Below, one piece after another: positions 1-64,000 of a stretch of 64,000 nt of DNA. The DNA lies in the NCBI RefSeq assembly GCF_003853705.1, contig NZ_QTQI01000005.1, positions 248,001 to 312,000 of the forward strand. Direction: 5' to 3'. Below the pieces are notes generated by a model. It was given only the letters and a program-made list of their open reading frames with translations. It made no database searches and was not told the origin of the DNA. Origin of the DNA: Burkholderia sp. Bp8992. Its GTDB lineage: Bacteria; Pseudomonadota; Gammaproteobacteria; Burkholderiales; Burkholderiaceae. Position 1 is the stretch's first letter. Every line of letters begins with the position of its first letter. A program made the position numbers and the translations under genes.

Positions 1-1
1 G

Positions 2-520
2 CGCGCGCTGCGCGAGATGCGCCGCCATCACATCGGCATGGTCTTTCAGAGCTTCGCGCTGCTGCCACACAAGACGGTGCTCGAGAATGTGGTGTTCGGC
101 CGGTGGATTCGCGGCGACGCGAAGGCCGAGTCCGACAACGTCGCGCGCGACTGGATCAACGGCCGGCTCGGACTGAAGGGATACGAGCGGAAATACCCGG
201 ATGAGCTATCGGGCGGGATGCGGCAACGCGTCGGCCTTGCACGGGCGCTCGTGTCCGAGCCTGACGTGCTGCTGATGGACGAAGCGTTCAGCGCGCTCGA
301 TCCGCTGATTCGCTGTGAAATGCAGGACATCCTGCTGGAAATGCAGGCCGAACTGAAACGGACCATCGTGTTCATCACGCACGATCTCGACGAAGCGATG
401 AAGATCGGCTCCAAGATCGCGATCATGAAGGACGGCGTGGTGATCCAGGTCGGCACGCCTGACGAGATTCGCAGCGCGCCGGCGAACGACTACGTCCGGC
501 GGTTCGTGGAGGCAAGTTGA
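2..520 (+). CDS. ABC transporter ATP-binding protein, ProV-like, 5' end missing
   Basis: ATPase of an osmoprotectant-type (glycine betaine/proline) ABC importer, acting on the cytoplasmic face. The frame is open to the window edge, so the Walker A motif and N-terminus lie upstream. Visible in order: a Q-loop ([11 protein letters not shown]), the ABC signature [15 protein letters not shown], Walker [15 protein letters not shown] and the switch histidine in THDLDEAM. The HKTVLENV wording after the Q-loop and the DLDEAMKIG segment fit the ProV/OpuAA group better than generic amino-acid importers. No C-terminal CBS domains are present, unlike E. coli ProV. Its permease and binding protein are presumably upstream. 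Substrate is inferred from family only. Confidence 0.85.
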
Positions 521-592
521 TCGGGGCGTAAAACGAATTCGATGCACGTTAAGAAGGTTCGGTTCCATCACTCGATAATAGAGGAATCCATA

Positions 593-1642
593 ATGAAAAA
601 GACAATGCTTGCAGTATCGTCCACGTTGATCTGCGGCGCGGCATGCGCGCAATCGTCCGTCACGCTGTACGGCCTGATCGACGCCGGCGTGACCTACACC
701 AATCACGTGAACGATGCGTCCGGGAAAGGCGCGTCCCTTCAGTTCCAATCAGGGGTCGCCCAGTCGAGCCGATGGGGGATGCGCGGCACCGAAGACCTGG
801 GTGGCGGGACGAAGGCGATCTTTACGCTCGAGAGTTCTTTCGACGTCGGCAACGGCAAGCTGCTCGGCGGCGGCGCGGAGTTCGGCCTCCAATCGTTTGT
901 CGGCTTGAGCGGAAACTGGGGCACGGTGACGCTCGGTCGCCAGTACGATTTCATCGGCTATTACTTTCCCGCGTACGCGATTGCCGCCAATACGCCGGCC
1001 GGCTTGCTGGGCTGGAGCCTGCCTACCTACGCGTCGGGTGGATACGCGCTCGACAACCACGTGTGGGGCGACCTGATCAACAACGCGGTCAAATACGAGT
1101 CGCCCGTCATCGGCGGCTTCACGTTCGGCGCAATGTACGGCTTCGGCAATGTTGCAGGGTCACTGGGTCAGAACAGCTCCAGCAACTTCTACGTGAGCTA
1201 TGCGAACGGCCCGCTCAGCGCGGCACTCGCGTACCTGTCGATCCATAACGTGACGGCTTCGGCCAATTCCGTCGAATACGCAGCCGGTGCCGCGTACAAC
1301 ATCGGCAAGGCTCGGGTGTTCGGGTATGTCACCGACGTGCGGCTGTCGAGCGGCGACAAGGCCCGTGCGACCACCGTGGAAGGCGGCGTCAGCTATCTCG
1401 TGACGCCAGCGTTGTCGCTTGCGGGCGGCCTGCAGTATCAGGCCCGAAACAATAATGTGGGGAGCGCGAATCAGGTCATTCTGAGCGCCGACTACTTCCT
1501 GTCCAAGCGCACCGACGTTTATCTCGTCGGAACGCTGGCACACGATCATGGGTTCGGCACGCAGGCCGAGGCCGCGTTGGGTGCGTCGTCGAACACGAAT
1601 GTGCAGACTGCCGTACGCATCGCGATTCGGCACAAGTTCTGA
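593..1642 (+). CDS. Gram-negative porin, OmpC-like 16-strand family
   Basis: Outer-membrane general diffusion porin of the beta-proteobacterial type (349 aa). The ATG at 593 is chosen over an upstream in-frame ATG at 542 because GAGGA lies 7 nt before it and a signal peptide starts there (MKKTMLAVSSTLICGAACAQ, cleavage after AQ). The mature protein begins SSVTLYGLIDAGV, the usual start of Burkholderia porins, and has alternating beta-strand segments, a GRQYDFIG turn and a C-terminal ...IRHKF ending in the terminal Phe used by the BAM complex. It stands alone between the ABC ATPase and a long non-coding stretch. Solute specificity cannot be read from sequence. Confidence 0.92.
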   Translation: MKKTMLAVSSTLICGAACAQSSVTLYGLIDAGVTYTNHVNDASGKGASLQFQSGVAQSSRWGMRGTEDLGGGTKAIFTLESSFDVGNGKLLGGGAEFGLQSFVGLSGNWGTVTLGRQYDFIGYYFPAYAIAANTPAGLLGWSLPTYASGGYALDNHVWGDLINNAVKYESPVIGGFTFGAMYGFGNVAGSLGQNSSSNFYVSYANGPLSAALAYLSIHNVTASANSVEYAAGAAYNIGKARVFGYVTDVRLSSGDKARATTVEGGVSYLVTPALSLAGGLQYQARNNNVGSANQVILSADYFLSKRTDVYLVGTLAHDHGFGTQAEAALGASSNTNVQTAVRIAIRHKF

Positions 1643-2352
1643 GCGTGGAAGGCTGAAATGGCTGCGCGGCCTTGCAGCAAGCGCCAACTGTCCAGTGACG
1701 GCGTGCTGGTGCATGGTTCACGAAACCATACGGGCCGCCGGTAAAGCGGAGAAGGCGCGCTAAAGCAAGCCTTCTTTAGCCCACCCCTAGACGGGCAGTC
1801 CGGGAGAATTCCCCATCAACAAAAGCCACTCTTGGGACTACATTGGACATAGTTAAACAGCGACGCTGGAATGCATGCCGGTGAAGGGGGCGATCCAAAG
1901 TGTATTCTTGAAAATCGAAAGAACGCGTTGGCGCGCTGGGACAACGGGCATCGAGTTCTCGCAGCCCGGATAGGCAGGAAGCGCAATCAGCACGCACGAA
2001 CCCGAAAGCGACTAAGGTAGGGGCGTTGCGTACCGATTTGGATCGCTTGGACTGTCGACTGAAACATGCATCAAAGCAGGGTGTTTCGGATGACTTTAGG
2101 CTTAGCGCGATCAGTGTGCAGCCGGAAAGATGAGAACTCCAATCCCGCGATTCCGGGAAATTCTCCCAAGGGAAAAGATGGAACCTTATCACTATGCTGA
2201 GATTGCCCGCTCAAAATCAGATTTCGCACAACGCGTGACTACCACTGCCGGCGTCGCAGGGGAGTTGACACCCGTCTTCGCAAGCCGCGGTCAATGACAA
2301 TTTGCCTTGCAAACGGTGACGCGTTCAATTCGGTCTACGGTTGTCACGCGAG
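1643..2352. other. 710-bp intergenic stretch
   Basis: No convincing gene. Open frames here have no ribosome site, domain or credible composition. A short hairpin occurs at 1759-1780 (GCTAAAG ... CTTTAGC, 8-nt loop) about 115 nt after the porin stop; it lacks a T-run, so a terminator role is doubtful. The stretch separates two genes converging from opposite strands (porin +, citrate synthase -). Confidence 0.6.
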
Positions 2353-3600
2353 TTACTCCACCACCTTGAACACGCGGTTCTTGTCGATCACGCCGGCTTT
2401 CGGCAGTCTGCCATCGTTCTCGGCGGCGGGCCGCAGATGCCGATCGTCGAGCGCCGGCCCGGTATAACGGCTGCGCGGCCGGATCACCTTGCCGACGCGC
2501 AACTGCTCCATGCAGTGGGCGAGCAACCCGACGCTGCGCGCGATCGAGAACAGCCCGAACGCCGCATCGCGCGGCAACTGAAGCTGCACCGAGAGCATCG
2601 CGAGCGCGACATCGATGGTTGGGCGCTGGCCCGTGAGCGTCGTGACCTTGCCGACGAAGTGCGCGAGTTCCGCCGGCGGATCGAGTCGCGCAAGCAGCGC
2701 GGCCGCGCGCGGATCGCCGTCGGGGTAAAGATGATGACCGAAACCGGGAATCGGGATCGCGGACTTCAGGTGATGATCGACGACGCGCTCGGCCCCCAAT
2801 CGCTGCACGTCGTCGAACATCGCCCGCACGCGTCCCGACGCGTCGCCGTGCAGCGGGCCCGACAACGTCGCGAGCCCCGTCAGCAGGCAGCCCGCGAGCG
2901 ACGCGCCGGTCGATGCGGTGATGCGCGCGGCGAATGCCGAACTCGTGATCTCGTGATCGGCGACCAGCACCATCGCGCGGCGCAGCAGGTCTGCGCCACG
3001 GCTGTCGAGGGCCCAGCCGGCTGCGAGCCGCTGATGGGTGCAGAGCGTGCCTGCACCGGCATCGTCACGTGCGCCGAACGCGCGCGACACGATCGCGACG
3101 AGTTGCCCGGCCTCGATGTGCAGCGCGCTATCGAGCCGGCCGAGCGTCGAATGGCCGTGTGCGGCCAGCGTCGCGAGCATCGTGAACGCGCATTGCCGAT
3201 CGCGCTCGCCGGCCGGCAGTACGATCGCCGGCGCATCGAACGACACGGGCGTGATGGCCTGCCAAAGCAGCGCAGCCGTTTCCTCGAGCGTCGCGGTATC
3301 GGCGAGTTGAATGCTGTCGCGGCCGCGATACCACGCGCGACCCTTCGAGAACGTGGTGATGCCGCTATAGATGCACGGCTCGGCGCCGAAGATCGTGCCG
3401 GCCGCCAGCGCCGCACGTTTGCGGCCGACTTGCTTCTTGCGGCACAGCGCCACCACGTCCTCGGCGCGATACAGGCTCCTGCGCGGATCGTCCGGATCCT
3501 GCATCACGGCGATGCTGCCGCGGCTCGCGTACGCATAGACGGTCTGCGCCCGCACGCCGAGCCGCCGCGCCGCTTCCGTCAGGGTCATCCAGTTCTGCAT
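2353..3600 (-). CDS. Citrate synthase family protein with N-terminal helix-turn-helix
   Basis: Claisen-type enzyme of the citrate/2-methylcitrate synthase family (415 aa). Residues 5-40 (MTLTEAARRLGVRAQTVYAYASRG) form a MerR-like/excisionase-like helix-turn-helix, followed by a citrate synthase fold. The family's key residues are present: His216 in DHEITSSAFAAR, His251 in SGPLHGDASG, His289 in IPGFGHHLYPDGDPRA and Asp330 in PTIDVALAML, so an active enzyme is expected. A GTG at 3636 would add 12 residues; the ATG at 3600 is preferred because the HTH starts right after it, though no strong ribosome site supports either. Last gene of a minus-strand operon with a VOC protein, an MFS transporter and an SDR. 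The acyl-CoA substrate is unknown; a housekeeping role is unlikely because the usual gltA lacks the HTH. Confidence 0.85.
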   Translation of the reverse strand: MQNWMTLTEAARRLGVRAQTVYAYASRGSIAVMQDPDDPRRSLYRAEDVVALCRKKQVGRKRAALAAGTIFGAEPCIYSGITTFSKGRAWYRGRDSIQLADTATLEETAALLWQAITPVSFDAPAIVLPAGERDRQCAFTMLATLAAHGHSTLGRLDSALHIEAGQLVAIVSRAFGARDDAGAGTLCTHQRLAAGWALDSRGADLLRRAMVLVADHEITSSAFAARITASTGASLAGCLLTGLATLSGPLHGDASGRVRAMFDDVQRLGAERVVDHHLKSAIPIPGFGHHLYPDGDPRAAALLARLDPPAELAHFVGKVTTLTGQRPTIDVALAMLSVQLQLPRDAAFGLFSIARSVGLLAHCMEQLRVGKVIRPRSRYTGPALDDRHLRPAAENDGRLPKAGVIDKNRVFKVVE

Positions 3601-3658
3601 GGGAGTCTTGATGAGGTGCGGCCGCTGTGCGGCCACGTGCGCCGACTATAGACCGGGT

Positions 3659-4051
3659 TCAGTTGAATGTCATCTCGGCCGGGCGCCGCTCCAGCACTTC
3701 GACGAGGATGTTGCCGGGTGCGCGCACGAAACAGCAGCGCACGCCGGCGCGGACCCGCGCGATGGGCTGGACGATCTCGGCGCCATTGTCGACCAGGTGC
3801 GCGTAGGCCGCGTCGAGATCATCGACCAGCACGCCGAAGTGATCGATTCCCTGCACGCGCGCGCCGTCCGGCGTGATTGCCGAATGTGCGTGCGGCAGCG
3901 CGGTGATGAACAGGTTGATGTCACCGATTCGCAGGTCGACGCGACCAGGACGTCGCACGATCTCGGCGTTCAGGCAGCGCGCGAACCAGGCGGCGGTGGC
4001 TTCCGCATCGGCCGAGCAGAGTTGCAGGTGATCCCATTTGAATTCGATCAT
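3659..4051 (-). CDS. VOC (glyoxalase/bleomycin-resistance) superfamily protein
   Basis: Small 130-aa protein with the paired beta-alpha-beta-beta-beta modules of the vicinal oxygen chelate fold. Module 1 begins KWDHLQLCSADAEATAAWF; module 2 begins GIDHFGVLVDDLDAAYAHLVDNG and ends in an ILVEVLERRP strand. Candidate metal ligands are the His of WDHLQL, the His of GIDHFG and the Glu of ILVEV. Family members are isomerases, epimerases, dioxygenases or thiol transferases, so the reaction cannot be named. The ATG at 4051 precedes the first beta strand; upstream sequence in this frame overlaps the MFS gene and looks random. It lies 58 nt before the citrate synthase and 59 nt after the MFS transporter, so it is co-transcribed. 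Confidence 0.85.
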   Translation of the reverse strand: MIEFKWDHLQLCSADAEATAAWFARCLNAEIVRRPGRVDLRIGDINLFITALPHAHSAITPDGARVQGIDHFGVLVDDLDAAYAHLVDNGAEIVQPIARVRAGVRCCFVRAPGNILVEVLERRPAEMTFN

Positions 4052-4110
4052 GATGGTGGAGCGTCGGGTTGGGTAGTCAGCGCAAGGCAGGTGGGCGGCA
4101 CGAGCGCAGG

Positions 4111-5427
4111 TCAGAGTTCGATACGCGACAGCTCGCCGAGCAGCACCGAGTACGACAGTGTGCCGACGAGGCAGATCGCGCCCATCAGGTTCAGCGCCCA
4201 GAAGAAGCTGCCGGTGTGCTGCGTCACATAGCCGATCATCAGCGGCGTGGTCACGGCTGCGATATTCGCGGCGAGGCTCGTGATGCTGCTGGTGAGCCCG
4301 ACATATCGCTTGGGCGCGATCTCGGACACCGCCGCCCAGGACATCGAGCCGATGCCTTGCGCAAAGAACGCGACGGTCAGTATCGTGATCACCAGCGCGT
4401 TCGACTGCACGAAGTTGACGAGCACGATCGATGCGCCGAGGAAGGTGCCGATCACAAGCGGCGCCTTGCGCGACGACGACATCGATACACCGCGTCGGAT
4501 ACAAAGATCGGACAGATAGCCGGCGATCAGGATGCCCAGCGTCGCGCCGATGAACGGCATCGCCTGGAACAGGCCGACCTTGATCATCGACATGTGCCGC
4601 TCCTCGACCAGGTAGGTCATGAACCAGGTCGTGAAGAACACCAGCAGCGTGTTGTTGCAGAACTTGCCGAGACAGATCGCGAGGACCTGCCGATAGCCGA
4701 GCAGACGCAGCGCCATGCGCCAGTCGAATGGATCGCGCGCGGTCACGACCGGGCGACCTTCGGTGATGTAATCCAGCTCGGCCGTATTGACGCCGCGATG
4801 GCGCGACGGGTCACGATAAAGCCGATACCAGACGACGCTGAACAGGACGCCGAACGTGCCTGTCGCGAAGAACACGGCTCGCCAGCCGAATGCCGACGAG
4901 ATCCACATCAGCAGGCCGGTGAAAAGCGGCGTGCCGATGTACTGGCCCATCACGTACACACTCGTTGCGAAGCCGCGCTCCTGGACCGGGAACCACACCG
5001 TCACCGCACGCGCGTTCGACGGGAATGCGGGCGCCTCGAGCGCACCCATCGCGAGCCGCGAGCCGAGCAACATGTGGTATCCCTGCGCGACCCCCTGAGT
5101 CAGCGTCGCCAGCGACCAGCCGACGAGCGACAGCGCGTAGGCCACGCGCGAGCCCAGCCAGTCGGTGAGCACGCCCGCCGGCAGTAGCGCCATGGAGTAG
5201 GCGAGGCCGAACACGGCGAACAGCTCGCCCATCTGCACGCGCGTGAGCGCGAGATCCTTCGATAGTGCGGGTGCGACGATGCCGAGCGCGGAGCGGTCGA
5301 CGTAGTTGAGGATCGTTGCCACGAGCAACATCGACAGTACGCCGTAGCGTACCCTCGAGCGTCTTGCGGCGCCTGCATGTGTGTCGAGCCGGCGCATGGC
5401 CGAAACGTGCTCTTCTGCGGTTTTCAA
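4111..5427 (-). CDS. MFS transporter, anion:cation symporter (ACS) type
   Basis: Twelve-helix inner-membrane permease. The motif NYVDRSALGIVAPALSKDLALT after TM1 is diagnostic of the ACS family (glucarate, hexuronate, tartrate and other organic-anion permeases). DWLGSRVAY between TM2 and TM3 is the MFS loop motif, and a central hydrophilic loop (RDPSRHRGVNTAELDYI) separates the two halves. No ATG fits well: a TTG at 5427 with GGAG six bases before it is preferred; another TTG lies at 5439 and an ATG at 5397. It sits 63 nt after the SDR gene in a four-gene operon, suggesting uptake of the hydroxy- or sugar-acid that the operon processes. Confidence 0.88.
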   Translation of the reverse strand: MKTAEEHVSAMRRLDTHAGAARRSRVRYGVLSMLLVATILNYVDRSALGIVAPALSKDLALTRVQMGELFAVFGLAYSMALLPAGVLTDWLGSRVAYALSLVGWSLATLTQGVAQGYHMLLGSRLAMGALEAPAFPSNARAVTVWFPVQERGFATSVYVMGQYIGTPLFTGLLMWISSAFGWRAVFFATGTFGVLFSVVWYRLYRDPSRHRGVNTAELDYITEGRPVVTARDPFDWRMALRLLGYRQVLAICLGKFCNNTLLVFFTTWFMTYLVEERHMSMIKVGLFQAMPFIGATLGILIAGYLSDLCIRRGVSMSSSRKAPLVIGTFLGASIVLVNFVQSNALVITILTVAFFAQGIGSMSWAAVSEIAPKRYVGLTSSITSLAANIAAVTTPLMIGYVTQHTGSFFWALNLMGAICLVGTLSYSVLLGELSRIEL

Positions 5428-5490
5428 TGTCGTCTCCAATTTTTATGTGGGTTGCGCCGGGGTACTTGCCGGGCGCCCGCGCGCGTGCGG

Positions 5491-6249
5491 TCAGCCGCGT
5501 CCGACGAAGGGCATAGCACTCGCCATGATCGTCATGTTCAGAATGTTGGCTTCGAGCGGCAGGTTGGCCATCTGTACGATCGCACTTGCGACATGCGCAA
5601 CGTCGACCCGCGGCTCGGGCGCGATGCGGCCGTCGGCCTGCAGCACGCCGCTGTCCATGCGTTCGGTGAGCGAGGTCGCGGCGTTGCCGATATCGATCTG
5701 GCCGCACGCGATGTTGAATGGCCGGCCATCGAGGGCAAGCGAGCGCGTGATGCCGAGGACGGCGTGCTTCGTGGCCGTGTACGCGATCGTGTTCGGGCGC
5801 GGACTGTGGGCGGAGATCGAGCCGTTGTTGATGATGCGCCCGCCTTGCGGCGTCTGACGCTTCATCTGGCGCCACGCGGCGCGGGCGCACAGGAACACGC
5901 CGGTCAGGTTGGTCGCGACCACGTCGTTCCAGAATTGCAGCGTGTAATCGTCGATCGGCACGGCGCCGGCGTTGCGGCCCGCGTTGTTGAACAGCACGTC
6001 AAGGCGCCCGAACGTGTGCGCGATCTGTGTGAAGCTCGCGTCGACCGATGCTTCGTCGGACACGTCGGTTGGAATTGCCGCTGCCACGCCCCCGGCCCGC
6101 TCGATGATCTCTTGCGTCCCGAGGAGCGGATCGATGCGCCGGCCGAGCAGCGCGACGCTGAAACCTGCTTGCGCGAGCGCTACCGCAGCGGCCTGTCCGA
6201 TGCCGGTGCCGGCGCCCGTCACCGCCGCGATCTTTTTTCCTGTCTGCAT
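5491..6249 (-). CDS. SDR family oxidoreductase
   Basis: Classical short-chain dehydrogenase (252 aa). The nucleotide-binding motif TGAGTGIG is at residues 11-18, NNAG at 88-91, and the catalytic Ser144, Tyr157 and Lys161 are in [10 protein letters not shown]...AYTATKHAV, so it should be active. The ATG at 6249 is used because the Rossmann strand begins immediately after it; upstream in-frame codons overlap the control region. First gene of the operon reading down to the citrate synthase. It diverges from the D-2-hydroxyacid dehydrogenase, and the two share the duplicated operator at 6319-6499. Likely substrate is a secondary alcohol or hydroxy-acid; cofactor preference is unclear. Confidence 0.9.
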
Positions 6250-6318
6250 TTTCACGATCTCGTCTTCAGTCCGTTGAACATGCAAAAAGCATTGCGCGGC
6301 GGCGACGCCGCAGCAATC

Positions 6319-6335
6319 TTGATTCGTTCAATCAA
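6319..6335. promoter_or_regulatory. Inverted-repeat operator, copy 1 (TTGATT-N5-AATCAA)
   Basis: Perfect 6-bp inverted repeat, TTGATT-CGTTC-AATCAA, about 70 nt upstream of the minus-strand SDR. A second copy lies at 6483-6499. The size and spacing resemble sites bound by GntR- or LacI-type dimers, but no such regulator gene is adjacent, so the protein is unknown. Confidence 0.6.
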
Positions 6336-6482
6336 CATCAACTGCGCTGTCCTGACGGGCGCAAGTCAGGGTTTTCCTGAGTTCGTGGCGGTACCGCGCG
6401 CGTGTTGCCGCGGTCTCGCACGACGGGGATATGCCCGGAGACGTTCGGGTCATCCGGCGGCGCGCACGGCCGCGCGGATATG

Positions 6483-6499
6483 TTGATCGAATCAATCAA
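6483..6499. promoter_or_regulatory. Inverted-repeat operator, copy 2
   Basis: TTGATC-GAATC-AATCAA, one mismatch from copy 1 and with the same 5-nt spacer. It sits 64 nt before the D-2-hydroxyacid dehydrogenase start. Both copies continue with a similar tail (CATCAA after copy 1, TATTGA after copy 2), so the elements look duplicated rather than coincidental. One regulator probably controls both divergent units. Confidence 0.6.
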
Positions 6500-6562
6500 T
6501 ATTGACCCTCGCCGACCGCGATTCGTAGGCTGTGCTCCGTTATCCGACCCAAGGACGAGACC

Positions 6563-7525
6563 ATGCCTGACAACAATCGCACCCAGCTGCTGGTTGCGCG
6601 ACGCGTTCCCGCCGCAGTGGCTGCGCGCGCGGCAGCCGAATTCAACGCCTATGTGACGGACGCCGACATGGACGCGCCGTCCGTCGTCGAGTTCTGTAAC
6701 CGCTATCAGACACCGGCGGTGCTGATCGGCAAGAAATCGGCGCTTCAGTCCGAGCACATCGCGGCATTGCCGTCGAGCGTGAAGATCATCGCGAACGCGA
6801 GCGCCGGCTACGATCACATGGACGTCGCCGCCGCGCGTGCACGCGGAATCGTGGTCAGCAACGCACCCGACGCGCTGACCGACTGCACGGCCGATTTCAC
6901 GATACTGCTGATGCTGGCCGCGTGCCGGCGTGCGTCGGAGTACGAGCGTATCGTGCGGGCCGGTTGGGGAAAGTCGTTCGGCATGACCGACATGCTCGGC
7001 ACGCGCGTGAACGGCAAGACGCTCGGGATTGTCGGTTTCGGCCGGATCGGCCGTGCAGTCGCGCAGCGTGCGCGCGGCTTCGGGATGAAGATCGTCTATA
7101 CCGACCGGCGTCCCGCAGCGCCCGACATCGAGGCCGGCGCGCGCTATTGCGGGGATCTCGACACGCTGCTGCCGCAGTGCGACATCCTGACGTTGCACGT
7201 GCCCGGCGGCGGCATGCCGTTGATGACACGTCGCGAATTCGGCTTGCTGCGCGACGGTGCGGTGCTCGTGAATGCGGCGCGCGGTAGTCTCGTCGACGAA
7301 GATGCGCTGTACGACGCGTTGACCTCGCATCGGCTGTTCGCCGCGGGGCTCGACGTTTATCGGAACGAGCCCAACATCGATCCGCGCTTTGCCACACTCG
7401 ACAATGTGTTTCTGTCGCCGCACATGGCCAGTGCGACCATCGAGACGCGCGACCAGATGGGGCTCACGGCGCTCGACAATGTCGCGGCCGTGCTGGACGG
7501 GAGGAGGGCGCCGAACGCGCTGTGA
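6563..7525 (+). CDS. D-2-hydroxyacid dehydrogenase
   Basis: NAD(P)-dependent dehydrogenase of the glyoxylate/hydroxypyruvate reductase type (320 aa), interconverting a 2-oxo acid and its D-2-hydroxy acid. The dinucleotide motif GFGRIG is at residues 158-163. The family's catalytic set is present: Arg240 in NAARGSLVDE, Glu269 in DVYRNEPNI and His287 in LSPHMASAT. The N-terminal catalytic domain carries the usual ANASAGYDHMDVAAARARGI substrate-loop sequence. It is divergent from the SDR/MFS/VOC/citrate-synthase operon with shared operators, so it probably belongs to the same catabolic route. Substrate not determinable. Confidence 0.92.
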   Translation: MPDNNRTQLLVARRVPAAVAARAAAEFNAYVTDADMDAPSVVEFCNRYQTPAVLIGKKSALQSEHIAALPSSVKIIANASAGYDHMDVAAARARGIVVSNAPDALTDCTADFTILLMLAACRRASEYERIVRAGWGKSFGMTDMLGTRVNGKTLGIVGFGRIGRAVAQRARGFGMKIVYTDRRPAAPDIEAGARYCGDLDTLLPQCDILTLHVPGGGMPLMTRREFGLLRDGAVLVNAARGSLVDEDALYDALTSHRLFAAGLDVYRNEPNIDPRFATLDNVFLSPHMASATIETRDQMGLTALDNVAAVLDGRRAPNAL

Positions 7526-8075
7526 TGACCGTGGCCGCGGGTGCTGACCCATGCCGGGGTATATCCGATCGAGGGAACCCCGGCTGTCGGCGCGTCGTTA
7601 CTTCAACAATCGCTGCGCCATCAGCACTTCGTGCGCGGCCTTGAACGGGCGGAGGCCCTGCCGAATACCCGAATAAGCAGCCGCATGCACCAGCATCGCT
7701 TTTGTCTCGTCAAGGGAGGAGGGACGACGGACGCCCAAATCTCGATGGTTGCCGTGCTTCCTGCTAGAACTCGCCTGATGCGGCTACTCGATGCCTCCGC
7801 ATCTCGATTCCATGAAACATTGAATTCCGTCGTCTCCGTTCGATATAAGTCATAAGAGGTCATATAACATGTGGATGTGAGTCATCACAGTAAATGTGCG
7901 GACAATAGTCGGAGAGAGGTTGTGCAACGATGGGTCTTGTTATACGATGACTGACCAATGTCGCGGCCGACGGCACGCAGTCGAACGGTCTCGCACTGCT
8001 GCCGTCGTCCGTCACATCGCATTTTCCGCCGTCGGCCGCATCCATGCCCCGACCCTCCGCACCGGGAATACGTTC
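7526..8075. other. 550-bp intergenic stretch
   Basis: No convincing gene. It includes an AT-richer segment around 7840-7875 with a repeated GTCATA, which may hold the promoter of the enolase-superfamily gene. The frame of that gene is open back to 7896, but the extra residues are rich in Arg/Cys and do not resemble the family. Confidence 0.5.
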
Positions 8076-9221
8076 GTGAAAATCGTCGCCATCGAAGTCA
8101 TTCGTCTCTCGCTCGCATTCGACGCGGGCCGCCGTCCCGTCGCCGCAGTTGAACCGGCCGCTGCGGACACGTATAACGCCGCAGACCGCTCGCTGCACCG
8201 AATGGAGTCGCTGCTGGTCAGGCTTACCGATAACGCAGGGCGGGTGGGTTGGGGTGAAGCATTCGGTCATCTGATCAATCCCGTCACGTTCGCCGCGCTC
8301 GAAGGCCCGGTCGGCCGCTGGTTCAAGGGCGCCGAATTCGAGCCGACGTGGCGCGGGATCGCTGCATTGCGCGACGCGGCCGACCGCGCGCTGCATGCGT
8401 TCGGGCGCACCGGACCGGTGCTGTATGCATTGTCCGCGATCGACACGGCGCTGCACGACCTCGCCGCGCAGGCGGCCGGCGTGCCGCTGTATTGCTGGCT
8501 CGGCGGCCATCGCGACGAGATCGACGTGTATGCGAGCCTGGTCAGCTACGACAACGACCCCGACGAAGTCGCGCGCCACGTGCGGCGTGCGTCGGACGAA
8601 CAGTTCCGGCGCATCAAGCTGCACGAGACGCAACGTGCAGCCATCGCGGCCGCGCGAGCGGCATTGCCGGCCGGCAGTGAGCTGATGGTCGACGTGAACT
8701 GCCCGTGGACGGCGAACGACGCGCTGCGGCACGTGAGCGAACTTGCCGACCTGCGACTTGGCTGGATCGAGGAACCGGTGTGGCCGTGCGACGACGCGGA
8801 CGGCGTCGCGCGCGTGCGCGGCGCCGGCGTGCCGATCGCGGCGGGCGAGAACGCGTCGGGCGTCGCGGGCTTTCGCGACCTGTTCGAACACGGCGCGCTC
8901 GACGTCGCGCAGCCTAGCATTGCGAAGATCGGTGGACCGACCGGCATCGCGGAAGTGATCGCGCTCGCGGAGGAGCACGGCGTGCGGGTCGTGCCGCACT
9001 GTTTCTATTACGGAGCGGGGCTGCTGGCGACCGCGCACGTGGTCGCGACGCTACCGGACGACGTCGCGCTCGAAATTCCCTATCTCGACTGGCCCGAGCG
9101 GCTGCATGACGCGCAGCGGCCCGGGGCGCGGCTGCGCTTGCCCGATGTGCCCGGGCTTGGCTTCTTGCCGGACGAAGCGGTGCTGGCACGCAACACGATC
9201 GCGCACGCGACGATCGGTTGA
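8076..9221 (+). CDS. Mandelate racemase/muconate lactonizing enzyme family protein
   Basis: Enolase-superfamily enzyme (381 aa from a GTG at 8076), expected to abstract a proton alpha to a carboxylate and usually a sugar-acid dehydratase or racemase. Metal ligands are Asp206 (LMVDVNCPW), Glu232 (WIEEPV) and Glu258 (AAGENAS). Base candidates are Lys181 in RRIKLHE and His308 in VVPHCF. Two departures from the classic pattern: the second Lys of KxK is His183, and the Asp usually seen before KIGG is Ser281 (QPSIAKIGG). The start is placed where the capping-domain strand VKIVAIEVIRL begins; the ribosome site is weak. The ACS-type transporter directly downstream suggests a sugar-acid substrate. Confidence 0.88.
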   Translation: MKIVAIEVIRLSLAFDAGRRPVAAVEPAAADTYNAADRSLHRMESLLVRLTDNAGRVGWGEAFGHLINPVTFAALEGPVGRWFKGAEFEPTWRGIAALRDAADRALHAFGRTGPVLYALSAIDTALHDLAAQAAGVPLYCWLGGHRDEIDVYASLVSYDNDPDEVARHVRRASDEQFRRIKLHETQRAAIAAARAALPAGSELMVDVNCPWTANDALRHVSELADLRLGWIEEPVWPCDDADGVARVRGAGVPIAAGENASGVAGFRDLFEHGALDVAQPSIAKIGGPTGIAEVIALAEEHGVRVVPHCFYYGAGLLATAHVVATLPDDVALEIPYLDWPERLHDAQRPGARLRLPDVPGLGFLPDEAVLARNTIAHATIG

Positions 9222-9339
9222 ACGCAGGAACGGTGCGCTCGGCGCATGCACGTGAAACCGTTGCCGGTTTGGCGGCGCAATCGGAAATCAGGAAGCCGGG
9301 CGGATACGCAGGCACGTGCCCGGCTCGACAGGAGACAAC

Positions 9340-10626
9340 ATGAAAACGCGTTACCGCTGGTGGATCGGCGCGCTGCTGTTCGGCGCCGGCATGCTGAACT
9401 ATCTCGATCGCGCGGCGCTGTCCGTCGTCGCGCCGATCATCAAGCGCGAACTCGGCATCGACGATGCGCAGATGGGCATCCTGTTCAGCAGCTTCTTCAT
9501 CGGCTACTGCGTGTTCTGCTTCGTCGGCGGTTGGGCAGCGGACCGGTTCGGGCCGCGTCGCGTATTCGCGTGCGCGGCCGGCGTGTGGTCGCTGTTCTGC
9601 GGCGCGACCGCGCTCGCGGGGTCGTTTGCGCACCTACTGATCGTACGCGTCGCGTTCGGGATCGGCGAAGGGCCGATGGGGACGACCACCAACAAGGCGA
9701 TCTCGAACTGGTTCCCGCGCCGCGAAGCGGGACGCGCGGTCGGCTGGACCAACGCGGGGCAGCCGCTCGGTGCGGCGATCGCGGCGCCGATCGTCGGCCT
9801 GGTCGCGCTGCAGTTCGGCTGGCGCGTGTCGTTCGTCGTGATCGCCGCGCTCGGCTTCGTGTGGCTCGCCGCGTGGTGGGCGTTGTTCCGCGACGATCCG
9901 GCGAGCCACCCGCGCGTCTCGCCGGAAGAGGCGCGCGAGATCGTATCCGACCGGACGATCGACGTCGCACCGGATGCGCATGCGGACGATCGCGCCGCGC
10001 GTCCGTTGCTGCGCGATCTGTTGTCGCGGCCGGTGCTCGGCGTCGCGCTCGCGTTCTTCAGCTTCAACTACGTGCTGTATTTTTTCCTGTCATGGCTGCC
10101 GAGCTATCTGACCGATTACCAGCATCTGAACATCAAGCAGATGAGCGTCGTCGGGATCCTACCGTGGCTCGGCGCGACCGTCGGGTTCGTGGCCGGCGGC
10201 ACCGTGTCGGATCGCATCTACCGCCGCACCGGCGACGTGCTGTTCGCGCGCAAGATCGTGATCGTCGTCGGGCTCGCGGTCGCGGCGGCCTGCGTGCTGC
10301 TGGCGTCGCGCGTGAGCTCGCTCGGCGCGGCCGTCACGCTGATCGCGATCGCGAGCCTGTTCGCGTTCATGGCGCCGCAGGCGTGCTGGTCGCTGCTGCA
10401 GGAAATCGTGCCGCGCGAACGTGTCGGCTCGGCGGGCGGGTTCGTTCACCTGCTTGCAAATCTCGCGGGCATCCTCTCGCCGAGCGTGACCGGTTGGCTC
10501 GTTCAGTATGGCGGTGGGTATGCGAGTGCGTTCGTGCTCGCGGGTGCATCGGCGCTGGCCGGTGCGGTCATCCTGACGTTCACGGTGCGCGCGCGGGCTG
10601 TTGTGCAGATGCGCGGGGCTGCCTGA
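9340..10626 (+). CDS. MFS transporter, ACS family (sugar-acid type)
   Basis: Inner-membrane symporter of 428 aa with twelve predicted helices. NYLDRAALSVVAPIIKRELGID after TM1 and the GGWAADRFGPRRVF loop place it with glucarate/galactarate/hexuronate permeases (GudP/ExuT-like). The ATG at 9340 has AGGAGA 4 nt upstream. It begins 118 nt after the enolase-superfamily gene on the same strand; the pair forms a plausible uptake-plus-dehydration unit for a sugar acid. Its motifs resemble those of the minus-strand ACS transporter at 4111-5427. Confidence 0.9.
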   Translation: MKTRYRWWIGALLFGAGMLNYLDRAALSVVAPIIKRELGIDDAQMGILFSSFFIGYCVFCFVGGWAADRFGPRRVFACAAGVWSLFCGATALAGSFAHLLIVRVAFGIGEGPMGTTTNKAISNWFPRREAGRAVGWTNAGQPLGAAIAAPIVGLVALQFGWRVSFVVIAALGFVWLAAWWALFRDDPASHPRVSPEEAREIVSDRTIDVAPDAHADDRAARPLLRDLLSRPVLGVALAFFSFNYVLYFFLSWLPSYLTDYQHLNIKQMSVVGILPWLGATVGFVAGGTVSDRIYRRTGDVLFARKIVIVVGLAVAAACVLLASRVSSLGAAVTLIAIASLFAFMAPQACWSLLQEIVPRERVGSAGGFVHLLANLAGILSPSVTGWLVQYGGGYASAFVLAGASALAGAVILTFTVRARAVVQMRGAA

Positions 10627-11169
10627 CGAAGTACTCCGTTGAACTAGCAACGCGGGAGTGGGTGACCTGATTTAATCATCATCGGTTGATGAAACCGCTC
10701 GGCTATACCGTGAGGCTGCCAAAGCCGAGACAAACTACCATCGCCAACTTGGAACAGCCACCGCTGAATCGACATCGAGTTAAACCAACCAGCCTCCCCG
10801 ATTTCCCGGGGCGGTTCAGTCTGTGTGGAACATCCTGGAAAATAAAGACACCTACCAGAGCCGCACGACTTTATAGGAGCCGCAGGCGCGAACTTCATTG
10901 AGGCGCGGGGCGCGGTCCCCAAAACGACGCTGGATAGATCTGGGCAAGCCAACATGACATCAACCGTCAGGCGTTGTAAAACTGGTGCGGACCATAGATT
11001 CATTTTGGCTTACGGTTGCCCGAACTGTCGCAGCAACTCGAAGCCTGTCCCTCCGTTCCAAGAGCTATCAAGGTCGAATCCAGAGGCAAACTTCTAACGT
11101 CTGTCAGGTTATAACTTGCATAAATGAACTGATTGGCGTACCGTGGAAGGGCCGTGGAGGGAAACTGCG
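10627..11169. other. 540-bp intergenic stretch with regulatory motif at its end
   Basis: No gene recognised. Its right end (11112-11130) carries the 19-nt motif also found before the Fe-alcohol dehydrogenase. Short open frames on both strands lack ribosome sites and recognisable motifs. Confidence 0.5.
11112..11130 (+). promoter_or_regulatory. Shared 19-nt element upstream of xdhC
   Basis: TAACTTGCATAAATGAACT. The same sequence, with one mismatch and on the opposite strand, lies at 13750-13768, 61 nt before the Fe-alcohol dehydrogenase start. The two copies flank the double-HxlR regulator gene, making it the natural candidate binder. The AT-rich core stands out in this GC-rich DNA. Confidence 0.65.
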
Positions 11170-12167
11170 TTGGACAGCATGGATCGAGACGTACTGGAAA
11201 CTGCCGTCATGTGGCATCGCGCTGGGCGCGCGGTGATGCTCGGCACGGTTCTGAAGACGTGGGACTCGGCGCCCCGCCCGATCGGCGCGATGGTCGCGCT
11301 GCGCGACGATGGTGCCGTGAAGGGTTCCGTATCGGGTGGGTGCCTCGAGGACGTTCTGATCGAGCGCGTGTGGCGCGTCGGATTTTCGGGCCCGACGCCG
11401 ACCGTTGTAATCTATGGCCTTTCGGCAGACGACGCGCATCGCTTCGGTCTTCCGTGCGGCGGCACGCTGATGATTCTCGTGGAACCGGCCGGATATCGTC
11501 GCGTCTGGACGAGGCGCTGGAATGGGTCAGGCGTGGCCGGGTGGTGATCCGGAACGTGAACGCTAAAACCGGCGAAGCCGACGTGACGCTGACCGATTCG
11601 GCAGCCCCGACCTCGTTCGACGGCGTGTCGTTGCGCGCATGTTACGGGCCGAGCCATCGCCTGGTGATCATCGGCGCGGGGCAACTGTCCGAATATGTTG
11701 CGCGGATGGCGGTGGCGCTGGGCTATCGCGTCATCGTATGCGACCCGCGTGAAGAGTACCTCGGGGAATGGTCCGCGGCGCATACTGAAGTATTCCGCGA
11801 AATGCCCGACGACCTGATCGAGCGAATCGGGCTGGATCCGAACACGGCCGTGGTGGCGCTGACGCATGATCCGAAGATCGACGACATGGCGCTGATCGAA
11901 GTGTTCAAATCGCCGGCGTTCTACGTGGGAGCGGTCGGTTCGCGTGCGAATAACGCGAAGCGTCGGGAACGGCTCAAGCTGTTTGACTTGACCGACACGC
12001 AGGTTGCAGCACTTCATGGTCCGATCGGGCTTCACATCGGTGCCAGGACGCCGCTGGAGATTGCGGTGGCCATCATGGCGGAGATGACATCACACCGTTA
12101 CGGTGTGCCGGTCGTGCAGTCGCACGCGCTTCGCGATGCGCCACCGGTGCCGCAACGGATCGTATAG
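11170..12167 (+). pseudogene. xdhC: XdhC/CoxI-family molybdoenzyme maturation factor, frameshifted
   Basis: XdhC proteins bind molybdenum cofactor, promote its sulfuration and deliver it to xanthine-dehydrogenase-type enzymes. The first part (to about 11490) reads a clear XdhC domain: AVMLGTVLKTWDSAPRPIG, KGSVSGGCLEDVL and FGLPCGGTLMILVEP. It then runs into a stop at 11545-11547. The rest continues one frame back: RLDEALEWVRRGRVVIRN, then the Rossmann half with LVIIGAGQLSEYVARMA, DPREEY and FYVGAVGSR. A single missing base near 11485-11500 restores the whole protein. No slippery sequence is visible, so this is a real mutation or a sequencing error. The TTG at 11170 has GGAGGG 8 nt upstream; the ATG at 11179 is the alternative. 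It probably serves the molybdenum hydroxylase at 17006-21609. Confidence 0.8.
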
Positions 12168-12226
12168 GCACGCGCGCACCTGTGTTGCGTTGCGTGAATG
12201 CCAGATGATTTTTTTTCGATGGACTT

Positions 12227-13234
12227 ATGGTTAAACCCACCATGCTCGAATCGTCGAGCCACAGTGCGTCGGATGCACGTTTTGCATCGATCGAGCGCTA
12301 TTCTTCGGTTGCGAGAACGGTCGAGATACTGTCGGATGCGTGGGGATTCCTCGTGCTGCGGGAGTGCTTTTTCGGCGTCCGGCGATTCGAGCAGTTCCAG
12401 AGCATCCTGCAGGTGCCGCGTACCACGCTGGTGGAGCGGCTCAAGAAATTCACGACTCTGGGCATACTGAAGAAACAGCTTCCGTCGACTGGCGGCGCTC
12501 GCTACGAGTACCGTTTCACGGAGCAGGGCCGCGACTTGTACGCAACGATGGTCGCGCTGCTCGCGTTCGGCGACCGTTGGCTTGCGGGCGCTGCACAGCC
12601 GCCGTTGAAACTGATTCACAAGACCTGCAAATGCGATTGCGCGCCGCGCGTCGTGTGCTCGCACTGCCACGCCGGCATCGACCCGAGGTCCGTCCACTAT
12701 CGCGACGGGCCGGGGGCGGGCGGCGAGGAGCGGATCGCCGAACGCAAGCGCTCGCGCCGGAATTCGGACGTGAGCGTCCTCGAGCGCATTCGGCCATGCT
12801 CGGTCGCGCGAACGTTGCAGATCATCGGTGACCGTTGGAGTTTCCTCGTGATCCGGGAATTCTTTTACGGCGTTCGACGGTTCGACGAGTTTCAGTCGCG
12901 GCTGGGTATCGCCACCAACATTCTGTCCGATCGGCTGCAGCGACTCGTGGAGCAGGGTATCGCGGAGAAGCGGCTGTATCAGGAGAAGCCGAAGCGTTAC
13001 GAGTACCGGCTGACCGAAATGGGCCGCGACTTGTATGGGCCGCTGTTGGTCATGATGGCTTGGGGCGACAAGTGGCTTTCTGGTGGCAAAGCACCGTTGA
13101 AACTTCGGCACCGGGAATGCGATCACGATTTTCACGCGATCGTTGCATGCGACAAATGCGGCGCGGAACTCGATCCGCATGACATGTCATACGTACTTCG
13201 GTACGCGTTGCCGGTGGAGCTCGACGTCGCCTGA
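12227..13234 (+). CDS. Double-domain HxlR family transcriptional regulator
   Basis: DNA-binding protein of 335 aa, about three times the usual HxlR length (about 110 aa), built from two tandem HxlR winged-helix domains. Domain 1 (about residues 22-115): ARTVEILSDAWGFLVLRECFFGVRRFEQFQ. Domain 2 (about 185-285): ARTLQIIGDRWSFLVIREFFYGVRRFDEFQ. Each is followed by a cysteine/histidine tail that looks like a small zinc ribbon (CDCAPRVVCSHCHAGID and CDHDFHAIVACDKCGAELD). HxlR dimers normally sense redox or reactive compounds; here two DNA-binding units in one chain could act as an intramolecular dimer. The 19-nt element on both sides of the gene is the probable operator. The start at 12227 has only a weak ribosome site; ATG 12242 is possible. 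Confidence 0.87.
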   Translation: MVKPTMLESSSHSASDARFASIERYSSVARTVEILSDAWGFLVLRECFFGVRRFEQFQSILQVPRTTLVERLKKFTTLGILKKQLPSTGGARYEYRFTEQGRDLYATMVALLAFGDRWLAGAAQPPLKLIHKTCKCDCAPRVVCSHCHAGIDPRSVHYRDGPGAGGEERIAERKRSRRNSDVSVLERIRPCSVARTLQIIGDRWSFLVIREFFYGVRRFDEFQSRLGIATNILSDRLQRLVEQGIAEKRLYQEKPKRYEYRLTEMGRDLYGPLLVMMAWGDKWLSGGKAPLKLRHRECDHDFHAIVACDKCGAELDPHDMSYVLRYALPVELDVA

Positions 13235-13828
13235 TTCGCGCTTCTCGATACCGCGTGGCGGCGCGGTGCGCGTACAGCGCAGGTCGATTCAACAGCATGG
13301 CGGCCGTCTTCTCGCGCGGTCGGCCTGGCAGCTGGCTGAACGGCTCGTTCAAATCGCGCGGACCGCGCGCGGCGATTTGCCTCGCCATCTCCTCTTTTAC
13401 CCTTCCTCATGTTTTGATGCGCCCGATCGACCGCACGTGTCACCGGACGCATCCGGTCGCGCACGCGGATTTGCCACGTAGCGCTGCTTGCTTTCGCGTC
13501 CGGCTTCGACCTCGCGCAGACGCCAACCGGATCGGCATGCCGCGTGCGTGGCCTGGAAGGTATCGCCATGCAAGTAACATATACGTTGACGAAACCATAT
13601 CGGAGCGGCCTCGTCCGGATGCGGGAACGGCGGCCGCGCGCGCACGGAACGCTTCATAGGACCGGAAAATAGCGGCTAATTGGCTGCGTTCCTTCAGACG
13701 TGACAAGTTGTCGAACAAGGGACTTGCAAATCAGGATTTCGCTCACTATAGTCCATTTATGCAAGTTAATTGAGCGTCACGACATCGTCGTCGATTCCGT
13801 GATTCCGTGATCGGGTGGAGGAGCAAAA
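13235..13828. other. 594-bp intergenic stretch: promoter region of the Mo-hydroxylase operon
   Basis: No gene recognised. The last 120 nt are AT-richer and contain the shared 19-nt element (13750-13768). ACTTGCA and TGCAAGT also occur about 35 nt apart (13721-13767), which may give a second half-site for the same regulator. Confidence 0.5.
13750..13768 (-). promoter_or_regulatory. Shared 19-nt element upstream of the Mo-hydroxylase operon
   Basis: On the minus strand reads TAACTTGCATAAATGGACT, one mismatch from the element at 11112-11130. It lies 61 nt before the first gene of the operon, in the position of a promoter or operator. Confidence 0.65.
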
Positions 13829-14980
13829 TTGAACGCATTTGAGTTTCAGTCGAACAGGTCGACGATCGTCGAGGCTGGTGCCTCGGCGCGCCTTGGGGAA
13901 ATCGTCGGGCGGCTGGGTTGTCGCTCGGTCTTTCTCGTCACCGACCGCGGCATCGTCGATAACGGTCTGCTGAAGCCGGCTCTTGAAAGCCTCGAGGCAG
14001 CCGGCATGGCCGTGACGGTGTATGCGGACGTGCAGGCCGATCCGCCGGCTCACGTGGTGAACGGTGCGGCCGATGCGGCGGCTTCCGCCCGGGCCGAATG
14101 CGTGGTTGGCATAGGCGGCGGCAGTTCGCTCGACGTCGCGAAACTGGTGGCGCTTCTCGCGCACCGGACCGAAAAGCTCGACGACGTCTACGGCGTTGGC
14201 GTCGCGAAGGGGCCGCGGTTGCCGCTGGTGTTGCTCCCCACGACCGCGGGAACGGGATCCGAGGTCACGCCGATTTCGATCGTGACGACCGGAGACGGAG
14301 AAAAGAAAGGCGTTGTCTCGCCGGTACTGCTGCCGGACATCGCGGTGCTCGATGCGGATCTGACGTTGAGCCTGCCGCCCGCGGTCACGGCGGCGACGGG
14401 CATCGACGCAATGGTTCATGCGATCGAGGCGTACACCAGCAAGCGCCTAAAGAATCCGGTCTCCGATTGCCTCGCGAAGGAAGCGCTTCGCTTGCTCGGC
14501 GCCAACATCGGCGAGGCTTGTGGCAACGGCACCAATCGCGACGCACGCCAGGCGATGCTGCTCGGCGCAATGCTGGCGGGCCTCGCATTCGCCAATGCGC
14601 CCGTCGCGGGTGTGCATGCGCTGGCCTATCCGGTAGGCGCACGGTTTCATGTTCCGCACGGGCTGTCGAACTCGCTCGTTCTGCCGGCGGTCATGCGTTT
14701 CAATCTCGATGCGGCGGCCGATCCGTATGCGGAGCTTGCCGCCGTTCTTATGCCCGACGTCGCGGGAAGCGCCGGTGCGCGCGCGAGCGCACTGGTCGAG
14801 CATTTGACTGCGTTGCCGAAGGCGCTCGGCTTGCCCACCAGACTGTCGGATGTTGGTATTGGCCGTGGCGATATCGCGACACTGGCCGAAGACGCGATGC
14901 GTCAAACCCGTCTGCTCGCGAACAACCCGCGCGAGATTTCCCTTCAGGATGCGGCTGCGCTCTACGAGGAGGTTTTGTGA
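13829..14980 (+). CDS. Iron-containing alcohol dehydrogenase
   Basis: Group III metal-dependent alcohol dehydrogenase (383 aa), oxidising an alcohol to an aldehyde with NAD(P). Contains the nucleotide-binding GIGGGSSLDVAK, the LPTTAGTGSEVTPISI segment, and the metal site Asp/His set in TGIDAMVHAIEAYTS and VGARFHVPHGLSNSLVLP. The start is TTG at 13829, decided by a strong GGAGGAG at 13817-13823; the next ATG would remove the N-terminal strand. First gene of a long plus-strand operon, overlapping the thioesterase by 4 nt. With the aldehyde dehydrogenase and CoA ligase downstream it could feed an alcohol toward an acyl-CoA. Confidence 0.92.
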   Translation: MNAFEFQSNRSTIVEAGASARLGEIVGRLGCRSVFLVTDRGIVDNGLLKPALESLEAAGMAVTVYADVQADPPAHVVNGAADAAASARAECVVGIGGGSSLDVAKLVALLAHRTEKLDDVYGVGVAKGPRLPLVLLPTTAGTGSEVTPISIVTTGDGEKKGVVSPVLLPDIAVLDADLTLSLPPAVTAATGIDAMVHAIEAYTSKRLKNPVSDCLAKEALRLLGANIGEACGNGTNRDARQAMLLGAMLAGLAFANAPVAGVHALAYPVGARFHVPHGLSNSLVLPAVMRFNLDAAADPYAELAAVLMPDVAGSAGARASALVEHLTALPKALGLPTRLSDVGIGRGDIATLAEDAMRQTRLLANNPREISLQDAAALYEEVL

Positions 14981-15414
14981 GCGAGAAAAAAATGCCGTCA
15001 CGCCGAGCTCAATATTCGCACTTCAGCGCCATCCAGACGCGCTGGTCCGACAACGATTCCTATGGGCACGTGAACAACGTCGTCTATTACGCGTACTTCG
15101 ATACGGCGGTCAATCGGCATTTGATCGAACGTGGCGTGCTCGATATTGCAACCAGCACCGTCATCGGGCTCGTGGTCGACACGCGTTGCACGTACTTCTC
15201 GTCGATCGGTTTTCCCGACATCGTCCATGTCGGCATGAAGGTCGTGCATCTCGGCAACAGCAGCGTGCGCTACGAGATCGCACTGTTTCGCAACGATGCC
15301 GACACGGCTTCCGCGATCGGCGAGTTCGTACACGTTTATGTCGATCGGGCAACGAACGGCCCGGTACCGATTCCGCGCGATGTCCGGCAAGTCTTGCAGT
15401 CATTGATGGCCTGA
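14977..15414 (+). CDS. Acyl-CoA thioesterase, 4-hydroxybenzoyl-CoA thioesterase type
   Basis: Hot-dog-fold thioesterase (145 aa). The segment IQTRWSDNDSYGHVNNVVYYAYFD matches the 4HBT active-site pattern, with the catalytic acid at the second Asp of SDND and GHVNN following. The start is GTG at 14977, overlapping the stop of the alcohol dehydrogenase (GTGA) with GAGGAGG 5 nt before it. Hydrolyses a CoA thioester in the cytoplasm. In this operon it could release the end product of the Mo-hydroxylase/hydratase steps or rescue CoA from dead-end esters. Confidence 0.9.
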   Translation: MSEKKMPSRRAQYSHFSAIQTRWSDNDSYGHVNNVVYYAYFDTAVNRHLIERGVLDIATSTVIGLVVDTRCTYFSSIGFPDIVHVGMKVVHLGNSSVRYEIALFRNDADTASAIGEFVHVYVDRATNGPVPIPRDVRQVLQSLMA

Positions 15415-15452
15415 CGCGCCGGTCGCGACAGGTGTCCTGGAGGAGAGAACAA

Positions 15453-16994
15453 ATGGAAATGGCAGGAGAGGCACGGTTGCAGGCATCCCGCGAGACCGTG
15501 TGGAACGCGCTCAACGATCCGGCGGTGCTGCAGGCCAGTATTCCGGGGTGCGAAGTGCTCGAGAAGAGCGCGGACAACGAATTTACCGCGACGGTGGTGT
15601 CGAAGGTTGGGCCGATCAAGGCGCGGTTCGCCGGCAAGGTGACGTTGTCCAATATCGCCGCCCCCGTCAGTTACACGCTGACGGGTGAAGGGTCCGGCGG
15701 TGCGGCGGGCTTCGCGCGTGCCGACATTGACGTGGCGCTCGAAGCGCTCGAACAGGACGTCACGCTGCTTCGATACGGCGTCAAGGCAAACGTCGGGGGC
15801 AAGCTGGCGCAGTTGGGTTCGCGAATGATCGATGCGGCGGCGCGCAAGTCGGCGGACGATTTCTTCGATCTGTTCGCGAGGCAGGTCGGCACGAAAGTGG
15901 CCAATGGTGAACAGGAGACGTCGTCATCGACGATGGGCGTCGATGCACTGTTGGCGGCCGTGTCGATCGAGCGTCCGGTCGTTGCGCCGGCTCACGCGGA
16001 ACTGGCCGTCGCCGCCGGACCCCTGGCGCCGCGGCAACGTGCCGAACCCGTCGGCGCCGCTGCGCCGCAGGCTCGCTCGTCCGCGGCGGACGGCGCACCT
16101 GCGGCCCCGTTGGCCGATCTTCAGGCGGAGGTGACGGATGCGTTGATGACCGAGAAGATCAAGGTGTGGATCTCCGATCAGATCGCGGTCGTCACCTTGA
16201 ACCGGCCGCGCAGTCGCAACGCGATGACATACGGGATGTGGCTCGCGATGCCGTCGGTCATGACCGCTCTCGAACGAAATCCCGCGGTGCGGGCCGTGTT
16301 GCTGACCGGCGCGGGCGACGACTTCTGCGCCGGGGCCGACATCTCCGAGTTCGAGAAAGTGCGCGCCGACGCCGGCCAGGCGAACGCGTACGAGATTGCG
16401 GTGGATGCGTGCTGCGATGCGATCGCGAACATCTCGAAGCCGACCATCGCCGTATTGCGCGGCTACTGCCTGGGCGGCGGCGCGCATCTGGCGATGTCGT
16501 GCGACTTCCGCTTCGCGGCACCCGACGCCACGTTCGGCATTCCGGCGGCGCGCCTGTCCATCATCTACGGCGTGCGTGGGACGCGCAAGCTGTTGTCGCT
16601 GGTGGGGGTGTCGCAAGCGAAGAAGATTCTCTACGGCGCAGAGCGATTCGATGCGCGTGCGGCACGCGACATCGGATTCGTGGACCGGATCGCCGGAGAC
16701 GACGCGCAGGTCGCGCCGCTCTCGTGGTGGCAGCGGGTGACCGTCGGCAAGCCGCGTGCAAGGACGAGCGATCCGATGGCCGATGCGCGCGCGTTCGCGA
16801 GAACAATGGCGGCCAACGCGCCGCTGAGCGTGGCGGGCGCGAAATACCAGCTGAACGGGATGGCGATGGGCACCGGCGCGCTGGATCTCGATCGAGCCGA
16901 AGCGATGATCGCGGCGGCAGCGAGTAGCGACGACTATCGAGAAGGCCGGGCCGCGTTCGCCGAAAAGCGCTCAGCGAAATTCCAGGGACGTTGA
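15453..16994 (+). CDS. CoxG-like SRPBCC domain fused to enoyl-CoA hydratase/isomerase
   Basis: A 513-aa two-domain protein. Residues 1-150 are a CoxG domain (MAGEARLQASRETVWNALND, IPGCEVLEK, GPIKARFAGKV, QLGSRMIDAAARKSADDFF). In aerobic CO dehydrogenase CoxG helps anchor the complex to the membrane. An Ala/Pro-rich linker (about 165-230) leads to a crotonase domain from about 232: IAVVTLNRPRSRNAMTYGM, the oxyanion segment GAGDDFCAGADISEFE, and RGYCLGGGAHLAMSCDFRFAA with the GIPAARLSIIYG loop. No stop separates them, so the fusion is real unless translation also restarts at ATG 16146, which has a GGAGG-like site upstream. GGAGGAGA precedes the ATG at 15453. The hydratase may act on the product of the adjacent molybdenum hydroxylase. 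Confidence 0.88.
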   Translation: MEMAGEARLQASRETVWNALNDPAVLQASIPGCEVLEKSADNEFTATVVSKVGPIKARFAGKVTLSNIAAPVSYTLTGEGSGGAAGFARADIDVALEALEQDVTLLRYGVKANVGGKLAQLGSRMIDAAARKSADDFFDLFARQVGTKVANGEQETSSSTMGVDALLAAVSIERPVVAPAHAELAVAAGPLAPRQRAEPVGAAAPQARSSAADGAPAAPLADLQAEVTDALMTEKIKVWISDQIAVVTLNRPRSRNAMTYGMWLAMPSVMTALERNPAVRAVLLTGAGDDFCAGADISEFEKVRADAGQANAYEIAVDACCDAIANISKPTIAVLRGYCLGGGAHLAMSCDFRFAAPDATFGIPAARLSIIYGVRGTRKLLSLVGVSQAKKILYGAERFDARAARDIGFVDRIAGDDAQVAPLSWWQRVTVGKPRARTSDPMADARAFARTMAANAPLSVAGAKYQLNGMAMGTGALDLDRAEAMIAAAASSDDYREGRAAFAEKRSAKFQGR

Positions 16995-17005
16995 CGGAGG
17001 AACCG

Positions 17006-17884
17006 ATGAAACCGGCACCGTTTGACTATTGTTGCCCGGACTCCGTCGACGAGGCGATCGCCGCGCTGGCGGCCTGCCGCGGCGATGCGAAATTGATGGC
17101 CGGTGGCCAAAGCCTGATGCCGATGCTGAATTTTCGTGTAGTGCGTCCCGCGATGATCGTCGACATCCGCAAACTGGTCGAACTCGACTACGTGCGCGAG
17201 CGTGAGGACGGCGGACTCGAGGTGGGTGCCCTGACACGTCATCGTGTGCTCGAGACGTCGCGTCAGGTCGCCCGGCATTTTCCGGTCATTCCGGACACGA
17301 TGCGCCATGTCGCCCACCTCGCGATCCGCAATCGCGGCACGATCGGCGGGAGCCTGTCGCATGCCGATCCGGCTGCAGAGTTGCCGATGCTGGCGCGATT
17401 GCTGGATGCGACGATCGTCGCGCGGTCGCCCCGCGGCGAGCGCAGGATCGCGGCGGCCGATTTCTTCGTCGCGCCACTCACGACGATGCTCGACGATGAC
17501 GAGATGGTCGTTCGCGTCGATTTTCCGGGCGTGAAGCCCGGGACCGGCTGGTGTTTCGAGGAATTCTCGCGTCGCGCAGGTGACTTTGCGCTGGCCGCCG
17601 TGGGCGTGCTGCTGGATGTCCGCGACGGCGTGATTCACGATGCGCGCGTCGCGATGATGGGAGTAGGCGACACGCCGTTGCGGCGCACCGACTCGGAAGC
17701 GATCCTGCGCGGCAAGCCATTGTCCGACGTGCTCGTGGAGGAGGCGGCGGAAGCCGCGTGCGACGGACTGTCGCCCGCCATGGATCTACACGCTTCGCCG
17801 GCATACCGCCGCCATCTCGCGGGCGTGCTCGCGCGGCGTGCGATACGCAGCGCATGGCGCCGTGCTTCAGGAGTCCCGCAATGA
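17006..17884 (+). CDS. FAD-binding subunit of a molybdenum hydroxylase (CoxM type)
   Basis: Medium subunit (292 aa) that passes electrons from the [2Fe-2S] subunit to the acceptor. FAD-contact sequences are visible: LMAGGQSLMPMLNFRVVRPAMIVDI near residues 30-54 and RNRGTIGGSLSHADPAAELP near 110-128, followed by the CO-dehydrogenase flavoprotein C-terminal domain. ATG 17006 with GGAGG 5 nt upstream. It overlaps the small-subunit gene by 4 nt (ATGA). Order M-S-(MBL)-L places all three subunits in one transcript. Confidence 0.92.
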   Translation: MKPAPFDYCCPDSVDEAIAALAACRGDAKLMAGGQSLMPMLNFRVVRPAMIVDIRKLVELDYVREREDGGLEVGALTRHRVLETSRQVARHFPVIPDTMRHVAHLAIRNRGTIGGSLSHADPAAELPMLARLLDATIVARSPRGERRIAAADFFVAPLTTMLDDDEMVVRVDFPGVKPGTGWCFEEFSRRAGDFALAAVGVLLDVRDGVIHDARVAMMGVGDTPLRRTDSEAILRGKPLSDVLVEEAAEAACDGLSPAMDLHASPAYRRHLAGVLARRAIRSAWRRASGVPQ

Positions 17885-18414
17885 ACGAACATGACATTGC
17901 CCGCAAGCCCGTCTGGATGATCGTCAATGGCACGGTCGTCGAGCGCAGCGTCGAACCGCGCCTGCTTCTGTCCGATTTCTTGCGACACGACCTGTCGCTG
18001 ACCGGCACACACGTCGGCTGCGAGCATGGCGTATGTGGGGCATGCACGGTGATCGTCGACGGCGATAGCGTGCGGTCCTGCCTGATGCTGGCGATCTCGG
18101 CCGACGGTTGCGACGTGCGTACCGTGGAGAGCATGGGCTCGCCCGATTCGCTGAGCCCGCTGCAGGAGGCGTTCCGCGAACATCACGGCCTTCAGTGCGG
18201 GTTCTGTACACCCGGCATGCTGGCGACCTGCGCCGATGCGTTGCAGAAATACCCGCTCGACAGCGATGAAGAGATTCGCGACGCGCTGTCCGGGAATCTC
18301 TGTCGCTGTACAGGCTACCAGGGCATCGTCGAGGCCGTCCGTGTGTGCGTAACGGCGCGCGATGCATTGCGGCAAGCCGCCGGATCCGAGCCAACCGAGG
18401 AAAATCAACGATGA
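17881..18414 (+). CDS. [2Fe-2S] subunit of a molybdenum hydroxylase (CoxS type)
   Basis: Small iron-sulfur subunit (177 aa) carrying two [2Fe-2S] clusters. Plant-ferredoxin-type cysteines 47, 52, 55 and 67 are in CEHGVCGACTVIVDGDSVRSC. The second, helical cluster uses Cys106, 109, 141 and 143 in LQCGFCTPGM and NLCRCTGYQGIV. Full-length for the family (about 155-175 aa). It starts inside the stop of the FAD subunit and its own stop overlaps the MBL gene start, indicating tight translational coupling. Confidence 0.94.
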   Translation: MNEHDIARKPVWMIVNGTVVERSVEPRLLLSDFLRHDLSLTGTHVGCEHGVCGACTVIVDGDSVRSCLMLAISADGCDVRTVESMGSPDSLSPLQEAFREHHGLQCGFCTPGMLATCADALQKYPLDSDEEIRDALSGNLCRCTGYQGIVEAVRVCVTARDALRQAAGSEPTEENQR

Positions 18415-19172
18415 AAATGCATGTTCTGAACGGCGGCCGGCTCCGGATGCGCAAGAGTGTCTATCTCCCGGAAGCCGAGCGAAGCGAAACGATCGACCTG
18501 CCGGTGGCGTGCATGCTGTTTCGACATGGTCAGGGCAACGTATTGTTCGATACCGGATGCCACCCCCAGGTCGTCGACGATGCCGCAGCGCGCTGGGGCA
18601 CGATGGCGAAGGCCATGACGCCGATCGGTGGGCCGCAAGACAACGTCGTCTCTCAGCTGGAAACGCTAGGGCTCGCGCCTGACGACATCGATGTGGTCGT
18701 CAACTCCCATCTGCACTCCGATCATTGCGGCTGCAATGCATTCTTCAAGCGGGCGACGTTCTTCTGTCACGCGAAGGAGCTGGCGGCCGCCCAGGGGGAA
18801 GAGGCACTGCAACGCGGCTACATTCCCGCCGACTGGCAGCATCCGATGCCGACCGAACTCGTCGACGGGGACCGCGACGTCTTCGGCGATGGAAAGATGC
18901 TGCTGGTCCCGTTGCCGGGGCATACGCCGGGGAGCATCGGCATGCTCGCGACGCTGGAGCGTGACGGCGCCTTCCTGCTGGCTGCCGACGCCGTTGCGCT
19001 GCGCGAGAATCTGACGCGCGAAGTGATGCCGCGCAACACGTGGGACTCGGACGCCGCGTTGTCATCGCTCAACGAAGTCCGGCGGCTCGAACGGGATGGC
19101 GCGAGCGTGATCTTCGGCCACGACCCGAAACAGTGGGACACGCTTCGCAAGGGAGAGCACGCGTATGAGTAA
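18411..19172 (+). CDS. Metallo-beta-lactamase fold hydrolase, AHL-lactonase-like
   Basis: Cytoplasmic MBL-fold enzyme (253 aa). The dinuclear metal site is complete: SHLHSDHCGC (HxHxDH), PGHTPGSIG, the Asp in LLAADAV, and the His of FGHDPKQWD. Overall layout (MKMHVLNGGRL start, DTGCHP, domain order) resembles N-acyl-homoserine lactonases and related lactonases. Being wedged by 4- and 8-nt overlaps between two subunits of a molybdenum hydroxylase argues for a catabolic rather than quorum-quenching role, for example opening a lactone formed after ring hydroxylation. That role is inference. Confidence 0.88.
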   Translation: MKMHVLNGGRLRMRKSVYLPEAERSETIDLPVACMLFRHGQGNVLFDTGCHPQVVDDAAARWGTMAKAMTPIGGPQDNVVSQLETLGLAPDDIDVVVNSHLHSDHCGCNAFFKRATFFCHAKELAAAQGEEALQRGYIPADWQHPMPTELVDGDRDVFGDGKMLLVPLPGHTPGSIGMLATLERDGAFLLAADAVALRENLTREVMPRNTWDSDAALSSLNEVRRLERDGASVIFGHDPKQWDTLRKGEHAYE

Positions 19173-21609
19173 GCCGCATCGTGATCCTGGCACCCCGCCG
19201 GACGCCGATGTCGGCACCGACGAACGGCCGCGCGGCGGCTTTGTCGGGCAGCCAGTGCGCCGATTCGAGGACGCGAGACTGCTCACCGGGCTCGGTCGTT
19301 ACGTCGACGATCGGCCGGCCGGAAATGCACTTCATCTCGCGATCGTGCGCAGCGACCAGGCGCATGCGCGCATCCGCGCCGTGCGTGCCGACGCTGCACG
19401 GGGCATGGAAGGTGTATTCGGCATCTATGCGTGGGCCGATCTGGCCGGCCTCGTCAAGCCGGCTGTCGCGGTATCGCGCATGGCGGATTATCAACCCACG
19501 CCGATTCATGCGCTGGCCGACGGTGTCGTGCACTTCGTCGGCGAACCGGTGATCGCGGTACTCGCTGATAGCCGCTATCTGGCTGAGGATGCGCGGGATG
19601 CGATCGAGATCGAATACGAACCGCTGCCGGTCGAGACCGATGCCGAGGCGGCGGCACAGCCCAGCGCGCCACTGCTGCACGAAGGATTGACGAGCAACGT
19701 GCTGGTCGAACGTCGGTTCGTGCGCGGCGAGATCGACGAAGCGTTCGCGAACGCGCCCGTCACCGTTGGCGGTCGGTTCCGGTTTCACCGGAAGATGCCG
19801 ACCGCGATGGAGCCGCGCACCTATATCGCGGAAGTGGATCCGGGCCGGGACGCCCTGACGCTCTACACGTCGAGCCAGATACCGGGCATCGTGCGCGACG
19901 CGATGGCGGATCTGCTCGATATGCCGGGCAACCGGCTGACGGTGATCGCGCCCGATGTCGGCGGCGGATTCGGCGGCAAGACCTCGGTCTATCAGGAGGA
20001 AGTGCTGGTATGCGTGCTCGCGCGCAAGATCGGGCGTGCGGTGCGCTGGAGCGGCGATCGGCTCGAGGACATGCTGTCGACGAGCCAGGCCTTCGACGAA
20101 CGGGTCGATGCCGAACTCGCACTGGATAGCGACGGCCGGATTCTGGGCCTGCGTGCCGAAGTGATCGGCGATGTGGGCGCGTATTCGATCTATCCGTGGA
20201 CTGCCGGCATCGAGCCGGTTCAGGTCATCAGTTTTCTGCCCGGGCCGTACCGGGTCCCCGCCTATCACGGACACGTGCGTGGGGTGACGACACCCAAGGC
20301 GCCGACCGGGCCCTATCGCGGCGTCGGACGCCCGACGTCGACATTCGCGATGGAGCGCCTGATGGATCTGGCGGCAAAGCGGCTCGACATGGATCCGACG
20401 GAGTTGCGGTTGCGCAACCTCGTGCGTCCGGAGGAGTTTCCGTATCGCACGCCGGTCGGCATCGTGTGGGATCAATCGGCGTTCATTGAAGGAATCGAGG
20501 CAGCGAAGGAACGGTTCGACTACACCGCCGCGAGGCAGGCCCAGGCGCACGCGCGTGCCGAAGGGCGCTGGGTCGGTATCGGCGTCGCCTGCTATGCGGA
20601 ACTGTCCGGCATCGGCTCGCGCATTTCCGCGTCGCCAGGCATGCCGATCAACACCGGCACCGATACGTGCGTGATCCAGCTCGATTCGACCGGAGCGGTC
20701 ACGGCATCGTTCGGCTGCGCATCGCATGGTCAGGGACACGAGACGACGCTCGCTCAGGTGCTGGCAGACGAACTCGGCGCGCGCATCGAAGATCTGCGCG
20801 TGATCACCGGCAATAGTGCCGCCGTGCCGCACGGTACCGGCAGTTATGCCAGCCGCACGGCCGTCATCAGCAGTGGGGCTGGAATGCTGGCAGCGCGCGA
20901 ACTGCGCGCACGGATGCTGCGCGTCGCCGGTCATCTGCTCGACGTGTCGCCGGGCGATCTCGACGTGGTCGAGAGCGTCATTCGCGTGCGCTGGCGCGAC
21001 GCGTGTCTGTCATTCGCCGATCTGGCAAAGGCGCTCTATTCGCAGATGGGACGCGTGCCGCCGGAGTTCCGGGAGGATCTTTGCGTCAGTCGGGTTTACG
21101 ACCCGGTGGTAGGCACGACCAGTTCGTCTACGCATCTCGTTCAGGTGGAAATCGATCCCGAGACGTATGGCGTTCACGTTCAGCAATACGTGATCGCGGA
21201 GGACTGCGGACGAGTGATCAATCCATTAATCGTCGCGGGGCAGACGCGTGGCGCCGTGGCGCAGGGCATCGGCGCTGCACTGCTCGAGGAAGTCGTGTAC
21301 GACGCCGAGGGGCAATTGCTGACCGCGAGCCTGGTCGATTACCTGCTGCCGTCGGCACCGGAAGTCCCGACGTTGGATCTCGTGCACCTCGAGAAACTGG
21401 CACCCAATACGCTGGGCGGCTTTCGCGGCATGGGCGAGGGCGGGACGATCGGCTCGCCCGCGGCCATTGCGAATGCGATCGCCGATGCGCTGTCGCCGCT
21501 GGACGTCGACATATCGGAATTGCCGGTGACGCCCGAGCGCCTGTATCGCCTCATTCATTTATCCCCCATTGAATCAATCAAGGAGCAACAAGATGGAATT
21601 CAGACTTGA
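19165..21609 (+). CDS. Molybdopterin-binding large subunit of a molybdenum hydroxylase (CoxL/XdhB family)
   Basis: Catalytic subunit (814 aa) that hydroxylates its substrate with water-derived oxygen. Visible: VGQPVRRFEDARLLTGLGRYVDD at the N-terminus, VGGGFGGK (cofactor loop), GPYRGVGRP in place of the AYRCSFR signature of true CO dehydrogenase, GQGHETTLAQVLADELG, and the catalytic Glu758 in FRGMGEGGTIGSPAA. The missing CSFR rules out CO dehydrogenase and puts it with form-II/aromatic or acyl-CoA hydroxylases. It begins 8 nt inside the MBL gene; its C-terminus overlaps the SDR by 17 nt. Needs XdhC-type maturation; the nearby xdhC is frameshifted. Confidence 0.93.
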   Translation: MSKPHRDPGTPPDADVGTDERPRGGFVGQPVRRFEDARLLTGLGRYVDDRPAGNALHLAIVRSDQAHARIRAVRADAARGMEGVFGIYAWADLAGLVKPAVAVSRMADYQPTPIHALADGVVHFVGEPVIAVLADSRYLAEDARDAIEIEYEPLPVETDAEAAAQPSAPLLHEGLTSNVLVERRFVRGEIDEAFANAPVTVGGRFRFHRKMPTAMEPRTYIAEVDPGRDALTLYTSSQIPGIVRDAMADLLDMPGNRLTVIAPDVGGGFGGKTSVYQEEVLVCVLARKIGRAVRWSGDRLEDMLSTSQAFDERVDAELALDSDGRILGLRAEVIGDVGAYSIYPWTAGIEPVQVISFLPGPYRVPAYHGHVRGVTTPKAPTGPYRGVGRPTSTFAMERLMDLAAKRLDMDPTELRLRNLVRPEEFPYRTPVGIVWDQSAFIEGIEAAKERFDYTAARQAQAHARAEGRWVGIGVACYAELSGIGSRISASPGMPINTGTDTCVIQLDSTGAVTASFGCASHGQGHETTLAQVLADELGARIEDLRVITGNSAAVPHGTGSYASRTAVISSGAGMLAARELRARMLRVAGHLLDVSPGDLDVVESVIRVRWRDACLSFADLAKALYSQMGRVPPEFREDLCVSRVYDPVVGTTSSSTHLVQVEIDPETYGVHVQQYVIAEDCGRVINPLIVAGQTRGAVAQGIGAALLEEVVYDAEGQLLTASLVDYLLPSAPEVPTLDLVHLEKLAPNTLGGFRGMGEGGTIGSPAAIANAIADALSPLDVDISELPVTPERLYRLIHLSPIESIKEQQDGIQT

Positions 21610-22345
21610 CGGAAAGGTCGCGCTCGTCACCGGCGGCGCCCGGGACGTGGGCCGTGAAATTGCACTGGGCCTGGCTGCCGAGGGTGCGAGCGTCGTCGTC
21701 AACTATCACGGATCGAAGGCCGCGGCGGAAGCGGTCGTGGACGAGATCCGCGCGCAAGGCGGGCGAGGGAGGGCGATCGGCTGCGACATCTCCGACCGTC
21801 GGGCCGTGGTTCGGATGATCGACGAGACCGTCGAGGTCTTCGGCGGTCTGAACATCCTTGTCAACAACGCCGGGCTCGTCATCCGCAAGCGCTTCCTCGA
21901 TTCCCACCCGGACGAATGGCGCAAGCAGATCGACGTCTGCCTGTACGGCACGCTGAACTGCACGCATGCGGCGTTGCCTCATCTGGAGCGCCAGAAAGGC
22001 AGCGGCCGAATCATCACGATCACGGGCGATTCGTCGCGGGTCGGCGAATCCGGCCTGGCGATCGGCGCGGCCGCGCGCGCGGCCAATATCGCGCTGATGA
22101 AGTCGATCGCACGAGAAACGCGCTCCGGCACGACAGCCAATGCGCTGGCGCTCGGGTTGATCGAGACCGCACACGATCCGGAATTTCTCGAGGCGAATCT
22201 GGAACGGCTGGTCAAGCTCTATCCGCTTCGACGTCTCGGTCAGCCGCACGACGTCGCGCCCATGGCAGTTCTGCTTGCATCGGAAAAGGGGAGCTGGATT
22301 ACCGGTCAGGTGATCAGCATCAGCGGCGGCTTCAGCATGGTCTGA
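21593..22345 (+). CDS. SDR family protein lacking the catalytic Tyr and Lys
   Basis: FabG-like short-chain dehydrogenase fold (250 aa). Cofactor motifs look intact: TGGARDVG at 13-20 and NNAG at 91-94. The serine region is present (TGDSSRVGES, Ser147/148), but the YxxxK site reads GLAIGAAARAAN, giving Gly158 and Arg162 in place of Tyr and Lys. It is therefore unlikely to do standard hydride chemistry; it may bind a ligand, use another mechanism or assist another enzyme. The rest of the fold, including the C-terminal ITGQVISISGGFSMV, is conserved, so this is not simple decay. The ATG at 21593 has AAGGAG 7 nt upstream. Confidence 0.87.
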   Translation: MEFRLDGKVALVTGGARDVGREIALGLAAEGASVVVNYHGSKAAAEAVVDEIRAQGGRGRAIGCDISDRRAVVRMIDETVEVFGGLNILVNNAGLVIRKRFLDSHPDEWRKQIDVCLYGTLNCTHAALPHLERQKGSGRIITITGDSSRVGESGLAIGAAARAANIALMKSIARETRSGTTANALALGLIETAHDPEFLEANLERLVKLYPLRRLGQPHDVAPMAVLLASEKGSWITGQVISISGGFSMV

Positions 22346-22429
22346 CGGCGCAATCGCCGGTCTTCTTTCCGCCATCCGACACATCAGCGCCGCCAACCGA
22401 ATCCGAAGGTGACGCTCGAGGAGACAAAC

Positions 22430-23995
22430 ATGATTCACACCGAGCTTATTGTGCCTGTCCACGAATTGCTCAAACGCCATAAAGAGCGCAATCCGGACAA
22501 GGCCGCATTCGAGGACGCGCGCACGTCCGTCACGTATGCGGAACTGGACGCGATGACCGCACGCCTTGCGACGCACTTCCGGCGGGCGGGCGTGCAGGCC
22601 GGCGATCGCGTCGCCGTTGTACTGCCGAATTCGGTCGAATGGGTCGTGAGCTGCCTCGCCTGCGTTCGTGCCGGTGCGATCGCCGTGCCGATCAGCCACG
22701 AGGCGACCTCGCCGGAGATCGAGTATCGGCTGGACGATGCACGCTGCACGTCACTCGTGACGAGCGATGCGCGCGAGCGGGAATTGCGCGCGGTTGGCGC
22801 TTCGGTCGGCACGGTCAAGGAATATGTGACCGTGTCGTGGTCGTCGCAGCCGGTCGTCGGTACGCCATTTGCAGTCGCGACGGCGCGCGGCACCCCGAGT
22901 GAGCCGTTGGATCCGGACACGATCGACGATCCGGCATTCGTGATCTACACGTCGGGAACGACCGGCAAGCCCAAAGGCGTGCTGCTGTCGACGCGCGGCA
23001 TGCTGTGGGTCGCCGCCGCATGCTGGGCGCCGATTGCCGGCCTGACGGGCAGCGATCGCATATTGAGCGCGCTTCCGCTGTATCACTCGTATGCGCTGAA
23101 CTTCTCGGTGCTCAGTGTGCTCGCAGTCGGCGCGACCGCGTACCTGATGGAGAAGTATTCGTCGAGCGAAATCCCGCGGCTGCTGTCTGACGGGCGCTAT
23201 ACCGTCATGCCGGGCGTGCCGACGATGTTCCACTACCTGCTTGAATCCGCGCGGGCGAGCGGGGGCGGCTCGCTGCCCGGGCTGCGGTTATGCGTGTCGG
23301 CCGGCGCGATACTGCCGGGCACGACGAATCGAGAATTCGAAAACATGTTCGGCCTGAAGCTGCTCGACGGCTACGGCATTACCGAAACCTCGACGATGGT
23401 CACGATGAACTGGCCGACCGGTGCTCGCGTGTTCGGCTCGTGCGGCCTGCCGCTGCCGGGTGTGGCAGCGCGCATCGTCGAGCCTGTTGGGTTGCGCGAT
23501 GTCGGTATCGGCGAAGAAGGCGAGTTGCTCGTCCGTGGGCCCAACGTGATGAAGGGATACCTGAACAAACCCGCGGAAACCGACGCAGCATTGAACAACG
23601 GTTGGTATCGCACGGGCGACCTGGCACGCTTTGACGCGAACGGCTATATCACCATCACCGGGCGCCTCAAGGAGGTGATCATTCGGGGCGGCCAGAACAT
23701 CTCGCCCGCCGAGATCGAAGAGGTGGTCTGCGAGTACGACGGCGTTCACGACTGCGCGGTCGTCGGCATGCCGCATGCGCATCTCGGCGAGGTGCCGGTG
23801 GCGTTCGTCGTCGAGCGAACCGAGGGTGCTTTGGACGTTGCCGCGCTGCTCGCGTATTGCAGCCTGCATCTGTCGGCGTACAAGGTGCCGTCCGCGATTC
23901 ATGTGACGACGGAAATTCCCCGGACCGGATCGGGGAAGGTCATGCGGTTCAAATTACGCGAAGCCGTACAACCGGCCGAGCACGGTGACGCCTGA
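22430..23995 (+). CDS. Acyl-CoA synthetase (AMP-binding enzyme)
   Basis: ANL-superfamily ligase (521 aa) activating a carboxylic acid to its CoA ester through an acyl-adenylate. Motifs: the P-loop YTSGTTGKPKGVLLS, the aromatic GYGITETSTM, YRTGDLARFDANGYITITGRLKEVIIRGGQNISPAEIE, and the C-terminal catalytic Lys in RTGSGKVMRFKL. The ATG at 22430 is preferred over GTG 22409 because GAGGAGA lies 5 nt before it. Placed between the Mo hydroxylase and the aldehyde dehydrogenase, it likely activates the acid the aldehyde dehydrogenase makes, so the hydroxylase may act on a CoA ester. Confidence 0.92.
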   Translation: MIHTELIVPVHELLKRHKERNPDKAAFEDARTSVTYAELDAMTARLATHFRRAGVQAGDRVAVVLPNSVEWVVSCLACVRAGAIAVPISHEATSPEIEYRLDDARCTSLVTSDARERELRAVGASVGTVKEYVTVSWSSQPVVGTPFAVATARGTPSEPLDPDTIDDPAFVIYTSGTTGKPKGVLLSTRGMLWVAAACWAPIAGLTGSDRILSALPLYHSYALNFSVLSVLAVGATAYLMEKYSSSEIPRLLSDGRYTVMPGVPTMFHYLLESARASGGGSLPGLRLCVSAGAILPGTTNREFENMFGLKLLDGYGITETSTMVTMNWPTGARVFGSCGLPLPGVAARIVEPVGLRDVGIGEEGELLVRGPNVMKGYLNKPAETDAALNNGWYRTGDLARFDANGYITITGRLKEVIIRGGQNISPAEIEEVVCEYDGVHDCAVVGMPHAHLGEVPVAFVVERTEGALDVAALLAYCSLHLSAYKVPSAIHVTTEIPRTGSGKVMRFKLREAVQPAEHGDA

Positions 23996-24030
23996 CGCGT
24001 TACGCCTATCTTTTGACTGGAGAAGTATTG

Positions 24031-25512
24031 ATGGCGACAATATCACTGAGCGGTCAGATAACGCTTCGGAATCCTGATCTAGTAAGGCATGCGTGCCTGA
24101 TCGCAGGGGAATGGATTCACGCCGACCAAGGGGGAACGATCGACGTGCGCAATCCGTCGACGGGGCAGTCGCTCGGGACGGTGCCGCGCATGGGGCGAGA
24201 CGAAACATTGCGCGCGATCGACGGCGCCAATGCCGCGCTGGCCGAATGGCGCTCGCGTACCGGGAAGGAACGTGCGGTCGTTTTGCGTCGCTGGTATGAA
24301 TTGATGATCGAGAATCAGGATGATCTGGCGGCGATCATGACGGCTGAACAGGGCAAGCCGGTTGCGGAAAGCCGCGGGGAAATCGGCTATGCCGCGTCGT
24401 TTCTGGAATGGTTCGGCGAGGAGGCGAAGCGGGTTTACGGCGATACGATTCCCGGGCATGCGCGCGACAAGCGCATCGTCGTGCTGAAGCAACCCATCGG
24501 CGTGTGCGCCGCGATCACACCGTGGAATTTTCCTGCGGCGATGCTGACGCGCAAGATCGGGCCGGCGCTCGCCGCTGGTTGCACGATGGTATTGAAACCG
24601 GCGAGCCAGACGCCTTTTTCGGCGCTTGCGCTCTGCGTGCTGGCGGAGCGTGCCGGCGTACCAAAGGGGGTGATCTCGTGCGTGACTGGCGCGGCGGCGG
24701 AGATCGGCGAGACGTTGACGACCAGCCCGATCGTCCGCAAGGTCTCGTTCACCGGATCGACGGAAATCGGCAAGGTTCTGTTGGCGCAATGCGCGTCGAC
24801 CGTCAAGAAGGCATCGATGGAACTGGGCGGCAACGCGCCGTTTATCGTATTCGACGATGCCGATCTCGACGCGGCGGTGAAAGGTGCGATCGCGTCGAAG
24901 TACCGCAATGCCGGACAGACCTGCGTATGTGCGAACCGGCTGCTGGTTCAGGATGGCGTGTATGACACGTTCGTCGAAAAACTGTCGGTGGCCGTGCAAT
25001 CAATGCGCGTCGGCGACGGATTCGAAGAAGGTGTCGCGATCGGTCCTTTGATCGATGAGCATGCCGTCGCGAAGGTTGTGGAGCACGTCGACGACGCGAT
25101 ATCGAAGGGCGCGCGTGTCGTAGTCGGCGGAACGCGGCATCAGAAGGGCGGCAACTACTACGAGCCGACGATTCTTGCCGATGTGACTCCGTCGATGCGG
25201 ATCTTTCGCGAGGAGACATTCGGTCCCGTCGCGCCCATTTTCCGGTTCAGTACCGATGACGAGGCAATCGCGCTCGCGAACGACACCGAATTCGGTCTCG
25301 CTTCCTATTTCTATAGCCGGGATATCGGTCGCGTGCTGAAAGTGGCCGAGGCGCTCGAATACGGCATCGTAGGTATCAACGAAGGACTGATTTCGACCGA
25401 GGTCGCACCGTTCGGCGGTGTCAAGGAGAGCGGGCTCGGACGCGAGGGATCGAAGTACGGCATCGAGGACTACCTCGAGCTCAAGTATTTGTGCGTGGGC
25501 GGTATCGCCTGA
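24031..25512 (+). CDS. NAD(P)-dependent aldehyde dehydrogenase, succinate-semialdehyde dehydrogenase-like
   Basis: ALDH-superfamily enzyme (493 aa) oxidising an aldehyde to an acid. The catalytic Cys298 is in NAGQTCVCANR, the general base Glu264 in SMELGGNAP, and the cofactor segment is PWNFPAAMLTRKIGPALAAG. The overall pattern (TAEQGKPVAESRGEIGYAASFLEWF) is that of GabD-type succinate-semialdehyde dehydrogenases, but group members accept many aldehydes. The ATG at 24031 has TGGAGAA upstream; 35 nt separate it from the ligase. With the Fe-alcohol dehydrogenase it completes an alcohol-to-acid route. Confidence 0.92.
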   Translation: MATISLSGQITLRNPDLVRHACLIAGEWIHADQGGTIDVRNPSTGQSLGTVPRMGRDETLRAIDGANAALAEWRSRTGKERAVVLRRWYELMIENQDDLAAIMTAEQGKPVAESRGEIGYAASFLEWFGEEAKRVYGDTIPGHARDKRIVVLKQPIGVCAAITPWNFPAAMLTRKIGPALAAGCTMVLKPASQTPFSALALCVLAERAGVPKGVISCVTGAAAEIGETLTTSPIVRKVSFTGSTEIGKVLLAQCASTVKKASMELGGNAPFIVFDDADLDAAVKGAIASKYRNAGQTCVCANRLLVQDGVYDTFVEKLSVAVQSMRVGDGFEEGVAIGPLIDEHAVAKVVEHVDDAISKGARVVVGGTRHQKGGNYYEPTILADVTPSMRIFREETFGPVAPIFRFSTDDEAIALANDTEFGLASYFYSRDIGRVLKVAEALEYGIVGINEGLISTEVAPFGGVKESGLGREGSKYGIEDYLELKYLCVGGIA

Positions 25513-25652
25513 CGCTCGGGGCGGCACCCGGGCGCGTCGATGCTTCGGTGCCGGTTCATCGTGAACTCGTCGATGGAGGTATCTCGCGCAATTAGATCCA
25601 GTAATGAAAGTTAAACAACAACGATGAATCCATTGGTTTGGAGGAGCTAGAC

Positions 25653-27308
25653 ATGTCAACGGTCAATGTGGCAGTGCCTGCGTCGCGGATGTCCCGTGAC
25701 GAAAAACGAGTGGTTTTCGCATCTTCGTTAGGTACGGTGTTCGAGTGGTACGACTTCTTTCTCGCGGGCTCGCTGGCGACGTTCATTGGCAAGCACATTT
25801 TCTCGGGCGTCAACCCGACCGCGGGATTCATCTTTACGCTGCTGAGCTTTGCTGCGGGGTTCGCGGTGCGGCCTCTCGGGGCGATCGTATTTGGACGTCT
25901 GGGCGACCTTGTCGGCCGCAAGTACACGTTCCTCGTGACGATCGTCTTGATGGGCGGCTCGACGTTTCTCATCGGGTTGCTGCCGGGCTTTGCCACTATC
26001 GGGATCGCTTCGCCGATCCTGTTTGTCGCGATGCGGATGATTCAAGGGCTCGCGCTTGGCGGCGAATATGGCGGCGCGGCGACCTATGTCGCGGAGCATG
26101 CGCCGAATGACCGGCGCGGTGCATGGACCGCCTGGATCCAGATGACCGCGACGCTCGGGCTGTTCCTGTCGCTGGTGGTCATTCTGGGTGTGCGAACCAC
26201 GACAGGCGAAGGTCCGTTCGCATCGTGGGGATGGCGAGTGCCATTCCTGATGTCCGTCGTCCTGCTCGGGATATCGGTGTGGATCCGCCTTCAGTTGCAC
26301 GAGTCGCCGGCATTCGAGCGCATGAAGGCCGAGGGCAGTCGCTCGAAGGCACCCGTAGCCGAGGCATTCGGGCAATGGAAGAACCTCAAGCTGGTGTTGG
26401 TCGTGTTGTTCGGGCTGACGGCGGGGCAGGCAGTCGTCTGGTATACGGGGCAGTTCTACACGCTGTTCTTTCTGACGCAGACGCTCAAGCTCGAGGGTTC
26501 GACGTCGAATGTGATCCTTGCCATCGCACTCATGATCTCTGCTCCGTTCTATGTCGTGTTCGGTTCATTGTCCGACCGGATCGGACGCAAGCCGATCATC
26601 CTGATTGGTTTCGCGCTGGCGGCCGCCACGTACTTTCCCCTGTTCAAGGGGCTGACGCACTTCATCAATCCCGCGCTGGAGACGGCACAACGGAATGCGC
26701 CAATCGTGGTGAAGGCATCTCCTCTCGAGTGTTCGTTCCAGTTTAATCCGGTTGGTACGGCGACCTTTACCAGTTCATGCGATATCGCCAAGAGTGCGCT
26801 ATCGAAAGCCGGGCTGAGCTACCGTAACGAACCGGCGCCGCCGGGAGAGCGGGCCGCGATCGTCGTCGGCGGCAGCGTCATTGCGTCATACGATGGAAAA
26901 GCCGCCGACGCAGCCATGCAAGCGCGTGATTTCGATCGGGCGCTGCAGCGTGCGCTGCACGATAACGGCTATCCGGCGAAGGCCGATCCGGGCAAGATCA
27001 ATTGGCCGATGGCGATCCTTCTGCTGGCGATCCTGATGATCTACGGCACGATGGTCTACGGGCCGATCGCGGCCATGCTCGTCGAGTATTTTCCGACACG
27101 GATCCGCTACACGTCGATGTCGTTGCCATATCACATCGGCAACGGATGGTTCGGTGGATTCCTGCCGGCCTCCGCATTCGCGATCGTCGCGGCAAACGGG
27201 AACATCTATTCCGGCCTCTGGTATCCGATCGTCATTGCGGCCGCTTCGCTAATCGTTGGGGTCTTGTGCGTGCGCGAGACGCGCGGCACCGATATCTGCG
27301 CCAACTGA
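25653..27308 (+). CDS. MFS transporter, metabolite:H+ symporter (MHS) type, with large extracytoplasmic insertion
   Basis: Inner-membrane symporter (551 aa). FASSLGTVFEWYDFFLAGSLATF at the N-terminus, GRLGDLVGRKYTFL and RMIQGLALGGEYGGAATYVAEHAP identify the MHS group (shikimate/KgtP/proline-betaine type). Between the TM with LIGFALAAATYFPLF and the one with PMAILLLAILMIYG there is an extra soluble segment of about 110 residues (about 350-455) with a Cys pair (SPLECSFQF, TSSCDIAK). Typical MHS carriers have only a short loop there. The ATG at 25653 is preceded by GGAGGAG. It probably imports the operon's substrate, likely an organic acid. Confidence 0.9.
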   Translation: MSTVNVAVPASRMSRDEKRVVFASSLGTVFEWYDFFLAGSLATFIGKHIFSGVNPTAGFIFTLLSFAAGFAVRPLGAIVFGRLGDLVGRKYTFLVTIVLMGGSTFLIGLLPGFATIGIASPILFVAMRMIQGLALGGEYGGAATYVAEHAPNDRRGAWTAWIQMTATLGLFLSLVVILGVRTTTGEGPFASWGWRVPFLMSVVLLGISVWIRLQLHESPAFERMKAEGSRSKAPVAEAFGQWKNLKLVLVVLFGLTAGQAVVWYTGQFYTLFFLTQTLKLEGSTSNVILAIALMISAPFYVVFGSLSDRIGRKPIILIGFALAAATYFPLFKGLTHFINPALETAQRNAPIVVKASPLECSFQFNPVGTATFTSSCDIAKSALSKAGLSYRNEPAPPGERAAIVVGGSVIASYDGKAADAAMQARDFDRALQRALHDNGYPAKADPGKINWPMAILLLAILMIYGTMVYGPIAAMLVEYFPTRIRYTSMSLPYHIGNGWFGGFLPASAFAIVAANGNIYSGLWYPIVIAAASLIVGVLCVRETRGTDICAN

Positions 27309-27342
27309 CCAGACAACATATCGATACGGAGTCGAGCGGATC

Positions 27343-27882
27343 ATGGCGTTATACGAATATCGAGGCGTGGCCCCGCGCGTTCATGCGTCCGCTTACGTAC
27401 ACCCGAGTGCGAGCATCATCGGTGACGTGATCGTCGGCGCCGGTTGTTATATCGGGCCCGGAGCCTCGCTACGTGGGGACTTTGGCGCTATTCGTGTCGG
27501 CGAGGACAGCAACGTACAGGACAACTGTACGTTGCATGTCGGACACGGGATGACATGTTTGCTTGGCGAACGGTCTCATGTCGGCCACGGCGCCGTGGTA
27601 CACGGCGCACGTCTGGAGCGCAATGCGCTGATCGGGATGAACGCCATCGTGATGGACGACGCGATAGTCGGGGATTCCGCCATCGTGGCGGCGTGCGCTT
27701 TCGTCAAGTCTGGGATGCAGGTGCCGGCACAAACCCTGGTCATAGGCGTGCCGGCCCGTATCGTCCGCGTACTGACCGACGCGGAACTGCGTGAGAAGGT
27801 CGCAGCGACGAACCGATACTGCGAACTCGCGGCAGCGAGTTTGGCAACGATACGCCGGATCGATATGTCGATCGGTGGCTGA
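27343..27882 (+). CDS. Gamma-carbonic-anhydrase-like hexapeptide-repeat protein (PaaY/CaiE type)
   Basis: Left-handed parallel beta-helix protein (179 aa) of hexapeptide repeats (VHPSASIIGDVIVGAGCYIGPGASLRGDFGAI). Zinc-ligand histidines are in CTLHVGHGM and HVGHGAVVHGA, as in gamma-carbonic anhydrases. Size and C-terminus (GVPARIVRVLTDAEL) match PaaY and CaiE; PaaY is a thioesterase that removes toxic phenylacetyl-CoA derivatives. As the last gene of a CoA-ester catabolic operon it could be a second thioesterase. The ATG at 27343 follows the transporter stop by 34 nt. Confidence 0.85.
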   Translation: MALYEYRGVAPRVHASAYVHPSASIIGDVIVGAGCYIGPGASLRGDFGAIRVGEDSNVQDNCTLHVGHGMTCLLGERSHVGHGAVVHGARLERNALIGMNAIVMDDAIVGDSAIVAACAFVKSGMQVPAQTLVIGVPARIVRVLTDAELREKVAATNRYCELAAASLATIRRIDMSIGG

Positions 27883-28060
27883 GCCGAGTGATATTCCCGG
27901 ATTTCGACAGCCCCCGACCGGCGCCAATGGAATACGGCGATCGACGAGTGCCGAGCTCGGCTTTTGCGGTGGAGTGCCGCAATCGTTCGTTATCGGCACT
28001 ACCGAACGTAGCCGTGCAGTGCGCCGCTGGCATGCTCGCACTGCACGATTCGCATACGAA

Positions 28061-28666
28061 TCAATCGATCCCTGCGGTGCGGTGACCAGCATAGTACGGG
28101 GTGCGCCAGTTTGGCGTTATGCCCATGAAGTCGTCGAAATATGCAATGGCCAGCATTGGCTCTTCGAGCAAATTCTCGCGATACGATTGCCAGATTTTGA
28201 CCTGTCCGATTTTTTCGGACGGTTCAACGACTTTTCCACACTCCTGCCGTGATATTTTTTTGACGAGCTCAACGCAAAAATGAGTCAGTGCGAATCCGGT
28301 GGGCCACCAGTTTGCAATTTCGCTGCTCGATTTTTTATGTGGAATGACGGTCACCGATGTGTCTCGGACGGCTTTGAATTTCAATAGTTCGGCGAGCAGT
28401 GCGCCGATGCAGAACTGAAAATAGTCAGCCGCGTTCTTGCGTAGGTAAAACTCGCTGTCTTCAAGGATTTGAGTCCACGCGACGAACGCTTGTGTGAACT
28501 GTCGATCATCGAGTTCGAGCAACACGCCGGAATTTTTTGAGTAGTCGTCGCAATACCGCTGAAGAAGCAGTCTGCAAGATGACAGTTTGGCGAGAGCCGG
28601 CCATACGCGATGTATGGACCTTGCGATCGGTTCGTGTTCGTCTACCAAGATGCTTCTCCGGTGCAT
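28061..28666 (-). CDS. Hypothetical protein (second gene of a two-gene cassette)
   Basis: I do not recognise this 201-aa protein. It is soluble, with aromatic/acidic segments (FTQAFVAWTQILEDSEFYLRK, then ADYFQFCIGALLAELLKF), no signal peptide and no known motif. The ATG at 28666 begins 5 nt after the upstream gene's stop, so the two are translationally coupled. Base composition in sampled lines is about 50-55% GC against more than 60% around it, suggesting horizontal origin. The pairing of two unknown coupled genes could be a defence or toxin-antitoxin type cassette, but nothing in the sequence proves that. Confidence 0.7.
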   Translation of the reverse strand: MHRRSILVDEHEPIARSIHRVWPALAKLSSCRLLLQRYCDDYSKNSGVLLELDDRQFTQAFVAWTQILEDSEFYLRKNAADYFQFCIGALLAELLKFKAVRDTSVTVIPHKKSSSEIANWWPTGFALTHFCVELVKKISRQECGKVVEPSEKIGQVKIWQSYRENLLEEPMLAIAYFDDFMGITPNWRTPYYAGHRTAGID

Positions 28667-28671
28667 TCACT

Positions 28672-29517
28672 TCACAGGTAGCTGACAATTCTGGAAAACT
28701 CGCGCTGCATCGCGTCGTCCGGACTTTTCGATCGCAATGCCGCTCGAATTCGCGACTCGGACGCGCCTACGAGATCGGCCGCGAAGCGAAGCAGCGCGTC
28801 GGGATCGGACGGAAGCGCTGCAGGCTGGACAATTCTTGCGCACCCAGTGATACCGAGTAATAGAAAAACATATACGTTCGGCTCGGATACCAGCCACCAC
28901 GGCGCGACGACATCCGGCAATTCATCGAATCGTGCGCTTCGAATCGGATGGCGGTCGATGAGCGATAACGTGAGCCGGGAATACGCGCGGCAGATATCGT
29001 CTGAAAATTCATCCGGGGACGCCTCAATCTGGATTTCCGATATGCTTTTCAACACGTTGCCCGCGCCGCGCAGGCTGCTGAATGCGTCATTGATGCGGTG
29101 TTCAAATATAAGGACGTCCGTCGCGCCCGCGTGCAGGATGAATCGCTTCGCGGCTGCGTAATAAAGTGCCGAGCAGTGGCGGATCAGCTTTGTATCCGCG
29201 GATTCGCGAATGACGCGTTCCAGGCCGCCGTCGAAGCTGACCGGCGCTTTCCAGTGATCCTGCAGTGGGGGAATGGCGTGACCTGCATACGTTTCGGCCG
29301 TTTCGAGCAATGTGTCCGCGATATGGCCGACGGAGCCAAGAAATTGCGGCAACGGCGGCAAGTTCGCGCGGTGGGCAGCGGTTCGTTGAGAATCGGACCC
29401 AGAGCCGGGGGCGTTTCGCGCCGCGTATCGAAGTTGCCGCGCACAATCCATCAATGCAAGGCGAACCTGACTGAGATCCTGGACGATGTGCGATGGCGTC
29501 AATGACTTGGGTTCCAT
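28672..29517 (-). CDS. Hypothetical protein (first gene of a two-gene cassette)
   Basis: Unrecognised protein of 281 aa. Mostly helical and soluble; features include LALMDCARQLRYAARNA, ALYYAAAKRFILHAGATDVLIFEHRI and SSLRGAGNVLKSISEIQIE near the middle, and a C-terminal DLVGASESRIRAAL helix that could bind nucleic acid or a partner. The ATG at 29517 is chosen; the frame is open to 29580, but the added residues would lie in the regulator's operator region. It diverges from the SorC regulator with about 80 nt between starts, so the ATAGCAC...TTTGTTCA site at 29551 could also affect it. Lower GC than neighbours, as for its partner. Confidence 0.7.
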   Translation of the reverse strand: MEPKSLTPSHIVQDLSQVRLALMDCARQLRYAARNAPGSGSDSQRTAAHRANLPPLPQFLGSVGHIADTLLETAETYAGHAIPPLQDHWKAPVSFDGGLERVIRESADTKLIRHCSALYYAAAKRFILHAGATDVLIFEHRINDAFSSLRGAGNVLKSISEIQIEASPDEFSDDICRAYSRLTLSLIDRHPIRSARFDELPDVVAPWWLVSEPNVYVFLLLGITGCARIVQPAALPSDPDALLRFAADLVGASESRIRAALRSKSPDDAMQREFSRIVSYL

Positions 29518-29550
29518 GGCTGCCTCGAGACTGAAACATTTGAAGTTAAG

Positions 29551-29566
29551 ATAGCACATTTGTTCA
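29551..29566. promoter_or_regulatory. SorC-type operator upstream of the regulator gene
   Basis: ATAGCACATTTGTTCA, 34 nt before the GTG start of the SorC regulator. Its core ACATTTGTTCA recurs exactly at 36471-36481 (GutM/PTS promoter), and a one-base-shorter version on the other strand is at 30850-30864. It suggests autoregulation. Confidence 0.7.
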
Positions 29567-29600
29567 GTGTCATTGATCACGTTAATTTAGGGGAGGAAGC

Positions 29601-30584
29601 GTGCCGAGAGCCCGAACCCAGCACCGAGAAGAGGCCATCGACGAACAAAGTCCAGCGCGCAGACTGCGACTGCGCGCGGCGTGGATGTACTTCGTGGAGG
29701 AGATGACGCAACACGAGATCGCACAGAAACTCGGCATCGGTCGGGTGACGGTCGTGCGCCTGCTGGCCGCTGCGCGCGAGCGAAACGAGGTAAAAATTTC
29801 GATTGGTGATCGCCTGATCGAATGCGTGGATCTCGAACGGCAACTCGAGGAGCGATTCGGGATCGCGGAAGCGATCGTCGTACCGTTGTCAGCGCGAGAC
29901 GCGGATGCCACCGCGCCGGTAAGCGCCGCCACTGGCGAATATGTGTCGTCGATGGTGCGGTCGAACATGAAAATCGGCGTCGGTTGGGGGCGTACCCTTG
30001 TCAGTTCGCTGTCGTACATGGGGGAGCGTCCCGTCGAAAACGTCTCGGTGGTTTCACTGTTGGGCGGCATCATGAAAGCCCGGCATTTCAACCCGGCGGA
30101 GTTCGCTTGGCGTTTCGCGACGTTGTATCAGGCGGACTGCTACCTGATGACCGCGCCTTTGGTGGTCGACAGCCCGGAGACCCGGCGCACGCTCATCGAG
30201 CGCTGCGGCCTTCGGGATATTTTCGATCTGGCGAGATCCCTGGATGCGGTCGTCCTCGGCGCTGCGGGCACTGGCCCGGAGGCAACGGCGCACCGCTCGC
30301 GGTTCATCAGCGATGCTGATCGCGAATCCGTGATCAAGGCGGGTGCCGTGGGCGATCTGCTTTTCAACTTTTTCGGCGCCAACGGACAACTGGTTGACCA
30401 TCCCATCAACGAGCGTGTGATGTCCGTGCCGCTCGACATCGTCAAGCAAGTACCGGTGCGCGTGCTTGCAGCGGGCGGCGTGAGCAAGGTGCCGGCGCTC
30501 GGGGGCGCTCTGAGGTTATTGCGACCGTCCGTATTGATCACCGATCAATACGCCGCAGCGGACTTGCTGAAACTAGCGGACTGA
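29601..30584 (+). CDS. SorC/DeoR-type sugar-binding transcriptional regulator
   Basis: Regulator of 327 aa. An N-terminal helix-turn-helix at about 25-62 (AAWMYFVEEMTQHEIAQKLGIGRVTVVRLLAAARE) is followed by the SorC effector domain, related to phosphosugar isomerases (GVGWGRTLVSSLSYM, GAAGTGPEATAHRSRFIS, PINERVMSVPLD, AAGGVSKVPALGGAL). Family members respond to sugar or polyol phosphates. The start is GTG at 29601 with GGGGAGGA 3-10 nt before it. It is followed by the dehydrogenase/PTS genes it most likely controls through the TGAACAAATGT sites. Confidence 0.92.
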   Translation: MPRARTQHREEAIDEQSPARRLRLRAAWMYFVEEMTQHEIAQKLGIGRVTVVRLLAAARERNEVKISIGDRLIECVDLERQLEERFGIAEAIVVPLSARDADATAPVSAATGEYVSSMVRSNMKIGVGWGRTLVSSLSYMGERPVENVSVVSLLGGIMKARHFNPAEFAWRFATLYQADCYLMTAPLVVDSPETRRTLIERCGLRDIFDLARSLDAVVLGAAGTGPEATAHRSRFISDADRESVIKAGAVGDLLFNFFGANGQLVDHPINERVMSVPLDIVKQVPVRVLAAGGVSKVPALGGALRLLRPSVLITDQYAAADLLKLAD

Positions 30585-30593
30585 CTCTTCGCG

Positions 30594-30618
30594 CGGAAAG
30601 GGCCCCGTCACCTTTCCG
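30594..30618 (+). terminator. Candidate hairpin after the SorC regulator
   Basis: CGGAAAGG, 9-nt loop, CCTTTCCG: a perfect 8-bp stem 10 nt after the regulator stop. No T-run follows, so it may act only weakly, need Rho, or serve as a transcript 3' end. Confidence 0.35.
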
Positions 30619-30849
30619 TACTCCGCGCTCGTCCCCACTGCCGAGAGAAGCGCGCTCTCGCACCTCCCCATTCGCAGCGACGGCAGTTTTGCTGCGCCGC
30701 ATCAATTTCTGTATCAGTGCCCGCCGCTGAATTGTCGCTCGCGTCCGCGAGCCCTTCGGTGCGGCTCATCATCTCCATCCCCAAATTTCCATGCGCTAGG
30801 AATAACCCTAGATGCACTCCTTTTATCGCTCGGTTGCTTGTACCTTTAG

Positions 30850-30880
30850 TGAACAAAGTGCTATTGTAAAAAACAAATGT
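30850..30880. promoter_or_regulatory. SorC-type operator pair upstream of the dehydrogenase operon
   Basis: TGAACAAAGTGCTAT at 30850-30864 is the complement of the 29551 site less one base. A further half, AACAAATGT, lies at 30872-30880 in direct orientation. The pair sits about 90-120 nt before the SAF-domain oxidoreductase start, in promoter position. Confidence 0.65.
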
Positions 30881-30970
30881 GCACTGAACGTCGCGGCGAT
30901 CCAGGTTGCAGACGCGGGTTAAGGGCACATGCCTGCGCAAGCGCGCGTCACTACCCAGGAGACATCGTCG

Positions 30971-32299
30971 ATGCTCAACATCATTCCCAGCGGCCTGGCG
31001 GCCGACCTCAAAGCCCGTGCCCAATCGGGCAGACCTATCCGAATCGGCTTGATCGGCTCCGGCGAAATGGGCACGGACATCGTGACCCAGGTCCGGCAAA
31101 TGGAAGGTCTTGAGATCGGCGCGATCGCGGACCTCCGTGTCGACGCCGCATGCGAAGCGGTTCGAGTCGCCAATCAGGCGGACGAAGGCTATCGCGTCGT
31201 CGAGACCGGCTCGGGGATTTCGCAGGCGATCGAGGCCGGATCGATCGCCATCACGCAAGACTCGAATGCGATCTGTACCAACGATCAAATCGACGTGGTT
31301 ATCGATGCGACCGGCAAACCGGCGGTGGGCGCGCAGATCGGGCTGCTGGCCATGGAGCACGGCAAGCATCTCGTGATGATGAACGTCGAAGCCGATGTGA
31401 CCATCGGTGCATACCTGCGTCGTGAAGCGGAGCGGCTGGGTGTGGTGTACACGCTCGGTGCCGGCGACGAGCCGAGCTCGACGATTGAGTTGATCGATTT
31501 CGTCAGCGCGCTCGGTTATCCGATCGTCGCCGCGGGCAAGGGCAAGAACAACCCGCTGAATATCGACGCGACACCGGACGACTATATGGCGGAAGCCATG
31601 GCGCGCAACATGAATCCGCGCATGCTGGTGGAGTTTGTCGACGGTTCGAAGACCGCGGTCGAAATGGCGGCGATCGGAAATGCGACCGGGCTGATTCCGG
31701 ATGTCGCCGGCATGCACGGTCCCGCGGCCACGCTCGACCAACTGCATGAGGTGCTTTGTCCGGTGGCGGACGGCGGGATCCTCACCCAAAAGGGCGTAGT
31801 CGATTACACCATTGGAAAGGGCGTCGCGCCCGGGGTGTTCGTCGTTGCCGAACTTGCACATCCTCGCCTGCGCGAGCGCATGGCTGACCTCAAGCTCGGC
31901 AAGGGGCCGTATTACACGTTTTATCGCCCGTATCACCTGACGAGTCTCGAGGTCCCGCTCAGTTGCGCGCGCGCTGTCCTGTACGGCAAAGCCGACATGC
32001 GGCCGCTCCCCGTTCCGGTGGTCGAGGTTTGCGCGGTGGCGAAGCGAGACCTGAAAGTCGGTGACCGCCTCGACGCGATCGGCGAATTCACGTACCGCGC
32101 GTGGGCCATCGCGGCGGACGACGCGCTTGCGCAGCGCGCGGTTCCATGCGGCTTGCTGGAAGGCGGCGTTGTCACCCAAGCAATCCGAAAGGGCGAATTG
32201 CTGACGTACCAGAACGCCGCGGTCGACGCGAACGCACCGATCGTCAAACTGCGCCAGCGCCAGGACGAAATGGTCCGCGGTGCGCGTGCTGCCGCTTGA
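30971..32299 (+). CDS. NAD(P)-dependent oxidoreductase, homoserine-dehydrogenase-like with C-terminal SAF domain
   Basis: 442-aa protein of the COG4091 type. The N-terminal Rossmann motif is IRIGLIGSGEMGTDIV, followed by DVVIDATGKPAVGAQIG and EHGKHLVMMNVEADVTIG. The central catalytic-like segment contains AAGKGKNNPLNIDATPD and GMHGPAATLDQL. The last 100 residues (VPVVEVCAVAKRDLKVGDRLDAIGEFTYR...GELLTYQNAAVD) form a SAF domain. The chemistry is not established; homoserine-dehydrogenase-like proteins reduce or oxidise beta to a carbonyl. The ATG at 30971 with AGGAGA 8 nt upstream is preferred over ATG 30929. First gene of the E1/E2 operon; its stop overlaps the ribosome site of E1alpha. Confidence 0.85.
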   Translation: MLNIIPSGLAADLKARAQSGRPIRIGLIGSGEMGTDIVTQVRQMEGLEIGAIADLRVDAACEAVRVANQADEGYRVVETGSGISQAIEAGSIAITQDSNAICTNDQIDVVIDATGKPAVGAQIGLLAMEHGKHLVMMNVEADVTIGAYLRREAERLGVVYTLGAGDEPSSTIELIDFVSALGYPIVAAGKGKNNPLNIDATPDDYMAEAMARNMNPRMLVEFVDGSKTAVEMAAIGNATGLIPDVAGMHGPAATLDQLHEVLCPVADGGILTQKGVVDYTIGKGVAPGVFVVAELAHPRLRERMADLKLGKGPYYTFYRPYHLTSLEVPLSCARAVLYGKADMRPLPVPVVEVCAVAKRDLKVGDRLDAIGEFTYRAWAIAADDALAQRAVPCGLLEGGVVTQAIRKGELLTYQNAAVDANAPIVKLRQRQDEMVRGARAAA

Positions 32300-32309
32300 G
32301 GAGAAGATG

Positions 32310-33338
32310 ATGGGATTCGTTGCAGAGAAGATCGAAGGAATGCCCGAAGTCTATCGGCATGTCTCGGTGCAAGCGCTGCGTGACGCGCTGAAGAAGATGC
32401 AACTTGTGCGTCGATTCGAGGAGAGCGCGGAGCAGGCGTATATGCGTGGCCTGATTCACGGGACGATGCACCTGTCTATCGGGCAGGAAGCTTCTGCGAT
32501 TGCGATGACGATGCTCCTGACCGATGAGGACTACATCACGTCGACGCATCGCGGGCACGGCCACTGCATCGGCAAAGGTGCGGATCCGAAACGCATGTTC
32601 GCCGAATTCTTCGGCAAGGAGACGGGGTATTGCCGGGGGCGGGGTGGTTCGATGCACATTGCGGATGTGAGCCGCGGAAATCTCGGCGCCAACGGTATCG
32701 TGGGAGGAGGCTTGCCTATCGCGGTCGGCGCGGCGCTGTCGATCAAGAAGCAGCGCAAGGACTCGGTTGTCGTGTGTTTTTTCGGCGATGGCGCGAACAA
32801 TGAAGGTGCGTTCCATGAATCGCTGAATTTCGCCGCGATCTGGAAGCTGCCGGTGATTTTCGTCTGTGAAAATAACCGGTACGGCATGTCGATGTCGGTC
32901 GAACGTTCGACGGCCGTCAGTCGGATCTCGCAGCGCGCGGTTGCGTATGACATGCCCGGCATAACTGTCGATGGCAATAGCTTCGGCGACGTGCTGACTG
33001 CGGCTGAAGGCGCGATCGAGCGCGCCCGAAAAGGCGAAGGGCCGACACTCATCGAGTGCGAGACATACCGCATTCGCGGCCACTCCAAGAGCGACCGGAA
33101 CCGCTATCGCACCCGCGAAGAGATCGAGTCCTGGGGCGCAAGGGATCCCATTGCGAAATTCGAGCGGCAGTTGGTGGAGCTTGGGCTGATCGACGCCGCA
33201 GCGGTGCAAGCAATCCACGCGGAAGTCGAGGAAGAAATCAAGGCGGGTCTGGACTACGCGCAGAACAGCCCGGCACCGGACATCGCCGAGTTGACGCGCT
33301 ATGTATATACGGAGAACGGGGGGAATGACCATGAGTGA
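32310..33338 (+). CDS. Thiamine-diphosphate E1 alpha subunit, acetoin/2-oxo acid dehydrogenase type
   Basis: Alpha subunit (342 aa) of a two-chain TPP-dependent dehydrogenase. The TPP/Mg motif is [33 protein letters not shown]. Other hallmarks: [53 protein letters not shown] and the phosphorylation-loop region [16 protein letters not shown]. The pattern is that of acetoin dehydrogenase AcoA and E1alpha of branched-chain/pyruvate complexes in Gram-positives. The ATG at 32310 has GAGGAG 6 nt before it. Together with E1beta and E2 it should oxidatively cleave or decarboxylate a 2-oxo or 2-hydroxy-ketone product of the polyol pathway. Confidence 0.92.
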
Positions 33339-34326
33339 CCAGCGCGAACTGACTTACGCTCAGGCGATTCATGAGGCAATGGGCATCGCAATGGAGCGAG
33401 ACGAGCGCGTGTTCCTGATGGGCGAGGATATCGGAGTCTACGGCGGTGCGTTCCAGGTGACCGGTGACCTGTTTCAGCGCTTTGGTGCGGAACGTGTCAT
33501 GGACACGCCCATCGCGGAGCTGGCAGGCGCCGGCATTGCGGTCGGTGCGGCCATGACCGGCTGCCGGCCGATCTACGAATTCCAGTTTTCGGACTTCGCA
33601 ACGCTTGCGATGGAACAAATCGTGAACCAGGCCGCGAAGATGCGTTACATGCTGGGCGGAGAAGTCTCGGTGCCGGTTGTGATGCGCTTTCCGGCCGGTT
33701 CCGGGACAGGTGCCGCAGCCCAGCACAGCCAGAGCCTCGAGGCCTGGTTCGCGCACGTTCCCGGATTGAAAGTGGTGCAACCCAGTACGCCCCATGACGC
33801 GAAGGGATTACTGCTTGCTGCGCTCGAGGATCCCGATCCGGTGATGATCTTCGAACACAAGCTCCTGTACAAGAGCAAGGGCATCGTGCCGGAGGGCTAC
33901 TATGTGGAGCCGATCGGCAGGGCCGTCGTTCGCCGCGAGGGGCGGGATGTCACGATCGTCGCGACTTCGATCATGACCGTGCGTTCGCTGGAGGCGGCAG
34001 ACGCGCTGCAGCAGGAAGGCATCGACGTGGAAGTGATCGATCTGCGCAGCATCCGGCCGATCGACCGTCAGGCGATCATCGACAGCGTACGCAAGACTTC
34101 GCGTCTGGTATGTGTGTACGAAGGTGTTCAGCAACTGGGCATAGGCGCCGAGATCGCGTCGATCGTTTGCGAAAGCGACGCCTTCGATTATCTGGACGCA
34201 CCGATCGTCCGGCTGGGCGGCGCGGATTGTCCGTTGCCTTACAACCCGCAGCTCGAGAAGGCTGCCGTGCCGCAGGTGCCCGACATCGTCGAGGCGGTTC
34301 GGCATATCGTCGGTCGGAGGGGCTGA
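33331..34326 (+). CDS. Thiamine-diphosphate E1 beta subunit, acetoin/2-oxo acid dehydrogenase type
   Basis: Beta subunit (331 aa) pairing with the preceding alpha subunit. Conserved segments: [40 protein letters not shown], the His-containing [27 protein letters not shown], and the transketolase C-domain [17 protein letters not shown]. The ATG at 33331 overlaps the alpha-subunit stop by 8 nt and has GGGGGGA upstream; ATG 33325 is too close to that site. Ends 1 nt before the E2 gene start. Confidence 0.93.
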
Positions 34327-34327
34327 G

Positions 34328-35638
34328 ATGGCGACCGAAGTGATTCTTCCTCGCGTCGACATGGACATGACCGAGGGTACGATTACCGCTTGGTATGTCA
34401 AGGACGGCGACACGATCAGGCAGGGCGAGCCGATCTTCGACATCGAGACCAGCAAGGCCACGATGGAAGTGGAGGCCCCGGCGAGCGGCACGATCCGGCA
34501 GATTACCGCCAGCGTCGGCGATACTGTCCCCGTCGGAACCGTGATTGCATGGATCTATGCCAGTGGTGAGACCGTCATCGAGCACGACGTCGGCACAACC
34601 GCATCAGGCGTTGCCGAGCCTGACGCTGCGGCTGAATCCCCGATCCATCGTCGCGCGGATGTCGCAGATGCGGCATTGCCGGGCGATATCAGCGACAGCC
34701 GGATTCGCGCGACGCCCGCCGCTCGCCGGGCTGCTCGCGAAAGCGAAATCGACTTGGGCAGCCTGCAGGGATCCGGTCCACATGGGCGGATTATCGAAAA
34801 TGATGTGCGCACCGTCGCCGCTGGGCGCGGTGGTTCACGTGAAGTGGTGGCCGGCGCGAGCCAGCAAGGCTCGCTCAATCGGGTCTGGCTGCAACGCGGC
34901 GGCCCGGCGACGCTGGTGTTTCTGCATGGATTCGGGGCCGAGGCGAATAGCTGGCGCCCATTCTTCAATGCGTTGCGCGACGCCGGCCTTGCGAAGAATC
35001 TTGGTGTACTGTCGATCGATCTGCCCGGACATGGAAGATCGCCGGCCGATGCTGCCGCATCGCTGGAGAACATCGTCGACGCGATTGGCGCTACGCTGGC
35101 GGCAGAAGATGTCGCGCACTGCCATCTCGTCGGGCATTCGTTCGGCGGGGCTGTAGCGATTGCGTTGAGCGCTTCGCGCCGTGTGCGTGTGTCGTCGTTG
35201 ACGCTGGCCGCACCGGCTGGGCTGGGAACCGAATGCAACGGTGCGTTCTTGCGCGGGCTGACGCAAGCCGCTGATCGAACCAGTCTTACGCGATGGCTGC
35301 GGGAATTGGTCGCGCGTCCCGGTGTGATCGACGACGCGTTCATCGCGACGGCAGAGCAGCAATTGTCGAGTGAGGCAAAACGTGTGACGCTTGCGTCAAT
35401 CGCAGAGACGTTCTTCCCGGGCGGGCGGCAGAAGATCGACCTGCGAGAGGCCATCGCGTCGCTGACGATGCCTGTTCGCATCGTCTGGGGGGCGTCGGAC
35501 AAAATCATTCCGATTACGCACACGAACGGCCTGCCTGGCCGGATTGCGCAGCACCGGTTCGCGGACATCGGTCATTTGCCGCACGTCGAAGCGCTGGCTG
35601 ATGTGGTCGGTATCGTCGGCGAGCAACTGTCACGGTAG
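34328..35638 (+). CDS. Lipoyl E2 component fused to an alpha/beta-hydrolase domain (AcoC-like)
   Basis: 436-aa three-part protein. The lipoyl domain occupies residues 1-75 with the modified lysine at Lys43 (IETSKATMEVEAP). A peripheral subunit-binding domain follows at about 118-155 (RIRATPAARRAARE...GSGPHGRIIENDV). Residues 190-436 form an alpha/beta-hydrolase fold with oxyanion FLHGFGAEANSW, nucleophile elbow VGHSFGGAVA and the late His of IGHLPHVEAL, in place of the usual acyltransferase. This matches AcoC-type E2 of acetoin dehydrogenase. It needs lipoylation; a dedicated lipA lies at 54751. No dihydrolipoamide dehydrogenase is present in the window. Confidence 0.92.
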   Translation: MATEVILPRVDMDMTEGTITAWYVKDGDTIRQGEPIFDIETSKATMEVEAPASGTIRQITASVGDTVPVGTVIAWIYASGETVIEHDVGTTASGVAEPDAAAESPIHRRADVADAALPGDISDSRIRATPAARRAARESEIDLGSLQGSGPHGRIIENDVRTVAAGRGGSREVVAGASQQGSLNRVWLQRGGPATLVFLHGFGAEANSWRPFFNALRDAGLAKNLGVLSIDLPGHGRSPADAAASLENIVDAIGATLAAEDVAHCHLVGHSFGGAVAIALSASRRVRVSSLTLAAPAGLGTECNGAFLRGLTQAADRTSLTRWLRELVARPGVIDDAFIATAEQQLSSEAKRVTLASIAETFFPGGRQKIDLREAIASLTMPVRIVWGASDKIIPITHTNGLPGRIAQHRFADIGHLPHVEALADVVGIVGEQLSR

Positions 35639-35650
35639 GCGGAGCCATTC

Positions 35651-36394
35651 ATGAACCTGAAGCTTGACGGCAAGGTCGCGCTGGTAACGGGGCTGTCGTC
35701 CCCGATCGGCGACGAGGTGGTCCGTGCCTTGCGTACCGCTGGCGCAACGGTGCTTACGCAGCGGGCACGCGCTCTCGAACTGGTGGGCGAAACGGGAGAC
35801 GGTCAAGCGAATGTCGACGGTACGCCGCCGGAAATCTTCACGGCGCGGCGTGCGGTCGAACTGGTCGAACGTACCGTTCTCGAATTTGGTAGGCTCGATA
35901 TCGTCGTCCATAACGGCTGCGCGCGGCTGGACGGGGGAGGCGATCTCGAGATTCCCGAACGAGAAATCGATCAGGCGTACGCCGAGTGTGTCAAGGCTGC
36001 GCTTTACATAGCCCATGCCGCGGCATCGCAGTATCGGCGAGTCAAGCGAGGCGTGATCGTGAATATCGCGCCGACCGCCGAAGCCGATTCTTGGTGCGTG
36101 CCGTGGCAGAGCGCCTGTGCCGCGGCGCTCTGTCAGCTATCCCAAGCACTGGGGCAACGATTGAAAGGTGACGGGATCCGCGTCAATGCCGTCTGTCCAA
36201 CGGTACCTTCATACGATGAGTTTCGCCGCGCCTCACGGGGAGCGACGCTGCAGCCGGCCCCGCTGCCGTCGATCCCGCGGCGAGAGGATGGCATGTCCGC
36301 CGCGGTGCGTGCCGCTCTCTTCCTGGCTTCGGAGGCGTCACACTACATCTCGGGTCTCGTGTTCCCGATCGAAGTCAATTCGGGTTTTTGTTAG
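35651..36394 (+). CDS. SDR-fold protein without catalytic residues
   Basis: Short-chain dehydrogenase fold (247 aa). The cofactor loop reads TGLSSPIG at 13-20 and HNG replaces NNAG at 88-90. The active site is gone: where YxxxK is expected there is PWQSACAA, giving Trp152 and Cys156, and the catalytic Ser is replaced in NIAPTAEAD. Other SDR landmarks remain (GIRVNAVCPTVPSY, ASHYISGLVFPIEVNSGFC), so the frame has been maintained. It may be a structural or ligand-sensing partner rather than an enzyme. Last gene of the E1/E2 operon, 12 nt after E2. The second such degenerate SDR in this window. Confidence 0.85.
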   Translation: MNLKLDGKVALVTGLSSPIGDEVVRALRTAGATVLTQRARALELVGETGDGQANVDGTPPEIFTARRAVELVERTVLEFGRLDIVVHNGCARLDGGGDLEIPEREIDQAYAECVKAALYIAHAAASQYRRVKRGVIVNIAPTAEADSWCVPWQSACAAALCQLSQALGQRLKGDGIRVNAVCPTVPSYDEFRRASRGATLQPAPLPSIPRREDGMSAAVRAALFLASEASHYISGLVFPIEVNSGFC

Positions 36395-36446
36395 AAGAAT
36401 CGTTTCCACGAGCTTTGTGTCGCGTTTTCCCGTATTTACCCACAAA

Positions 36447-36481
36447 TGAACAATTGTATTATTCAAATAAACATTTGTTCA
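36447..36481. promoter_or_regulatory. SorC-type operator, inverted pair upstream of the PTS operon
   Basis: TGAACAATTGT (36447-36457) and ACATTTGTTCA (36471-36481) are inverted halves 13 nt apart with one mismatch. The right half is identical to the core before the SorC gene. Centred about 90 nt before the GutM start. Confidence 0.72.
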
Positions 36482-36554
36482 AATGGCGGCGCGAAATAGC
36501 CCGCCAGATTCGTACCATTTGTTAAAGCAGCTCGCGCGAGGCAGGAGACACGCA

Positions 36555-36971
36555 ATGGAACTCGTACGGTTTGGCTTACTGGCATTGGCGGTTACGTGGG
36601 CGCTGCAGCTCATCGCCGGGTGGGCCCATATGCGCTACTACAGGGACACGCTCAGAAAGACGGCGCGCACGTGGGGCGACGGGTTCCTCGGCGTGGGAAC
36701 GTTCAAGCCGCGGATCGGGCGTGGCGCGGTTGCGATCGTCGTCATCAGTGACGATCGCATTGTCAGGCAAGTATTGGCCATGTCCGGACTGACTGTGTTT
36801 GCTCGCTTTGAAGCGCTTTCCGGATTCAACGGCGGGTCAATCGGCGAGTTTCAGCAACATGTGGCGTCCTCGGCGCTTGCGCCGCGTCTCAGGCACGCGC
36901 TACACAGTGCGCTCGACATGGCTTGCAGAACCGCGAACGTCAGCGGTCCTATCGGTGCTGTGATTGAGTAG
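36555..36971 (+). CDS. gutM: Glucitol operon activator GutM-like protein
   Basis: 138-aa protein with one N-terminal membrane helix (LVRFGLLALAVTWALQLIAGW), then a soluble domain containing RTWGDGFLGVGTFKPRIGRGAVAIVVISDD, the typical GutM core. In E. coli GutM is an auxiliary activator of the glucitol operon. The ATG at 36555 is selected because AGGAGA lies 6 nt upstream; an ATG at 36483 falls right after the operator and lacks a ribosome site. First gene of the PTS operon, 83 nt before the IIC gene. Confidence 0.88.
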   Translation: MELVRFGLLALAVTWALQLIAGWAHMRYYRDTLRKTARTWGDGFLGVGTFKPRIGRGAVAIVVISDDRIVRQVLAMSGLTVFARFEALSGFNGGSIGEFQQHVASSALAPRLRHALHSALDMACRTANVSGPIGAVIE

Positions 36972-37054
36972 ACGAGCGCTGTAAAGCTCGCAGGTCGCAG
37001 CGCTGTTTTGATTCACGCATCTGTTGCACATCACAACTTCATCAGGAGACAACC

Positions 37055-37609
37055 ATGAATCCACTGGATTTTCTTACTCATGCCGCCGAGGCGTTCATCG
37101 GTGTATTCAACGCAGGCGGAAAGACGTTCGTCGGTTTTGTTACAGGTATTTTGCCGACACTGATCGTGCTGCTCACCGCGGTCTACACGATCATCGCGCT
37201 GGTGGGAGAGGAGCGGATTCAGGGATTGGCTCGTTTCCTTTCGAAGAACATCGTGACGCGATATTCGCTGCTGCCGTTACTCGCGATGTTCTTTCTGACC
37301 AATCCGATGGCTTACACGTTCGGTGTCTTCCTTGAAGAGCGTCACAAACCCGCGTTCTACGATTCCGCGGTGTCCTTGTGTCATCCGATCACTGGCTTGT
37401 TTCCGCACTGCAACCCCGGCGAGCTGTTCGTCTGGCTTGGCGTGGCAGCAGGTATCACGAAGCTCGCTGAAACCCATGCCGCACCGTTTTCGTTGCCGAA
37501 ACTCGCGCTCTTCTACCTGGGCGTCGGCCTTTTCGTCAATCTCCTGAAAGGGGTGCTGACCGAAGCGATCACCCGCATGATCGCCAAGCGCGAAGGCATC
37601 ACGCTTTGA
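37055..37609 (+). CDS. srlA: PTS glucitol/sorbitol-type transporter subunit IIC (IIC2)
   Basis: Membrane subunit (184 aa) closely following E. coli SrlA along its length: an FIGVFNAGGKTFVGFVTGILPTLIVLL start, then NPMAYTFGVF, SLCHPITGLFPHCNPGELFVWLGVAAGI and a C-terminal ALFYLGVGLFVNLLKG helix. It forms the sugar-translocation channel with SrlE. The ATG at 37055 follows an AGGAGAC site. The actual substrate may be another polyol, as Gut-type systems are the only family with this split arrangement. Confidence 0.95.
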   Translation: MNPLDFLTHAAEAFIGVFNAGGKTFVGFVTGILPTLIVLLTAVYTIIALVGEERIQGLARFLSKNIVTRYSLLPLLAMFFLTNPMAYTFGVFLEERHKPAFYDSAVSLCHPITGLFPHCNPGELFVWLGVAAGITKLAETHAAPFSLPKLALFYLGVGLFVNLLKGVLTEAITRMIAKREGITL

Positions 37610-37653
37610 ACTCGACACGATAAAACACGAGAAATCACCTGGAGGAGAACGAA

Positions 37654-38670
37654 ATGGATGCGCGTACATACAAGGCTGTTCAGGTTCGAAAAGGACCCAA
37701 CGGCTGGGGAGGTCCACTCGTCATCGCACCGACGGTGGAGCGCAACAAGATCGTGGCCGTGACCGGAGGAGATATTCCGAAGGTGGCGCAGCGGCTGGCG
37801 GATTTGACCGGAGCAACGGTCGTGGACGGCTTCCGCAATCCGCCGCTCGAATCGGAAATCGCGGCTGTCGTGATCGATTGCGGGGGAACCGCGCGGTGCG
37901 GCGTATATCCGCGAAAGCGCATCCCGACCATCAATCTGAGTCCGGTCGGGCAGTCGGGCCCACTTGCGCAATTCATTACCGAAGACATCTATGTGTCGGG
38001 CGTCGAATTGAACAGCTTGCAGTCCGTTGACGACGACGCGTCGAACGTCGACGTGCATCGCGCCGCTTTCGCGAGCGGCGACGCACCGCCCGCCGCAACG
38101 CCCTTACCGGCCGAACCGCGAACCGGGGCAGGCCACGGCGGCTTCGTCGGGATGATCACGTCGGTCGGCCGAGGCATGGGTGGTGTCGTGAATGTGCTGT
38201 TCACGAGCGGGCGCAAGTCGATCGATACCGTCATTCGCAACGTGCTGCCGTTCATGGCGTTCGTGACGATGTTGATCGGCGTAATCAATTCGACCGGGGT
38301 GGGAACCGGGCTCGCTCATCTGCTTTCGCCGCTGGCGGGCAATATCGTCGGCCTCGTGATCCTGTCGGCGATCTGCGGTCTTCCGTTCTTGTCGCCCGTA
38401 CTCGGACCGGGAGCGGTGATCGCGCAAGTCATCGGCGCGGCAATCATCGGGCCGGCCATCGGCAATGGCACGATTCCGCCGCATATGGCGCTGCCGGCGC
38501 TGTTCGCGTATGACACCCAGGTTGGTTGTGATTTCGTGCCGGTCGGGATGGCACTCGGCGAAGCGAAACCGGAGACGATTCGCGTCGGCGTGCCGGCCGT
38601 ACTGATCAGTCGCCAGATCATGGGACCGGTCTCGGTGTTGATCGCCTGGGTGGTCAGCTTTGCTCTCTAA
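37654..38670 (+). CDS. srlE: PTS glucitol/sorbitol-type transporter subunit IIB-IIC1
   Basis: 338-aa subunit. The N-terminal IIB domain carries the phosphorylated cysteine in [16 protein letters not shown] (first Cys), and [11 protein letters not shown] near the start is typical of SrlE. A Pro/Ala-rich linker precedes the membrane domain from about residue 165 ([51 protein letters not shown]). It receives phosphate from SrlB and transfers it to the incoming sugar alcohol. GGAGGAGA precedes the ATG at 37654. Confidence 0.95.
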
Positions 38671-38689
38671 AAACATCTTGAGGTCACGC

Positions 38690-39067
38690 ATGCATTACTA
38701 CAAGACAATCATTTCCAGTATCGGCGAAGAGGTGGAGTCCCTTCTCGAAGGTGGCGTGCTGATTTTGTATTCGGATGGCGCGCCTTCTGAACTGGCTGAA
38801 GTGTCGGTTCTTCACCGCGTAGAGCAGGCGCACAGCCATGCGCCGCGTATCGGTTCCGTGCTGCGCATCGGCGAAATTTCCGCGATCGTGACTGCCGTTG
38901 GGCCGTCGGCCTGGAACAAGGTGAGCGAACTGGGTCATGTCGTCATCACGTTCAATGGAGCCCATTCGGCGGAGCGCCCGGGAGAGATCTGCGCATCGAC
39001 GGTCGATTTTGAACGGCTCTTCAAGAACATGCAGAAAGGGACCGTCATCGAGATCGTTGACGCCTGA
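38690..39067 (+). CDS. srlB: PTS glucitol/sorbitol-type transporter subunit IIA
   Basis: Cytoplasmic phosphocarrier (125 aa). The probable phosphorylated residue is His42 in AEVSVLHRVEQ; the fold continues through GSVLRIGEISAIVTAVG, and a C-terminal GTVIEIVDA strand. It takes phosphate from the HPr domain of the next gene's product and passes it to SrlE. The ATG at 38690 lies 19 nt after the SrlE stop with a GAGG site. Confidence 0.93.
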   Translation: MHYYKTIISSIGEEVESLLEGGVLILYSDGAPSELAEVSVLHRVEQAHSHAPRIGSVLRIGEISAIVTAVGPSAWNKVSELGHVVITFNGAHSAERPGEICASTVDFERLFKNMQKGTVIEIVDA

Positions 39068-39118
39068 ATTGCGCCGACGTCAATCGTCGTCACCCACGGA
39101 ATACGAAAAGGCATCGTC

Positions 39119-41095
39119 ATGTTGGAAACTCAGGTTGTTGTCAAGGTACACGAGGGTCTGCACGCGCGCCCCGCGACGCAATTCGCAAAGCTTGCGAAGG
39201 AGTTCAATAGCGCGCTGAAAATCGGGAGAGGCGATGCATGGGCGGACGCGAAGAGCGCCGTGAAGCTCATGTTGCTAGGCGTGAAGCAGGACGAGCAGAT
39301 ACTTCTCCGAGCGGACGGCGAAGACGAATGCGAGGCGGTCGACAGGTTGACGCAATTTCTGTCGAATGTCAGCGCAATCGTGCAGGGCGCCACTGCGCCG
39401 GACGGCCATCGCGGGTCCGACAGTTCAGCGACGGCTCCGAGAGCGTTCAAGCACACGGCCGCCGCGCCATCCGTCGACGATGCCGATTCTCCGGGCGCAT
39501 TGAAAGGTGTTCCGGCGAGTGAGGGTCTGGCATTTGGCGTTGCGCTCGCGTATGTTCGTGACGAGCTCGTGGTCGATCGCCAGTTCGTGTCGGAACACGA
39601 GGTAGCAGACGAGGCCGCGCGATTCACCGCGACGCTCGAGTCCACTTTGGCTGCGATGCTGGAGCCGGGCGACGGGACGATGGGAAACGAGATCATCGAG
39701 GCGATCGCCGATGTCGCAAGGAGCGACGACTATGCGGGCACCATTCGCGAACTCATTGCAACGCGGTGGAGCGCGGCGGCGGCTACGCTGAAATGCGGGC
39801 AGGATCTGGCGTTCGCGTTCGAATCGATGACGGACGAGTATCTTCGTAGCCGCGCCGACGACATTCGCGGCCTGACGCGCGAGATCGTGGCCGTGCTTCT
39901 TGGCAAGCAGCAGAAGTCGCTGCGGGAACTGGACGTACCGAGCATTATCCTTGCCGAGGAACTGTCCGCGCCGGATCTCGCGCGCGCGAACCTCGCCAAT
40001 ATCCTCGGAATCGTCTGCACATCCGGCAGCGCGACGTCTCACGTTGCGATCATCGCACGCTCGCATGGCATTCCGGCAGTTCTGGGTCTGCCGATCGACA
40101 AGGACAGGCTGAGATCGGTCGCGCGCGTATCGATCGACGGCACGACCGGGGAGGTTTGGCTCGACCATTCGGACGAGCATGAAAAGGAGCTATCGAGCCG
40201 CATCGAGGCGCAGCGCGAACAGCAATCGGCGCTCCTTGCTTATCGGGACGTCGAGCCGAGCACTCGCGACGGACGCAAGATACAGATCGCCGCGAACATG
40301 GGTTCTCTGTCGGAGCTCGACTCGGCTCTGCAAGCCGGCGCGATGGGCGTGGGGCTATTCCGTACCGAGCTTTTGTTCATGGACCATCAGCGAGTGCCCA
40401 CGGAGGACGAGCAATACGAAGTTTATGCCACGCTCGCACAGCGCTTTCACCCGTGGCCCGTCATCATTCGGACGCTCGATGCTGGCGGCGACAAGCCGTT
40501 GCCGGGCATTCGCTTCCCGAAGGAGGAGAATCCATTTCTGGGGTGGCGAGGCATCCGGATGTGTCTTGACAGCCCTGAAGTGTTCGAGCCGCAACTGCGA
40601 GCGCTACTGCGTGCCACCGCGCACGGAAACATCTGCGTGATGTTGCCGATGGTCGACGATGTCGACGAGGTTCGCCGTACGAAGGCGATCATCGAGCGCA
40701 TCGCCGCGGAACTCACCGACGCGGGGGTGCCGTTTGCAGTTCCAAGGCTCGGCATCATGATCGAGACGCCGGCTGCGGTTCTCACTGCCGATTTGCTGGC
40801 GCAGGAGGTCGAGTTCTTCTCAATCGGTACCAACGACCTTACGCAATACGTCATGGCCGTCGATCGCATGAATCCCAGCCTTGCGTCGCTTTACAGGACC
40901 GAGCACCCGGCTGTCATTCAGGCGATCAGGATGGTGTGCGACGCGGCGAGGCGGGCGAACATCAGTGTCGGCGTGTGCGGTGAGGCTGCGTCCCGGCCAA
41001 ACATGATTCCCGTGTTCGTGAACTTGGGGGTCGACGAACTCAGTATGAGTCCCAACTCGATACTGCGTGCAAAAAAAATCGTGACGGAACTCTGA
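39119..41095 (+). CDS. HPr-EI fusion: phosphoenolpyruvate-protein phosphotransferase
   Basis: 658-aa fusion of the two general PTS proteins. HPr domain 1-90: active His15 in GLHARPATQFAKLAKEF and Ser46 in DAKSAVKLMLLG. After a 40-residue linker the enzyme I part begins (LKGVPASEGLAFGVALAYV). Its phosphohistidine is His308 in TSGSATSHVAIIARSHGIPAVLG, and the PEP-binding barrel has MGVGLFRTELLFMD, FRTEL, GTNDLTQYVMAVDR and the terminal Cys motif VGVCGEAAS. It makes the cluster independent of the cell's own EI and HPr. The ATG at 39119 follows a GAAAAGG site. Confidence 0.95.
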   Translation: MLETQVVVKVHEGLHARPATQFAKLAKEFNSALKIGRGDAWADAKSAVKLMLLGVKQDEQILLRADGEDECEAVDRLTQFLSNVSAIVQGATAPDGHRGSDSSATAPRAFKHTAAAPSVDDADSPGALKGVPASEGLAFGVALAYVRDELVVDRQFVSEHEVADEAARFTATLESTLAAMLEPGDGTMGNEIIEAIADVARSDDYAGTIRELIATRWSAAAATLKCGQDLAFAFESMTDEYLRSRADDIRGLTREIVAVLLGKQQKSLRELDVPSIILAEELSAPDLARANLANILGIVCTSGSATSHVAIIARSHGIPAVLGLPIDKDRLRSVARVSIDGTTGEVWLDHSDEHEKELSSRIEAQREQQSALLAYRDVEPSTRDGRKIQIAANMGSLSELDSALQAGAMGVGLFRTELLFMDHQRVPTEDEQYEVYATLAQRFHPWPVIIRTLDAGGDKPLPGIRFPKEENPFLGWRGIRMCLDSPEVFEPQLRALLRATAHGNICVMLPMVDDVDEVRRTKAIIERIAAELTDAGVPFAVPRLGIMIETPAAVLTADLLAQEVEFFSIGTNDLTQYVMAVDRMNPSLASLYRTEHPAVIQAIRMVCDAARRANISVGVCGEAASRPNMIPVFVNLGVDELSMSPNSILRAKKIVTEL

Positions 41096-41904
41096 TTTCC
41101 GGATCGGAGAACGATAGGAGCGTGGCATCGACGGTCCACAAGATTCGTATTTGCCACTGCTTCACACATTCGGCTGGATCCACGAGGTGCCGGACGACCT
41201 GTCTGACCCTACGGGTATCCAGTCTTGTCGGGTTGTTTCACTATGCCTCCCGAACTGCTTCGTGGTCGACATGGCGCGATTCGAGGAGGCGATTTTGCCG
41301 GATGGAACTGCAAGCCCGTCTTCGCGAACACGCGCAGGCTTCACAGCATCGGCGCTGATGCGCCCACACCCACAATTGCATCTCCGGCCGATCCGTCGCG
41401 TCGCCGGGTTCATCATCACGGGAAGCTCGGCACGTTTGTAATCGCACGATGCCGAGCCGGATGCGCGTCGCGCCGCTCTGTCGCTGGCGAGAGCCGTTCG
41501 AGCTTTCCCCAAAATTGTCTGGTTTCCTTCCGCGGTTCGTCCAGTCGAGCGTCTGCATCAAGAACGGGCGACGAGCCGCGAGGTGAAACGTTCGGCCGCA
41601 CCACCTGCAGCGAAGCTGCTCGCCGCGCAGACCCGGTTCTCCAGCGTCCGGCGTGTGCGGTCTCACCCCCGCTGCGTTCCACCCAGGCATACCGGGCGAT
41701 GTCGGTGTAATCCCTGATCATCATTTAGCCTTGTATTACCTGCCGGACGACTGCCATCGCTACAGTCCGGTTTAACAGCTGACGACGGCAGGCGCAACAG
41801 ATTCGCGGCGATTGGAACGAGCGGCGTGGCAACGCTTCTGACGCCGTGCACGCTTACTGTCGGTCTGCAAGTGAGCCGGCGCAAATCACCCACAAAGAGC
41901 ATCT
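41096..41904. other. 809-bp stretch without a recognised gene
   Basis: Several overlapping open frames exist on both strands (for example 41241-41690 minus, 41225-41710 plus), but none has a ribosome site, recognisable motif or credible amino-acid profile. The long gap in otherwise packed DNA, at the border between the PTS regulon and the GMC dehydrogenase cluster, could be the scar of a deleted or decayed gene or mobile element. No terminal repeats were found by eye. Confidence 0.5.
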
Positions 41905-42285
41905 ATGTCATTGAAGCCCAGTTCTCGCCCGCGAGCGACGCATTGTGCAGTTGGCATCGTCACCATATTTGCAATGATCGGTTCGTGTTTGCTCACGACG
42001 AAGCACGTTGATGCTGCCGAGACGGCCGATTCCGCGGCCGGCCAGGCGAAGTTTGCCTTGTGCATAGCCTGTCACGGTGCGGATGGCCGTACTCCGACAT
42101 CGCCCGGCTTTCCGAAGATTGGCGGTCAGAATCCATCGTATGTAGCGGCCGCGTTGCACGCATACAAAAGCGGGCAACGCAATGGAGGCCTTGCCCACAT
42201 CATGCAGTCCATGGCCGAGGCGCTCAGCGACCAGGATATCGACAATCTGGCATCGTATATCGCAACCCTGGGTGCCGACAAGTAG
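41905..42285 (+). CDS. Periplasmic class I cytochrome c
   Basis: 126-aa precursor. A long signal peptide (hydrophobic VGIVTIFAMIGSCLL, cleavage likely near VDAAE) exports it to the periplasm. One haem site, CIACH, follows FAL; an axial Met is available in HIMQSMAEAL. The GGLAHIMQ and DIDNLASYIATLGA segments are typical of cytochrome c553-like carriers. It may accept electrons from the GMC dehydrogenase downstream, although those enzymes usually use a larger triheme subunit. Confidence 0.88.
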   Translation: MSLKPSSRPRATHCAVGIVTIFAMIGSCLLTTKHVDAAETADSAAGQAKFALCIACHGADGRTPTSPGFPKIGGQNPSYVAAALHAYKSGQRNGGLAHIMQSMAEALSDQDIDNLASYIATLGADK

Positions 42286-42336
42286 ACGACGGTCCTCGCG
42301 GCTTTTCCTCCCACTCGACCTGAAAGGAAACGAAAG

Positions 42337-42915
42337 ATGTCCAAGCGCATTCTTATCATCGCCGGCGATTTTGTCGAGGATTATGAACTGATGGTGCCGT
42401 TCCAGGCTTTGACCGCCGTGGGACATACGGTGCACGTCGTCGCACCGGAGAAGTGTGCGGGAGAAACGATCCGCACCGCCATTCACGATTTCGAAGGCGA
42501 CCAGACCTATACGGAAAAGCGAGGTCACAACTTTACGTTGAACGCCGACTTCAATTTGACGGACCCCGCGCAATACGATGCGTTGCTCGTTCCGGGGGGG
42601 CGCGCACCCGAGTATCTCCGGCTGAACGCGAACGTCATTGCATGGGTGCGTCATTTTGCCGAGGCGAACAAACCCGTTGCGTCCGTATGTCATGGCGCGC
42701 AGTTGCTTGCTGCTGCGGGAGTCATCGAAGGGCGTCGCATTTCGGCCTATCCGGCGTGCGAACCGGAGGTCAAGCTGGCGGGGGCGCACTACGCGCCGCT
42801 TGACTGGCCCGATGCCGTCACGGACGGCAACTTCGTGACGGCCCCTGCGTGGACTGCGCACGCGAACTGGCTCGCGCAGTTTTTCACTTTGCTCGGCACG
42901 ACGGTTACACATTGA
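42337..42915 (+). CDS. DJ-1/PfpI family protein
   Basis: 192-aa protein of the glutamine-amidotransferase-like DJ-1/PfpI fold. The reactive Cys lies in the nucleophile elbow [13 protein letters not shown], with the conserved Glu in [14 protein letters not shown]. Family members are glyoxalase III/deglycases, chaperones or proteases. The glyoxalase I gene 10 nt downstream points to detoxification of reactive 2-oxoaldehydes in this cluster. A GAAAGGAAA site precedes the ATG. Confidence 0.9.
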
Positions 42916-42925
42916 GCGGGGTCCC

Positions 42926-43324
42926 ATGTCCAAATTCATTCACACGATGATCCGTGTGCGCGACCTCGATCTGGCGCTGAAATTCTACGACACCGTGCTC
43001 GGAATGACGCCGAGTCATCGGCTCGATTTCGACGACTTCTCGCTCGTTTATCTGCGCAACGACGAGGCCGACGCGGAGATCGAACTTACGTGGAACAAGG
43101 GGCGAGACACGCCCTACACCCATGGCGACGGCTATGGACACATCGCCGTCGCAGTGACCGACGCGCATGCGGAGCGCGAACGGCTGTGCGCGCGAGGAAT
43201 CGAGCCGAAGGAGCTGCGCGAATTCAGAACGGATGAAGGTGAATTGCTAGCGCGTTATTTCTTTATCGAGGATCCGGACGGCTACAAGATCGAAGTGCTG
43301 GAAAAGCACGGGCACTATCGCTAG
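42926..43324 (+). CDS. Lactoylglutathione lyase (glyoxalase I) family protein
   Basis: 132-aa VOC-fold enzyme. The four metal ligands expected of glyoxalase I are visible: His6 (FIHTMIRV), Glu in AEIELTWN, His in GYGHIAVAV and Glu in YKIEVLEK. The YDTVLGMTPSHRLDF and RYFFIEDPDGYKIE segments match GloA. Converts the methylglyoxal-glutathione hemithioacetal to lactoylglutathione. A second ring or scavenging step for toxic carbonyls made by sugar oxidation is plausible. Only 10 nt after the PfpI gene. Confidence 0.9.
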   Translation: MSKFIHTMIRVRDLDLALKFYDTVLGMTPSHRLDFDDFSLVYLRNDEADAEIELTWNKGRDTPYTHGDGYGHIAVAVTDAHAERERLCARGIEPKELREFRTDEGELLARYFFIEDPDGYKIEVLEKHGHYR

Positions 43325-43386
43325 CCCGACGGCCCGCCCGCGCGTACGGACGCTCGACAGTCTGCGCGCCAACATGGAAGGAGACG

Positions 43387-44001
43387 ATGATGACAGGTAA
43401 GACGATACGAATCGCCCCGGACGCTGGAGGGGCGAGCGGGACGCGGATGCGGATTTCTCTCACGCGCCGCGACTTGCTGAAGGGCAGTGGCGTGCTGGTC
43501 GGCACGCTCGCGCTGTCGTCCACGCTTGCGATGTTAGCGCCCAGCCGCGTATGGGCGCTTGAACTCAAGCATCTCGACACGCATCAAGGCGCAGTCTTGC
43601 TCGCGATGGTCAGGCAGATATATCCGCATAAGACACTGGACGATGCCGTCTACGCGCTGGTCGTCAAGGATCTCGACGTGAGGGTCCGGAATGACGAGGC
43701 CACACGCAAGCAAATCGCCGATGGCGTGAAGGCGCTCGACAAAAAGGCGCGCGGCGGCGACTGGACGAAGCAGCCAGCGCAGTCGCAGGCAAGCGACATC
43801 AAGGCTATTTCGGCCACGTCGTTCTTCGAGACCGTGCGCAGCACGGCCGTTGTCTCGCTGTACAGCAATACGCTCGCGTATCGGCACTTCGGGTACGGCG
43901 CCAGCGAAGGCGACGGCGGCTACCTGTTCAAGGGATTCAACGATCTTGCGTGGCTGCCCAACCCGTCGGAGCAGGACAGTGGTCCTGTGCCGGCAGCGTG
44001 A
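43387..44001 (+). CDS. Small subunit of a membrane GMC dehydrogenase (gluconate 2-dehydrogenase subunit 3 type), Tat-exported
   Basis: 204-aa precursor with a twin-arginine signal (LTRRDLLKGSGVLVGTLALSSTLAM), so the folded complex is exported to the periplasm. The mature part shows the subunit-3 pattern: LLAMVRQIYPHKTLDDAVYA and FFETVRSTAVVSLYSN. In FAD-dependent glucose, fructose and gluconate dehydrogenases this subunit acts as hitch-hiker chaperone for the catalytic subunit. The ATG at 43387 follows AAGGAGA; a second ATG follows directly. Confidence 0.87.
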   Translation: MMTGKTIRIAPDAGGASGTRMRISLTRRDLLKGSGVLVGTLALSSTLAMLAPSRVWALELKHLDTHQGAVLLAMVRQIYPHKTLDDAVYALVVKDLDVRVRNDEATRKQIADGVKALDKKARGGDWTKQPAQSQASDIKAISATSFFETVRSTAVVSLYSNTLAYRHFGYGASEGDGGYLFKGFNDLAWLPNPSEQDSGPVPAA

Positions 44002-44018
44002 CGACGAGGAGAGCGAAT

Positions 44019-45605
44019 ATGGCAACGACTCAGGGCAGCAAGCGCTTTTCAAACGACGACAGTCATGTCGTCGTCGTCATTGGCTCGGGCGCGGGTGGGG
44101 GCACGCTTGCGAACGAACTCGCACAGAAGGGCATCGACGTCGTCGTGCTAGAGGCAGGTGCCCATAATACGCCGGCTGACTTCAAGACCGAGGAATGGGA
44201 CGCGTTCAGGCTCCTTTCATGGTTGGACCCGCGCACGACATCCGGGACATGGAGAGTTGCCAAGGACTTTCCGGCGCTGCCGGCATGGATCTGCAAGACT
44301 GTCGGTGGCACGACGACGCACTGGGCCGGCGCGAGCTTGCGCATTCAGCCGCACGAATTCAAGGCGAGAACGACCTATGGTGCGATCGACGGTGCAACGC
44401 TGCTCGACTGGCCCGTCACCCGCGCGGATCTTGATCCATACTACGACCGCGCGGAGAAGAAGATGGGCGTGACACGTACCAACGGCTTCCCGGGACTTCC
44501 GGGCAACAACAACTTCAAAGTGATGTTTGCGGGGGCATCGAAGGTTGGCTATCGCGAATGCAGTACGGGGCGCATGGCAATCAACAGCGTAAATCGCGAC
44601 GACCGCAGTCACTGTTACCAACGCGGCTTCTGCTTTCAGGGATGTCGGTTCAGTGCGAAATGGTCGACGCTCTACACCGAGATACCGAGAGCGCAGTCCA
44701 CAGGCCGTATGGAGCTACGTCCGAACTCCCATGTCGCGCGCATCGAGCACGACGCGCACGGCAAGGTCAACGCGGTCCTGTATTTCGATGCGAAAGGAAA
44801 GCTGCAGCGGCAAAAGGCACGTGTAGTCGCCGTCGCCGGGAATTCGATCGAAACACCGCGGTTGCTGCTCGCATCCGCATCGAGCCGCTATCCGAACGGC
44901 CTCGCCAACTCTTCAGACCAGGTGGGGCGCAACTACATGCGCCACACGACCGGCTCGGTGTACGCTGTCTTCGACAAAAAGGTTGAAATGTACAAGGGTA
45001 CGACGATGGCGGGCATCATCGAAGACGAAGCGCGCTTCGATCCGAAGCGCGGTTTCGCTGGGGGCTACCACATGGAGACGATTTCGCTCGGCTTACCGTT
45101 CTACGCTGCCTTTCTGAATCCCGGTACCTGGGGAGCCGACTTTACGAGCGCGATGGACGCGTATCCATACACGGCGGGTATGTGGATCGTTGGCGAGGAC
45201 ATGCCGCGTGCGAACAATCGTGTGACACTCAACCATCACGTCAAGGACAAGTTCGGTTTGCCCGTTGCCAACGTGCATTTCGATGATCATCCCAATGACC
45301 AGGCGATGCGCGAGCACGGGTTCAGGCAGGGTACTGCAGTCTATGAGGCGGCAGGCGCAAAGACGGTATACCGTGTGCCGCCTTATCCGTCGACGCACAA
45401 TCTCGGCACTGCGCGTATGAGTGCACGCGCGCAGGATGGCGTCTGTAACAGTTTCGGGCAAACGCATGACATTCCGAATCTGTTCATTTCGGATGGCAGC
45501 CAGTTCACGACTGGCGCCGGGGAAAACCCAACGCTAACCATCGTCGCCCTTGCTATTCGCCAGGCCGATTACATCGCAGGAAAGATGAGCCGGCGGGACA
45601 TCTGA
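44019..45605 (+). CDS. GMC oxidoreductase, catalytic FAD subunit of a periplasmic dehydrogenase
   Basis: 528-aa flavoprotein. The FAD motif IGSGAGGGTLANELA is at 21-35; KTVGGTTTHWAGASLRIQP near 93-111 and the C-terminal STHNLGTARMS (active-site His) and TTGAGENPTLTI are GMC hallmarks. Cysteines 199, 205 and 209 (CYQRGFCFQGC) are placed like those binding the [3Fe-4S] cluster in FAD-glucose and fructose dehydrogenases. It lacks its own signal and should be exported with the preceding Tat subunit. The ATG at 44019 has GAGGAGA upstream. Oxidises a sugar, sugar acid or polyol; substrate unknown. Confidence 0.92.
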   Translation: MATTQGSKRFSNDDSHVVVVIGSGAGGGTLANELAQKGIDVVVLEAGAHNTPADFKTEEWDAFRLLSWLDPRTTSGTWRVAKDFPALPAWICKTVGGTTTHWAGASLRIQPHEFKARTTYGAIDGATLLDWPVTRADLDPYYDRAEKKMGVTRTNGFPGLPGNNNFKVMFAGASKVGYRECSTGRMAINSVNRDDRSHCYQRGFCFQGCRFSAKWSTLYTEIPRAQSTGRMELRPNSHVARIEHDAHGKVNAVLYFDAKGKLQRQKARVVAVAGNSIETPRLLLASASSRYPNGLANSSDQVGRNYMRHTTGSVYAVFDKKVEMYKGTTMAGIIEDEARFDPKRGFAGGYHMETISLGLPFYAAFLNPGTWGADFTSAMDAYPYTAGMWIVGEDMPRANNRVTLNHHVKDKFGLPVANVHFDDHPNDQAMREHGFRQGTAVYEAAGAKTVYRVPPYPSTHNLGTARMSARAQDGVCNSFGQTHDIPNLFISDGSQFTTGAGENPTLTIVALAIRQADYIAGKMSRRDI

Positions 45606-45665
45606 ACGAACGCGCCGCGACGTGCAATGGCGCGCCGCGGCGCAAAACTGCCGGGAGGCTTTCAT

Positions 45666-46001
45666 ATGTGCCAGATCTACGTCAATGCAGACCCGATTCT
45701 CTACGAATCCCGTACGCGCGCACTGAGGATTCATGGCGTCGTGACGACCGTCAGACTCGAGAATCTCTTCTGGGATGTCCTGCAGGAGATTGCGAACCGC
45801 GAAGGCATGACGACGACACAGTTCGCCGTAAAGCTCTATGACGAGCTGCTCTCTTTGCGTGGAGAAGAGCCGCTGAACTTCGCGTCGTTTCTGCGGGTGT
45901 GCTGTTTGCGCTATCTGTCGACTTCGGCGTCACGAGGTGACGCAGCAGGGGATGGGTCTCGCGCGGCAGCGTTTCCGCCGAAAATTCTGAAGGCGGTCTA
46001 G
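45666..46001 (+). CDS. Ribbon-helix-helix domain protein
   Basis: 111-aa cytoplasmic protein. The core TTVRLENLFWDVLQEIANREGMTTTQFAVKLYDEL is a ribbon-helix-helix DNA-binding fold of the type found in small proteobacterial proteins with an ICxxD/E-like N-terminus (here MCQIYVNADP). The ATG at 45666 has GGGAGG 7 nt before it. Downstream of the GMC gene by 60 nt; it may regulate that cluster or be an independent small regulator. Confidence 0.82.
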   Translation: MCQIYVNADPILYESRTRALRIHGVVTTVRLENLFWDVLQEIANREGMTTTQFAVKLYDELLSLRGEEPLNFASFLRVCCLRYLSTSASRGDAAGDGSRAAAFPPKILKAV

Positions 46002-46584
46002 GAAAGGAATCGCTTTTCCAACGTCGACAGCGCCGCGGAGGCTGGCGCCGTTGAGCACACGCTGGCCTCACCTGGCGCGCATCCGGTATCGACCGTGCTC
46101 AATCGGACCGTAGTACGTCCGCGTTCGTGAACGCCTCGCAGCATCTCAAGAACGATTTCCCCCGGCATTGTGGAGGCTTGCGTGACCGGGCGTATACATG
46201 TATCGGATCACGCCGAACCCACACACCAGACCTCTGATCATCGATAAATTTTCGCGATCAGTCCAAATCGCGAATCGCAATTGGACCTCTTCAATTTGGA
46301 GGTGGACGATCGTTTCACCTGCCGTACATAAAGGCTACGTGAAGCGAAATCGTGAGACCAATGTAGCGGAATAAACCGACAAATACCAGTCGCCGCTGCA
46401 TTGCCTACCTCGATGGATCTTGCCCAACGTCATCTCGGACGTGCCGCGCGATCTCCGCAACGAACCCCTCAAGATATGGCATGCGCGACGAGTCGAGAGG
46501 CAAGCAGTGCTTGCACGAGCTATCGAACGTTTCCTGGTGTTTTCGTGTGACGAAGATCCACATAATGGCGGAGGTGGGACGGAG
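46002..46584. other. 583-bp intergenic stretch with LysR-type element
   Basis: No gene recognised. Contains the 44-nt conserved element at 46267-46310. The permease frame is open back to 46420, but the extra residues have no counterpart in the paralogous permease. Confidence 0.55.
46267..46310 (+). promoter_or_regulatory. Conserved 44-nt LysR-type element, copy 1
   Basis: Gapless 44-nt alignment with 55786-55829 and 58793-58836. Its centre is ATTG-GACCTCTT-CAAT (46280-46295), a perfect dyad that also satisfies the T-N11-A rule for LysR-type boxes. The left end starts ATCGC and the right end is GGACGAT in all or most copies. Located 275 nt before the first permease. The two LysR genes in this region are the candidate regulators. 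Confidence 0.72.
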
Positions 46585-48042
46585 ATGGAGATGAACTTGC
46601 AAGAGATTCGCATAAGCGAATCAGCGCCCAAAAAGCTGTCGGGAAACATGGGGCCGATCGGCCTCGCACTGATGGTGCTCGCGTTCTCGGCACCTTTGAC
46701 GACGGTGTCCGGTTACATTCCGTTCGCGCTGATGTTCGGAGGGGTGAGCAGCCCGGTGTTGTTCGTCGTGGTGACGATCGTTCTGCTCTTTTTTTCCGTC
46801 GGTTACGTGACGCTCAACAACATCGTCAAGCGGCCGGGCGATTTCTATGCGTTCGTGAGTTTCGGCATCGGAAAGTCAACCGGCCTCGGTTCGGGCATCC
46901 TTGCGGCGGTGTCGTACTTTCTGCTGCTCGCGGGAGTGACGTCGTTCTTCGGCGTGTCGTGTTCCGATCTCCTGCATGAAACGACCGGCGCTACGCTCCC
47001 CTGGTACATTCCCACGATCGCGTGCTGGATGGCCTGCGGCATCCTCAGCTACCTGCATGTCGAGTTGTCGGCGAAGGTGCTGACGTGGATCATGCTGCTC
47101 GAGATCGCGGTATGTCTCATCTTCTCGTTCTTTGTGCTTGCGAAGGGCGGGGCGTCCGATATCTCGGCGGCCGCTCCGTTTGCGCCGAGCCAGCTTTCGA
47201 AGAGCGCGAGCGTACCGTTCTCGGTGCTGTTCATCGTCGGCTTCTTCATGGGATTTGAGGCGACCGCGCTGTTCCGCGACGAAGTCCGTATGCCCGACCG
47301 GACGATTCCGGTAGCCACGTATGGTGCGGTCATCTTCATCGGCGTCGTCTATACGATTTGCGCGTATGCGCTGATCATGGCTTACGGGTCGCATGTCCAG
47401 GACATCGCTACCAAGACACCGGCCGCCATGTTTCCCGACGCATTCTCGAAATTCGTCAGCGGTCGTCTCCATGTCGTGATCTCGCTGCTGGTACTGACGT
47501 CGGCGTTCGCATCGGCACTGTCCACCCAGAACGTCCTGGCGCGCTACATGCACAACCTCGGCACCGACGGCGCGCTGCCGCGATTCCTCGGTAAGGTTCA
47601 TCCGAGGCACGAGTCGCCTTACCTCGCGTCGATCACGGTGTCGGTGATGGTGCTTTGCGTGTTGATTCCGTTCATCGTAATGGGCGCCAAGCCGGACCTG
47701 CTCTACGGGCAACTCTCCGGAGTCGGTACGTCGGGAATCGTCGTTCTGATGGCGATCGTCAGCATCTCATCGTTGGTCTGGTACAGCCGAAGCGGCAGGC
47801 ACCAGGGCGTCAGCTTTTTCAAGTCGGCGGTCGCACCCGCGATTTCCTCGGTGTTCTTCATCGCGCTGGTCGTGCTGATTGCCCAGCACTTCGATGTTCT
47901 GGCCGGTGGTGATCCGGGGCAGTACGTATGGATGTTCTACTGCTTGATCGGCGTGCTGCTCGTCGGCATCGCACTGGCTCAATACTTCAAGTACCTGCGC
48001 CCGGAAATTTTCGAGCGGCTTGGCCGCAGCCACAAGGACTGA
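46585..48042 (+). CDS. APC-superfamily amino acid permease, paralogue 1
   Basis: Inner-membrane permease (485 aa) with about twelve helices. The APC family segments are GLALMVLAFSAPLTTVSGYIP (helix 1), GKSTGLGSGILAAVSYFLLLAG and FIVGFFMGFEATALFRDEVRMPDRTIPVATYGAV (helix 6-7 region). Nearly every segment is mirrored in the permease at 55974 (for example NVLARYMHNLGTDGALPRFLGKVHPRHESPYLASI). The ATG at 46585 follows GGAGGTGGG and matches the paralogue's start (MEMN/MEMK). A strong terminator follows. Likely imports the amino acid or derivative processed by the downstream genes. Confidence 0.9.
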   Translation: MEMNLQEIRISESAPKKLSGNMGPIGLALMVLAFSAPLTTVSGYIPFALMFGGVSSPVLFVVVTIVLLFFSVGYVTLNNIVKRPGDFYAFVSFGIGKSTGLGSGILAAVSYFLLLAGVTSFFGVSCSDLLHETTGATLPWYIPTIACWMACGILSYLHVELSAKVLTWIMLLEIAVCLIFSFFVLAKGGASDISAAAPFAPSQLSKSASVPFSVLFIVGFFMGFEATALFRDEVRMPDRTIPVATYGAVIFIGVVYTICAYALIMAYGSHVQDIATKTPAAMFPDAFSKFVSGRLHVVISLLVLTSAFASALSTQNVLARYMHNLGTDGALPRFLGKVHPRHESPYLASITVSVMVLCVLIPFIVMGAKPDLLYGQLSGVGTSGIVVLMAIVSISSLVWYSRSGRHQGVSFFKSAVAPAISSVFFIALVVLIAQHFDVLAGGDPGQYVWMFYCLIGVLLVGIALAQYFKYLRPEIFERLGRSHKD

Positions 48043-48098
48043 ATCGTTGAGCGACCGGGGCGGAGATGTTCCGCCTCATCCTGGGTCGTTTCTCCTTT

Positions 48099-48128
48099 GA
48101 TCCCGAATAATTTTCGGGATCTTTTTTT
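48099..48128 (+). terminator. Rho-independent terminator after permease 1
   Basis: GATCCCGAA-TAATT-TTCGGGATC followed by seven T's: a perfect 9-bp stem with 5-nt loop, 57 nt after the stop codon. Confidence 0.93.
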
Positions 48129-48253
48129 GTTTTTCGGCTCGTCGTTCCCGGCGCGTCCGGCTACCTGTAACGGCCGATGCAGAAACGTCACGACCGAGTT
48201 CACCTCATCCATTCATCCAGAAGACGTCCGACTTGTCGGATGCATCCCAGACC

Positions 48254-49393
48254 ATGGTCTTCGAGACTGCAAGCGAAAACAACAAACGGGCTGCAACACG
48301 CGCATCATTTTTTCTCGCGGGAATCAGCGTTGCGACGTGGGCGCCACTGGTACCTTACGCGAAGGCACGCCTTGACGTCGACGAAGCGAAATTCGGCTTC
48401 CTGCTGCTCTTCCTGGGTATCGGGGCCGTCGGGTGCATGCCGCTCTGTCAGCGCGCAGTCGATCGATTTGGCTGTCGCAACGTCATCGGTGCGGGCGCCG
48501 CGATGATCTGCGCATCGCTTCCGCTCTTGGCGACGCTGTCCGGCATGCCGGCGATGGCGATCACGCTGTTGATCTTCGGTGCCGGCCTGGGATTCGTCGA
48601 CGTGGCGATGAACATCCAGGCGACGCTGATTGAACGGCAAAGCGGCGAGCAACTGATGTCTGGCTTCCACGGCCTGTTCAGCGTCGGCGGAATTGCGGGC
48701 TCGCTGGTCGGTGGCTCGCTGTTGTCGGCCGGCGCGAATCCGCTCGGTGTAGCGGGAGCCATAGTTGCGGTCATCGCCGTGCTCATGTTTCGCTACGCGC
48801 GGTTCCTGGAGCCGGCAGGGCCCGGCGAGCGCACGGCCTCGGTATTGATCCTGCCGCAGGGGATCGTCGTCTTGATGGGGGCCATTGCGATCGGGTGTTT
48901 TCTCGTCGAAGGTGCGATGCTCGACTGGAGCGCGCTATTCCTGACCTCCGTGAAGTCGTATGCGCAGGATCGCGCAGGCTTCGGCTATACCGCGTTCGCG
49001 ATGACGATGGCGATCGGTCGACTCTTCGGTGACGCGTTGATTACCCGGGTCGGTTCGCGCGTGATGATCGTATCGGGCGGGATCCTCGGTGCGGTCGGGA
49101 TGTCCATCGCGATCGCTTTGCCGTCGGGCACGGGCGCGATCATTGGGTTTGCCGTGTGCGGGGCCGGGTGCGCGAACATCGTACCCATCCTGTTCGCGGC
49201 CGCCGGGCGGCAAACGGCCATGGATCCTTCTGCCGCAATTTCGTCGATCACGACATTAGGCTATGGCGGCAATCTGGTCGGACCGGCAATTGTCGGCTTC
49301 TTTGCGCATGCGATCGGCCTGCATCTTGCATTTGCGTTGCTCGCCGTGCTGCTTGTACTCGCCGCGTTTGGCGGCCGGAAGATCGAGTCGTGA
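48254..49393 (+). CDS. MFS transporter, YbjJ-like
   Basis: Inner-membrane carrier of 379 aa. Begins RATRASFFLAGISVATWAPLVPYAKARLDVDEAKFGFLLL, the pattern of the YbjJ/FucP-like MFS branch, with GAGLGFVDVAMNIQATLIERQSGEQLMSGFHGLFSVGGIAGSL divided over helices 4-5. Twelve helices can be traced. No clear ribosome site; TTG 48233 would add seven residues, ATG 48254 is used. It stands alone between a terminator and the dehydratase operon. It may export or import a pathway metabolite; substrate unknown. Confidence 0.88.
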   Translation: MVFETASENNKRAATRASFFLAGISVATWAPLVPYAKARLDVDEAKFGFLLLFLGIGAVGCMPLCQRAVDRFGCRNVIGAGAAMICASLPLLATLSGMPAMAITLLIFGAGLGFVDVAMNIQATLIERQSGEQLMSGFHGLFSVGGIAGSLVGGSLLSAGANPLGVAGAIVAVIAVLMFRYARFLEPAGPGERTASVLILPQGIVVLMGAIAIGCFLVEGAMLDWSALFLTSVKSYAQDRAGFGYTAFAMTMAIGRLFGDALITRVGSRVMIVSGGILGAVGMSIAIALPSGTGAIIGFAVCGAGCANIVPILFAAAGRQTAMDPSAAISSITTLGYGGNLVGPAIVGFFAHAIGLHLAFALLAVLLVLAAFGGRKIES

Positions 49394-49516
49394 CGTGTTC
49401 GGTGTGCGCCGCCGATCAATTACGAATTTCGATCAGTAAGCATTTTTGTTCTTCATTGGATTGAATCGGTCGAGGTTGATGTAATGCGCTGACGTCTTTC
49501 ACCGTGAGCGAATCCC

Positions 49517-50503
49517 ATGACCGATCTCTCATCCGGCGATTTCTCGGTCGCCGACATCGAAGCCGCCTATGTGCGCATCCTGCCGTTCGTCATGCGAACG
49601 CCTCTGCTCGAGAGCGAGATGCTCAACCGTGCGGTAGGGGCCCGTGTGCTCGTCAAGGCGGAAAGCCTTCAGAAGACGGGCTCCTTCAAGTTCCGGGGCG
49701 CGTGCAATCGCGTGCTGCAGATTCCGGCTGCCATGCGGCCGCGAGGCGTCGTCGCCTTCTCGTCGGGAAATCACGCGTTGGCGATCTCGGCGGTTTGCGC
49801 GCGATTCGGCATGCCGGCCACCATCATCATGCCGGCCGATGCACCCAAGGCAAAAATCGAGGGTGCGCGGGCCTATGGTGCAACCGTGCGTCTTTATGAT
49901 CGACAAACCGACGACCGGGAAGCAATCGGCCGGGACATTGCGGAGCGCACCGGCGCCGTGACCGTTCCCCCTTACGACGATCGTCAGGTGATGGCCGGGC
50001 AGGGCACCGTCGGTCTCGAGATCGTGCAGCAAACGCAGGCGCTCTCGGTGGTCCCGGATGTGGTTCTTGCGGCTGCCAGCGGCGGCGGCCTGGTCGCCGG
50101 GGTCGCGACGGCGATCAACGCGTACTGCCGGCAAGCGCGTATCTACGCTGTCGAGCCGCAGGGGTTCGACGATCACGCACGATCGCTGGCGAAGGGGGAG
50201 CAGGTTGCCAATGCCGCGGGTGCCAGATCGATCTGTGATTCGCTGCAGGTCGCCTCTCCCGGCAAGCTGACGTTCCCGATCAACAAGCGGCTGCTGGCCG
50301 GGAGTCTCGTCGTCGACGACGACGAGGTGCGTCGGGCGATGCGCGCGGCCTTCGAGACACTGAAGCTCGTCGTGGAACCCGGTGGCGCGGTGCCGCTCGC
50401 GGCAGTCCTTGCCGGAAAGCTCGACGTCGCCGGAAAGACCGTCGTACTGGTGCTGAGCGGCGGTAACGTGGACCACGACGTCTTCGTCAGTGCACTGGCC
50501 TGA
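49517..50503 (+). CDS. PLP-dependent threonine/serine dehydratase family protein
   Basis: Fold-type II PLP enzyme (328 aa) eliminating water (or ammonia) from a hydroxy-amino acid to give a 2-oxo acid. The PLP lysine is Lys58 in KTGSFKFRGACNRV, the substrate-carboxylate loop is SSGNHALAIS, the phosphate loop AASGGGLVAGV, and the last-strand VLSGGNVDHD is normal for the family. It lacks the C-terminal ACT-like regulatory domain of biosynthetic threonine deaminase, so it is catabolic in type. Possible substrates include threonine, serine or 3-hydroxyaspartate. First gene of an operon with a DUF4392 protein, RidA and an MFS transporter. Confidence 0.9.
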   Translation: MTDLSSGDFSVADIEAAYVRILPFVMRTPLLESEMLNRAVGARVLVKAESLQKTGSFKFRGACNRVLQIPAAMRPRGVVAFSSGNHALAISAVCARFGMPATIIMPADAPKAKIEGARAYGATVRLYDRQTDDREAIGRDIAERTGAVTVPPYDDRQVMAGQGTVGLEIVQQTQALSVVPDVVLAAASGGGLVAGVATAINAYCRQARIYAVEPQGFDDHARSLAKGEQVANAAGARSICDSLQVASPGKLTFPINKRLLAGSLVVDDDEVRRAMRAAFETLKLVVEPGGAVPLAAVLAGKLDVAGKTVVLVLSGGNVDHDVFVSALA

Positions 50504-50554
50504 CCATCCGGTATTCATCTACCCAAAGCGCATTCCTGCCAGGAGGCAATTGCC

Positions 50555-51622
50555 ATGCTGCAACCAGACAGCAAGCAGTACCAACGCGTCGCGCGCACGA
50601 TCGACGAATTCATGACGCTCGATTACACGGGCGTCGGACTCATCGGCAACATCTACGAGGCGCTGCAGAGGCGGCAGCCCGGCTACGCATGCATGGGCGC
50701 GGCCGAACGAATCGTCGAGGCGGTAAGGCGACAAGGCGGTCCGGTGCTCATCGCCACGGGATTCCCGGAGGGGGGCGGTGCGCCCGAGACCGATGGGCCG
50801 GTTGGTGCTGCGCTAATGGCGCGCGCATTCTTCCTGGGTCTGGGGGTGCCGACCGTCATCGTGATCGACGAGGACTGGGAGGCGATGATGGTGCAGACCT
50901 GCCGCGGCGCAGGACTGGCGCCGATGCCGTTCCCGGAAGACGGCGTGGTGAAAGGGATCGAGTACCTGCGGCCCGTCTACATTCGGACCGTCCCCAAGGA
51001 CAAGGAAGGCAGTCATCGTGTTTCGGATGACCTGCTCGAGCGCACCCGGCCGAGCGTCATGATTTCGATCGAGCGTCCCGGTTGCAATGCGCTGGGGCTC
51101 TACCACGGCTTGGGCGGCCGTCCGCTCGACGGACTCGTTGCCGACCTCGATTACTTGTTCTATCAGGGAAAGGAGCGAGGCATTCTGCATATCGGCGTGG
51201 GTGATGGCGGCAATGAACTCGGCATGGGGGTGATTGCGGCGGATCTGCCCGCGTTTTCCCCGAAGGCTGCATCAACCGGCGTTGCCGGGCGAGGAGGCGT
51301 TGCGGCGATCAATGCAGCCGATCACCTCGTCGTCGCGAATGTGTCGAACTGGGGCGCGACGGGCATCATTGCAGCGCTTTCGGCACTGCTGGAGAACCCT
51401 GTCGTGTTTCATGACCCGGAGCTCGAGATCCGATGCATCGAATGCTGTGTTAATTCGGGCGGGGTGGACGGCATGTTCATGGCGCCCGAGCCCGCCGTGG
51501 ACGGTATCAGCGCGCTCGAATGGGAAGGATTGCTTCGTACGCTTCGTGCAAGTGTCCGACGCACGCTTGGCGACTCGATCAACTGGCAGGGAGAACGTGG
51601 CGACTGGAGGCAATTGAAATGA
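50555..51622 (+). CDS. DUF4392 protein, D-glutamate cyclase C-terminal-like
   Basis: 355-aa protein matching the DUF4392 domain of mammalian D-glutamate cyclase (DGLUCY). Recognisable parts: VLIATGFPEGGGAPETDGPVGAALMARAFFLGLGVPTVIVIDE near 65-105, MISIERPGCNALGLYHGLGG, and the signature GILHIGVGDGGNELGMGV. The vertebrate enzyme interconverts D-glutamate and 5-oxo-D-proline and joins this domain to a DUF1445 part, which occurs separately here at 63383. Bacterial stand-alone versions are not well characterised. AGGAGG precedes the ATG at 50555; the stop overlaps the RidA start. Confidence 0.88.
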   Translation: MLQPDSKQYQRVARTIDEFMTLDYTGVGLIGNIYEALQRRQPGYACMGAAERIVEAVRRQGGPVLIATGFPEGGGAPETDGPVGAALMARAFFLGLGVPTVIVIDEDWEAMMVQTCRGAGLAPMPFPEDGVVKGIEYLRPVYIRTVPKDKEGSHRVSDDLLERTRPSVMISIERPGCNALGLYHGLGGRPLDGLVADLDYLFYQGKERGILHIGVGDGGNELGMGVIAADLPAFSPKAASTGVAGRGGVAAINAADHLVVANVSNWGATGIIAALSALLENPVVFHDPELEIRCIECCVNSGGVDGMFMAPEPAVDGISALEWEGLLRTLRASVRRTLGDSINWQGERGDWRQLK

Positions 51623-52092
51623 CGGAACAGACCACGATCGATGCGCGCCTCGCCGAACTGGGCCTCGAACTGCCGCCGGCGAGCGTGCCGCGCGGCAGTT
51701 ATCTGCCCGCGGTGCGGTCGGGAAACTACCTCCAGATAGCGGGGCAGGGACCGCGCCTGGGCGGTGACCTGCTTTATGCCGGAAAGGTCGGCACCGACCT
51801 CAGCGTGGAGGACGGGCAGCGCGCAGCTCAGCTCTGTGCACTGAACATCCTGAGTCACATTGGACGAATGCTGGAGGGCGATTTTTCGCGCGTCGTTCGC
51901 ATCGTTCGCGTTGCCGGCGTCGTGCAGTGCGACGCCGATTTTACCGAGCACGCGAAGGTGCTGAATGGTGCTTCCGACCTGTTCTTCGCCGTTCTCGGAG
52001 AAGCGGGGCGGCACGCGCGTATTGCGACGGGCGCCAATTCCTTGCCGTCCGGCATGGCCGTGGAAGTGGAGGCGACCGTGGAGATCGCCTGA
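51619..52092 (+). CDS. RidA family (YjgF/YER057c) enamine/imine deaminase
   Basis: 157-aa member of the RidA family. The trimeric barrel segments YLPAVRSGNYLQIAGQGPR, ALNILSHIGRMLEG and the active-site Arg strand RIATGANSLPSGMAVEVEATVEIA are visible. RidA enzymes hydrolyse reactive enamine/imine intermediates released by PLP-dependent dehydratases, which fits its position two genes after such a dehydratase. It starts with an ATGA overlap on the DUF4392 stop. Longer N-terminus than canonical RidA (about 128 aa), as in the YjgH/RutC-like subgroups. Confidence 0.9.
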   Translation: MTEQTTIDARLAELGLELPPASVPRGSYLPAVRSGNYLQIAGQGPRLGGDLLYAGKVGTDLSVEDGQRAAQLCALNILSHIGRMLEGDFSRVVRIVRVAGVVQCDADFTEHAKVLNGASDLFFAVLGEAGRHARIATGANSLPSGMAVEVEATVEIA

Positions 52093-52163
52093 TGCCCGCA
52101 TGTGCGGATTGCCGGGCGTAAGCAGATCAAGTCGGTACGAAACCTGAAGGGAGAGAGGTGAGC

Positions 52164-53480
52164 ATGCAATTCGATTCAGCAGCCGGTCCGATACGTGACG
52201 GCGTGCATTCCGAAGGTACGTACCGGACGGTCGCCTTTCGGATCATGCCGTTCCTGATGCTGTGCTACGTCACGGCATATCTCGATCGCATCAACATCGG
52301 CTTCGCGAAGCTTCGCATGCTGTCGGATCTTGGGCTGACGGACGCGACGTACGGGCTGGGGGCCGGCCTGTTCTTCATCGGCTATTTCCTGTTCGAGGTG
52401 CCGAGCAACGTGCTGATGGCGAAGATCGGCGCAAAAAGGACCATCTCGCGAATCATGATTCTCTGGGCGCTGATTTCGGCGGCCTTTGCGTTCGTTTCGA
52501 CGCCAGCCCAGTTCTATGTGCTTCGCTTCCTGCTCGGGGTGGCCGAGGCCGGCTTTTACCCCGGCATCATCCTGTACCTGACATACTGGTTTCCGTCCGC
52601 GCGTCGCGCGAAGATGGTGGCGCTCTTCGTCGGTGCGGTGCCCTTGTCTGGCATGATCGGAGCGCCGGTATCGGGTGCGATCATGTCGGCGCTCGAGGGC
52701 GCGCATGGATTGGCAGGGTGGCAATGGCTCTTCGTCATCGAGGCGATACCGTCGATTGTGCTCGGGCTATTGACGCTCGTATTCCTCGACGACAGCCCGG
52801 CGTCCGCTCGCTGGTTGAGGGATCGAGACAGACGTTTCATCGAGCGCGAGCTGGACGCGGATCGTCGAGCGATAGACGGACAGGGCGCCGGGATGAGCCT
52901 GCGGCAGACGGTGACAAACCGCAAGGTCTGGCACATGACGCTCATCTGCTTCTGTTCGGCGATCTGCTCGTATGGCGTTTCGTTCTGGTTGCCTACGCTG
53001 GTCGCGCAACTGGCGCCGGGCGACGTCCTGCGTATCGGGCTCTACACGTCGTTGCCGTTCAGCGCGGCATTTGTCGGAATGTATCTGATCGGGCGTAGCT
53101 CCGATAAACTGCGCGAACGCCGCTGGCATCTCGTGGTGCCGTTTCTGTGCGTGATTGCCGGGCTCATCGCGAGCGTATTCACGCGCGGCACGCCGGTCGT
53201 TGCATTGGCGGCGCTGTGTGTCGCAGCCGTGGGCGCGTACAGTACGACGTCAATGCTGTTTTCGATTCCGGGGCTGTTCCTGACGGGGATCGGCATGGCT
53301 GCCGGTGTCGCCTTCATCAACTGCGTCGGCGGGTTGGGCGGATTCGTCAGCCCCTATGTCGTGGGCGTCGTCAAGGACATGACCGGGAGCACCGATTATG
53401 GTGTTTTCTTTATTTCGTTGATGGCCGCAATCGGCGTGGTGCTGACTCTGTGCCTTCCGAAGAAGCTCGTCAATCGCTGA
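52164..53480 (+). CDS. MFS transporter, ACS family
   Basis: 438-aa inner-membrane symporter. ACS hallmarks: CYVTAYLDRINIGFAKLRML in helix 1, FFIGYFLFEVPSNVLMAKIGAKRTISRIM, and RFLLGVAEAGFYPGIILYLTYWFPSARRAKM, as in tartrate and 4-hydroxyphenylacetate permeases (TtuB/HpaX-like). The ATG at 52164 is chosen with GAGAGG 6 nt upstream; GTG 52158 is possible. Last gene before the LysR regulator, 71 nt after RidA. It probably moves the carboxylate substrate or product of the operon. Confidence 0.9.
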   Translation: MQFDSAAGPIRDGVHSEGTYRTVAFRIMPFLMLCYVTAYLDRINIGFAKLRMLSDLGLTDATYGLGAGLFFIGYFLFEVPSNVLMAKIGAKRTISRIMILWALISAAFAFVSTPAQFYVLRFLLGVAEAGFYPGIILYLTYWFPSARRAKMVALFVGAVPLSGMIGAPVSGAIMSALEGAHGLAGWQWLFVIEAIPSIVLGLLTLVFLDDSPASARWLRDRDRRFIERELDADRRAIDGQGAGMSLRQTVTNRKVWHMTLICFCSAICSYGVSFWLPTLVAQLAPGDVLRIGLYTSLPFSAAFVGMYLIGRSSDKLRERRWHLVVPFLCVIAGLIASVFTRGTPVVALAALCVAAVGAYSTTSMLFSIPGLFLTGIGMAAGVAFINCVGGLGGFVSPYVVGVVKDMTGSTDYGVFFISLMAAIGVVLTLCLPKKLVNR

Positions 53481-53559
53481 GATCGATGGCCGTTGACACC
53501 TGTTGTGTCTGAACGATTGCGGGCCGGCATTTTCTTCATGTTCGACGTGAACAGAGCAG

Positions 53560-54453
53560 ATGATCAATCTGAAAAGCCTGGAAACCTTCTACTGGGTCGC
53601 AACGCTCAACAGCTTTCATAAGGCGGCGACCAAGTTGCACACGACGCAATCCGCGGTGTCGCACCGGATTTCCGGCCTCGAGGGCGAGCTGGGCGTGCTG
53701 CTGTTCGAGCGCGCGGCGCGTACCATCCGGTTGACACCCCGTGGCCGAACGCTGCTCGAATACGCGGAGCGGTTTCTGGCGCTCGAGTCCGAACTGATTT
53801 CGGCGATCGCGAGTCCTCAGACGCTGTCCGGTGTGGTTCGTCTGGGTGTCGCAGAAACCATCGTACATATGTGGCTCACCGAGTTCATCGAGCGCGTGCA
53901 TCGCGAACATCCGGGTATCGTCATCGACATTGTGGTCGACATAACACCGGCGCTTCGAGACGCGCTCAAATCCGGCGAGATCGACATGGCGTTTCTGCTG
54001 GCTGGGCCCGTGGTCGATCCCGATTTCGTCGAAGTGCCGCTGTGCAGATATCCGGTCGACTTCCTCGTGTCCCCCGATCTCGATGTCGGCGATATCCCGT
54101 TAACACCGGAGATCCTCGCTCGCTTCCCGATCATCACGCTGCCGAAGCGGACTCATCCGTATATCACGCTGAGGGACGCCATTGCGACGCGGGACAAGCC
54201 TTCTCCACGCATCTTCGCGAACTGGTCCCTGTCGACGATCGTGAAGATGGCGGTCGACAGGATCGGCATTGCCGTGATGCCGGGCGCAGTAGCCCGGCAT
54301 GAAATCGAGGCCGGCGCCCTTGTCGTCAAGGAATCAACGCTCACGCTGGACGATTTCGTATTCAGCGCGGCATACGCCCGCGGGCTCGACGTACGCATCC
54401 ACGAAATCCTGACCGGATTGGCGCTCGACGCGGCCGCGTCGACGCCCGGGTAG
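53560..54453 (+). CDS. LysR family transcriptional regulator, paralogue 1
   Basis: 297-aa LTTR. The N-terminal winged helix is LKSLETFYWVATLNSFHKAATKLHTTQSAVSHRISGLEGELGVLLFER; the effector domain starts near residue 90 (VRLGVAETIVHMWLTEFIERVHREHPGI). It is clearly a paralogue of the LysR gene at 57516-58409: same length and matching start (LETFY.VA, FH.AA..LHTTQ.AVS.RI). Encoded in the same direction as the dehydratase operon, 79 nt after its last gene, unusual since most LTTRs are divergent from their targets. Candidate binder of the 44-nt elements. Confidence 0.92.
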   Translation: MINLKSLETFYWVATLNSFHKAATKLHTTQSAVSHRISGLEGELGVLLFERAARTIRLTPRGRTLLEYAERFLALESELISAIASPQTLSGVVRLGVAETIVHMWLTEFIERVHREHPGIVIDIVVDITPALRDALKSGEIDMAFLLAGPVVDPDFVEVPLCRYPVDFLVSPDLDVGDIPLTPEILARFPIITLPKRTHPYITLRDAIATRDKPSPRIFANWSLSTIVKMAVDRIGIAVMPGAVARHEIEAGALVVKESTLTLDDFVFSAAYARGLDVRIHEILTGLALDAAASTPG

Positions 54454-54543
54454 ACGCGTGTTCCGATGCTCGACGGCGCGCCGCGATTAATAGGGCTGCA
54501 TCATGGTAAGCCCTGCCGCCTGACGTAGTTTGGAGATTTTTAT

Positions 54544-54586
54544 CATCCTTTGGGTGGACGAGGGGCGAGCGTGTCATTTCTAGAAT
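54544..54586 (+). promoter_or_regulatory. Shared element before lipA (CCTTTGGGTGGACGA-N18-CTAGAAT)
   Basis: GGTGGACGA (54553-54561) and CTAGAAT (54580-54586) are separated by exactly 18 nt, the same words and spacing as at 58607-58640 before the E1/E2 operon. The left arm forms an imperfect dyad around CCTTTGGG. CTAGAAT could include a -10 hexamer (TAGAAT). Confidence 0.55.
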
Positions 54587-54750
54587 GAAATCAATTGTCG
54601 GACGCGCGATATCACCGTCCGGCTTGACGCGATTCGCTCGTTGCGAGCTCTTCGATGGGGTCTCAGTGAAGAGCAGCATGGCGATCATCTCGACCCACAA
54701 ATAGGCTGTTGACCACCGGTTTTCGCAAGACAGCCGGACAGGAGGCGAAA

Positions 54751-55740
54751 ATGACCGAGGCGAGCGAGCAGAGGGGGACCTCGACGAGCGCGTCGGTGTG
54801 CTACGACGCATCGGAAAAGCAGAAGGCACAGGCTAAAACGGCGCGCATTCCGATCAAGATCGTTCCGATCGAGCCGCTTCGCAAACCACGGTGGATCCGC
54901 GCCAAAGTCGCGACGCCCAACACGCGCTTCAACGAGATCAAGACGATCCTGCGCGAGCACAACCTGCATACGGTGTGCGAGGAAGCGAGCTGCCCGAACA
55001 TCGGCGAATGCTTCGGCAAGGGCACCGCGACGTTCATGATCATGGGCGACAAGTGCACGCGCCGCTGCCCGTTCTGCGACGTCGGCCACGGCCGTCCCGA
55101 TCCGCTCGACGCGGACGAACCGAAGAACCTCGCGCGCACGATCGCCGCGCTCAAGCTCAAGTACGTGGTGATCACGAGCGTCGACCGCGACGACCTGCGC
55201 GACGGCGGCGCCGCTCACTTCGTCGAGTGCATCCGCGAAGTGCGCGAGCAGTCGCCGGAAACGCGCATCGAGATCCTGACGCCGGACTTCCGCGGTCGTC
55301 TCGATCGCGCGATCTCGATCCTGAACGCGGCGCCGCCCGACGTGATGAACCACAACCTCGAAACGGTGCCGCGCCTGTACAAGGAAGCGCGCCCGGGTTC
55401 GGACTACGCGCATTCGCTGAAGCTGCTGAAGGACTTCAAGGCGCAGCATCCGGACGTCGCGACGAAGTCGGGCCTGATGGTCGGCCTCGGCGAGACGGAA
55501 GAGGAAATCCTGCAGGTGATGCGCGACCTGCGCGCGCACGATGTCGACATGCTGACGATCGGCCAGTACCTGCAGCCGTCCGAGCACCACCTGCCGGTGC
55601 GTGCGTACGTGCATCCCGATACCTTCAAGATGTACGAGGAAGAGGCATACAAGATGGGTTTCACACACGCGGCCGTCGGCGCGATGGTGCGTTCGAGCTA
55701 TCACGCCGATCTGCAGGCGCATGAGGCTGGCGTTGCGTGA
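54751..55740 (+). CDS. lipA: Lipoyl synthase
   Basis: Radical SAM enzyme (329 aa) inserting two sulfurs into octanoyl groups on lipoyl domains. The auxiliary cluster cysteines 76, 81 and 87 are in [12 protein letters not shown] and the radical SAM cysteines 102, 106 and 109 in CTRRCPFCD; the C-terminal [11 protein letters not shown] motif is intact. The core is that of Burkholderia LipA, but the N-terminal 45 residues differ and no lipB is next to it, so this is probably an additional copy dedicated to the local lipoate complexes. The ATG at 54751 with GGAGG 5 nt upstream is chosen. Confidence 0.96.
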
Positions 55741-55785
55741 AGCGACGAGGCCGGTGCGCGTGATAAAGAGCGGTTATCGAAGAAC

Positions 55786-55829
55786 ATCGCCAACGGCAAT
55801 TGGACCTGATCAATTTGGCGGCGGACGAT
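55786..55829 (+). promoter_or_regulatory. Conserved 44-nt LysR-type element, copy 2
   Basis: Centre ATTG-GACCTGAT-CAAT (55799-55814), the same perfect dyad and T-N11-A pattern as copy 1, embedded in the same flanks (ATCGC at the left, GGACGAT at the right) with no gap. Located 145 nt before permease 2. Confidence 0.75.
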
Positions 55830-55973
55830 GGCTCGCGTAACGAACCGAACCGGGCACCATGTCGGCCGCGAGTTGAAAATGAGTGCCCGGACACACAAAC
55901 GATCGAGGCGCGAAGCAGCGCAAGTTCGGCAATGCTGGCGATATGTTGGAGGCGTAAGGAGATGGAGGTGGAG

Positions 55974-57437
55974 ATGGAGATGAAACTGAATATGGAAGAC
56001 GTTCAAATAGAAGCGTCTCCGCAGAAGAAGCTGTCGGGCAGCATGGGGGCCGTCGGTCTGGCGCTTACCGTCCTGGCGTTCTCGGCCCCGTTGACGACCG
56101 TATCGGGTTACATTCCGTTCGCGCTGATGTTCGGTGGAGTCGGCAGTCCCGTGATCTTCGTATTGACGACGCTCGTATTGCTGCTGTTTTCCGTCGGCTA
56201 TGTGACGCTCAACAATATCGTGAAGCGTCCCGGTGACTTCTATGCGTTCATCAGCTATGGCATCGGAAAATCGACGGGCCTCGGTTCCGGCATACTCGCA
56301 GCGGTCTCGTACTTCCTGCTCCTCGCAGGCGTCACGTCGTTCTTCGGCGTATCGTGCTCCGATCTCGTGCACGACATGACTGGTACGTCGATTCCGTGGT
56401 ACTGGCCGACGCTCGCGTGCTGGCTGGTGGTTTCGATGCTGGGATACCTTCATGTGGAGCTGTCCGCCAAGGTGCTGACGTGGGTGATGATTCTCGAGAT
56501 CGTCGTCTGTCTGGCGTTCTCGTTCGGTGTGCTGGCGAAAGGTGGCGTGCCGGGTGTTTCCGCATCCGCGCCATTCATGCCGAGTCAACTGGCGAACAGT
56601 ACCAACGTACCGTTCTGCATGCTGTTCACCGTGTCGTTCTTCATGGGATTCGAGGCTACCGCCCTGTTTCGCGACGAAGTGAAGATGCCGGACCGGACGA
56701 TTCCGCGTGCGACGTATGGTGCCGTCATCTTTATCGGCGTGATCTACACGCTGTGTGCGTACGCGATGATCATGGCTTACGGGCCGCAGGTTCAGTCGAT
56801 CGCGGCCAAGACTCCCGCGGCGATGTTCCCTGACGCCTTCGCGAAATTCGTGAACCCTGGCCTGCACCTGATCGTTTCGGTGCTGGTAATGACGTCGGCG
56901 TTTGCGGCGAGCCTGTCCACACAGAACGTGCTTTCGCGCTATATGCACAACCTTGGCACGGACGGCGCGCTTCCCCGCTTCCTCGGGAAGGTGCACGCGA
57001 AGCACGAGTCTCCGTATCTTGCTTCGATGACCGTTTCGGTCATGGTGCTGTGCGTGCTGATGCCGTTCATCCTGATGGGCGCCAAACCCGATCTGCTTTA
57101 CGGGCAACTTTCCGGCGTCGGGACGTCGGGCATCATCATCCTGATGACCATCGTCAACATCTCGTCGTTGGTCTGGTACGTTCGTCGAGGCAGGCAACAG
57201 GGCGTGAGTTTCGCCAAGTCGTTTCTGGCACCGGCGATTTCATCGGTATTCTTCATCGCGCTGGTTTATCTCGTGGCTGCACACTTCGACGTGCTTGCGG
57301 GCGGTGACCCCGGGCAGTACGTTTGGATGTTCTACTGCCTGATCGGTGTGCAGGTCGCGGGCATGGCACTTGCCCAATACTTCAAGCACCGGCGCCCCGA
57401 AGTCTTCGAATGCCTGGGGCGCAGCCAGAACGGTTGA
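55974..57437 (+). CDS. APC-superfamily amino acid permease, paralogue 2
   Basis: 487-aa inner-membrane permease, paralogous to that at 46585 over its full length: LALTVLAFSAPLTTVSGYIP, FFGVSCSDLVHD, FFMGFEATALFRDEVKMPDRTIP, GTDGALPRFLGKV and GAKPDLLYGQLSGVGTSGI all have near-identical partners. The ATG at 55974 follows GGAGGTGG as in paralogue 1; ATG 55962 would add four residues. Same 44-nt upstream element and same kind of strong terminator downstream, so promoter, gene and regulation were duplicated together. A different but related substrate is likely. Confidence 0.9.
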   Translation: MEMKLNMEDVQIEASPQKKLSGSMGAVGLALTVLAFSAPLTTVSGYIPFALMFGGVGSPVIFVLTTLVLLLFSVGYVTLNNIVKRPGDFYAFISYGIGKSTGLGSGILAAVSYFLLLAGVTSFFGVSCSDLVHDMTGTSIPWYWPTLACWLVVSMLGYLHVELSAKVLTWVMILEIVVCLAFSFGVLAKGGVPGVSASAPFMPSQLANSTNVPFCMLFTVSFFMGFEATALFRDEVKMPDRTIPRATYGAVIFIGVIYTLCAYAMIMAYGPQVQSIAAKTPAAMFPDAFAKFVNPGLHLIVSVLVMTSAFAASLSTQNVLSRYMHNLGTDGALPRFLGKVHAKHESPYLASMTVSVMVLCVLMPFILMGAKPDLLYGQLSGVGTSGIIILMTIVNISSLVWYVRRGRQQGVSFAKSFLAPAISSVFFIALVYLVAAHFDVLAGGDPGQYVWMFYCLIGVQVAGMALAQYFKHRRPEVFECLGRSQNG

Positions 57438-57448
57438 CGATGGTGACA

Positions 57449-57479
57449 AGCCAGGACTCGCAGAGTCCTGGCTTTTTTT
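57449..57479 (+). terminator. Rho-independent terminator after permease 2
   Basis: AGCCAGGACT-CGCAG-AGTCCTGGCT followed by T's (57473-57479): perfect 10-bp stem, 5-nt loop. It may also serve the convergent LysR gene whose stop is at 57516. Confidence 0.93.
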
Positions 57480-57515
57480 GCGTTTGCGCCAAGCAAGCGC
57501 GGCGTGGCGTGGCGA

Positions 57516-58409
57516 CTAGCGCCCTTCGTAATGCGCGGCGACGTTCTGCGCGAGCCCGGCAACGATCGCACTCAGCGGCATGTCGACGCGGCGAACGAAA
57601 CTGGCGGTGAACGGCATCACCGGCATTTCGTGGCCGGTGTCGATTCGGCGCAGCCGGCCGCTCGACAGGTGTTCGGCCACGACGTGGTGCGGAATCGCCG
57701 CGATGCCGATGCCGTCGAGCGTCATCCGGACGATCGACGACAGCGACGAGTTGCCGAAGATTCTCACGTGATGCAGATGCGACCGATCGAACATCTCCTT
57801 TAGCTGCATGTACGGACGTGTCGATCTGGAGAACGTGATGATCGGATGCCGCGCAAGATCGCTTAGCGTGAGGCTGGCCGCGTCGCATTCAAAATCCGAC
57901 GAGACGATCCAGCTGATCGGATAGCTGCACAACGGCAGATTCTCCGCGTTGCTCGCATTCACGGGGCCCATCAGGAGCGCGACGTCGATCGTGCCGTCGG
58001 CGAGCCCCGCGGTCAGGTTCGGCGTGGCGTCGACATTGACCTCGAGCGTGATCTCCGGATATTCGATGCTGAGCCGCTTGAGCAGCGCGGACAGCCATGT
58101 GTGCACGATCGTGTCCGACGCGCCGAGCTGAACCGTCCCGCTCAGGGCCGTCCGGCCAGCGACGGCCTCGACCATTTCGGCACTCAGCGAAATCATTTGC
58201 TCCGCGTAGACAAGCAGTTGCCTGCCCTTGATGGTCAGGAAGCAACCTCGCTTGTCCCGCTCGAATAGACGTCCCTTCAGTTGCTGTTCGAGTTGCGCGA
58301 TGCGCGCGGATACAGCGGGCTGTGTCGTGTGCAACCTTTCCGCGGCACGGTGAAATCCCCCCAGCTGGGCGACGGCGTAAAAGGTCTCCAGGTTTCGAAG
58401 ATCGATCAT
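57516..58409 (-). CDS. LysR family transcriptional regulator, paralogue 2
   Basis: 297-aa LTTR. Winged helix: LRNLETFYAVAQLGGFHRAAERLHTTQPAVSARIAQLEQQLKGRLFER; effector domain from about 90 (VQLGASDTIVHTWLSALLKRL). Paralogue of 53560-54453. It is divergent from the E1/E2 operon across a 548-bp region that holds the 44-nt element copy 3, the normal arrangement for a LysR activator and its target. Probable activator of the E1/E2 operon and, through copies 1 and 2, of the permeases. Confidence 0.93.
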   Translation of the reverse strand: MIDLRNLETFYAVAQLGGFHRAAERLHTTQPAVSARIAQLEQQLKGRLFERDKRGCFLTIKGRQLLVYAEQMISLSAEMVEAVAGRTALSGTVQLGASDTIVHTWLSALLKRLSIEYPEITLEVNVDATPNLTAGLADGTIDVALLMGPVNASNAENLPLCSYPISWIVSSDFECDAASLTLSDLARHPIITFSRSTRPYMQLKEMFDRSHLHHVRIFGNSSLSSIVRMTLDGIGIAAIPHHVVAEHLSSGRLRRIDTGHEMPVMPFTASFVRRVDMPLSAIVAGLAQNVAAHYEGR

Positions 58410-58596
58410 GTGGCGAACTCCACCCGCGTGGGGAATAGCGATTCGATCGCGCGTATCCGAATGTCGATCGGCGATCGGACGAGGCGACGCATATCCCCGA
58501 TGCGGGGAAGGTTCGATCGATCATAGCGACGAAGGTTGGGGTGCTCAACACAGAACACCTGATTCGGGGGAAAGCTGACGCGCTGCGATTTCTTTC

Positions 58597-58640
58597 TCCA
58601 CCTTTAGGTGGACGAACCTCATCAGGCGCACCACTAGAAT
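58597..58640 (+). promoter_or_regulatory. Palindrome plus shared element before the E1/E2 operon
   Basis: TCCACCT-TT-AGGTGGA (58597-58612) is a perfect 7-bp inverted repeat. It overlaps GGTGGACGA (58607-58615), which is followed after exactly 18 nt by CTAGAAT (58634-58640), as before lipA. It lies 318 nt before E1alpha and 187 nt before the LysR start on the other strand. Confidence 0.6.
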
Positions 58641-58792
58641 TTCAACAACGCTGAAACGAACGGCGCCTTCGTGGCGGTTGAAGCGAGCAGTCGATGATCG
58701 ATCGCGATCGCACGGTTCCGGTGTCGACGTGATTCCATGATCGGGATGCGGACTGGCGCTCACGCACTGATAAGAATCGGTGATCGCGCGAA

Positions 58793-58836
58793 ATCGCCAA
58801 TCACAATTGGACCGGACGAAATTGAACGGCGACGAT
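58793..58836 (+). promoter_or_regulatory. Conserved 44-nt LysR-type element, copy 3
   Basis: Gapless match to copies 1 and 2. Left flank ATCGCCAAT and CAATTGGACC are kept; the right dyad half is shifted (GAAATTG instead of CAATTTG), and GACGAT closes the element at 58831-58836. Located 122 nt before E1alpha. Confidence 0.68.
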
Positions 58837-58957
58837 TGAAATGGCATGTCGGCACTGCTGTCGCGATATTCGTGGGGCGAGCCGGATTTGCAACACGGTT
58901 GAGTGTGTCGCGTCGAAGCGCACAGCTACGCACACCATTTAAATTAAGGAGATTGGA

Positions 58958-59935
58958 ATGTCCGCCTTGAAGTTTCCCAGTGAGCGGCTCGTGGACGCTT
59001 ATCGCGCCATGCGAACGATTCGCCGCTTCGAGGAGCGCGTGATGGACGAGATGGCGACCGGCGACATTCCGGGCAACACCCATCTTTGTGCCGGGCAGGA
59101 GGCGAGTGCCGTCGGCGTGTGCCTGCACCTGACGGACAAGGACTACATTTCGTCGACCCATCGCGGGCATGGTCACAGTATTGCCAAGGGATGCGATATC
59201 GGCGCAATGATGGCCGAGCTGTTCGGGCGTGCGACGGGAACGTGCGGCGGCAAAGGCGGCTCGCAGCATATCGCTGACCTGCGCAAGGGGATGCTGGGCG
59301 CGAACGGCATCGTGGCCGGCGGTGCGCCGATAACGTGCGGCGCCGCGCTCACGGCGAAGTTACTCGGCACCGGTGGCGTGGCGGTTGCGTTCGCAGGTGA
59401 CGGTGCGATGAACGAAGGCGTGATGTCGGAGAGCTTCAACCTCGCGAAGATCTGGATGCTTCCGATCGTCTTCGTGATCGAGGACAACGGCTTCGGCGAA
59501 GCGACGGCAAATTCGTTCGTCTCGGCCGGCAGCTTCACGCGGCGCGCGCAGAGCTACGACATTCCTGCTGCCGAAGTCGACGGCACCGACTTGTTCGCGG
59601 TCTACGAGGCCGCCGGCCAGGCGATCGATCGTGCCCGCAATGGCGGCGGCCCGAGCCTGCTGCAGATTCACGTGCCGCGCTACTACGGTCACTACAGCGG
59701 AGACCCCGACAACTATCGCACGCCGGAAGAAAAGAAGGCCATGCGCCAGGAGCGCGATTGCGTTGCCAATTTCCGCAGGCAGGTGCAGGAAGGGTCGCAA
59801 GTGGCCAGCGGCGAGTTGGACGCGATCGACGCGCAGATCGAGACCGAGATCGACGCCGCCGTGAGTGCCGCACGCGCAGCCCCGTTCCCGCCGCTTTCGG
59901 CACTGACCGCCGACGTTTACGTGAAGTATCTGTAA
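58958..59935 (+). CDS. Thiamine-diphosphate E1 alpha subunit, acetoin dehydrogenase type (second set)
   Basis: 325-aa AcoA-like subunit. Hallmarks: [63 protein letters not shown] and the TPP motif FAGDGAMNEGVMSESFNLAKIWMLPIVFVIEDN. Distinct from, but clearly related to, the subunit at 32310. An AAGGAG site precedes the ATG. First of a run of E1alpha, E1beta, E2, SDR, GlcG-like and DUF1445 genes, divergent from the LysR regulator. Substrate could be acetoin or a 2-oxo acid derived from the dehydratase pathway. Confidence 0.93.
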   Translation: MSALKFPSERLVDAYRAMRTIRRFEERVMDEMATGDIPGNTHLCAGQEASAVGVCLHLTDKDYISSTHRGHGHSIAKGCDIGAMMAELFGRATGTCGGKGGSQHIADLRKGMLGANGIVAGGAPITCGAALTAKLLGTGGVAVAFAGDGAMNEGVMSESFNLAKIWMLPIVFVIEDNGFGEATANSFVSAGSFTRRAQSYDIPAAEVDGTDLFAVYEAAGQAIDRARNGGGPSLLQIHVPRYYGHYSGDPDNYRTPEEKKAMRQERDCVANFRRQVQEGSQVASGELDAIDAQIETEIDAAVSAARAAPFPPLSALTADVYVKYL

Positions 59936-59947
59936 GGACCCACAGCA

Positions 59948-60955
59948 ATGGCAAAGAAATCGTTCCGTCAAGCGTTGAATGACGCGCTGCACTCGGAGAT
60001 GGCGCGTGATCCGCGCGTGATCATGATGGGTGAGGATTTGACCGGCGGCGCCGGCGCCAACGGCGTCAAGGATGCGTGGGGCGGTGCTTTCGGCGTGACG
60101 CGCGGGCTTCTCGACGCCTACGGCCCCGAGCGCATTCGCGATACGCCGATCAGCGAGGCCGCATTCGTCGGCGCGGCCGCCGGCGCGGCCCTCACGGGTT
60201 TGCGTCCGATCGCCGAACTGATGTTCGTCGACTTCGCCGGCGTGTGTCTCGACCAGATCATGAATCAGATCGCGAAGTTCCGGTACATGTTCGGCGGTCG
60301 CGCCAAGACGCCGCTCGTGATTCGCGCGACGTACGGTGCCGGCACGCGCTCGGCCGCGCAGCACACGCAGGCGTTTTATCCGATCTTCACGCACATTCCC
60401 GGCCTCAAGGTCGTGATCCCGTCGAATCCGTACGACGCGAAAGGCCTGCTGCTCCAGGCGATCCGCGACGACGATCCGGTGATCTTCCTCGAAAACAAGA
60501 TGCTGTACGACACCGTGGGCGAAGTGCCCGACGGCGCATACACGATTCCGTTCGGCGAGGCGCGGGTGGTGCGGGACGGGAAAGACGTGCTGATCGTTGC
60601 GCTCGGCCGCATGGTCGGCGTGGCGGAGACGGCCGCTCGCCTCCTCGCGGCAGACGGCGTGTCGGCATGCATCATCGATCCGCGCACGACGTCGCCGCTC
60701 GACGAGGACACGCTGCTCGAATACACCGAGGACATCGGACGGGTCGTGATCGTCGACGAGGCGAATCCGCGCTGCAGCGTCGCGACGGATATCTCCGCGC
60801 TGCTGGCCGACAAGTGCTTCGACTCGCTGAAGGGGCCGATCCGGCTCGTGACGGCGCCGCACACGCCGGTGCCGTATGCACCGAACCTGGAAGACGCGTA
60901 CGTGCCGTCGCCGGAAGCCGTCGTGAATGCCGTCAAGTCGATTCTGAAGGGGTAA
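59948..60955 (+). CDS. Thiamine-diphosphate E1 beta subunit, acetoin dehydrogenase type (second set)
   Basis: 335-aa AcoB-like subunit. Conserved parts: VIMMGEDLTGGAGANGVKDAWGGAFGVTRGL, ERIRDTPISEAAFVGAAAGAA, SAAQHTQAFYPIFTHIPGLKVVIPSNPYDAKGLL and ACIIDPRTTSPLDEDTLLEY. The GAGANG/WGGAFGVTRGL form is typical of 2-oxo acid dehydrogenase beta subunits of the acetoin class. It lies 12 nt after E1alpha and 6 nt before E2. Confidence 0.93.
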   Translation: MAKKSFRQALNDALHSEMARDPRVIMMGEDLTGGAGANGVKDAWGGAFGVTRGLLDAYGPERIRDTPISEAAFVGAAAGAALTGLRPIAELMFVDFAGVCLDQIMNQIAKFRYMFGGRAKTPLVIRATYGAGTRSAAQHTQAFYPIFTHIPGLKVVIPSNPYDAKGLLLQAIRDDDPVIFLENKMLYDTVGEVPDGAYTIPFGEARVVRDGKDVLIVALGRMVGVAETAARLLAADGVSACIIDPRTTSPLDEDTLLEYTEDIGRVVIVDEANPRCSVATDISALLADKCFDSLKGPIRLVTAPHTPVPYAPNLEDAYVPSPEAVVNAVKSILKG

Positions 60956-60961
60956 TCAATC

Positions 60962-62083
60962 ATGTCGTTCATTGAAGCCGTCACCATCCCCAAGTGGGGG
61001 ATGACGATGACCGAAGGCACCGTGCTCGAATGGCACGCGAAGGAGGGAGACAAGGTCGAACGTGGCCAGGAACTCCTCGAGGTCGAATCCACGAAGGTCA
61101 ACAACGTGGTGGAGGCGACCGTGTCCGGGATCCTGCGGCGCATCGTCATCGACGAGGGCGAAATCGCGCCGGTCGGCGCGCTGATCGGCGTCATCGCCGA
61201 TGAAGCGGCGACCGAGGAGGAAATCGACGCGCTTGTCGCAAGCTACGCGCATCGCCTGAATGCGGACGACGGCGAGGCGGGCGGTGTGGTCGCACCGAAG
61301 GCGGTCGCCGTGTCCGGCGGCAGCGTGAACGTGCTGGAGCTCGGCCCCGAAAGCAACGAAACCGTGTTGTTCATTCACGGCTTCGGCGGCGACCTGTCGA
61401 CCTGGCTGTTCAACCAGGGCACGCTCGCCGAGCAGTTCCGGACGATCGCGGTGGACCTTCCCGGGCACGGCGCGTCGACGCCGATTACCGGTGGCGGTGT
61501 GATCAAAAAGATCACTGTGGCGGTCGAGGAAGCGGCGAGCGCGATCACGTCCGGGAAACTGCACCTGGTCGGTCACTCGTTTGGCGGCGCGATCGCCGCG
61601 GCCTTCGCGGCCGCCAACCCGTCGCGGGTCGCATCGGTGACGCTCATCGCGCCAATCGGCCTGGGCAAAGAGATCAACCGCTCGTTCGTGACCGAATTCG
61701 TCGCTGCGGAGCGCCGCCGTCCGCTTCAGGCCGCGCTGGAGAAGCTGTTTGCCGATCCGTCGAAGATCACGAGCGAAATGGTCGAGGGCACGCTTCAGTT
61801 CAAGCGGCTGGAAGGCGTCCAGGAGGCGCTGTCCGCGATCGCCGACACCATCGCCGACGAAAACGGCCAGGTTCAGACGATCGGTGCGATGCTGGCTGGA
61901 CTCACCTGCCCCGTGATGCTGCTCTGGGGCGAGCGCGACGCCATCATTCCGGTCGCGCAGGCCAACGACCTGCCGTCCACGGTGCAGTTGCGCGTGATTC
62001 CGGACGTCGGCCATATGCCGCAAATGGAGGCAGCGTCGGTCGTGAACGATGCGCTGCTGGAGAACATCCGTCGCGCCCGATAA
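60962..62083 (+). CDS. Lipoyl E2 component fused to an alpha/beta-hydrolase domain, second set (AcoC-like)
   Basis: 373-aa protein. Lipoyl domain 1-78 with modified Lys45 (VESTKVNNVVEA). A short charged linker follows, and I see no peripheral subunit-binding domain, unlike the E2 at 34328. An alpha/beta-hydrolase domain runs from about 130: LFIHGFGGDLSTW, nucleophile VGHSFGGAIAAAFA, LLWGERDAIIPVAQ (acid) and VGHMPQMEA (His). This is the AcoC architecture of acetoin dehydrogenase complexes. Without a subunit-binding domain the interaction with E3 must differ. No E3 gene is seen up to the window end. Confidence 0.92.
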   Translation: MSFIEAVTIPKWGMTMTEGTVLEWHAKEGDKVERGQELLEVESTKVNNVVEATVSGILRRIVIDEGEIAPVGALIGVIADEAATEEEIDALVASYAHRLNADDGEAGGVVAPKAVAVSGGSVNVLELGPESNETVLFIHGFGGDLSTWLFNQGTLAEQFRTIAVDLPGHGASTPITGGGVIKKITVAVEEAASAITSGKLHLVGHSFGGAIAAAFAAANPSRVASVTLIAPIGLGKEINRSFVTEFVAAERRRPLQAALEKLFADPSKITSEMVEGTLQFKRLEGVQEALSAIADTIADENGQVQTIGAMLAGLTCPVMLLWGERDAIIPVAQANDLPSTVQLRVIPDVGHMPQMEAASVVNDALLENIRRAR

Positions 62084-62160
62084 CCGCTCGTGCCGGGCGG
62101 CGGGACGCCGATTCGGCGATGTGGAGCGGTTATCGGCGCAGTGATCTTGAGGAAACAGTC

Positions 62161-62916
62161 ATGTCAGGACGTTTGACAGGCAAGCGGGTACTTCTGACCG
62201 GCGGCGTTGCCAATATCGGTCTCGCCATTCTGGAGTCGTTCGTTGCCGAAGGTGCGACCGTGTCGGTCGTCGATATCGATGAGGTCAAGGGCCGCGCGCT
62301 CGAATCCCGGTTCGGCGACAAGGTGCGTTTTTTTCGAACCGACATCTCGAGCGAAGACGAGATCAAGGCCGTCATCGAGAAGTCGTCGGAATGGATGCGC
62401 GGCATCGACACGTTGTGTCTGAATGCCGGCGTCCAGCTCTCCGGGCGGATCGAGCAGTTCAGCACCGAGAGCTGGGACAAGGTCTTCGGGATCAACGTGC
62501 GCGCCAACTTCATTTTCGCGCGCGAGTCGCTCCGTCACCTGAGAGCCGCGAAGAAGTCGTCGATCGTGATGATGTCGTCGCTCGCGGGCAAGCGCGGCGG
62601 CACCGGCCTCGCATGCTACTCGGCGTCTAAGGCGGCCATCATTGGTCTGACGACCACGCTTGCAATCGAGCTCGCGCCGGACGGCGTGCGTGTCAATGCC
62701 GTGTGTCCCGGCTGGATCGATACGCCGTTCAATCAACCGGTGATCGATTTCATGGGTGGCCGCGACAAGCAGGAGTCGGTGGTTCGGACGGCTATCCCCC
62801 TCGGCCGACAGGCGACGCCGGACGAGGTCGCGCCGCTGTTTGTCTACCTCGCATCGGACGAGTCGTCTTACGTCACCGCGCAGGCAATCAATGTCGATGG
62901 CGGCGCGTACAACTGA
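62161..62916 (+). CDS. SDR family oxidoreductase
   Basis: 251-aa classical SDR with intact active site. Cofactor loop TGGVANIG at 13-20, CLNAG at 86-90, catalytic Ser139/140 (MMSSLAG), Tyr153 and Lys157 (CYSASKAAI). The Asp in VVDID after strand 2 suggests NAD preference. The ATG at 62161 follows GAGGAAA; 77 nt separate it from E2. Might reduce or oxidise a hydroxy-ketone, for example acetoin or a related diol, that feeds the adjacent complex. Confidence 0.92.
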   Translation: MSGRLTGKRVLLTGGVANIGLAILESFVAEGATVSVVDIDEVKGRALESRFGDKVRFFRTDISSEDEIKAVIEKSSEWMRGIDTLCLNAGVQLSGRIEQFSTESWDKVFGINVRANFIFARESLRHLRAAKKSSIVMMSSLAGKRGGTGLACYSASKAAIIGLTTTLAIELAPDGVRVNAVCPGWIDTPFNQPVIDFMGGRDKQESVVRTAIPLGRQATPDEVAPLFVYLASDESSYVTAQAINVDGGAYN

Positions 62917-62943
62917 CTGCCGGACAGAATCGGGAAGAAGCCA

Positions 62944-63357
62944 ATGAGCAAGCAGATCACAAATGAAGCCGCACGGCGGGCGATCGAAGCGGGCGTCGCG
63001 AAGGCGAACGAACTGGCGCAGCGCTCGTCGTTGTCGATCGTGGATGCGGGCGGCCACCTTGTTGCGTTCACACGCGTGAACGACGCGGCGTTCGGCACGA
63101 TCGAAATTGCGCACAACAAGGCGTATACCGCCGCAGCACTGCGGTTCCCTACCGATTACTGGATGAATTTCGTTCAGCCCGGAGCCGAGCTCTACGGGCT
63201 CGAGCGCGCGGCGTCCCGCCCGCTGGTCGTGTTCGGCGGCGGCCTGCCGGTGAAGCACGGCGACGAGGTCATCGGTGGGGTAGGCGTGTCGGGTGGTCCG
63301 GAGGAAGCGGACGTGGCGATTGCGCGTGCGATGGTTGCTGCGCTCGGCGAGAACTGA
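62944..63357 (+). CDS. GlcG/HbpS family protein (DUF336)
   Basis: 137-aa protein with the GlcG/HbpS fold: SLSIVDAGGHLVAFTRVNDAAFGTIEIAHNKAYTAAAL and the glycine-rich GGGLPVKHGDEVIGGVGVSGGPEEADVAIARAM. Members bind haem or small ligands, and many sit in catabolic operons (glycolate, 1,3-propanediol, acetoin) with unclear function. A GGGAAGAAG site precedes the ATG at 62944, 27 nt after the SDR. Confidence 0.92.
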   Translation: MSKQITNEAARRAIEAGVAKANELAQRSSLSIVDAGGHLVAFTRVNDAAFGTIEIAHNKAYTAAALRFPTDYWMNFVQPGAELYGLERAASRPLVVFGGGLPVKHGDEVIGGVGVSGGPEEADVAIARAMVAALGEN

Positions 63358-63382
63358 ACATCTTCCTGCAAAGGTGCTTTCA

Positions 63383-64000
63383 ATGGAATCGACTGCAGGT
63401 ACGCGGACGATGTCGGCCGACCAGGTTCGGCTGCTGATTCGCGACGGCAAGCTGCGTGCGCCGACGACGGGATACGCCGATGGCTTCATGCAGGCAAATC
63501 TGGCAATTCTGCCGAAGATGTACGCAGATGATTTTCGCGAGTTTTGCCGAATCAACCCCAAGAGCTGTCCGCTGGTGGGAGTCGGGCAGCCCGGCAACCC
63601 GGGGCTGGACGGACTGGGCGCGATCGACATTCGGACCGATGTGCCCCGCTACCGCGTGTACCGGAACGGGGTTCACACCGATACGGTCGACGATCTGGTC
63701 GATCTGTGGCGTGACGATCTCGTGACGTTTGCGCTCGGTTGCTCGTTCTCGTTCGAGAGCGCGATTCTGCAGGCGGGAATCGACATTCGCCACATCAGTG
63801 CGAACCGGAACGTGCCGATGTACGTGACGAATATCCAGACGACGGCCGCGGGGCCGTTTCGCGGCCCGATGGTCGTGTCGATGCGTGCGTTCAAGCCCGC
63901 CGATGCGATCCAGGCGATCGTGCTGTCGGAACGGTTTCCGCTCGCGCACGGCGCACCGGTTCATATCGGCGACCCGGCGACCATCGGGATTCGCGACGTC
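63383..64000 (+). CDS. DUF1445 putative hydro-lyase (D-glutamate cyclase N-terminal-like), 3' end missing
   Basis: Open to the window edge; 206 residues are visible of a family usually about 260-270 aa. Reads RLLIRDGKLRAPTTGYADGF, QANLAILPKMYADDFREFCR, NPKSCPLVGVGQPG, DIRTDVPRYRVYRNG, ALGCSFSFESAI, RHISANRNVPMYVTN and GPMVVSMRAF, all landmarks of DUF1445 (PF07286). The family was named putative hydro-lyase, and the homologous part of vertebrate D-glutamate cyclase acts on D-glutamate/5-oxo-D-proline. The ATG at 63383 lies 25 nt after the GlcG-like gene. The complementary DUF4392 half is encoded at 50555. Confidence 0.9.
   Translation, partial: MESTAGTRTMSADQVRLLIRDGKLRAPTTGYADGFMQANLAILPKMYADDFREFCRINPKSCPLVGVGQPGNPGLDGLGAIDIRTDVPRYRVYRNGVHTDTVDDLVDLWRDDLVTFALGCSFSFESAILQAGIDIRHISANRNVPMYVTNIQTTAAGPFRGPMVVSMRAFKPADAIQAIVLSERFPLAHGAPVHIGDPATIGIRDV

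Follow-up and report, generated by a model that had tools for sequence, protein, structure and literature searches.

A gene island of soil Burkholderia and rhizobial plasmids with a possible role in the catabolism of a polyhydroxylated bicyclic amine

Positions 46585 to 64000 of the window, the 64,000-nucleotide stretch of Burkholderia DNA analyzed here, hold genes for amine permeases, a pyridoxal-phosphate (PLP) enzyme, a RidA-like protein, two D-glutamate cyclase-like domains, and a thiamine- and lipoate-dependent complex with a lipoyl synthase, and the question is which compound such a set would degrade. All the named genes were present with intact frames (Table 1), and the locus extends beyond this segment. 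The data support a coherent, co-conserved, and co-regulated catabolic system; no described counterpart was found in the literature searched, in agreement with the original prediction, which knew of no characterized pathway with this gene set. We put at about even the chance that the window genes are the left part of an island dedicated to a polyhydroxylated bicyclic amine, most likely calystegine.

Gene content and shared regulation

In MS389, a related Burkholderia sp., the locus continues beyond the position matching the window end at 64000, with genes for OsmC, ABM, PxpA, PxpBC, and a biotin carboxylase, for a levoglucosan dehydrogenase-like Gfo/Idh and further members of that family, and for an SDR and an alpha/beta hydrolase. 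The most telling of these genes (the levoglucosan dehydrogenase-like Gfo/Idh, and PxpABC with the biotin carboxylase) fall beyond the window end and so escaped the earlier reading of its sequence. The nearest solved structure for the MS389 Gfo/Idh is levoglucosan dehydrogenase 6a3f (2e-134), and its best NCBIfam model, the levoglucosan dehydrogenase equivalog NF052479, gave 549 bits against a cut-off of 650; another Gfo/Idh shows similarity to inositol/chiro-inositol dehydrogenase (273.6 vs a cut-off of 540). PxpA passed its subfamily model (374 vs 226 bits), the 5-oxoprolinase/urea amidolyase domain model was also passed (259 vs 230 bits), and PxpB and PxpC stayed below the 5-oxoprolinase equivalog cut-offs (122/145.6 and 188/500 bits).

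Within the window, the predicted duplication of the permease was borne out, APC1 and APC2 being 78% identical and both of the AA_permease_2 family. DHT fell below the cut-offs of the NCBIfam models listed, the nearest being threo-3-hydroxyaspartate ammonia-lyase (308.9/452), with threonine ammonia-lyase at 263/379. A full copy of DUF1445 is found in locus L026 (376/324 on NF003969), and GLUCM keeps the six metal-site acids of TON_0340, as read off the alignment; the available text of PMC5132392 names the metal-site residues of this DUF4392 protein and describes a DUF1445–DUF4392 fusion. Weak DUF4392 matches within very long Burkholderiaceae open frames were set aside, the one such frame tested having no Pfam match.

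The claim of shared promoter elements holds for an exact 10-bp sequence, CAATTGGACC, which occurs three times in the window and nowhere else in it, where 0.11 copies per 64 kb are expected (first-order simulation). With one mismatch allowed, five sites were counted, not an unusual number when 3.05 are expected, and the case for co-regulation is therefore made with the exact copies. All four exact copies in the 7.7-Mb genome of MS389 lie inside the locus, each upstream of one of its operons, and so do four of the five in the G240 genome; they precede APC1, APC2, AcoA, and a short-chain dehydrogenase. Among 89 loci, six contain the exact sequence, five of Burkholderia/Paraburkholderia origin plus L018, and none of the rhizobial loci does, so that the evidence for a regulon is confined to the Burkholderia lineage.

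Table 1 Features of the locus in the window.
Feature	Position	Strand	Evidence
Operator-like element upstream of APC1	46278..46317	+	CAATTGGACC-N5-WAWTTGR-N5-GACGAT; exact 10-mer and aligned sites
APC1, amino-acid/amine permease	46585..48042	+	PF13520 5.6e-26
MFS1 transporter	48233..49393	+	PF07690 1.8e-21
DHT, fold-type II PLP enzyme (dehydratase/ammonia-lyase or racemase), accessory	49517..50503	+	PF00291 1.7e-75
GLUCM (DUF4392), D-glutamate cyclase C-terminal-like, core gene	50555..51622	+	PF14336 1.6e-69
RidA/YjgF-like protein, accessory	51619..52092	+	PF14588 8.5e-26 (longer frame 51520-52092)
MFS2, organic-acid-type MFS transporter	52158..53480	+	PF07690 8.6e-46; 2A0114 325/395
LysR1, regulator of DHT-GLUCM module	53560..54453	+	PF00126/PF03466; near module in most loci
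LipA lipoyl synthase	54751..55740	+	TIGR00510 438/310 (frame from 54709)
Operator-like element upstream of APC2	55797..55836	+	Exact CAATTGGACC; aligned sites
APC2, amino-acid/amine permease	55962..57437	+	PF13520 1.6e-28 (frame from 55800)
LysR2 regulator, divergent from AcoA	57516..58409	-	64% homologue in L067 and L083
Operator-like element, LysR2-AcoA intergenic region	58804..58843	+	Exact CAATTGGACC; aligned sites
AcoA-like E1 alpha (thiamine diphosphate)	58958..59935	+	PF00676 6.5e-77
AcoB-like E1 beta, clade apart from nine aco-type controls	59948..60955	+	Support 99/99
AcoC-like E2, lipoyl and alpha/beta hydrolase	60962..62083	+	PF00364, PF00561; NF011457 437.5/307
SDR dehydrogenase	62164..62916	+	PF13561 4.1e-58; 76-82% homologue on 16 plasmids, including all 15 GLUCM carriers
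HbpS/GlcG-like protein	62944..63357	+	PF03928 2.4e-36
DUF1445, D-glutamate cyclase N-terminal-like, cut by window end	63383..64000	+	PF07286 3.3e-34

Co-inheritance across plasmids and genomes

The gene set is common to soil Burkholderia and to plasmids of plant symbionts, and a gene-neighborhood check on plasmids and genomes found it conserved together across alpha- and betaproteobacteria. GLUCM (E ≤ 1e-60) was detected on 15 of 72,556 plasmids, the carriers being mostly related, plant-associated Rhizobiaceae and not independent, and matching AcoB, SDR, and PxpBC accompany it on all 15. AcoB at no less than 80% identity occurs on 16 plasmids, including these 15 (the identity-band counts cover all 100 matching records, 50 of them listed), as does the SDR at 76% or more; PxpBC is above 60% on 14 of the carriers and at 56.9% on one. 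Gfo/Idh at 85–88% was present in exactly 14 plasmid records, all among the GLUCM carriers, with the next match at 56%; the plasmid of S. americanum CCGM7 is the carrier without it. Across 384 Rhizobiaceae genomes, GLUCM, Gfo/Idh, and AcoB (at least 83%) occurred in the same three, one of which was the search center, and five further genomes had AcoB at 63–73% only. Although the carriers differ in gene order, GLUCM is repeatedly accompanied by members of the same particular clades of AcoB, SDR, PxpBC, and Gfo/Idh.

In the AcoB tree, 15 core rows stood on one side of a branch with 99/99 support and nine controls on the other, these outside relatives being 64.6–74% identical and including the separate aco operon of MS389 (L033). 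The controls were not a random sample: they comprised five better AcoB matches (G523 skipped), three of the five genomes at 63–73%, and the MS389 operon. Eight control stretches (L072–L079, 5.5–17 kb, L074 being a contig of just 5.5 kb) matched neither GLUCM nor Gfo/Idh nor Pxp at the threshold applied in comparing the stretches (at least 35% identity or more than 150 bits).

The carriers also differ from one another. For the isomerase of the rhizobial set, searched with one query, neither MS389 nor G240 has a close homologue; for BhcC, taken as the sole marker of the Bhc genes, neither has one (best 28%), and Aureimonas gave no match. Next to the set lie Bhc and glc genes in rhizobial plasmids, and Bhc genes in Gemmobacter. 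A stretch from a potato-rhizosphere Ochrobactrum (L086) carries a partial set, with no AcoABC, GLUCM, or Gfo/Idh match at the above threshold. Since isomerase, BhcC, Gfo/Idh, or DHT and RidA (see below) are absent from some carriers, the route is not identical everywhere.

A second cluster, encoding a DRL-oxidoreductase, an AcoABC-like complex, and a PTS, lies at 29.6–41.1 kb of the window and was also seen in S. americanum, Rm41, and Gemmobacter. Although 11 of the 15 plasmids with GLUCM carry this DRL/E1/E2 cluster, it was left out of the system because 23 of the 34 plasmid records with a 65–71% homologue of it lack GLUCM.

Candidate substrate, route, and competing readings

Calystegines are polyhydroxy-nortropane alkaloids of nightshade and bindweed relatives, and their use is a well-known example of how a plant compound can favor particular rhizosphere bacteria. 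The available text of PMC3556828 attributes calystegine catabolism to plasmid pRme41a of S. meliloti Rm41 and lists it as a difference from Rm1021. We found the gene set on pRme41a (NC_018682.1; L064 and L068), and GLUCM had no match on pSymA or pSymB of Rm1021, both in the plasmid collection. Our reading is that the set serves to degrade a bicyclic polyhydroxy amine, and this context might tie it to calystegine. Among the literature matches listed, none named genes for calystegine catabolism. As pRme41a bears several other catabolic loci, the trait could lie elsewhere on the plasmid, and we know of no calystegine phenotype for the many carriers that live as legume symbionts. The below-cut-off scores of Gfo/Idh, PxpB, and PxpC, the differences in content between carriers, and the lack of the exact operator in rhizobial loci also count against this reading.

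Tentatively, and with less than even confidence, we propose that the island holds the missing calystegine pathway: a dehydrogenase of levoglucosan type and a thiamine/lipoate complex of acetoin type would take the nortropane ring apart to 5-oxo-D-proline and glyoxylate, and biotin-dependent Pxp proteins with a split D-glutamate cyclase would open the lactam. In the main reading, the amine would enter through an APC permease in Burkholderia and through polyamine-type and ribose-type ABC importers in rhizobia. The levoglucosan dehydrogenase-like Gfo/Idh would then oxidize the C3 hydroxyl of the 2,3,4-triol, and the thiamine-dependent AcoAB and lipoyl AcoC may cleave ring C–C bonds adjoining a ketone. 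Of the seven ring carbons, cuts at C3–C4 and C1–C2 would leave five (C1, C7, C6, C5, C4) as a glutamate skeleton, able to cyclize to its lactam, 5-oxoproline, and would release the other two (C2, C3) as a C2 piece in the form of glyoxylate or glycolate. In calystegine B2, C5 is R by the compound name, so that 5-oxo-D-proline or D-glutamate would be expected; this stereochemistry and the ring-carbon bookkeeping follow compound names and hand assignment. PxpA, PxpBC, the biotin carboxylase, and the DUF1445/DUF4392 pair would open or interconvert the lactam, the PLP enzyme with RidA may finish D-glutamate, or 3-hydroxyglutamate from ring-6-hydroxylated calystegines, and glycolate oxidase and the beta-hydroxyaspartate cycle, where present, would take up the C2 piece. 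The acidic, D-configured, or cyclic substrate that had been read from DUF4392 and DUF1445 keeps its place as an intermediate.

The same general logic would suit any polyhydroxy ring amine, and an island for an iminosugar (piperidine or pyrrolizidine) or an amino-cyclitol (rhizopine) is a less likely alternative. The inositol dehydrogenase-like Gfo/Idh, a polyamine-type binding protein in the Rm41 set (far below model cut-offs), and the plant-associated lifestyle of most plasmid carriers agree with it, but the rhizopine binding-protein model scored only 34.6 against a cut-off of 420, the calystegine trait is on record for pRme41a, and the count of glutamate plus C2 and a dehydrogenase family for bicyclic substrates would, we infer, suit nortropanes better. 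Levoglucosan alone as the substrate was rejected, as it leaves Pxp, DUF1445, and DUF4392 unexplained. It is also unlikely that several unrelated pathways (anhydrosugar, 5-oxoproline, acetoin-like) are merely packed together on accessory replicons. Rhizobial accessory plasmids do gather catabolic loci, and the DRL/E1/E2 cluster often neighbors the set yet is not tied to GLUCM; this reading is opposed by the recurrence of the four clades with GLUCM despite shuffled order and mainly by the count of the locus-specific operator, whose exact copies in MS389 all precede operons of the locus.

The original prediction, that an acidic or D-(hydroxy-)amino acid is taken up through an APC permease, turned into a 2-oxo acid by the dehydratase and RidA, and oxidized in that form by the lipoate complex, now appears rather unlikely. 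In its favor, DUF1445 and DUF4392 point to D-glutamate/5-oxo-D-proline, many genomes combine LysR–DHT–GLUCM–RidA with a transporter for acids of the MFS, TRAP, or branched-chain-type ABC kind, and 22 of the 23 uncut loci have DHT next to GLUCM. However, DHT and RidA were not found at the above threshold in L067, L082/L083, and L022, although DUF4392, AcoABC, Pxp, and Gfo/Idh are all retained there; both are therefore accessory, and this dispensability makes DHT unlikely as the entry enzyme and leaves the proposed order of steps unsupported. Moreover, AcoABC was present in only three (L001, L017, L022) of 25 stretches fetched around GLUCM with peptide patterns, which capture close relatives only, so the DHT–GLUCM module does not need the complex, and its occurrence elsewhere with acid transporters implies that it is useful without ring chemistry. 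The E2 also departs from the predicted 2-oxo-acid oxidizer: AcoC exceeds the cut-off of the acetoin E2 model and, rather than being a 2-oxo-acid acyltransferase, belongs to the ketol-cleaving acetoin type and has an alpha/beta-hydrolase domain. This E2, together with an SDR scoring 192 of 270 on meso-butanediol dehydrogenase, could speak for a plain acetoin/2,3-butanediol operon (AcoABC, SDR, LipA). Such operons typically include AcoX and AcoR, and no homologue of either was found at the same threshold in the window, L026, or L027 (the references, from L033, were named by their domains, NAD_kinase for AcoX and GAF, sigma-54, and Fis-type HTH for AcoR; the AcoX-like reference matched no NCBIfam model). 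With these genes missing, AcoB in a separate clade, and a distinct aco-type operon in MS389, this option is very unlikely and was rejected. The predicted lipoyl synthase is confirmed by its TIGR00510 equivalog score, and three rhizobial plasmids likewise have a lipA annotation next to the set, but the presence of the gene is not special, since the other aco operon of MS389 also has one.

If calystegine is indeed the substrate, bacterial DUF1445 and DUF4392 would gain a physiological role, and the set already gives these two orphan domain families a bacterial context. It also suggests that acetoin-type thiamine/lipoate complexes may cut rings, and, being defined, co-regulated, and horizontally spread, it makes the question of the calystegine genes directly testable.

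Comparison with known systems

Like acetoin dehydrogenase, the complex has E1 alpha, E1 beta, and an E2 with lipoyl and alpha/beta-hydrolase domains, with LipA nearby, but it is kept with lactam and Gfo/Idh genes, besides its distinct AcoB clade and the lack of AcoX-like and AcoR-like genes. As in PxpABC 5-oxoprolinase and urea carboxylase, PxpA and PxpB/PxpC carboxyltransferase domains are present; here, by contrast, PxpB and PxpC are fused and stand beside a biotin carboxylase with its own biotin domain, in the manner of a urea carboxylase-like machinery.

Levoglucosan and calystegine share the same bicyclo[3.2.1]octane frame. The levoglucosan pathway (LgdA/LGDH, LgdB, LgdC) resembles the island in the family of its first dehydrogenase, in its bicyclo[3.2.1] triol substrate and, for the rhizobial sets, in a TIM-barrel isomerase partner and a sugar ABC importer. 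As far as the available text of PMC10066097 describes it, that pathway lacks the AcoABC, Pxp–biotin carboxylase, and D-glutamate cyclase domains of the island. The mammalian D-glutamate cyclase (C14orf159/9030617O03Rik), a DUF1445–DUF4392 protein that converts D-glutamate to 5-oxo-D-proline according to the available text of PMC5339696, has both domains in common with the locus, where the metal-site acids are kept; in the locus, the domains are two separate genes about 12 kb apart and the activity is predicted from sequence. Finally, the Burkholderia set differs from that of Rm41 in having APC permeases instead of ABC importers and no close isomerase or BhcC homologue, but the plasmid credited with calystegine catabolism in Rm41 bears the same gene set.

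Extent of the locus in the window and its relatives

Intact reading frames were found in the window for the permeases APC1 and APC2, MFS1, MFS2, the fold-type II PLP enzyme DHT, the DUF4392 protein GLUCM, RidA, LysR1, LysR2, LipA, the E1 alpha, E1 beta and E2 components (AcoA, AcoB and AcoC), SDR and HbpS; of the DUF1445 gene, only the start lies inside it. The nearest relative among those fetched is chromosome 2 of Burkholderia sp. MS389 (GLUCM 97%, AcoA and AcoB 100% identical), where DUF1445 is followed by genes for OsmC and an ABM-fold protein, then by PxpA, PxpBC as a fusion, a biotin carboxylase carrying a biotin domain of its own and a Gfo/Idh dehydrogenase. Further on lie more Gfo/Idh-like genes, 66% and 62% identical to two genes of Sinorhizobium meliloti Rm41, and then an SDR (80%) and an alpha/beta hydrolase (76%) that also match Rm41 locus genes. 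A second Burkholderiaceae genome, G240, has an identical arrangement from APC1 to Gfo/Idh (90–99% identity). The locus thus extends beyond the window: the original prediction, a chain from permease through PLP dehydratase and RidA to a lipoate-dependent complex, described a real system but drew it too small, and the larger one is better supported.

In MS389, less than 1 kb separates PTS EI from APC1, leaving no space for the genes found in this interval of the window; the difference is therefore either an insertion in the window or a deletion in MS389. Among solved structures, 7jqz is close to the hydrolase of the set (9e-121 with the protein from Rm41), and Cif-like and epoxide-hydrolase structures also match. 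Upstream in the window lies a separate sugar-type cluster, whose E1, E2 and SDR genes are named by similarity.

Positions of features in the window and in fetched DNA stretches (L-numbers)
Feature	Sequence	Position	Remarks
Sugar-type cluster	window	29685–41095	sugar-binding regulator (PF04198), DXR-like oxidoreductase (PF21135 DRL_cat, SAF), second E1 alpha/E1 beta/E2 set, SDR, sorbitol-type PTS, PTS EI/HPr
PTS-to-APC1 interval	window	42337–46001	DJ-1/PfpI, glyoxalase, GMC oxidoreductase, ribbon-helix-helix genes
CAATTGGACC, exact	window	46278	upstream of APC1
CAATTGGACC, exact	window	55797	upstream of APC2
CAATTGGACC, exact	window	58804	upstream of AcoA
LysR2	window		opposite strand to remaining genes of the set
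Decayed Burkholderia-type copy, P. phymatum pBPHY02	L066	16164–21549	APC2 and LysR2 in pieces, transposases adjacent, AcoC annotated as two fragments
Partial set, O. quorumnocens A44	L086	15193–26300	LysR2-like, DUF1445, binding protein, SDR, HbpS, PxpA, PxpBC, biotin carboxylase
Alpha/beta hydrolase, Rm41	L064	9190–10077	
Alpha/beta hydrolase	L027	728–1612	
Set on pRme41a	NC_018682.1	~157–209 kb	

Co-inheritance and a putative operator

GLUCM (E ≤ 1e-60) was found in 15 of 72,556 plasmid records. AcoB at 80% identity or more matched 16, namely these 15 and the P. phymatum relic, the next matches lying at 64%, and SDR at 76% or more also matched 16, the same 15 and O. quorumnocens. PxpBC is present on 15/15 GLUCM plasmids (14 in the 60–80% band, one at 56.9%), and Gfo/Idh was matched at 85–88% in 14 records, every one among the 15, with the next match at 56%. 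These plasmids are largely from Rhizobiaceae, so the 15 carriers do not amount to 15 independent events.

Among 384 Rhizobiaceae genomes, GLUCM, Gfo/Idh and AcoB (at least 83%) each matched the same three, one being the search centre; five more carry an AcoB at 63–73% and neither GLUCM nor Gfo/Idh. GLUCM at 74% or more was found in 3 of 398 Burkholderiaceae genomes, centre counted. Most of the set is kept, in shuffled order, in Rm41, NGR234, N324, S. americanum, Aureimonas, Gemmobacter and Burkholderia. A 99/99 branch in the AcoB tree separates the 15 core rows from nine aco-type controls, and neither GLUCM, Gfo/Idh nor Pxp was found in eight AcoB controls (L072–L079, 5.5–17 kb each) mapped with the full reference set. 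The DXR-like oxidoreductase of the sugar-type cluster has 65–71% homologues on 34 plasmids, 11 of which are among the 15 GLUCM carriers. The partial set of O. quorumnocens comes from the rhizosphere of potato, a plant reported to contain calystegines (PMC11058270).

The exact copies of CAATTGGACC were located by exact word search. With one mismatch allowed, the window holds 5 against 3.05 by chance, which is near chance. The MS389 genome of 7.7 Mb contains four exact copies, every one in the locus, with the fourth lying upstream of the SDR and hydrolase genes; G240 contains five, four of them in the locus. Read backwards, the word occurs 0 and 2 times, respectively. Nine aligned sites share the extended form CAATTGGACC-N5-WAWTTGR-N5-GACGAT, and the P. 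phymatum copy retains one CAATTGGACC upstream of AcoA. No exact copy was found in the rhizobial loci. The distribution of CAATTGGACC in MS389 and G240 suggests a locus-specific putative operator.

The DHT–GLUCM–RidA module

LysR-DHT-GLUCM-RidA is also found without AcoABC nearby, accompanied by a transporter of acid type (MFS2, TRAP or branched-chain-type ABC) and, at some loci, with DUF1445 and PxpA. Among 25 fetched GLUCM loci, DHT adjoins GLUCM in 22 of 23 (the two beginning within GLUCM left out), RidA follows it in 22/25, DUF1445 lies in the fetched stretch of eight, with fragments in L007, and AcoABC is present in three. This looks like an acid-using module absorbed into a larger pathway, the acid presumably being 5-oxo-D-proline, D-glutamate or 3-hydroxyglutamate. 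DHT and RidA are accessory, because L067, L082/L083 and L022 retain the remainder of the set and neither gene was found there.

In the alignment, all six metal-site acids of DUF4392, taken as described in PMC5132392, are conserved. Eight Burkholderiaceae genomes (L037–L044) carry two DUF4392 matches ~2.3 kb apart, at 29–39% identity; here the domain is used differently, in tandem. Weak DUF4392-like matches also lie within very long open frames of ~2150–3730 aa (L046, L048, L049, L051, L054–L063); since the one frame tested had no Pfam match, these may be antisense or compositional.

Calystegines as the likely substrate and a proposed route

The likely function, calystegine catabolism, differs from the originally predicted one and is more specific. 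Levoglucosan, a triol, is built on a bicyclo[3.2.1]octane frame; calystegines have the 8-azabicyclo[3.2.1]octane frame and carry their hydroxyls at matching positions. The best solved structure for Gfo/Idh is levoglucosan dehydrogenase (6a3f, 2e-134), which is also its best NCBIfam model, under the cut-off (549/650; 560/650 for the Rm41 copy). The binding protein of the Rm41 locus is of polyamine type, far under model cut-offs.

Calystegine use by Rm41 is described as a difference from Rm1021 and credited to pRme41a (PMC3556828), and GLUCM had no match on Rm1021 pSymA or pSymB, both within the plasmid collection. The set region of pRme41a holds two AcoABC copies, with AcoB proteins identical to each other, as well as glcDEF-like genes, bhcABCD and lipA. 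The plasmid annotation, surveyed apart from positions 50,001–54,999, includes further catabolic loci, so the trait is not proven to belong to the set. Among the matches listed for calystegine catabolism and DUF4392/DUF1445, no publication naming the gene set was found, subscription sources and older calystegine work (e.g. Guntli 1999) lying outside this coverage; the main text of the levoglucosan SSN paper (PMC10066097) does not contain the word 'calystegine'.

The route could start with C3 oxidation, followed by thiamine-dependent cuts at C3–C4 and C1–C2 with transfer to lipoyl-AcoC, and C4 oxidation. C1-C7-C6-C5-C4 would be left as a glutamate skeleton closing to 5-oxoproline, and C2–C3 would be released as glyoxylate or glycolate. 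The product would be the D form where C5 is (R), as it is in the name of calystegine B2; calystegines lacking the C4 hydroxyl (A3) would have to take a different branch. This proposed scheme fits DUF1445 and DUF4392, PxpABC with biotin carboxylase, and the beta-hydroxyaspartate cycle genes, which Gemmobacter and the rhizobial plasmids carry. Searches of MS389 and G240 gave no close homologue of BhcC or of the isomerase of the rhizobial set, and the ends of the route therefore vary between carriers. A mammalian DUF1445–DUF4392 fusion protein is reported to convert D-glutamate to 5-oxo-D-proline (PMC5339696, PMC5132392); both domains of this D-glutamate cyclase, fused in mammals, are also found in the present set.
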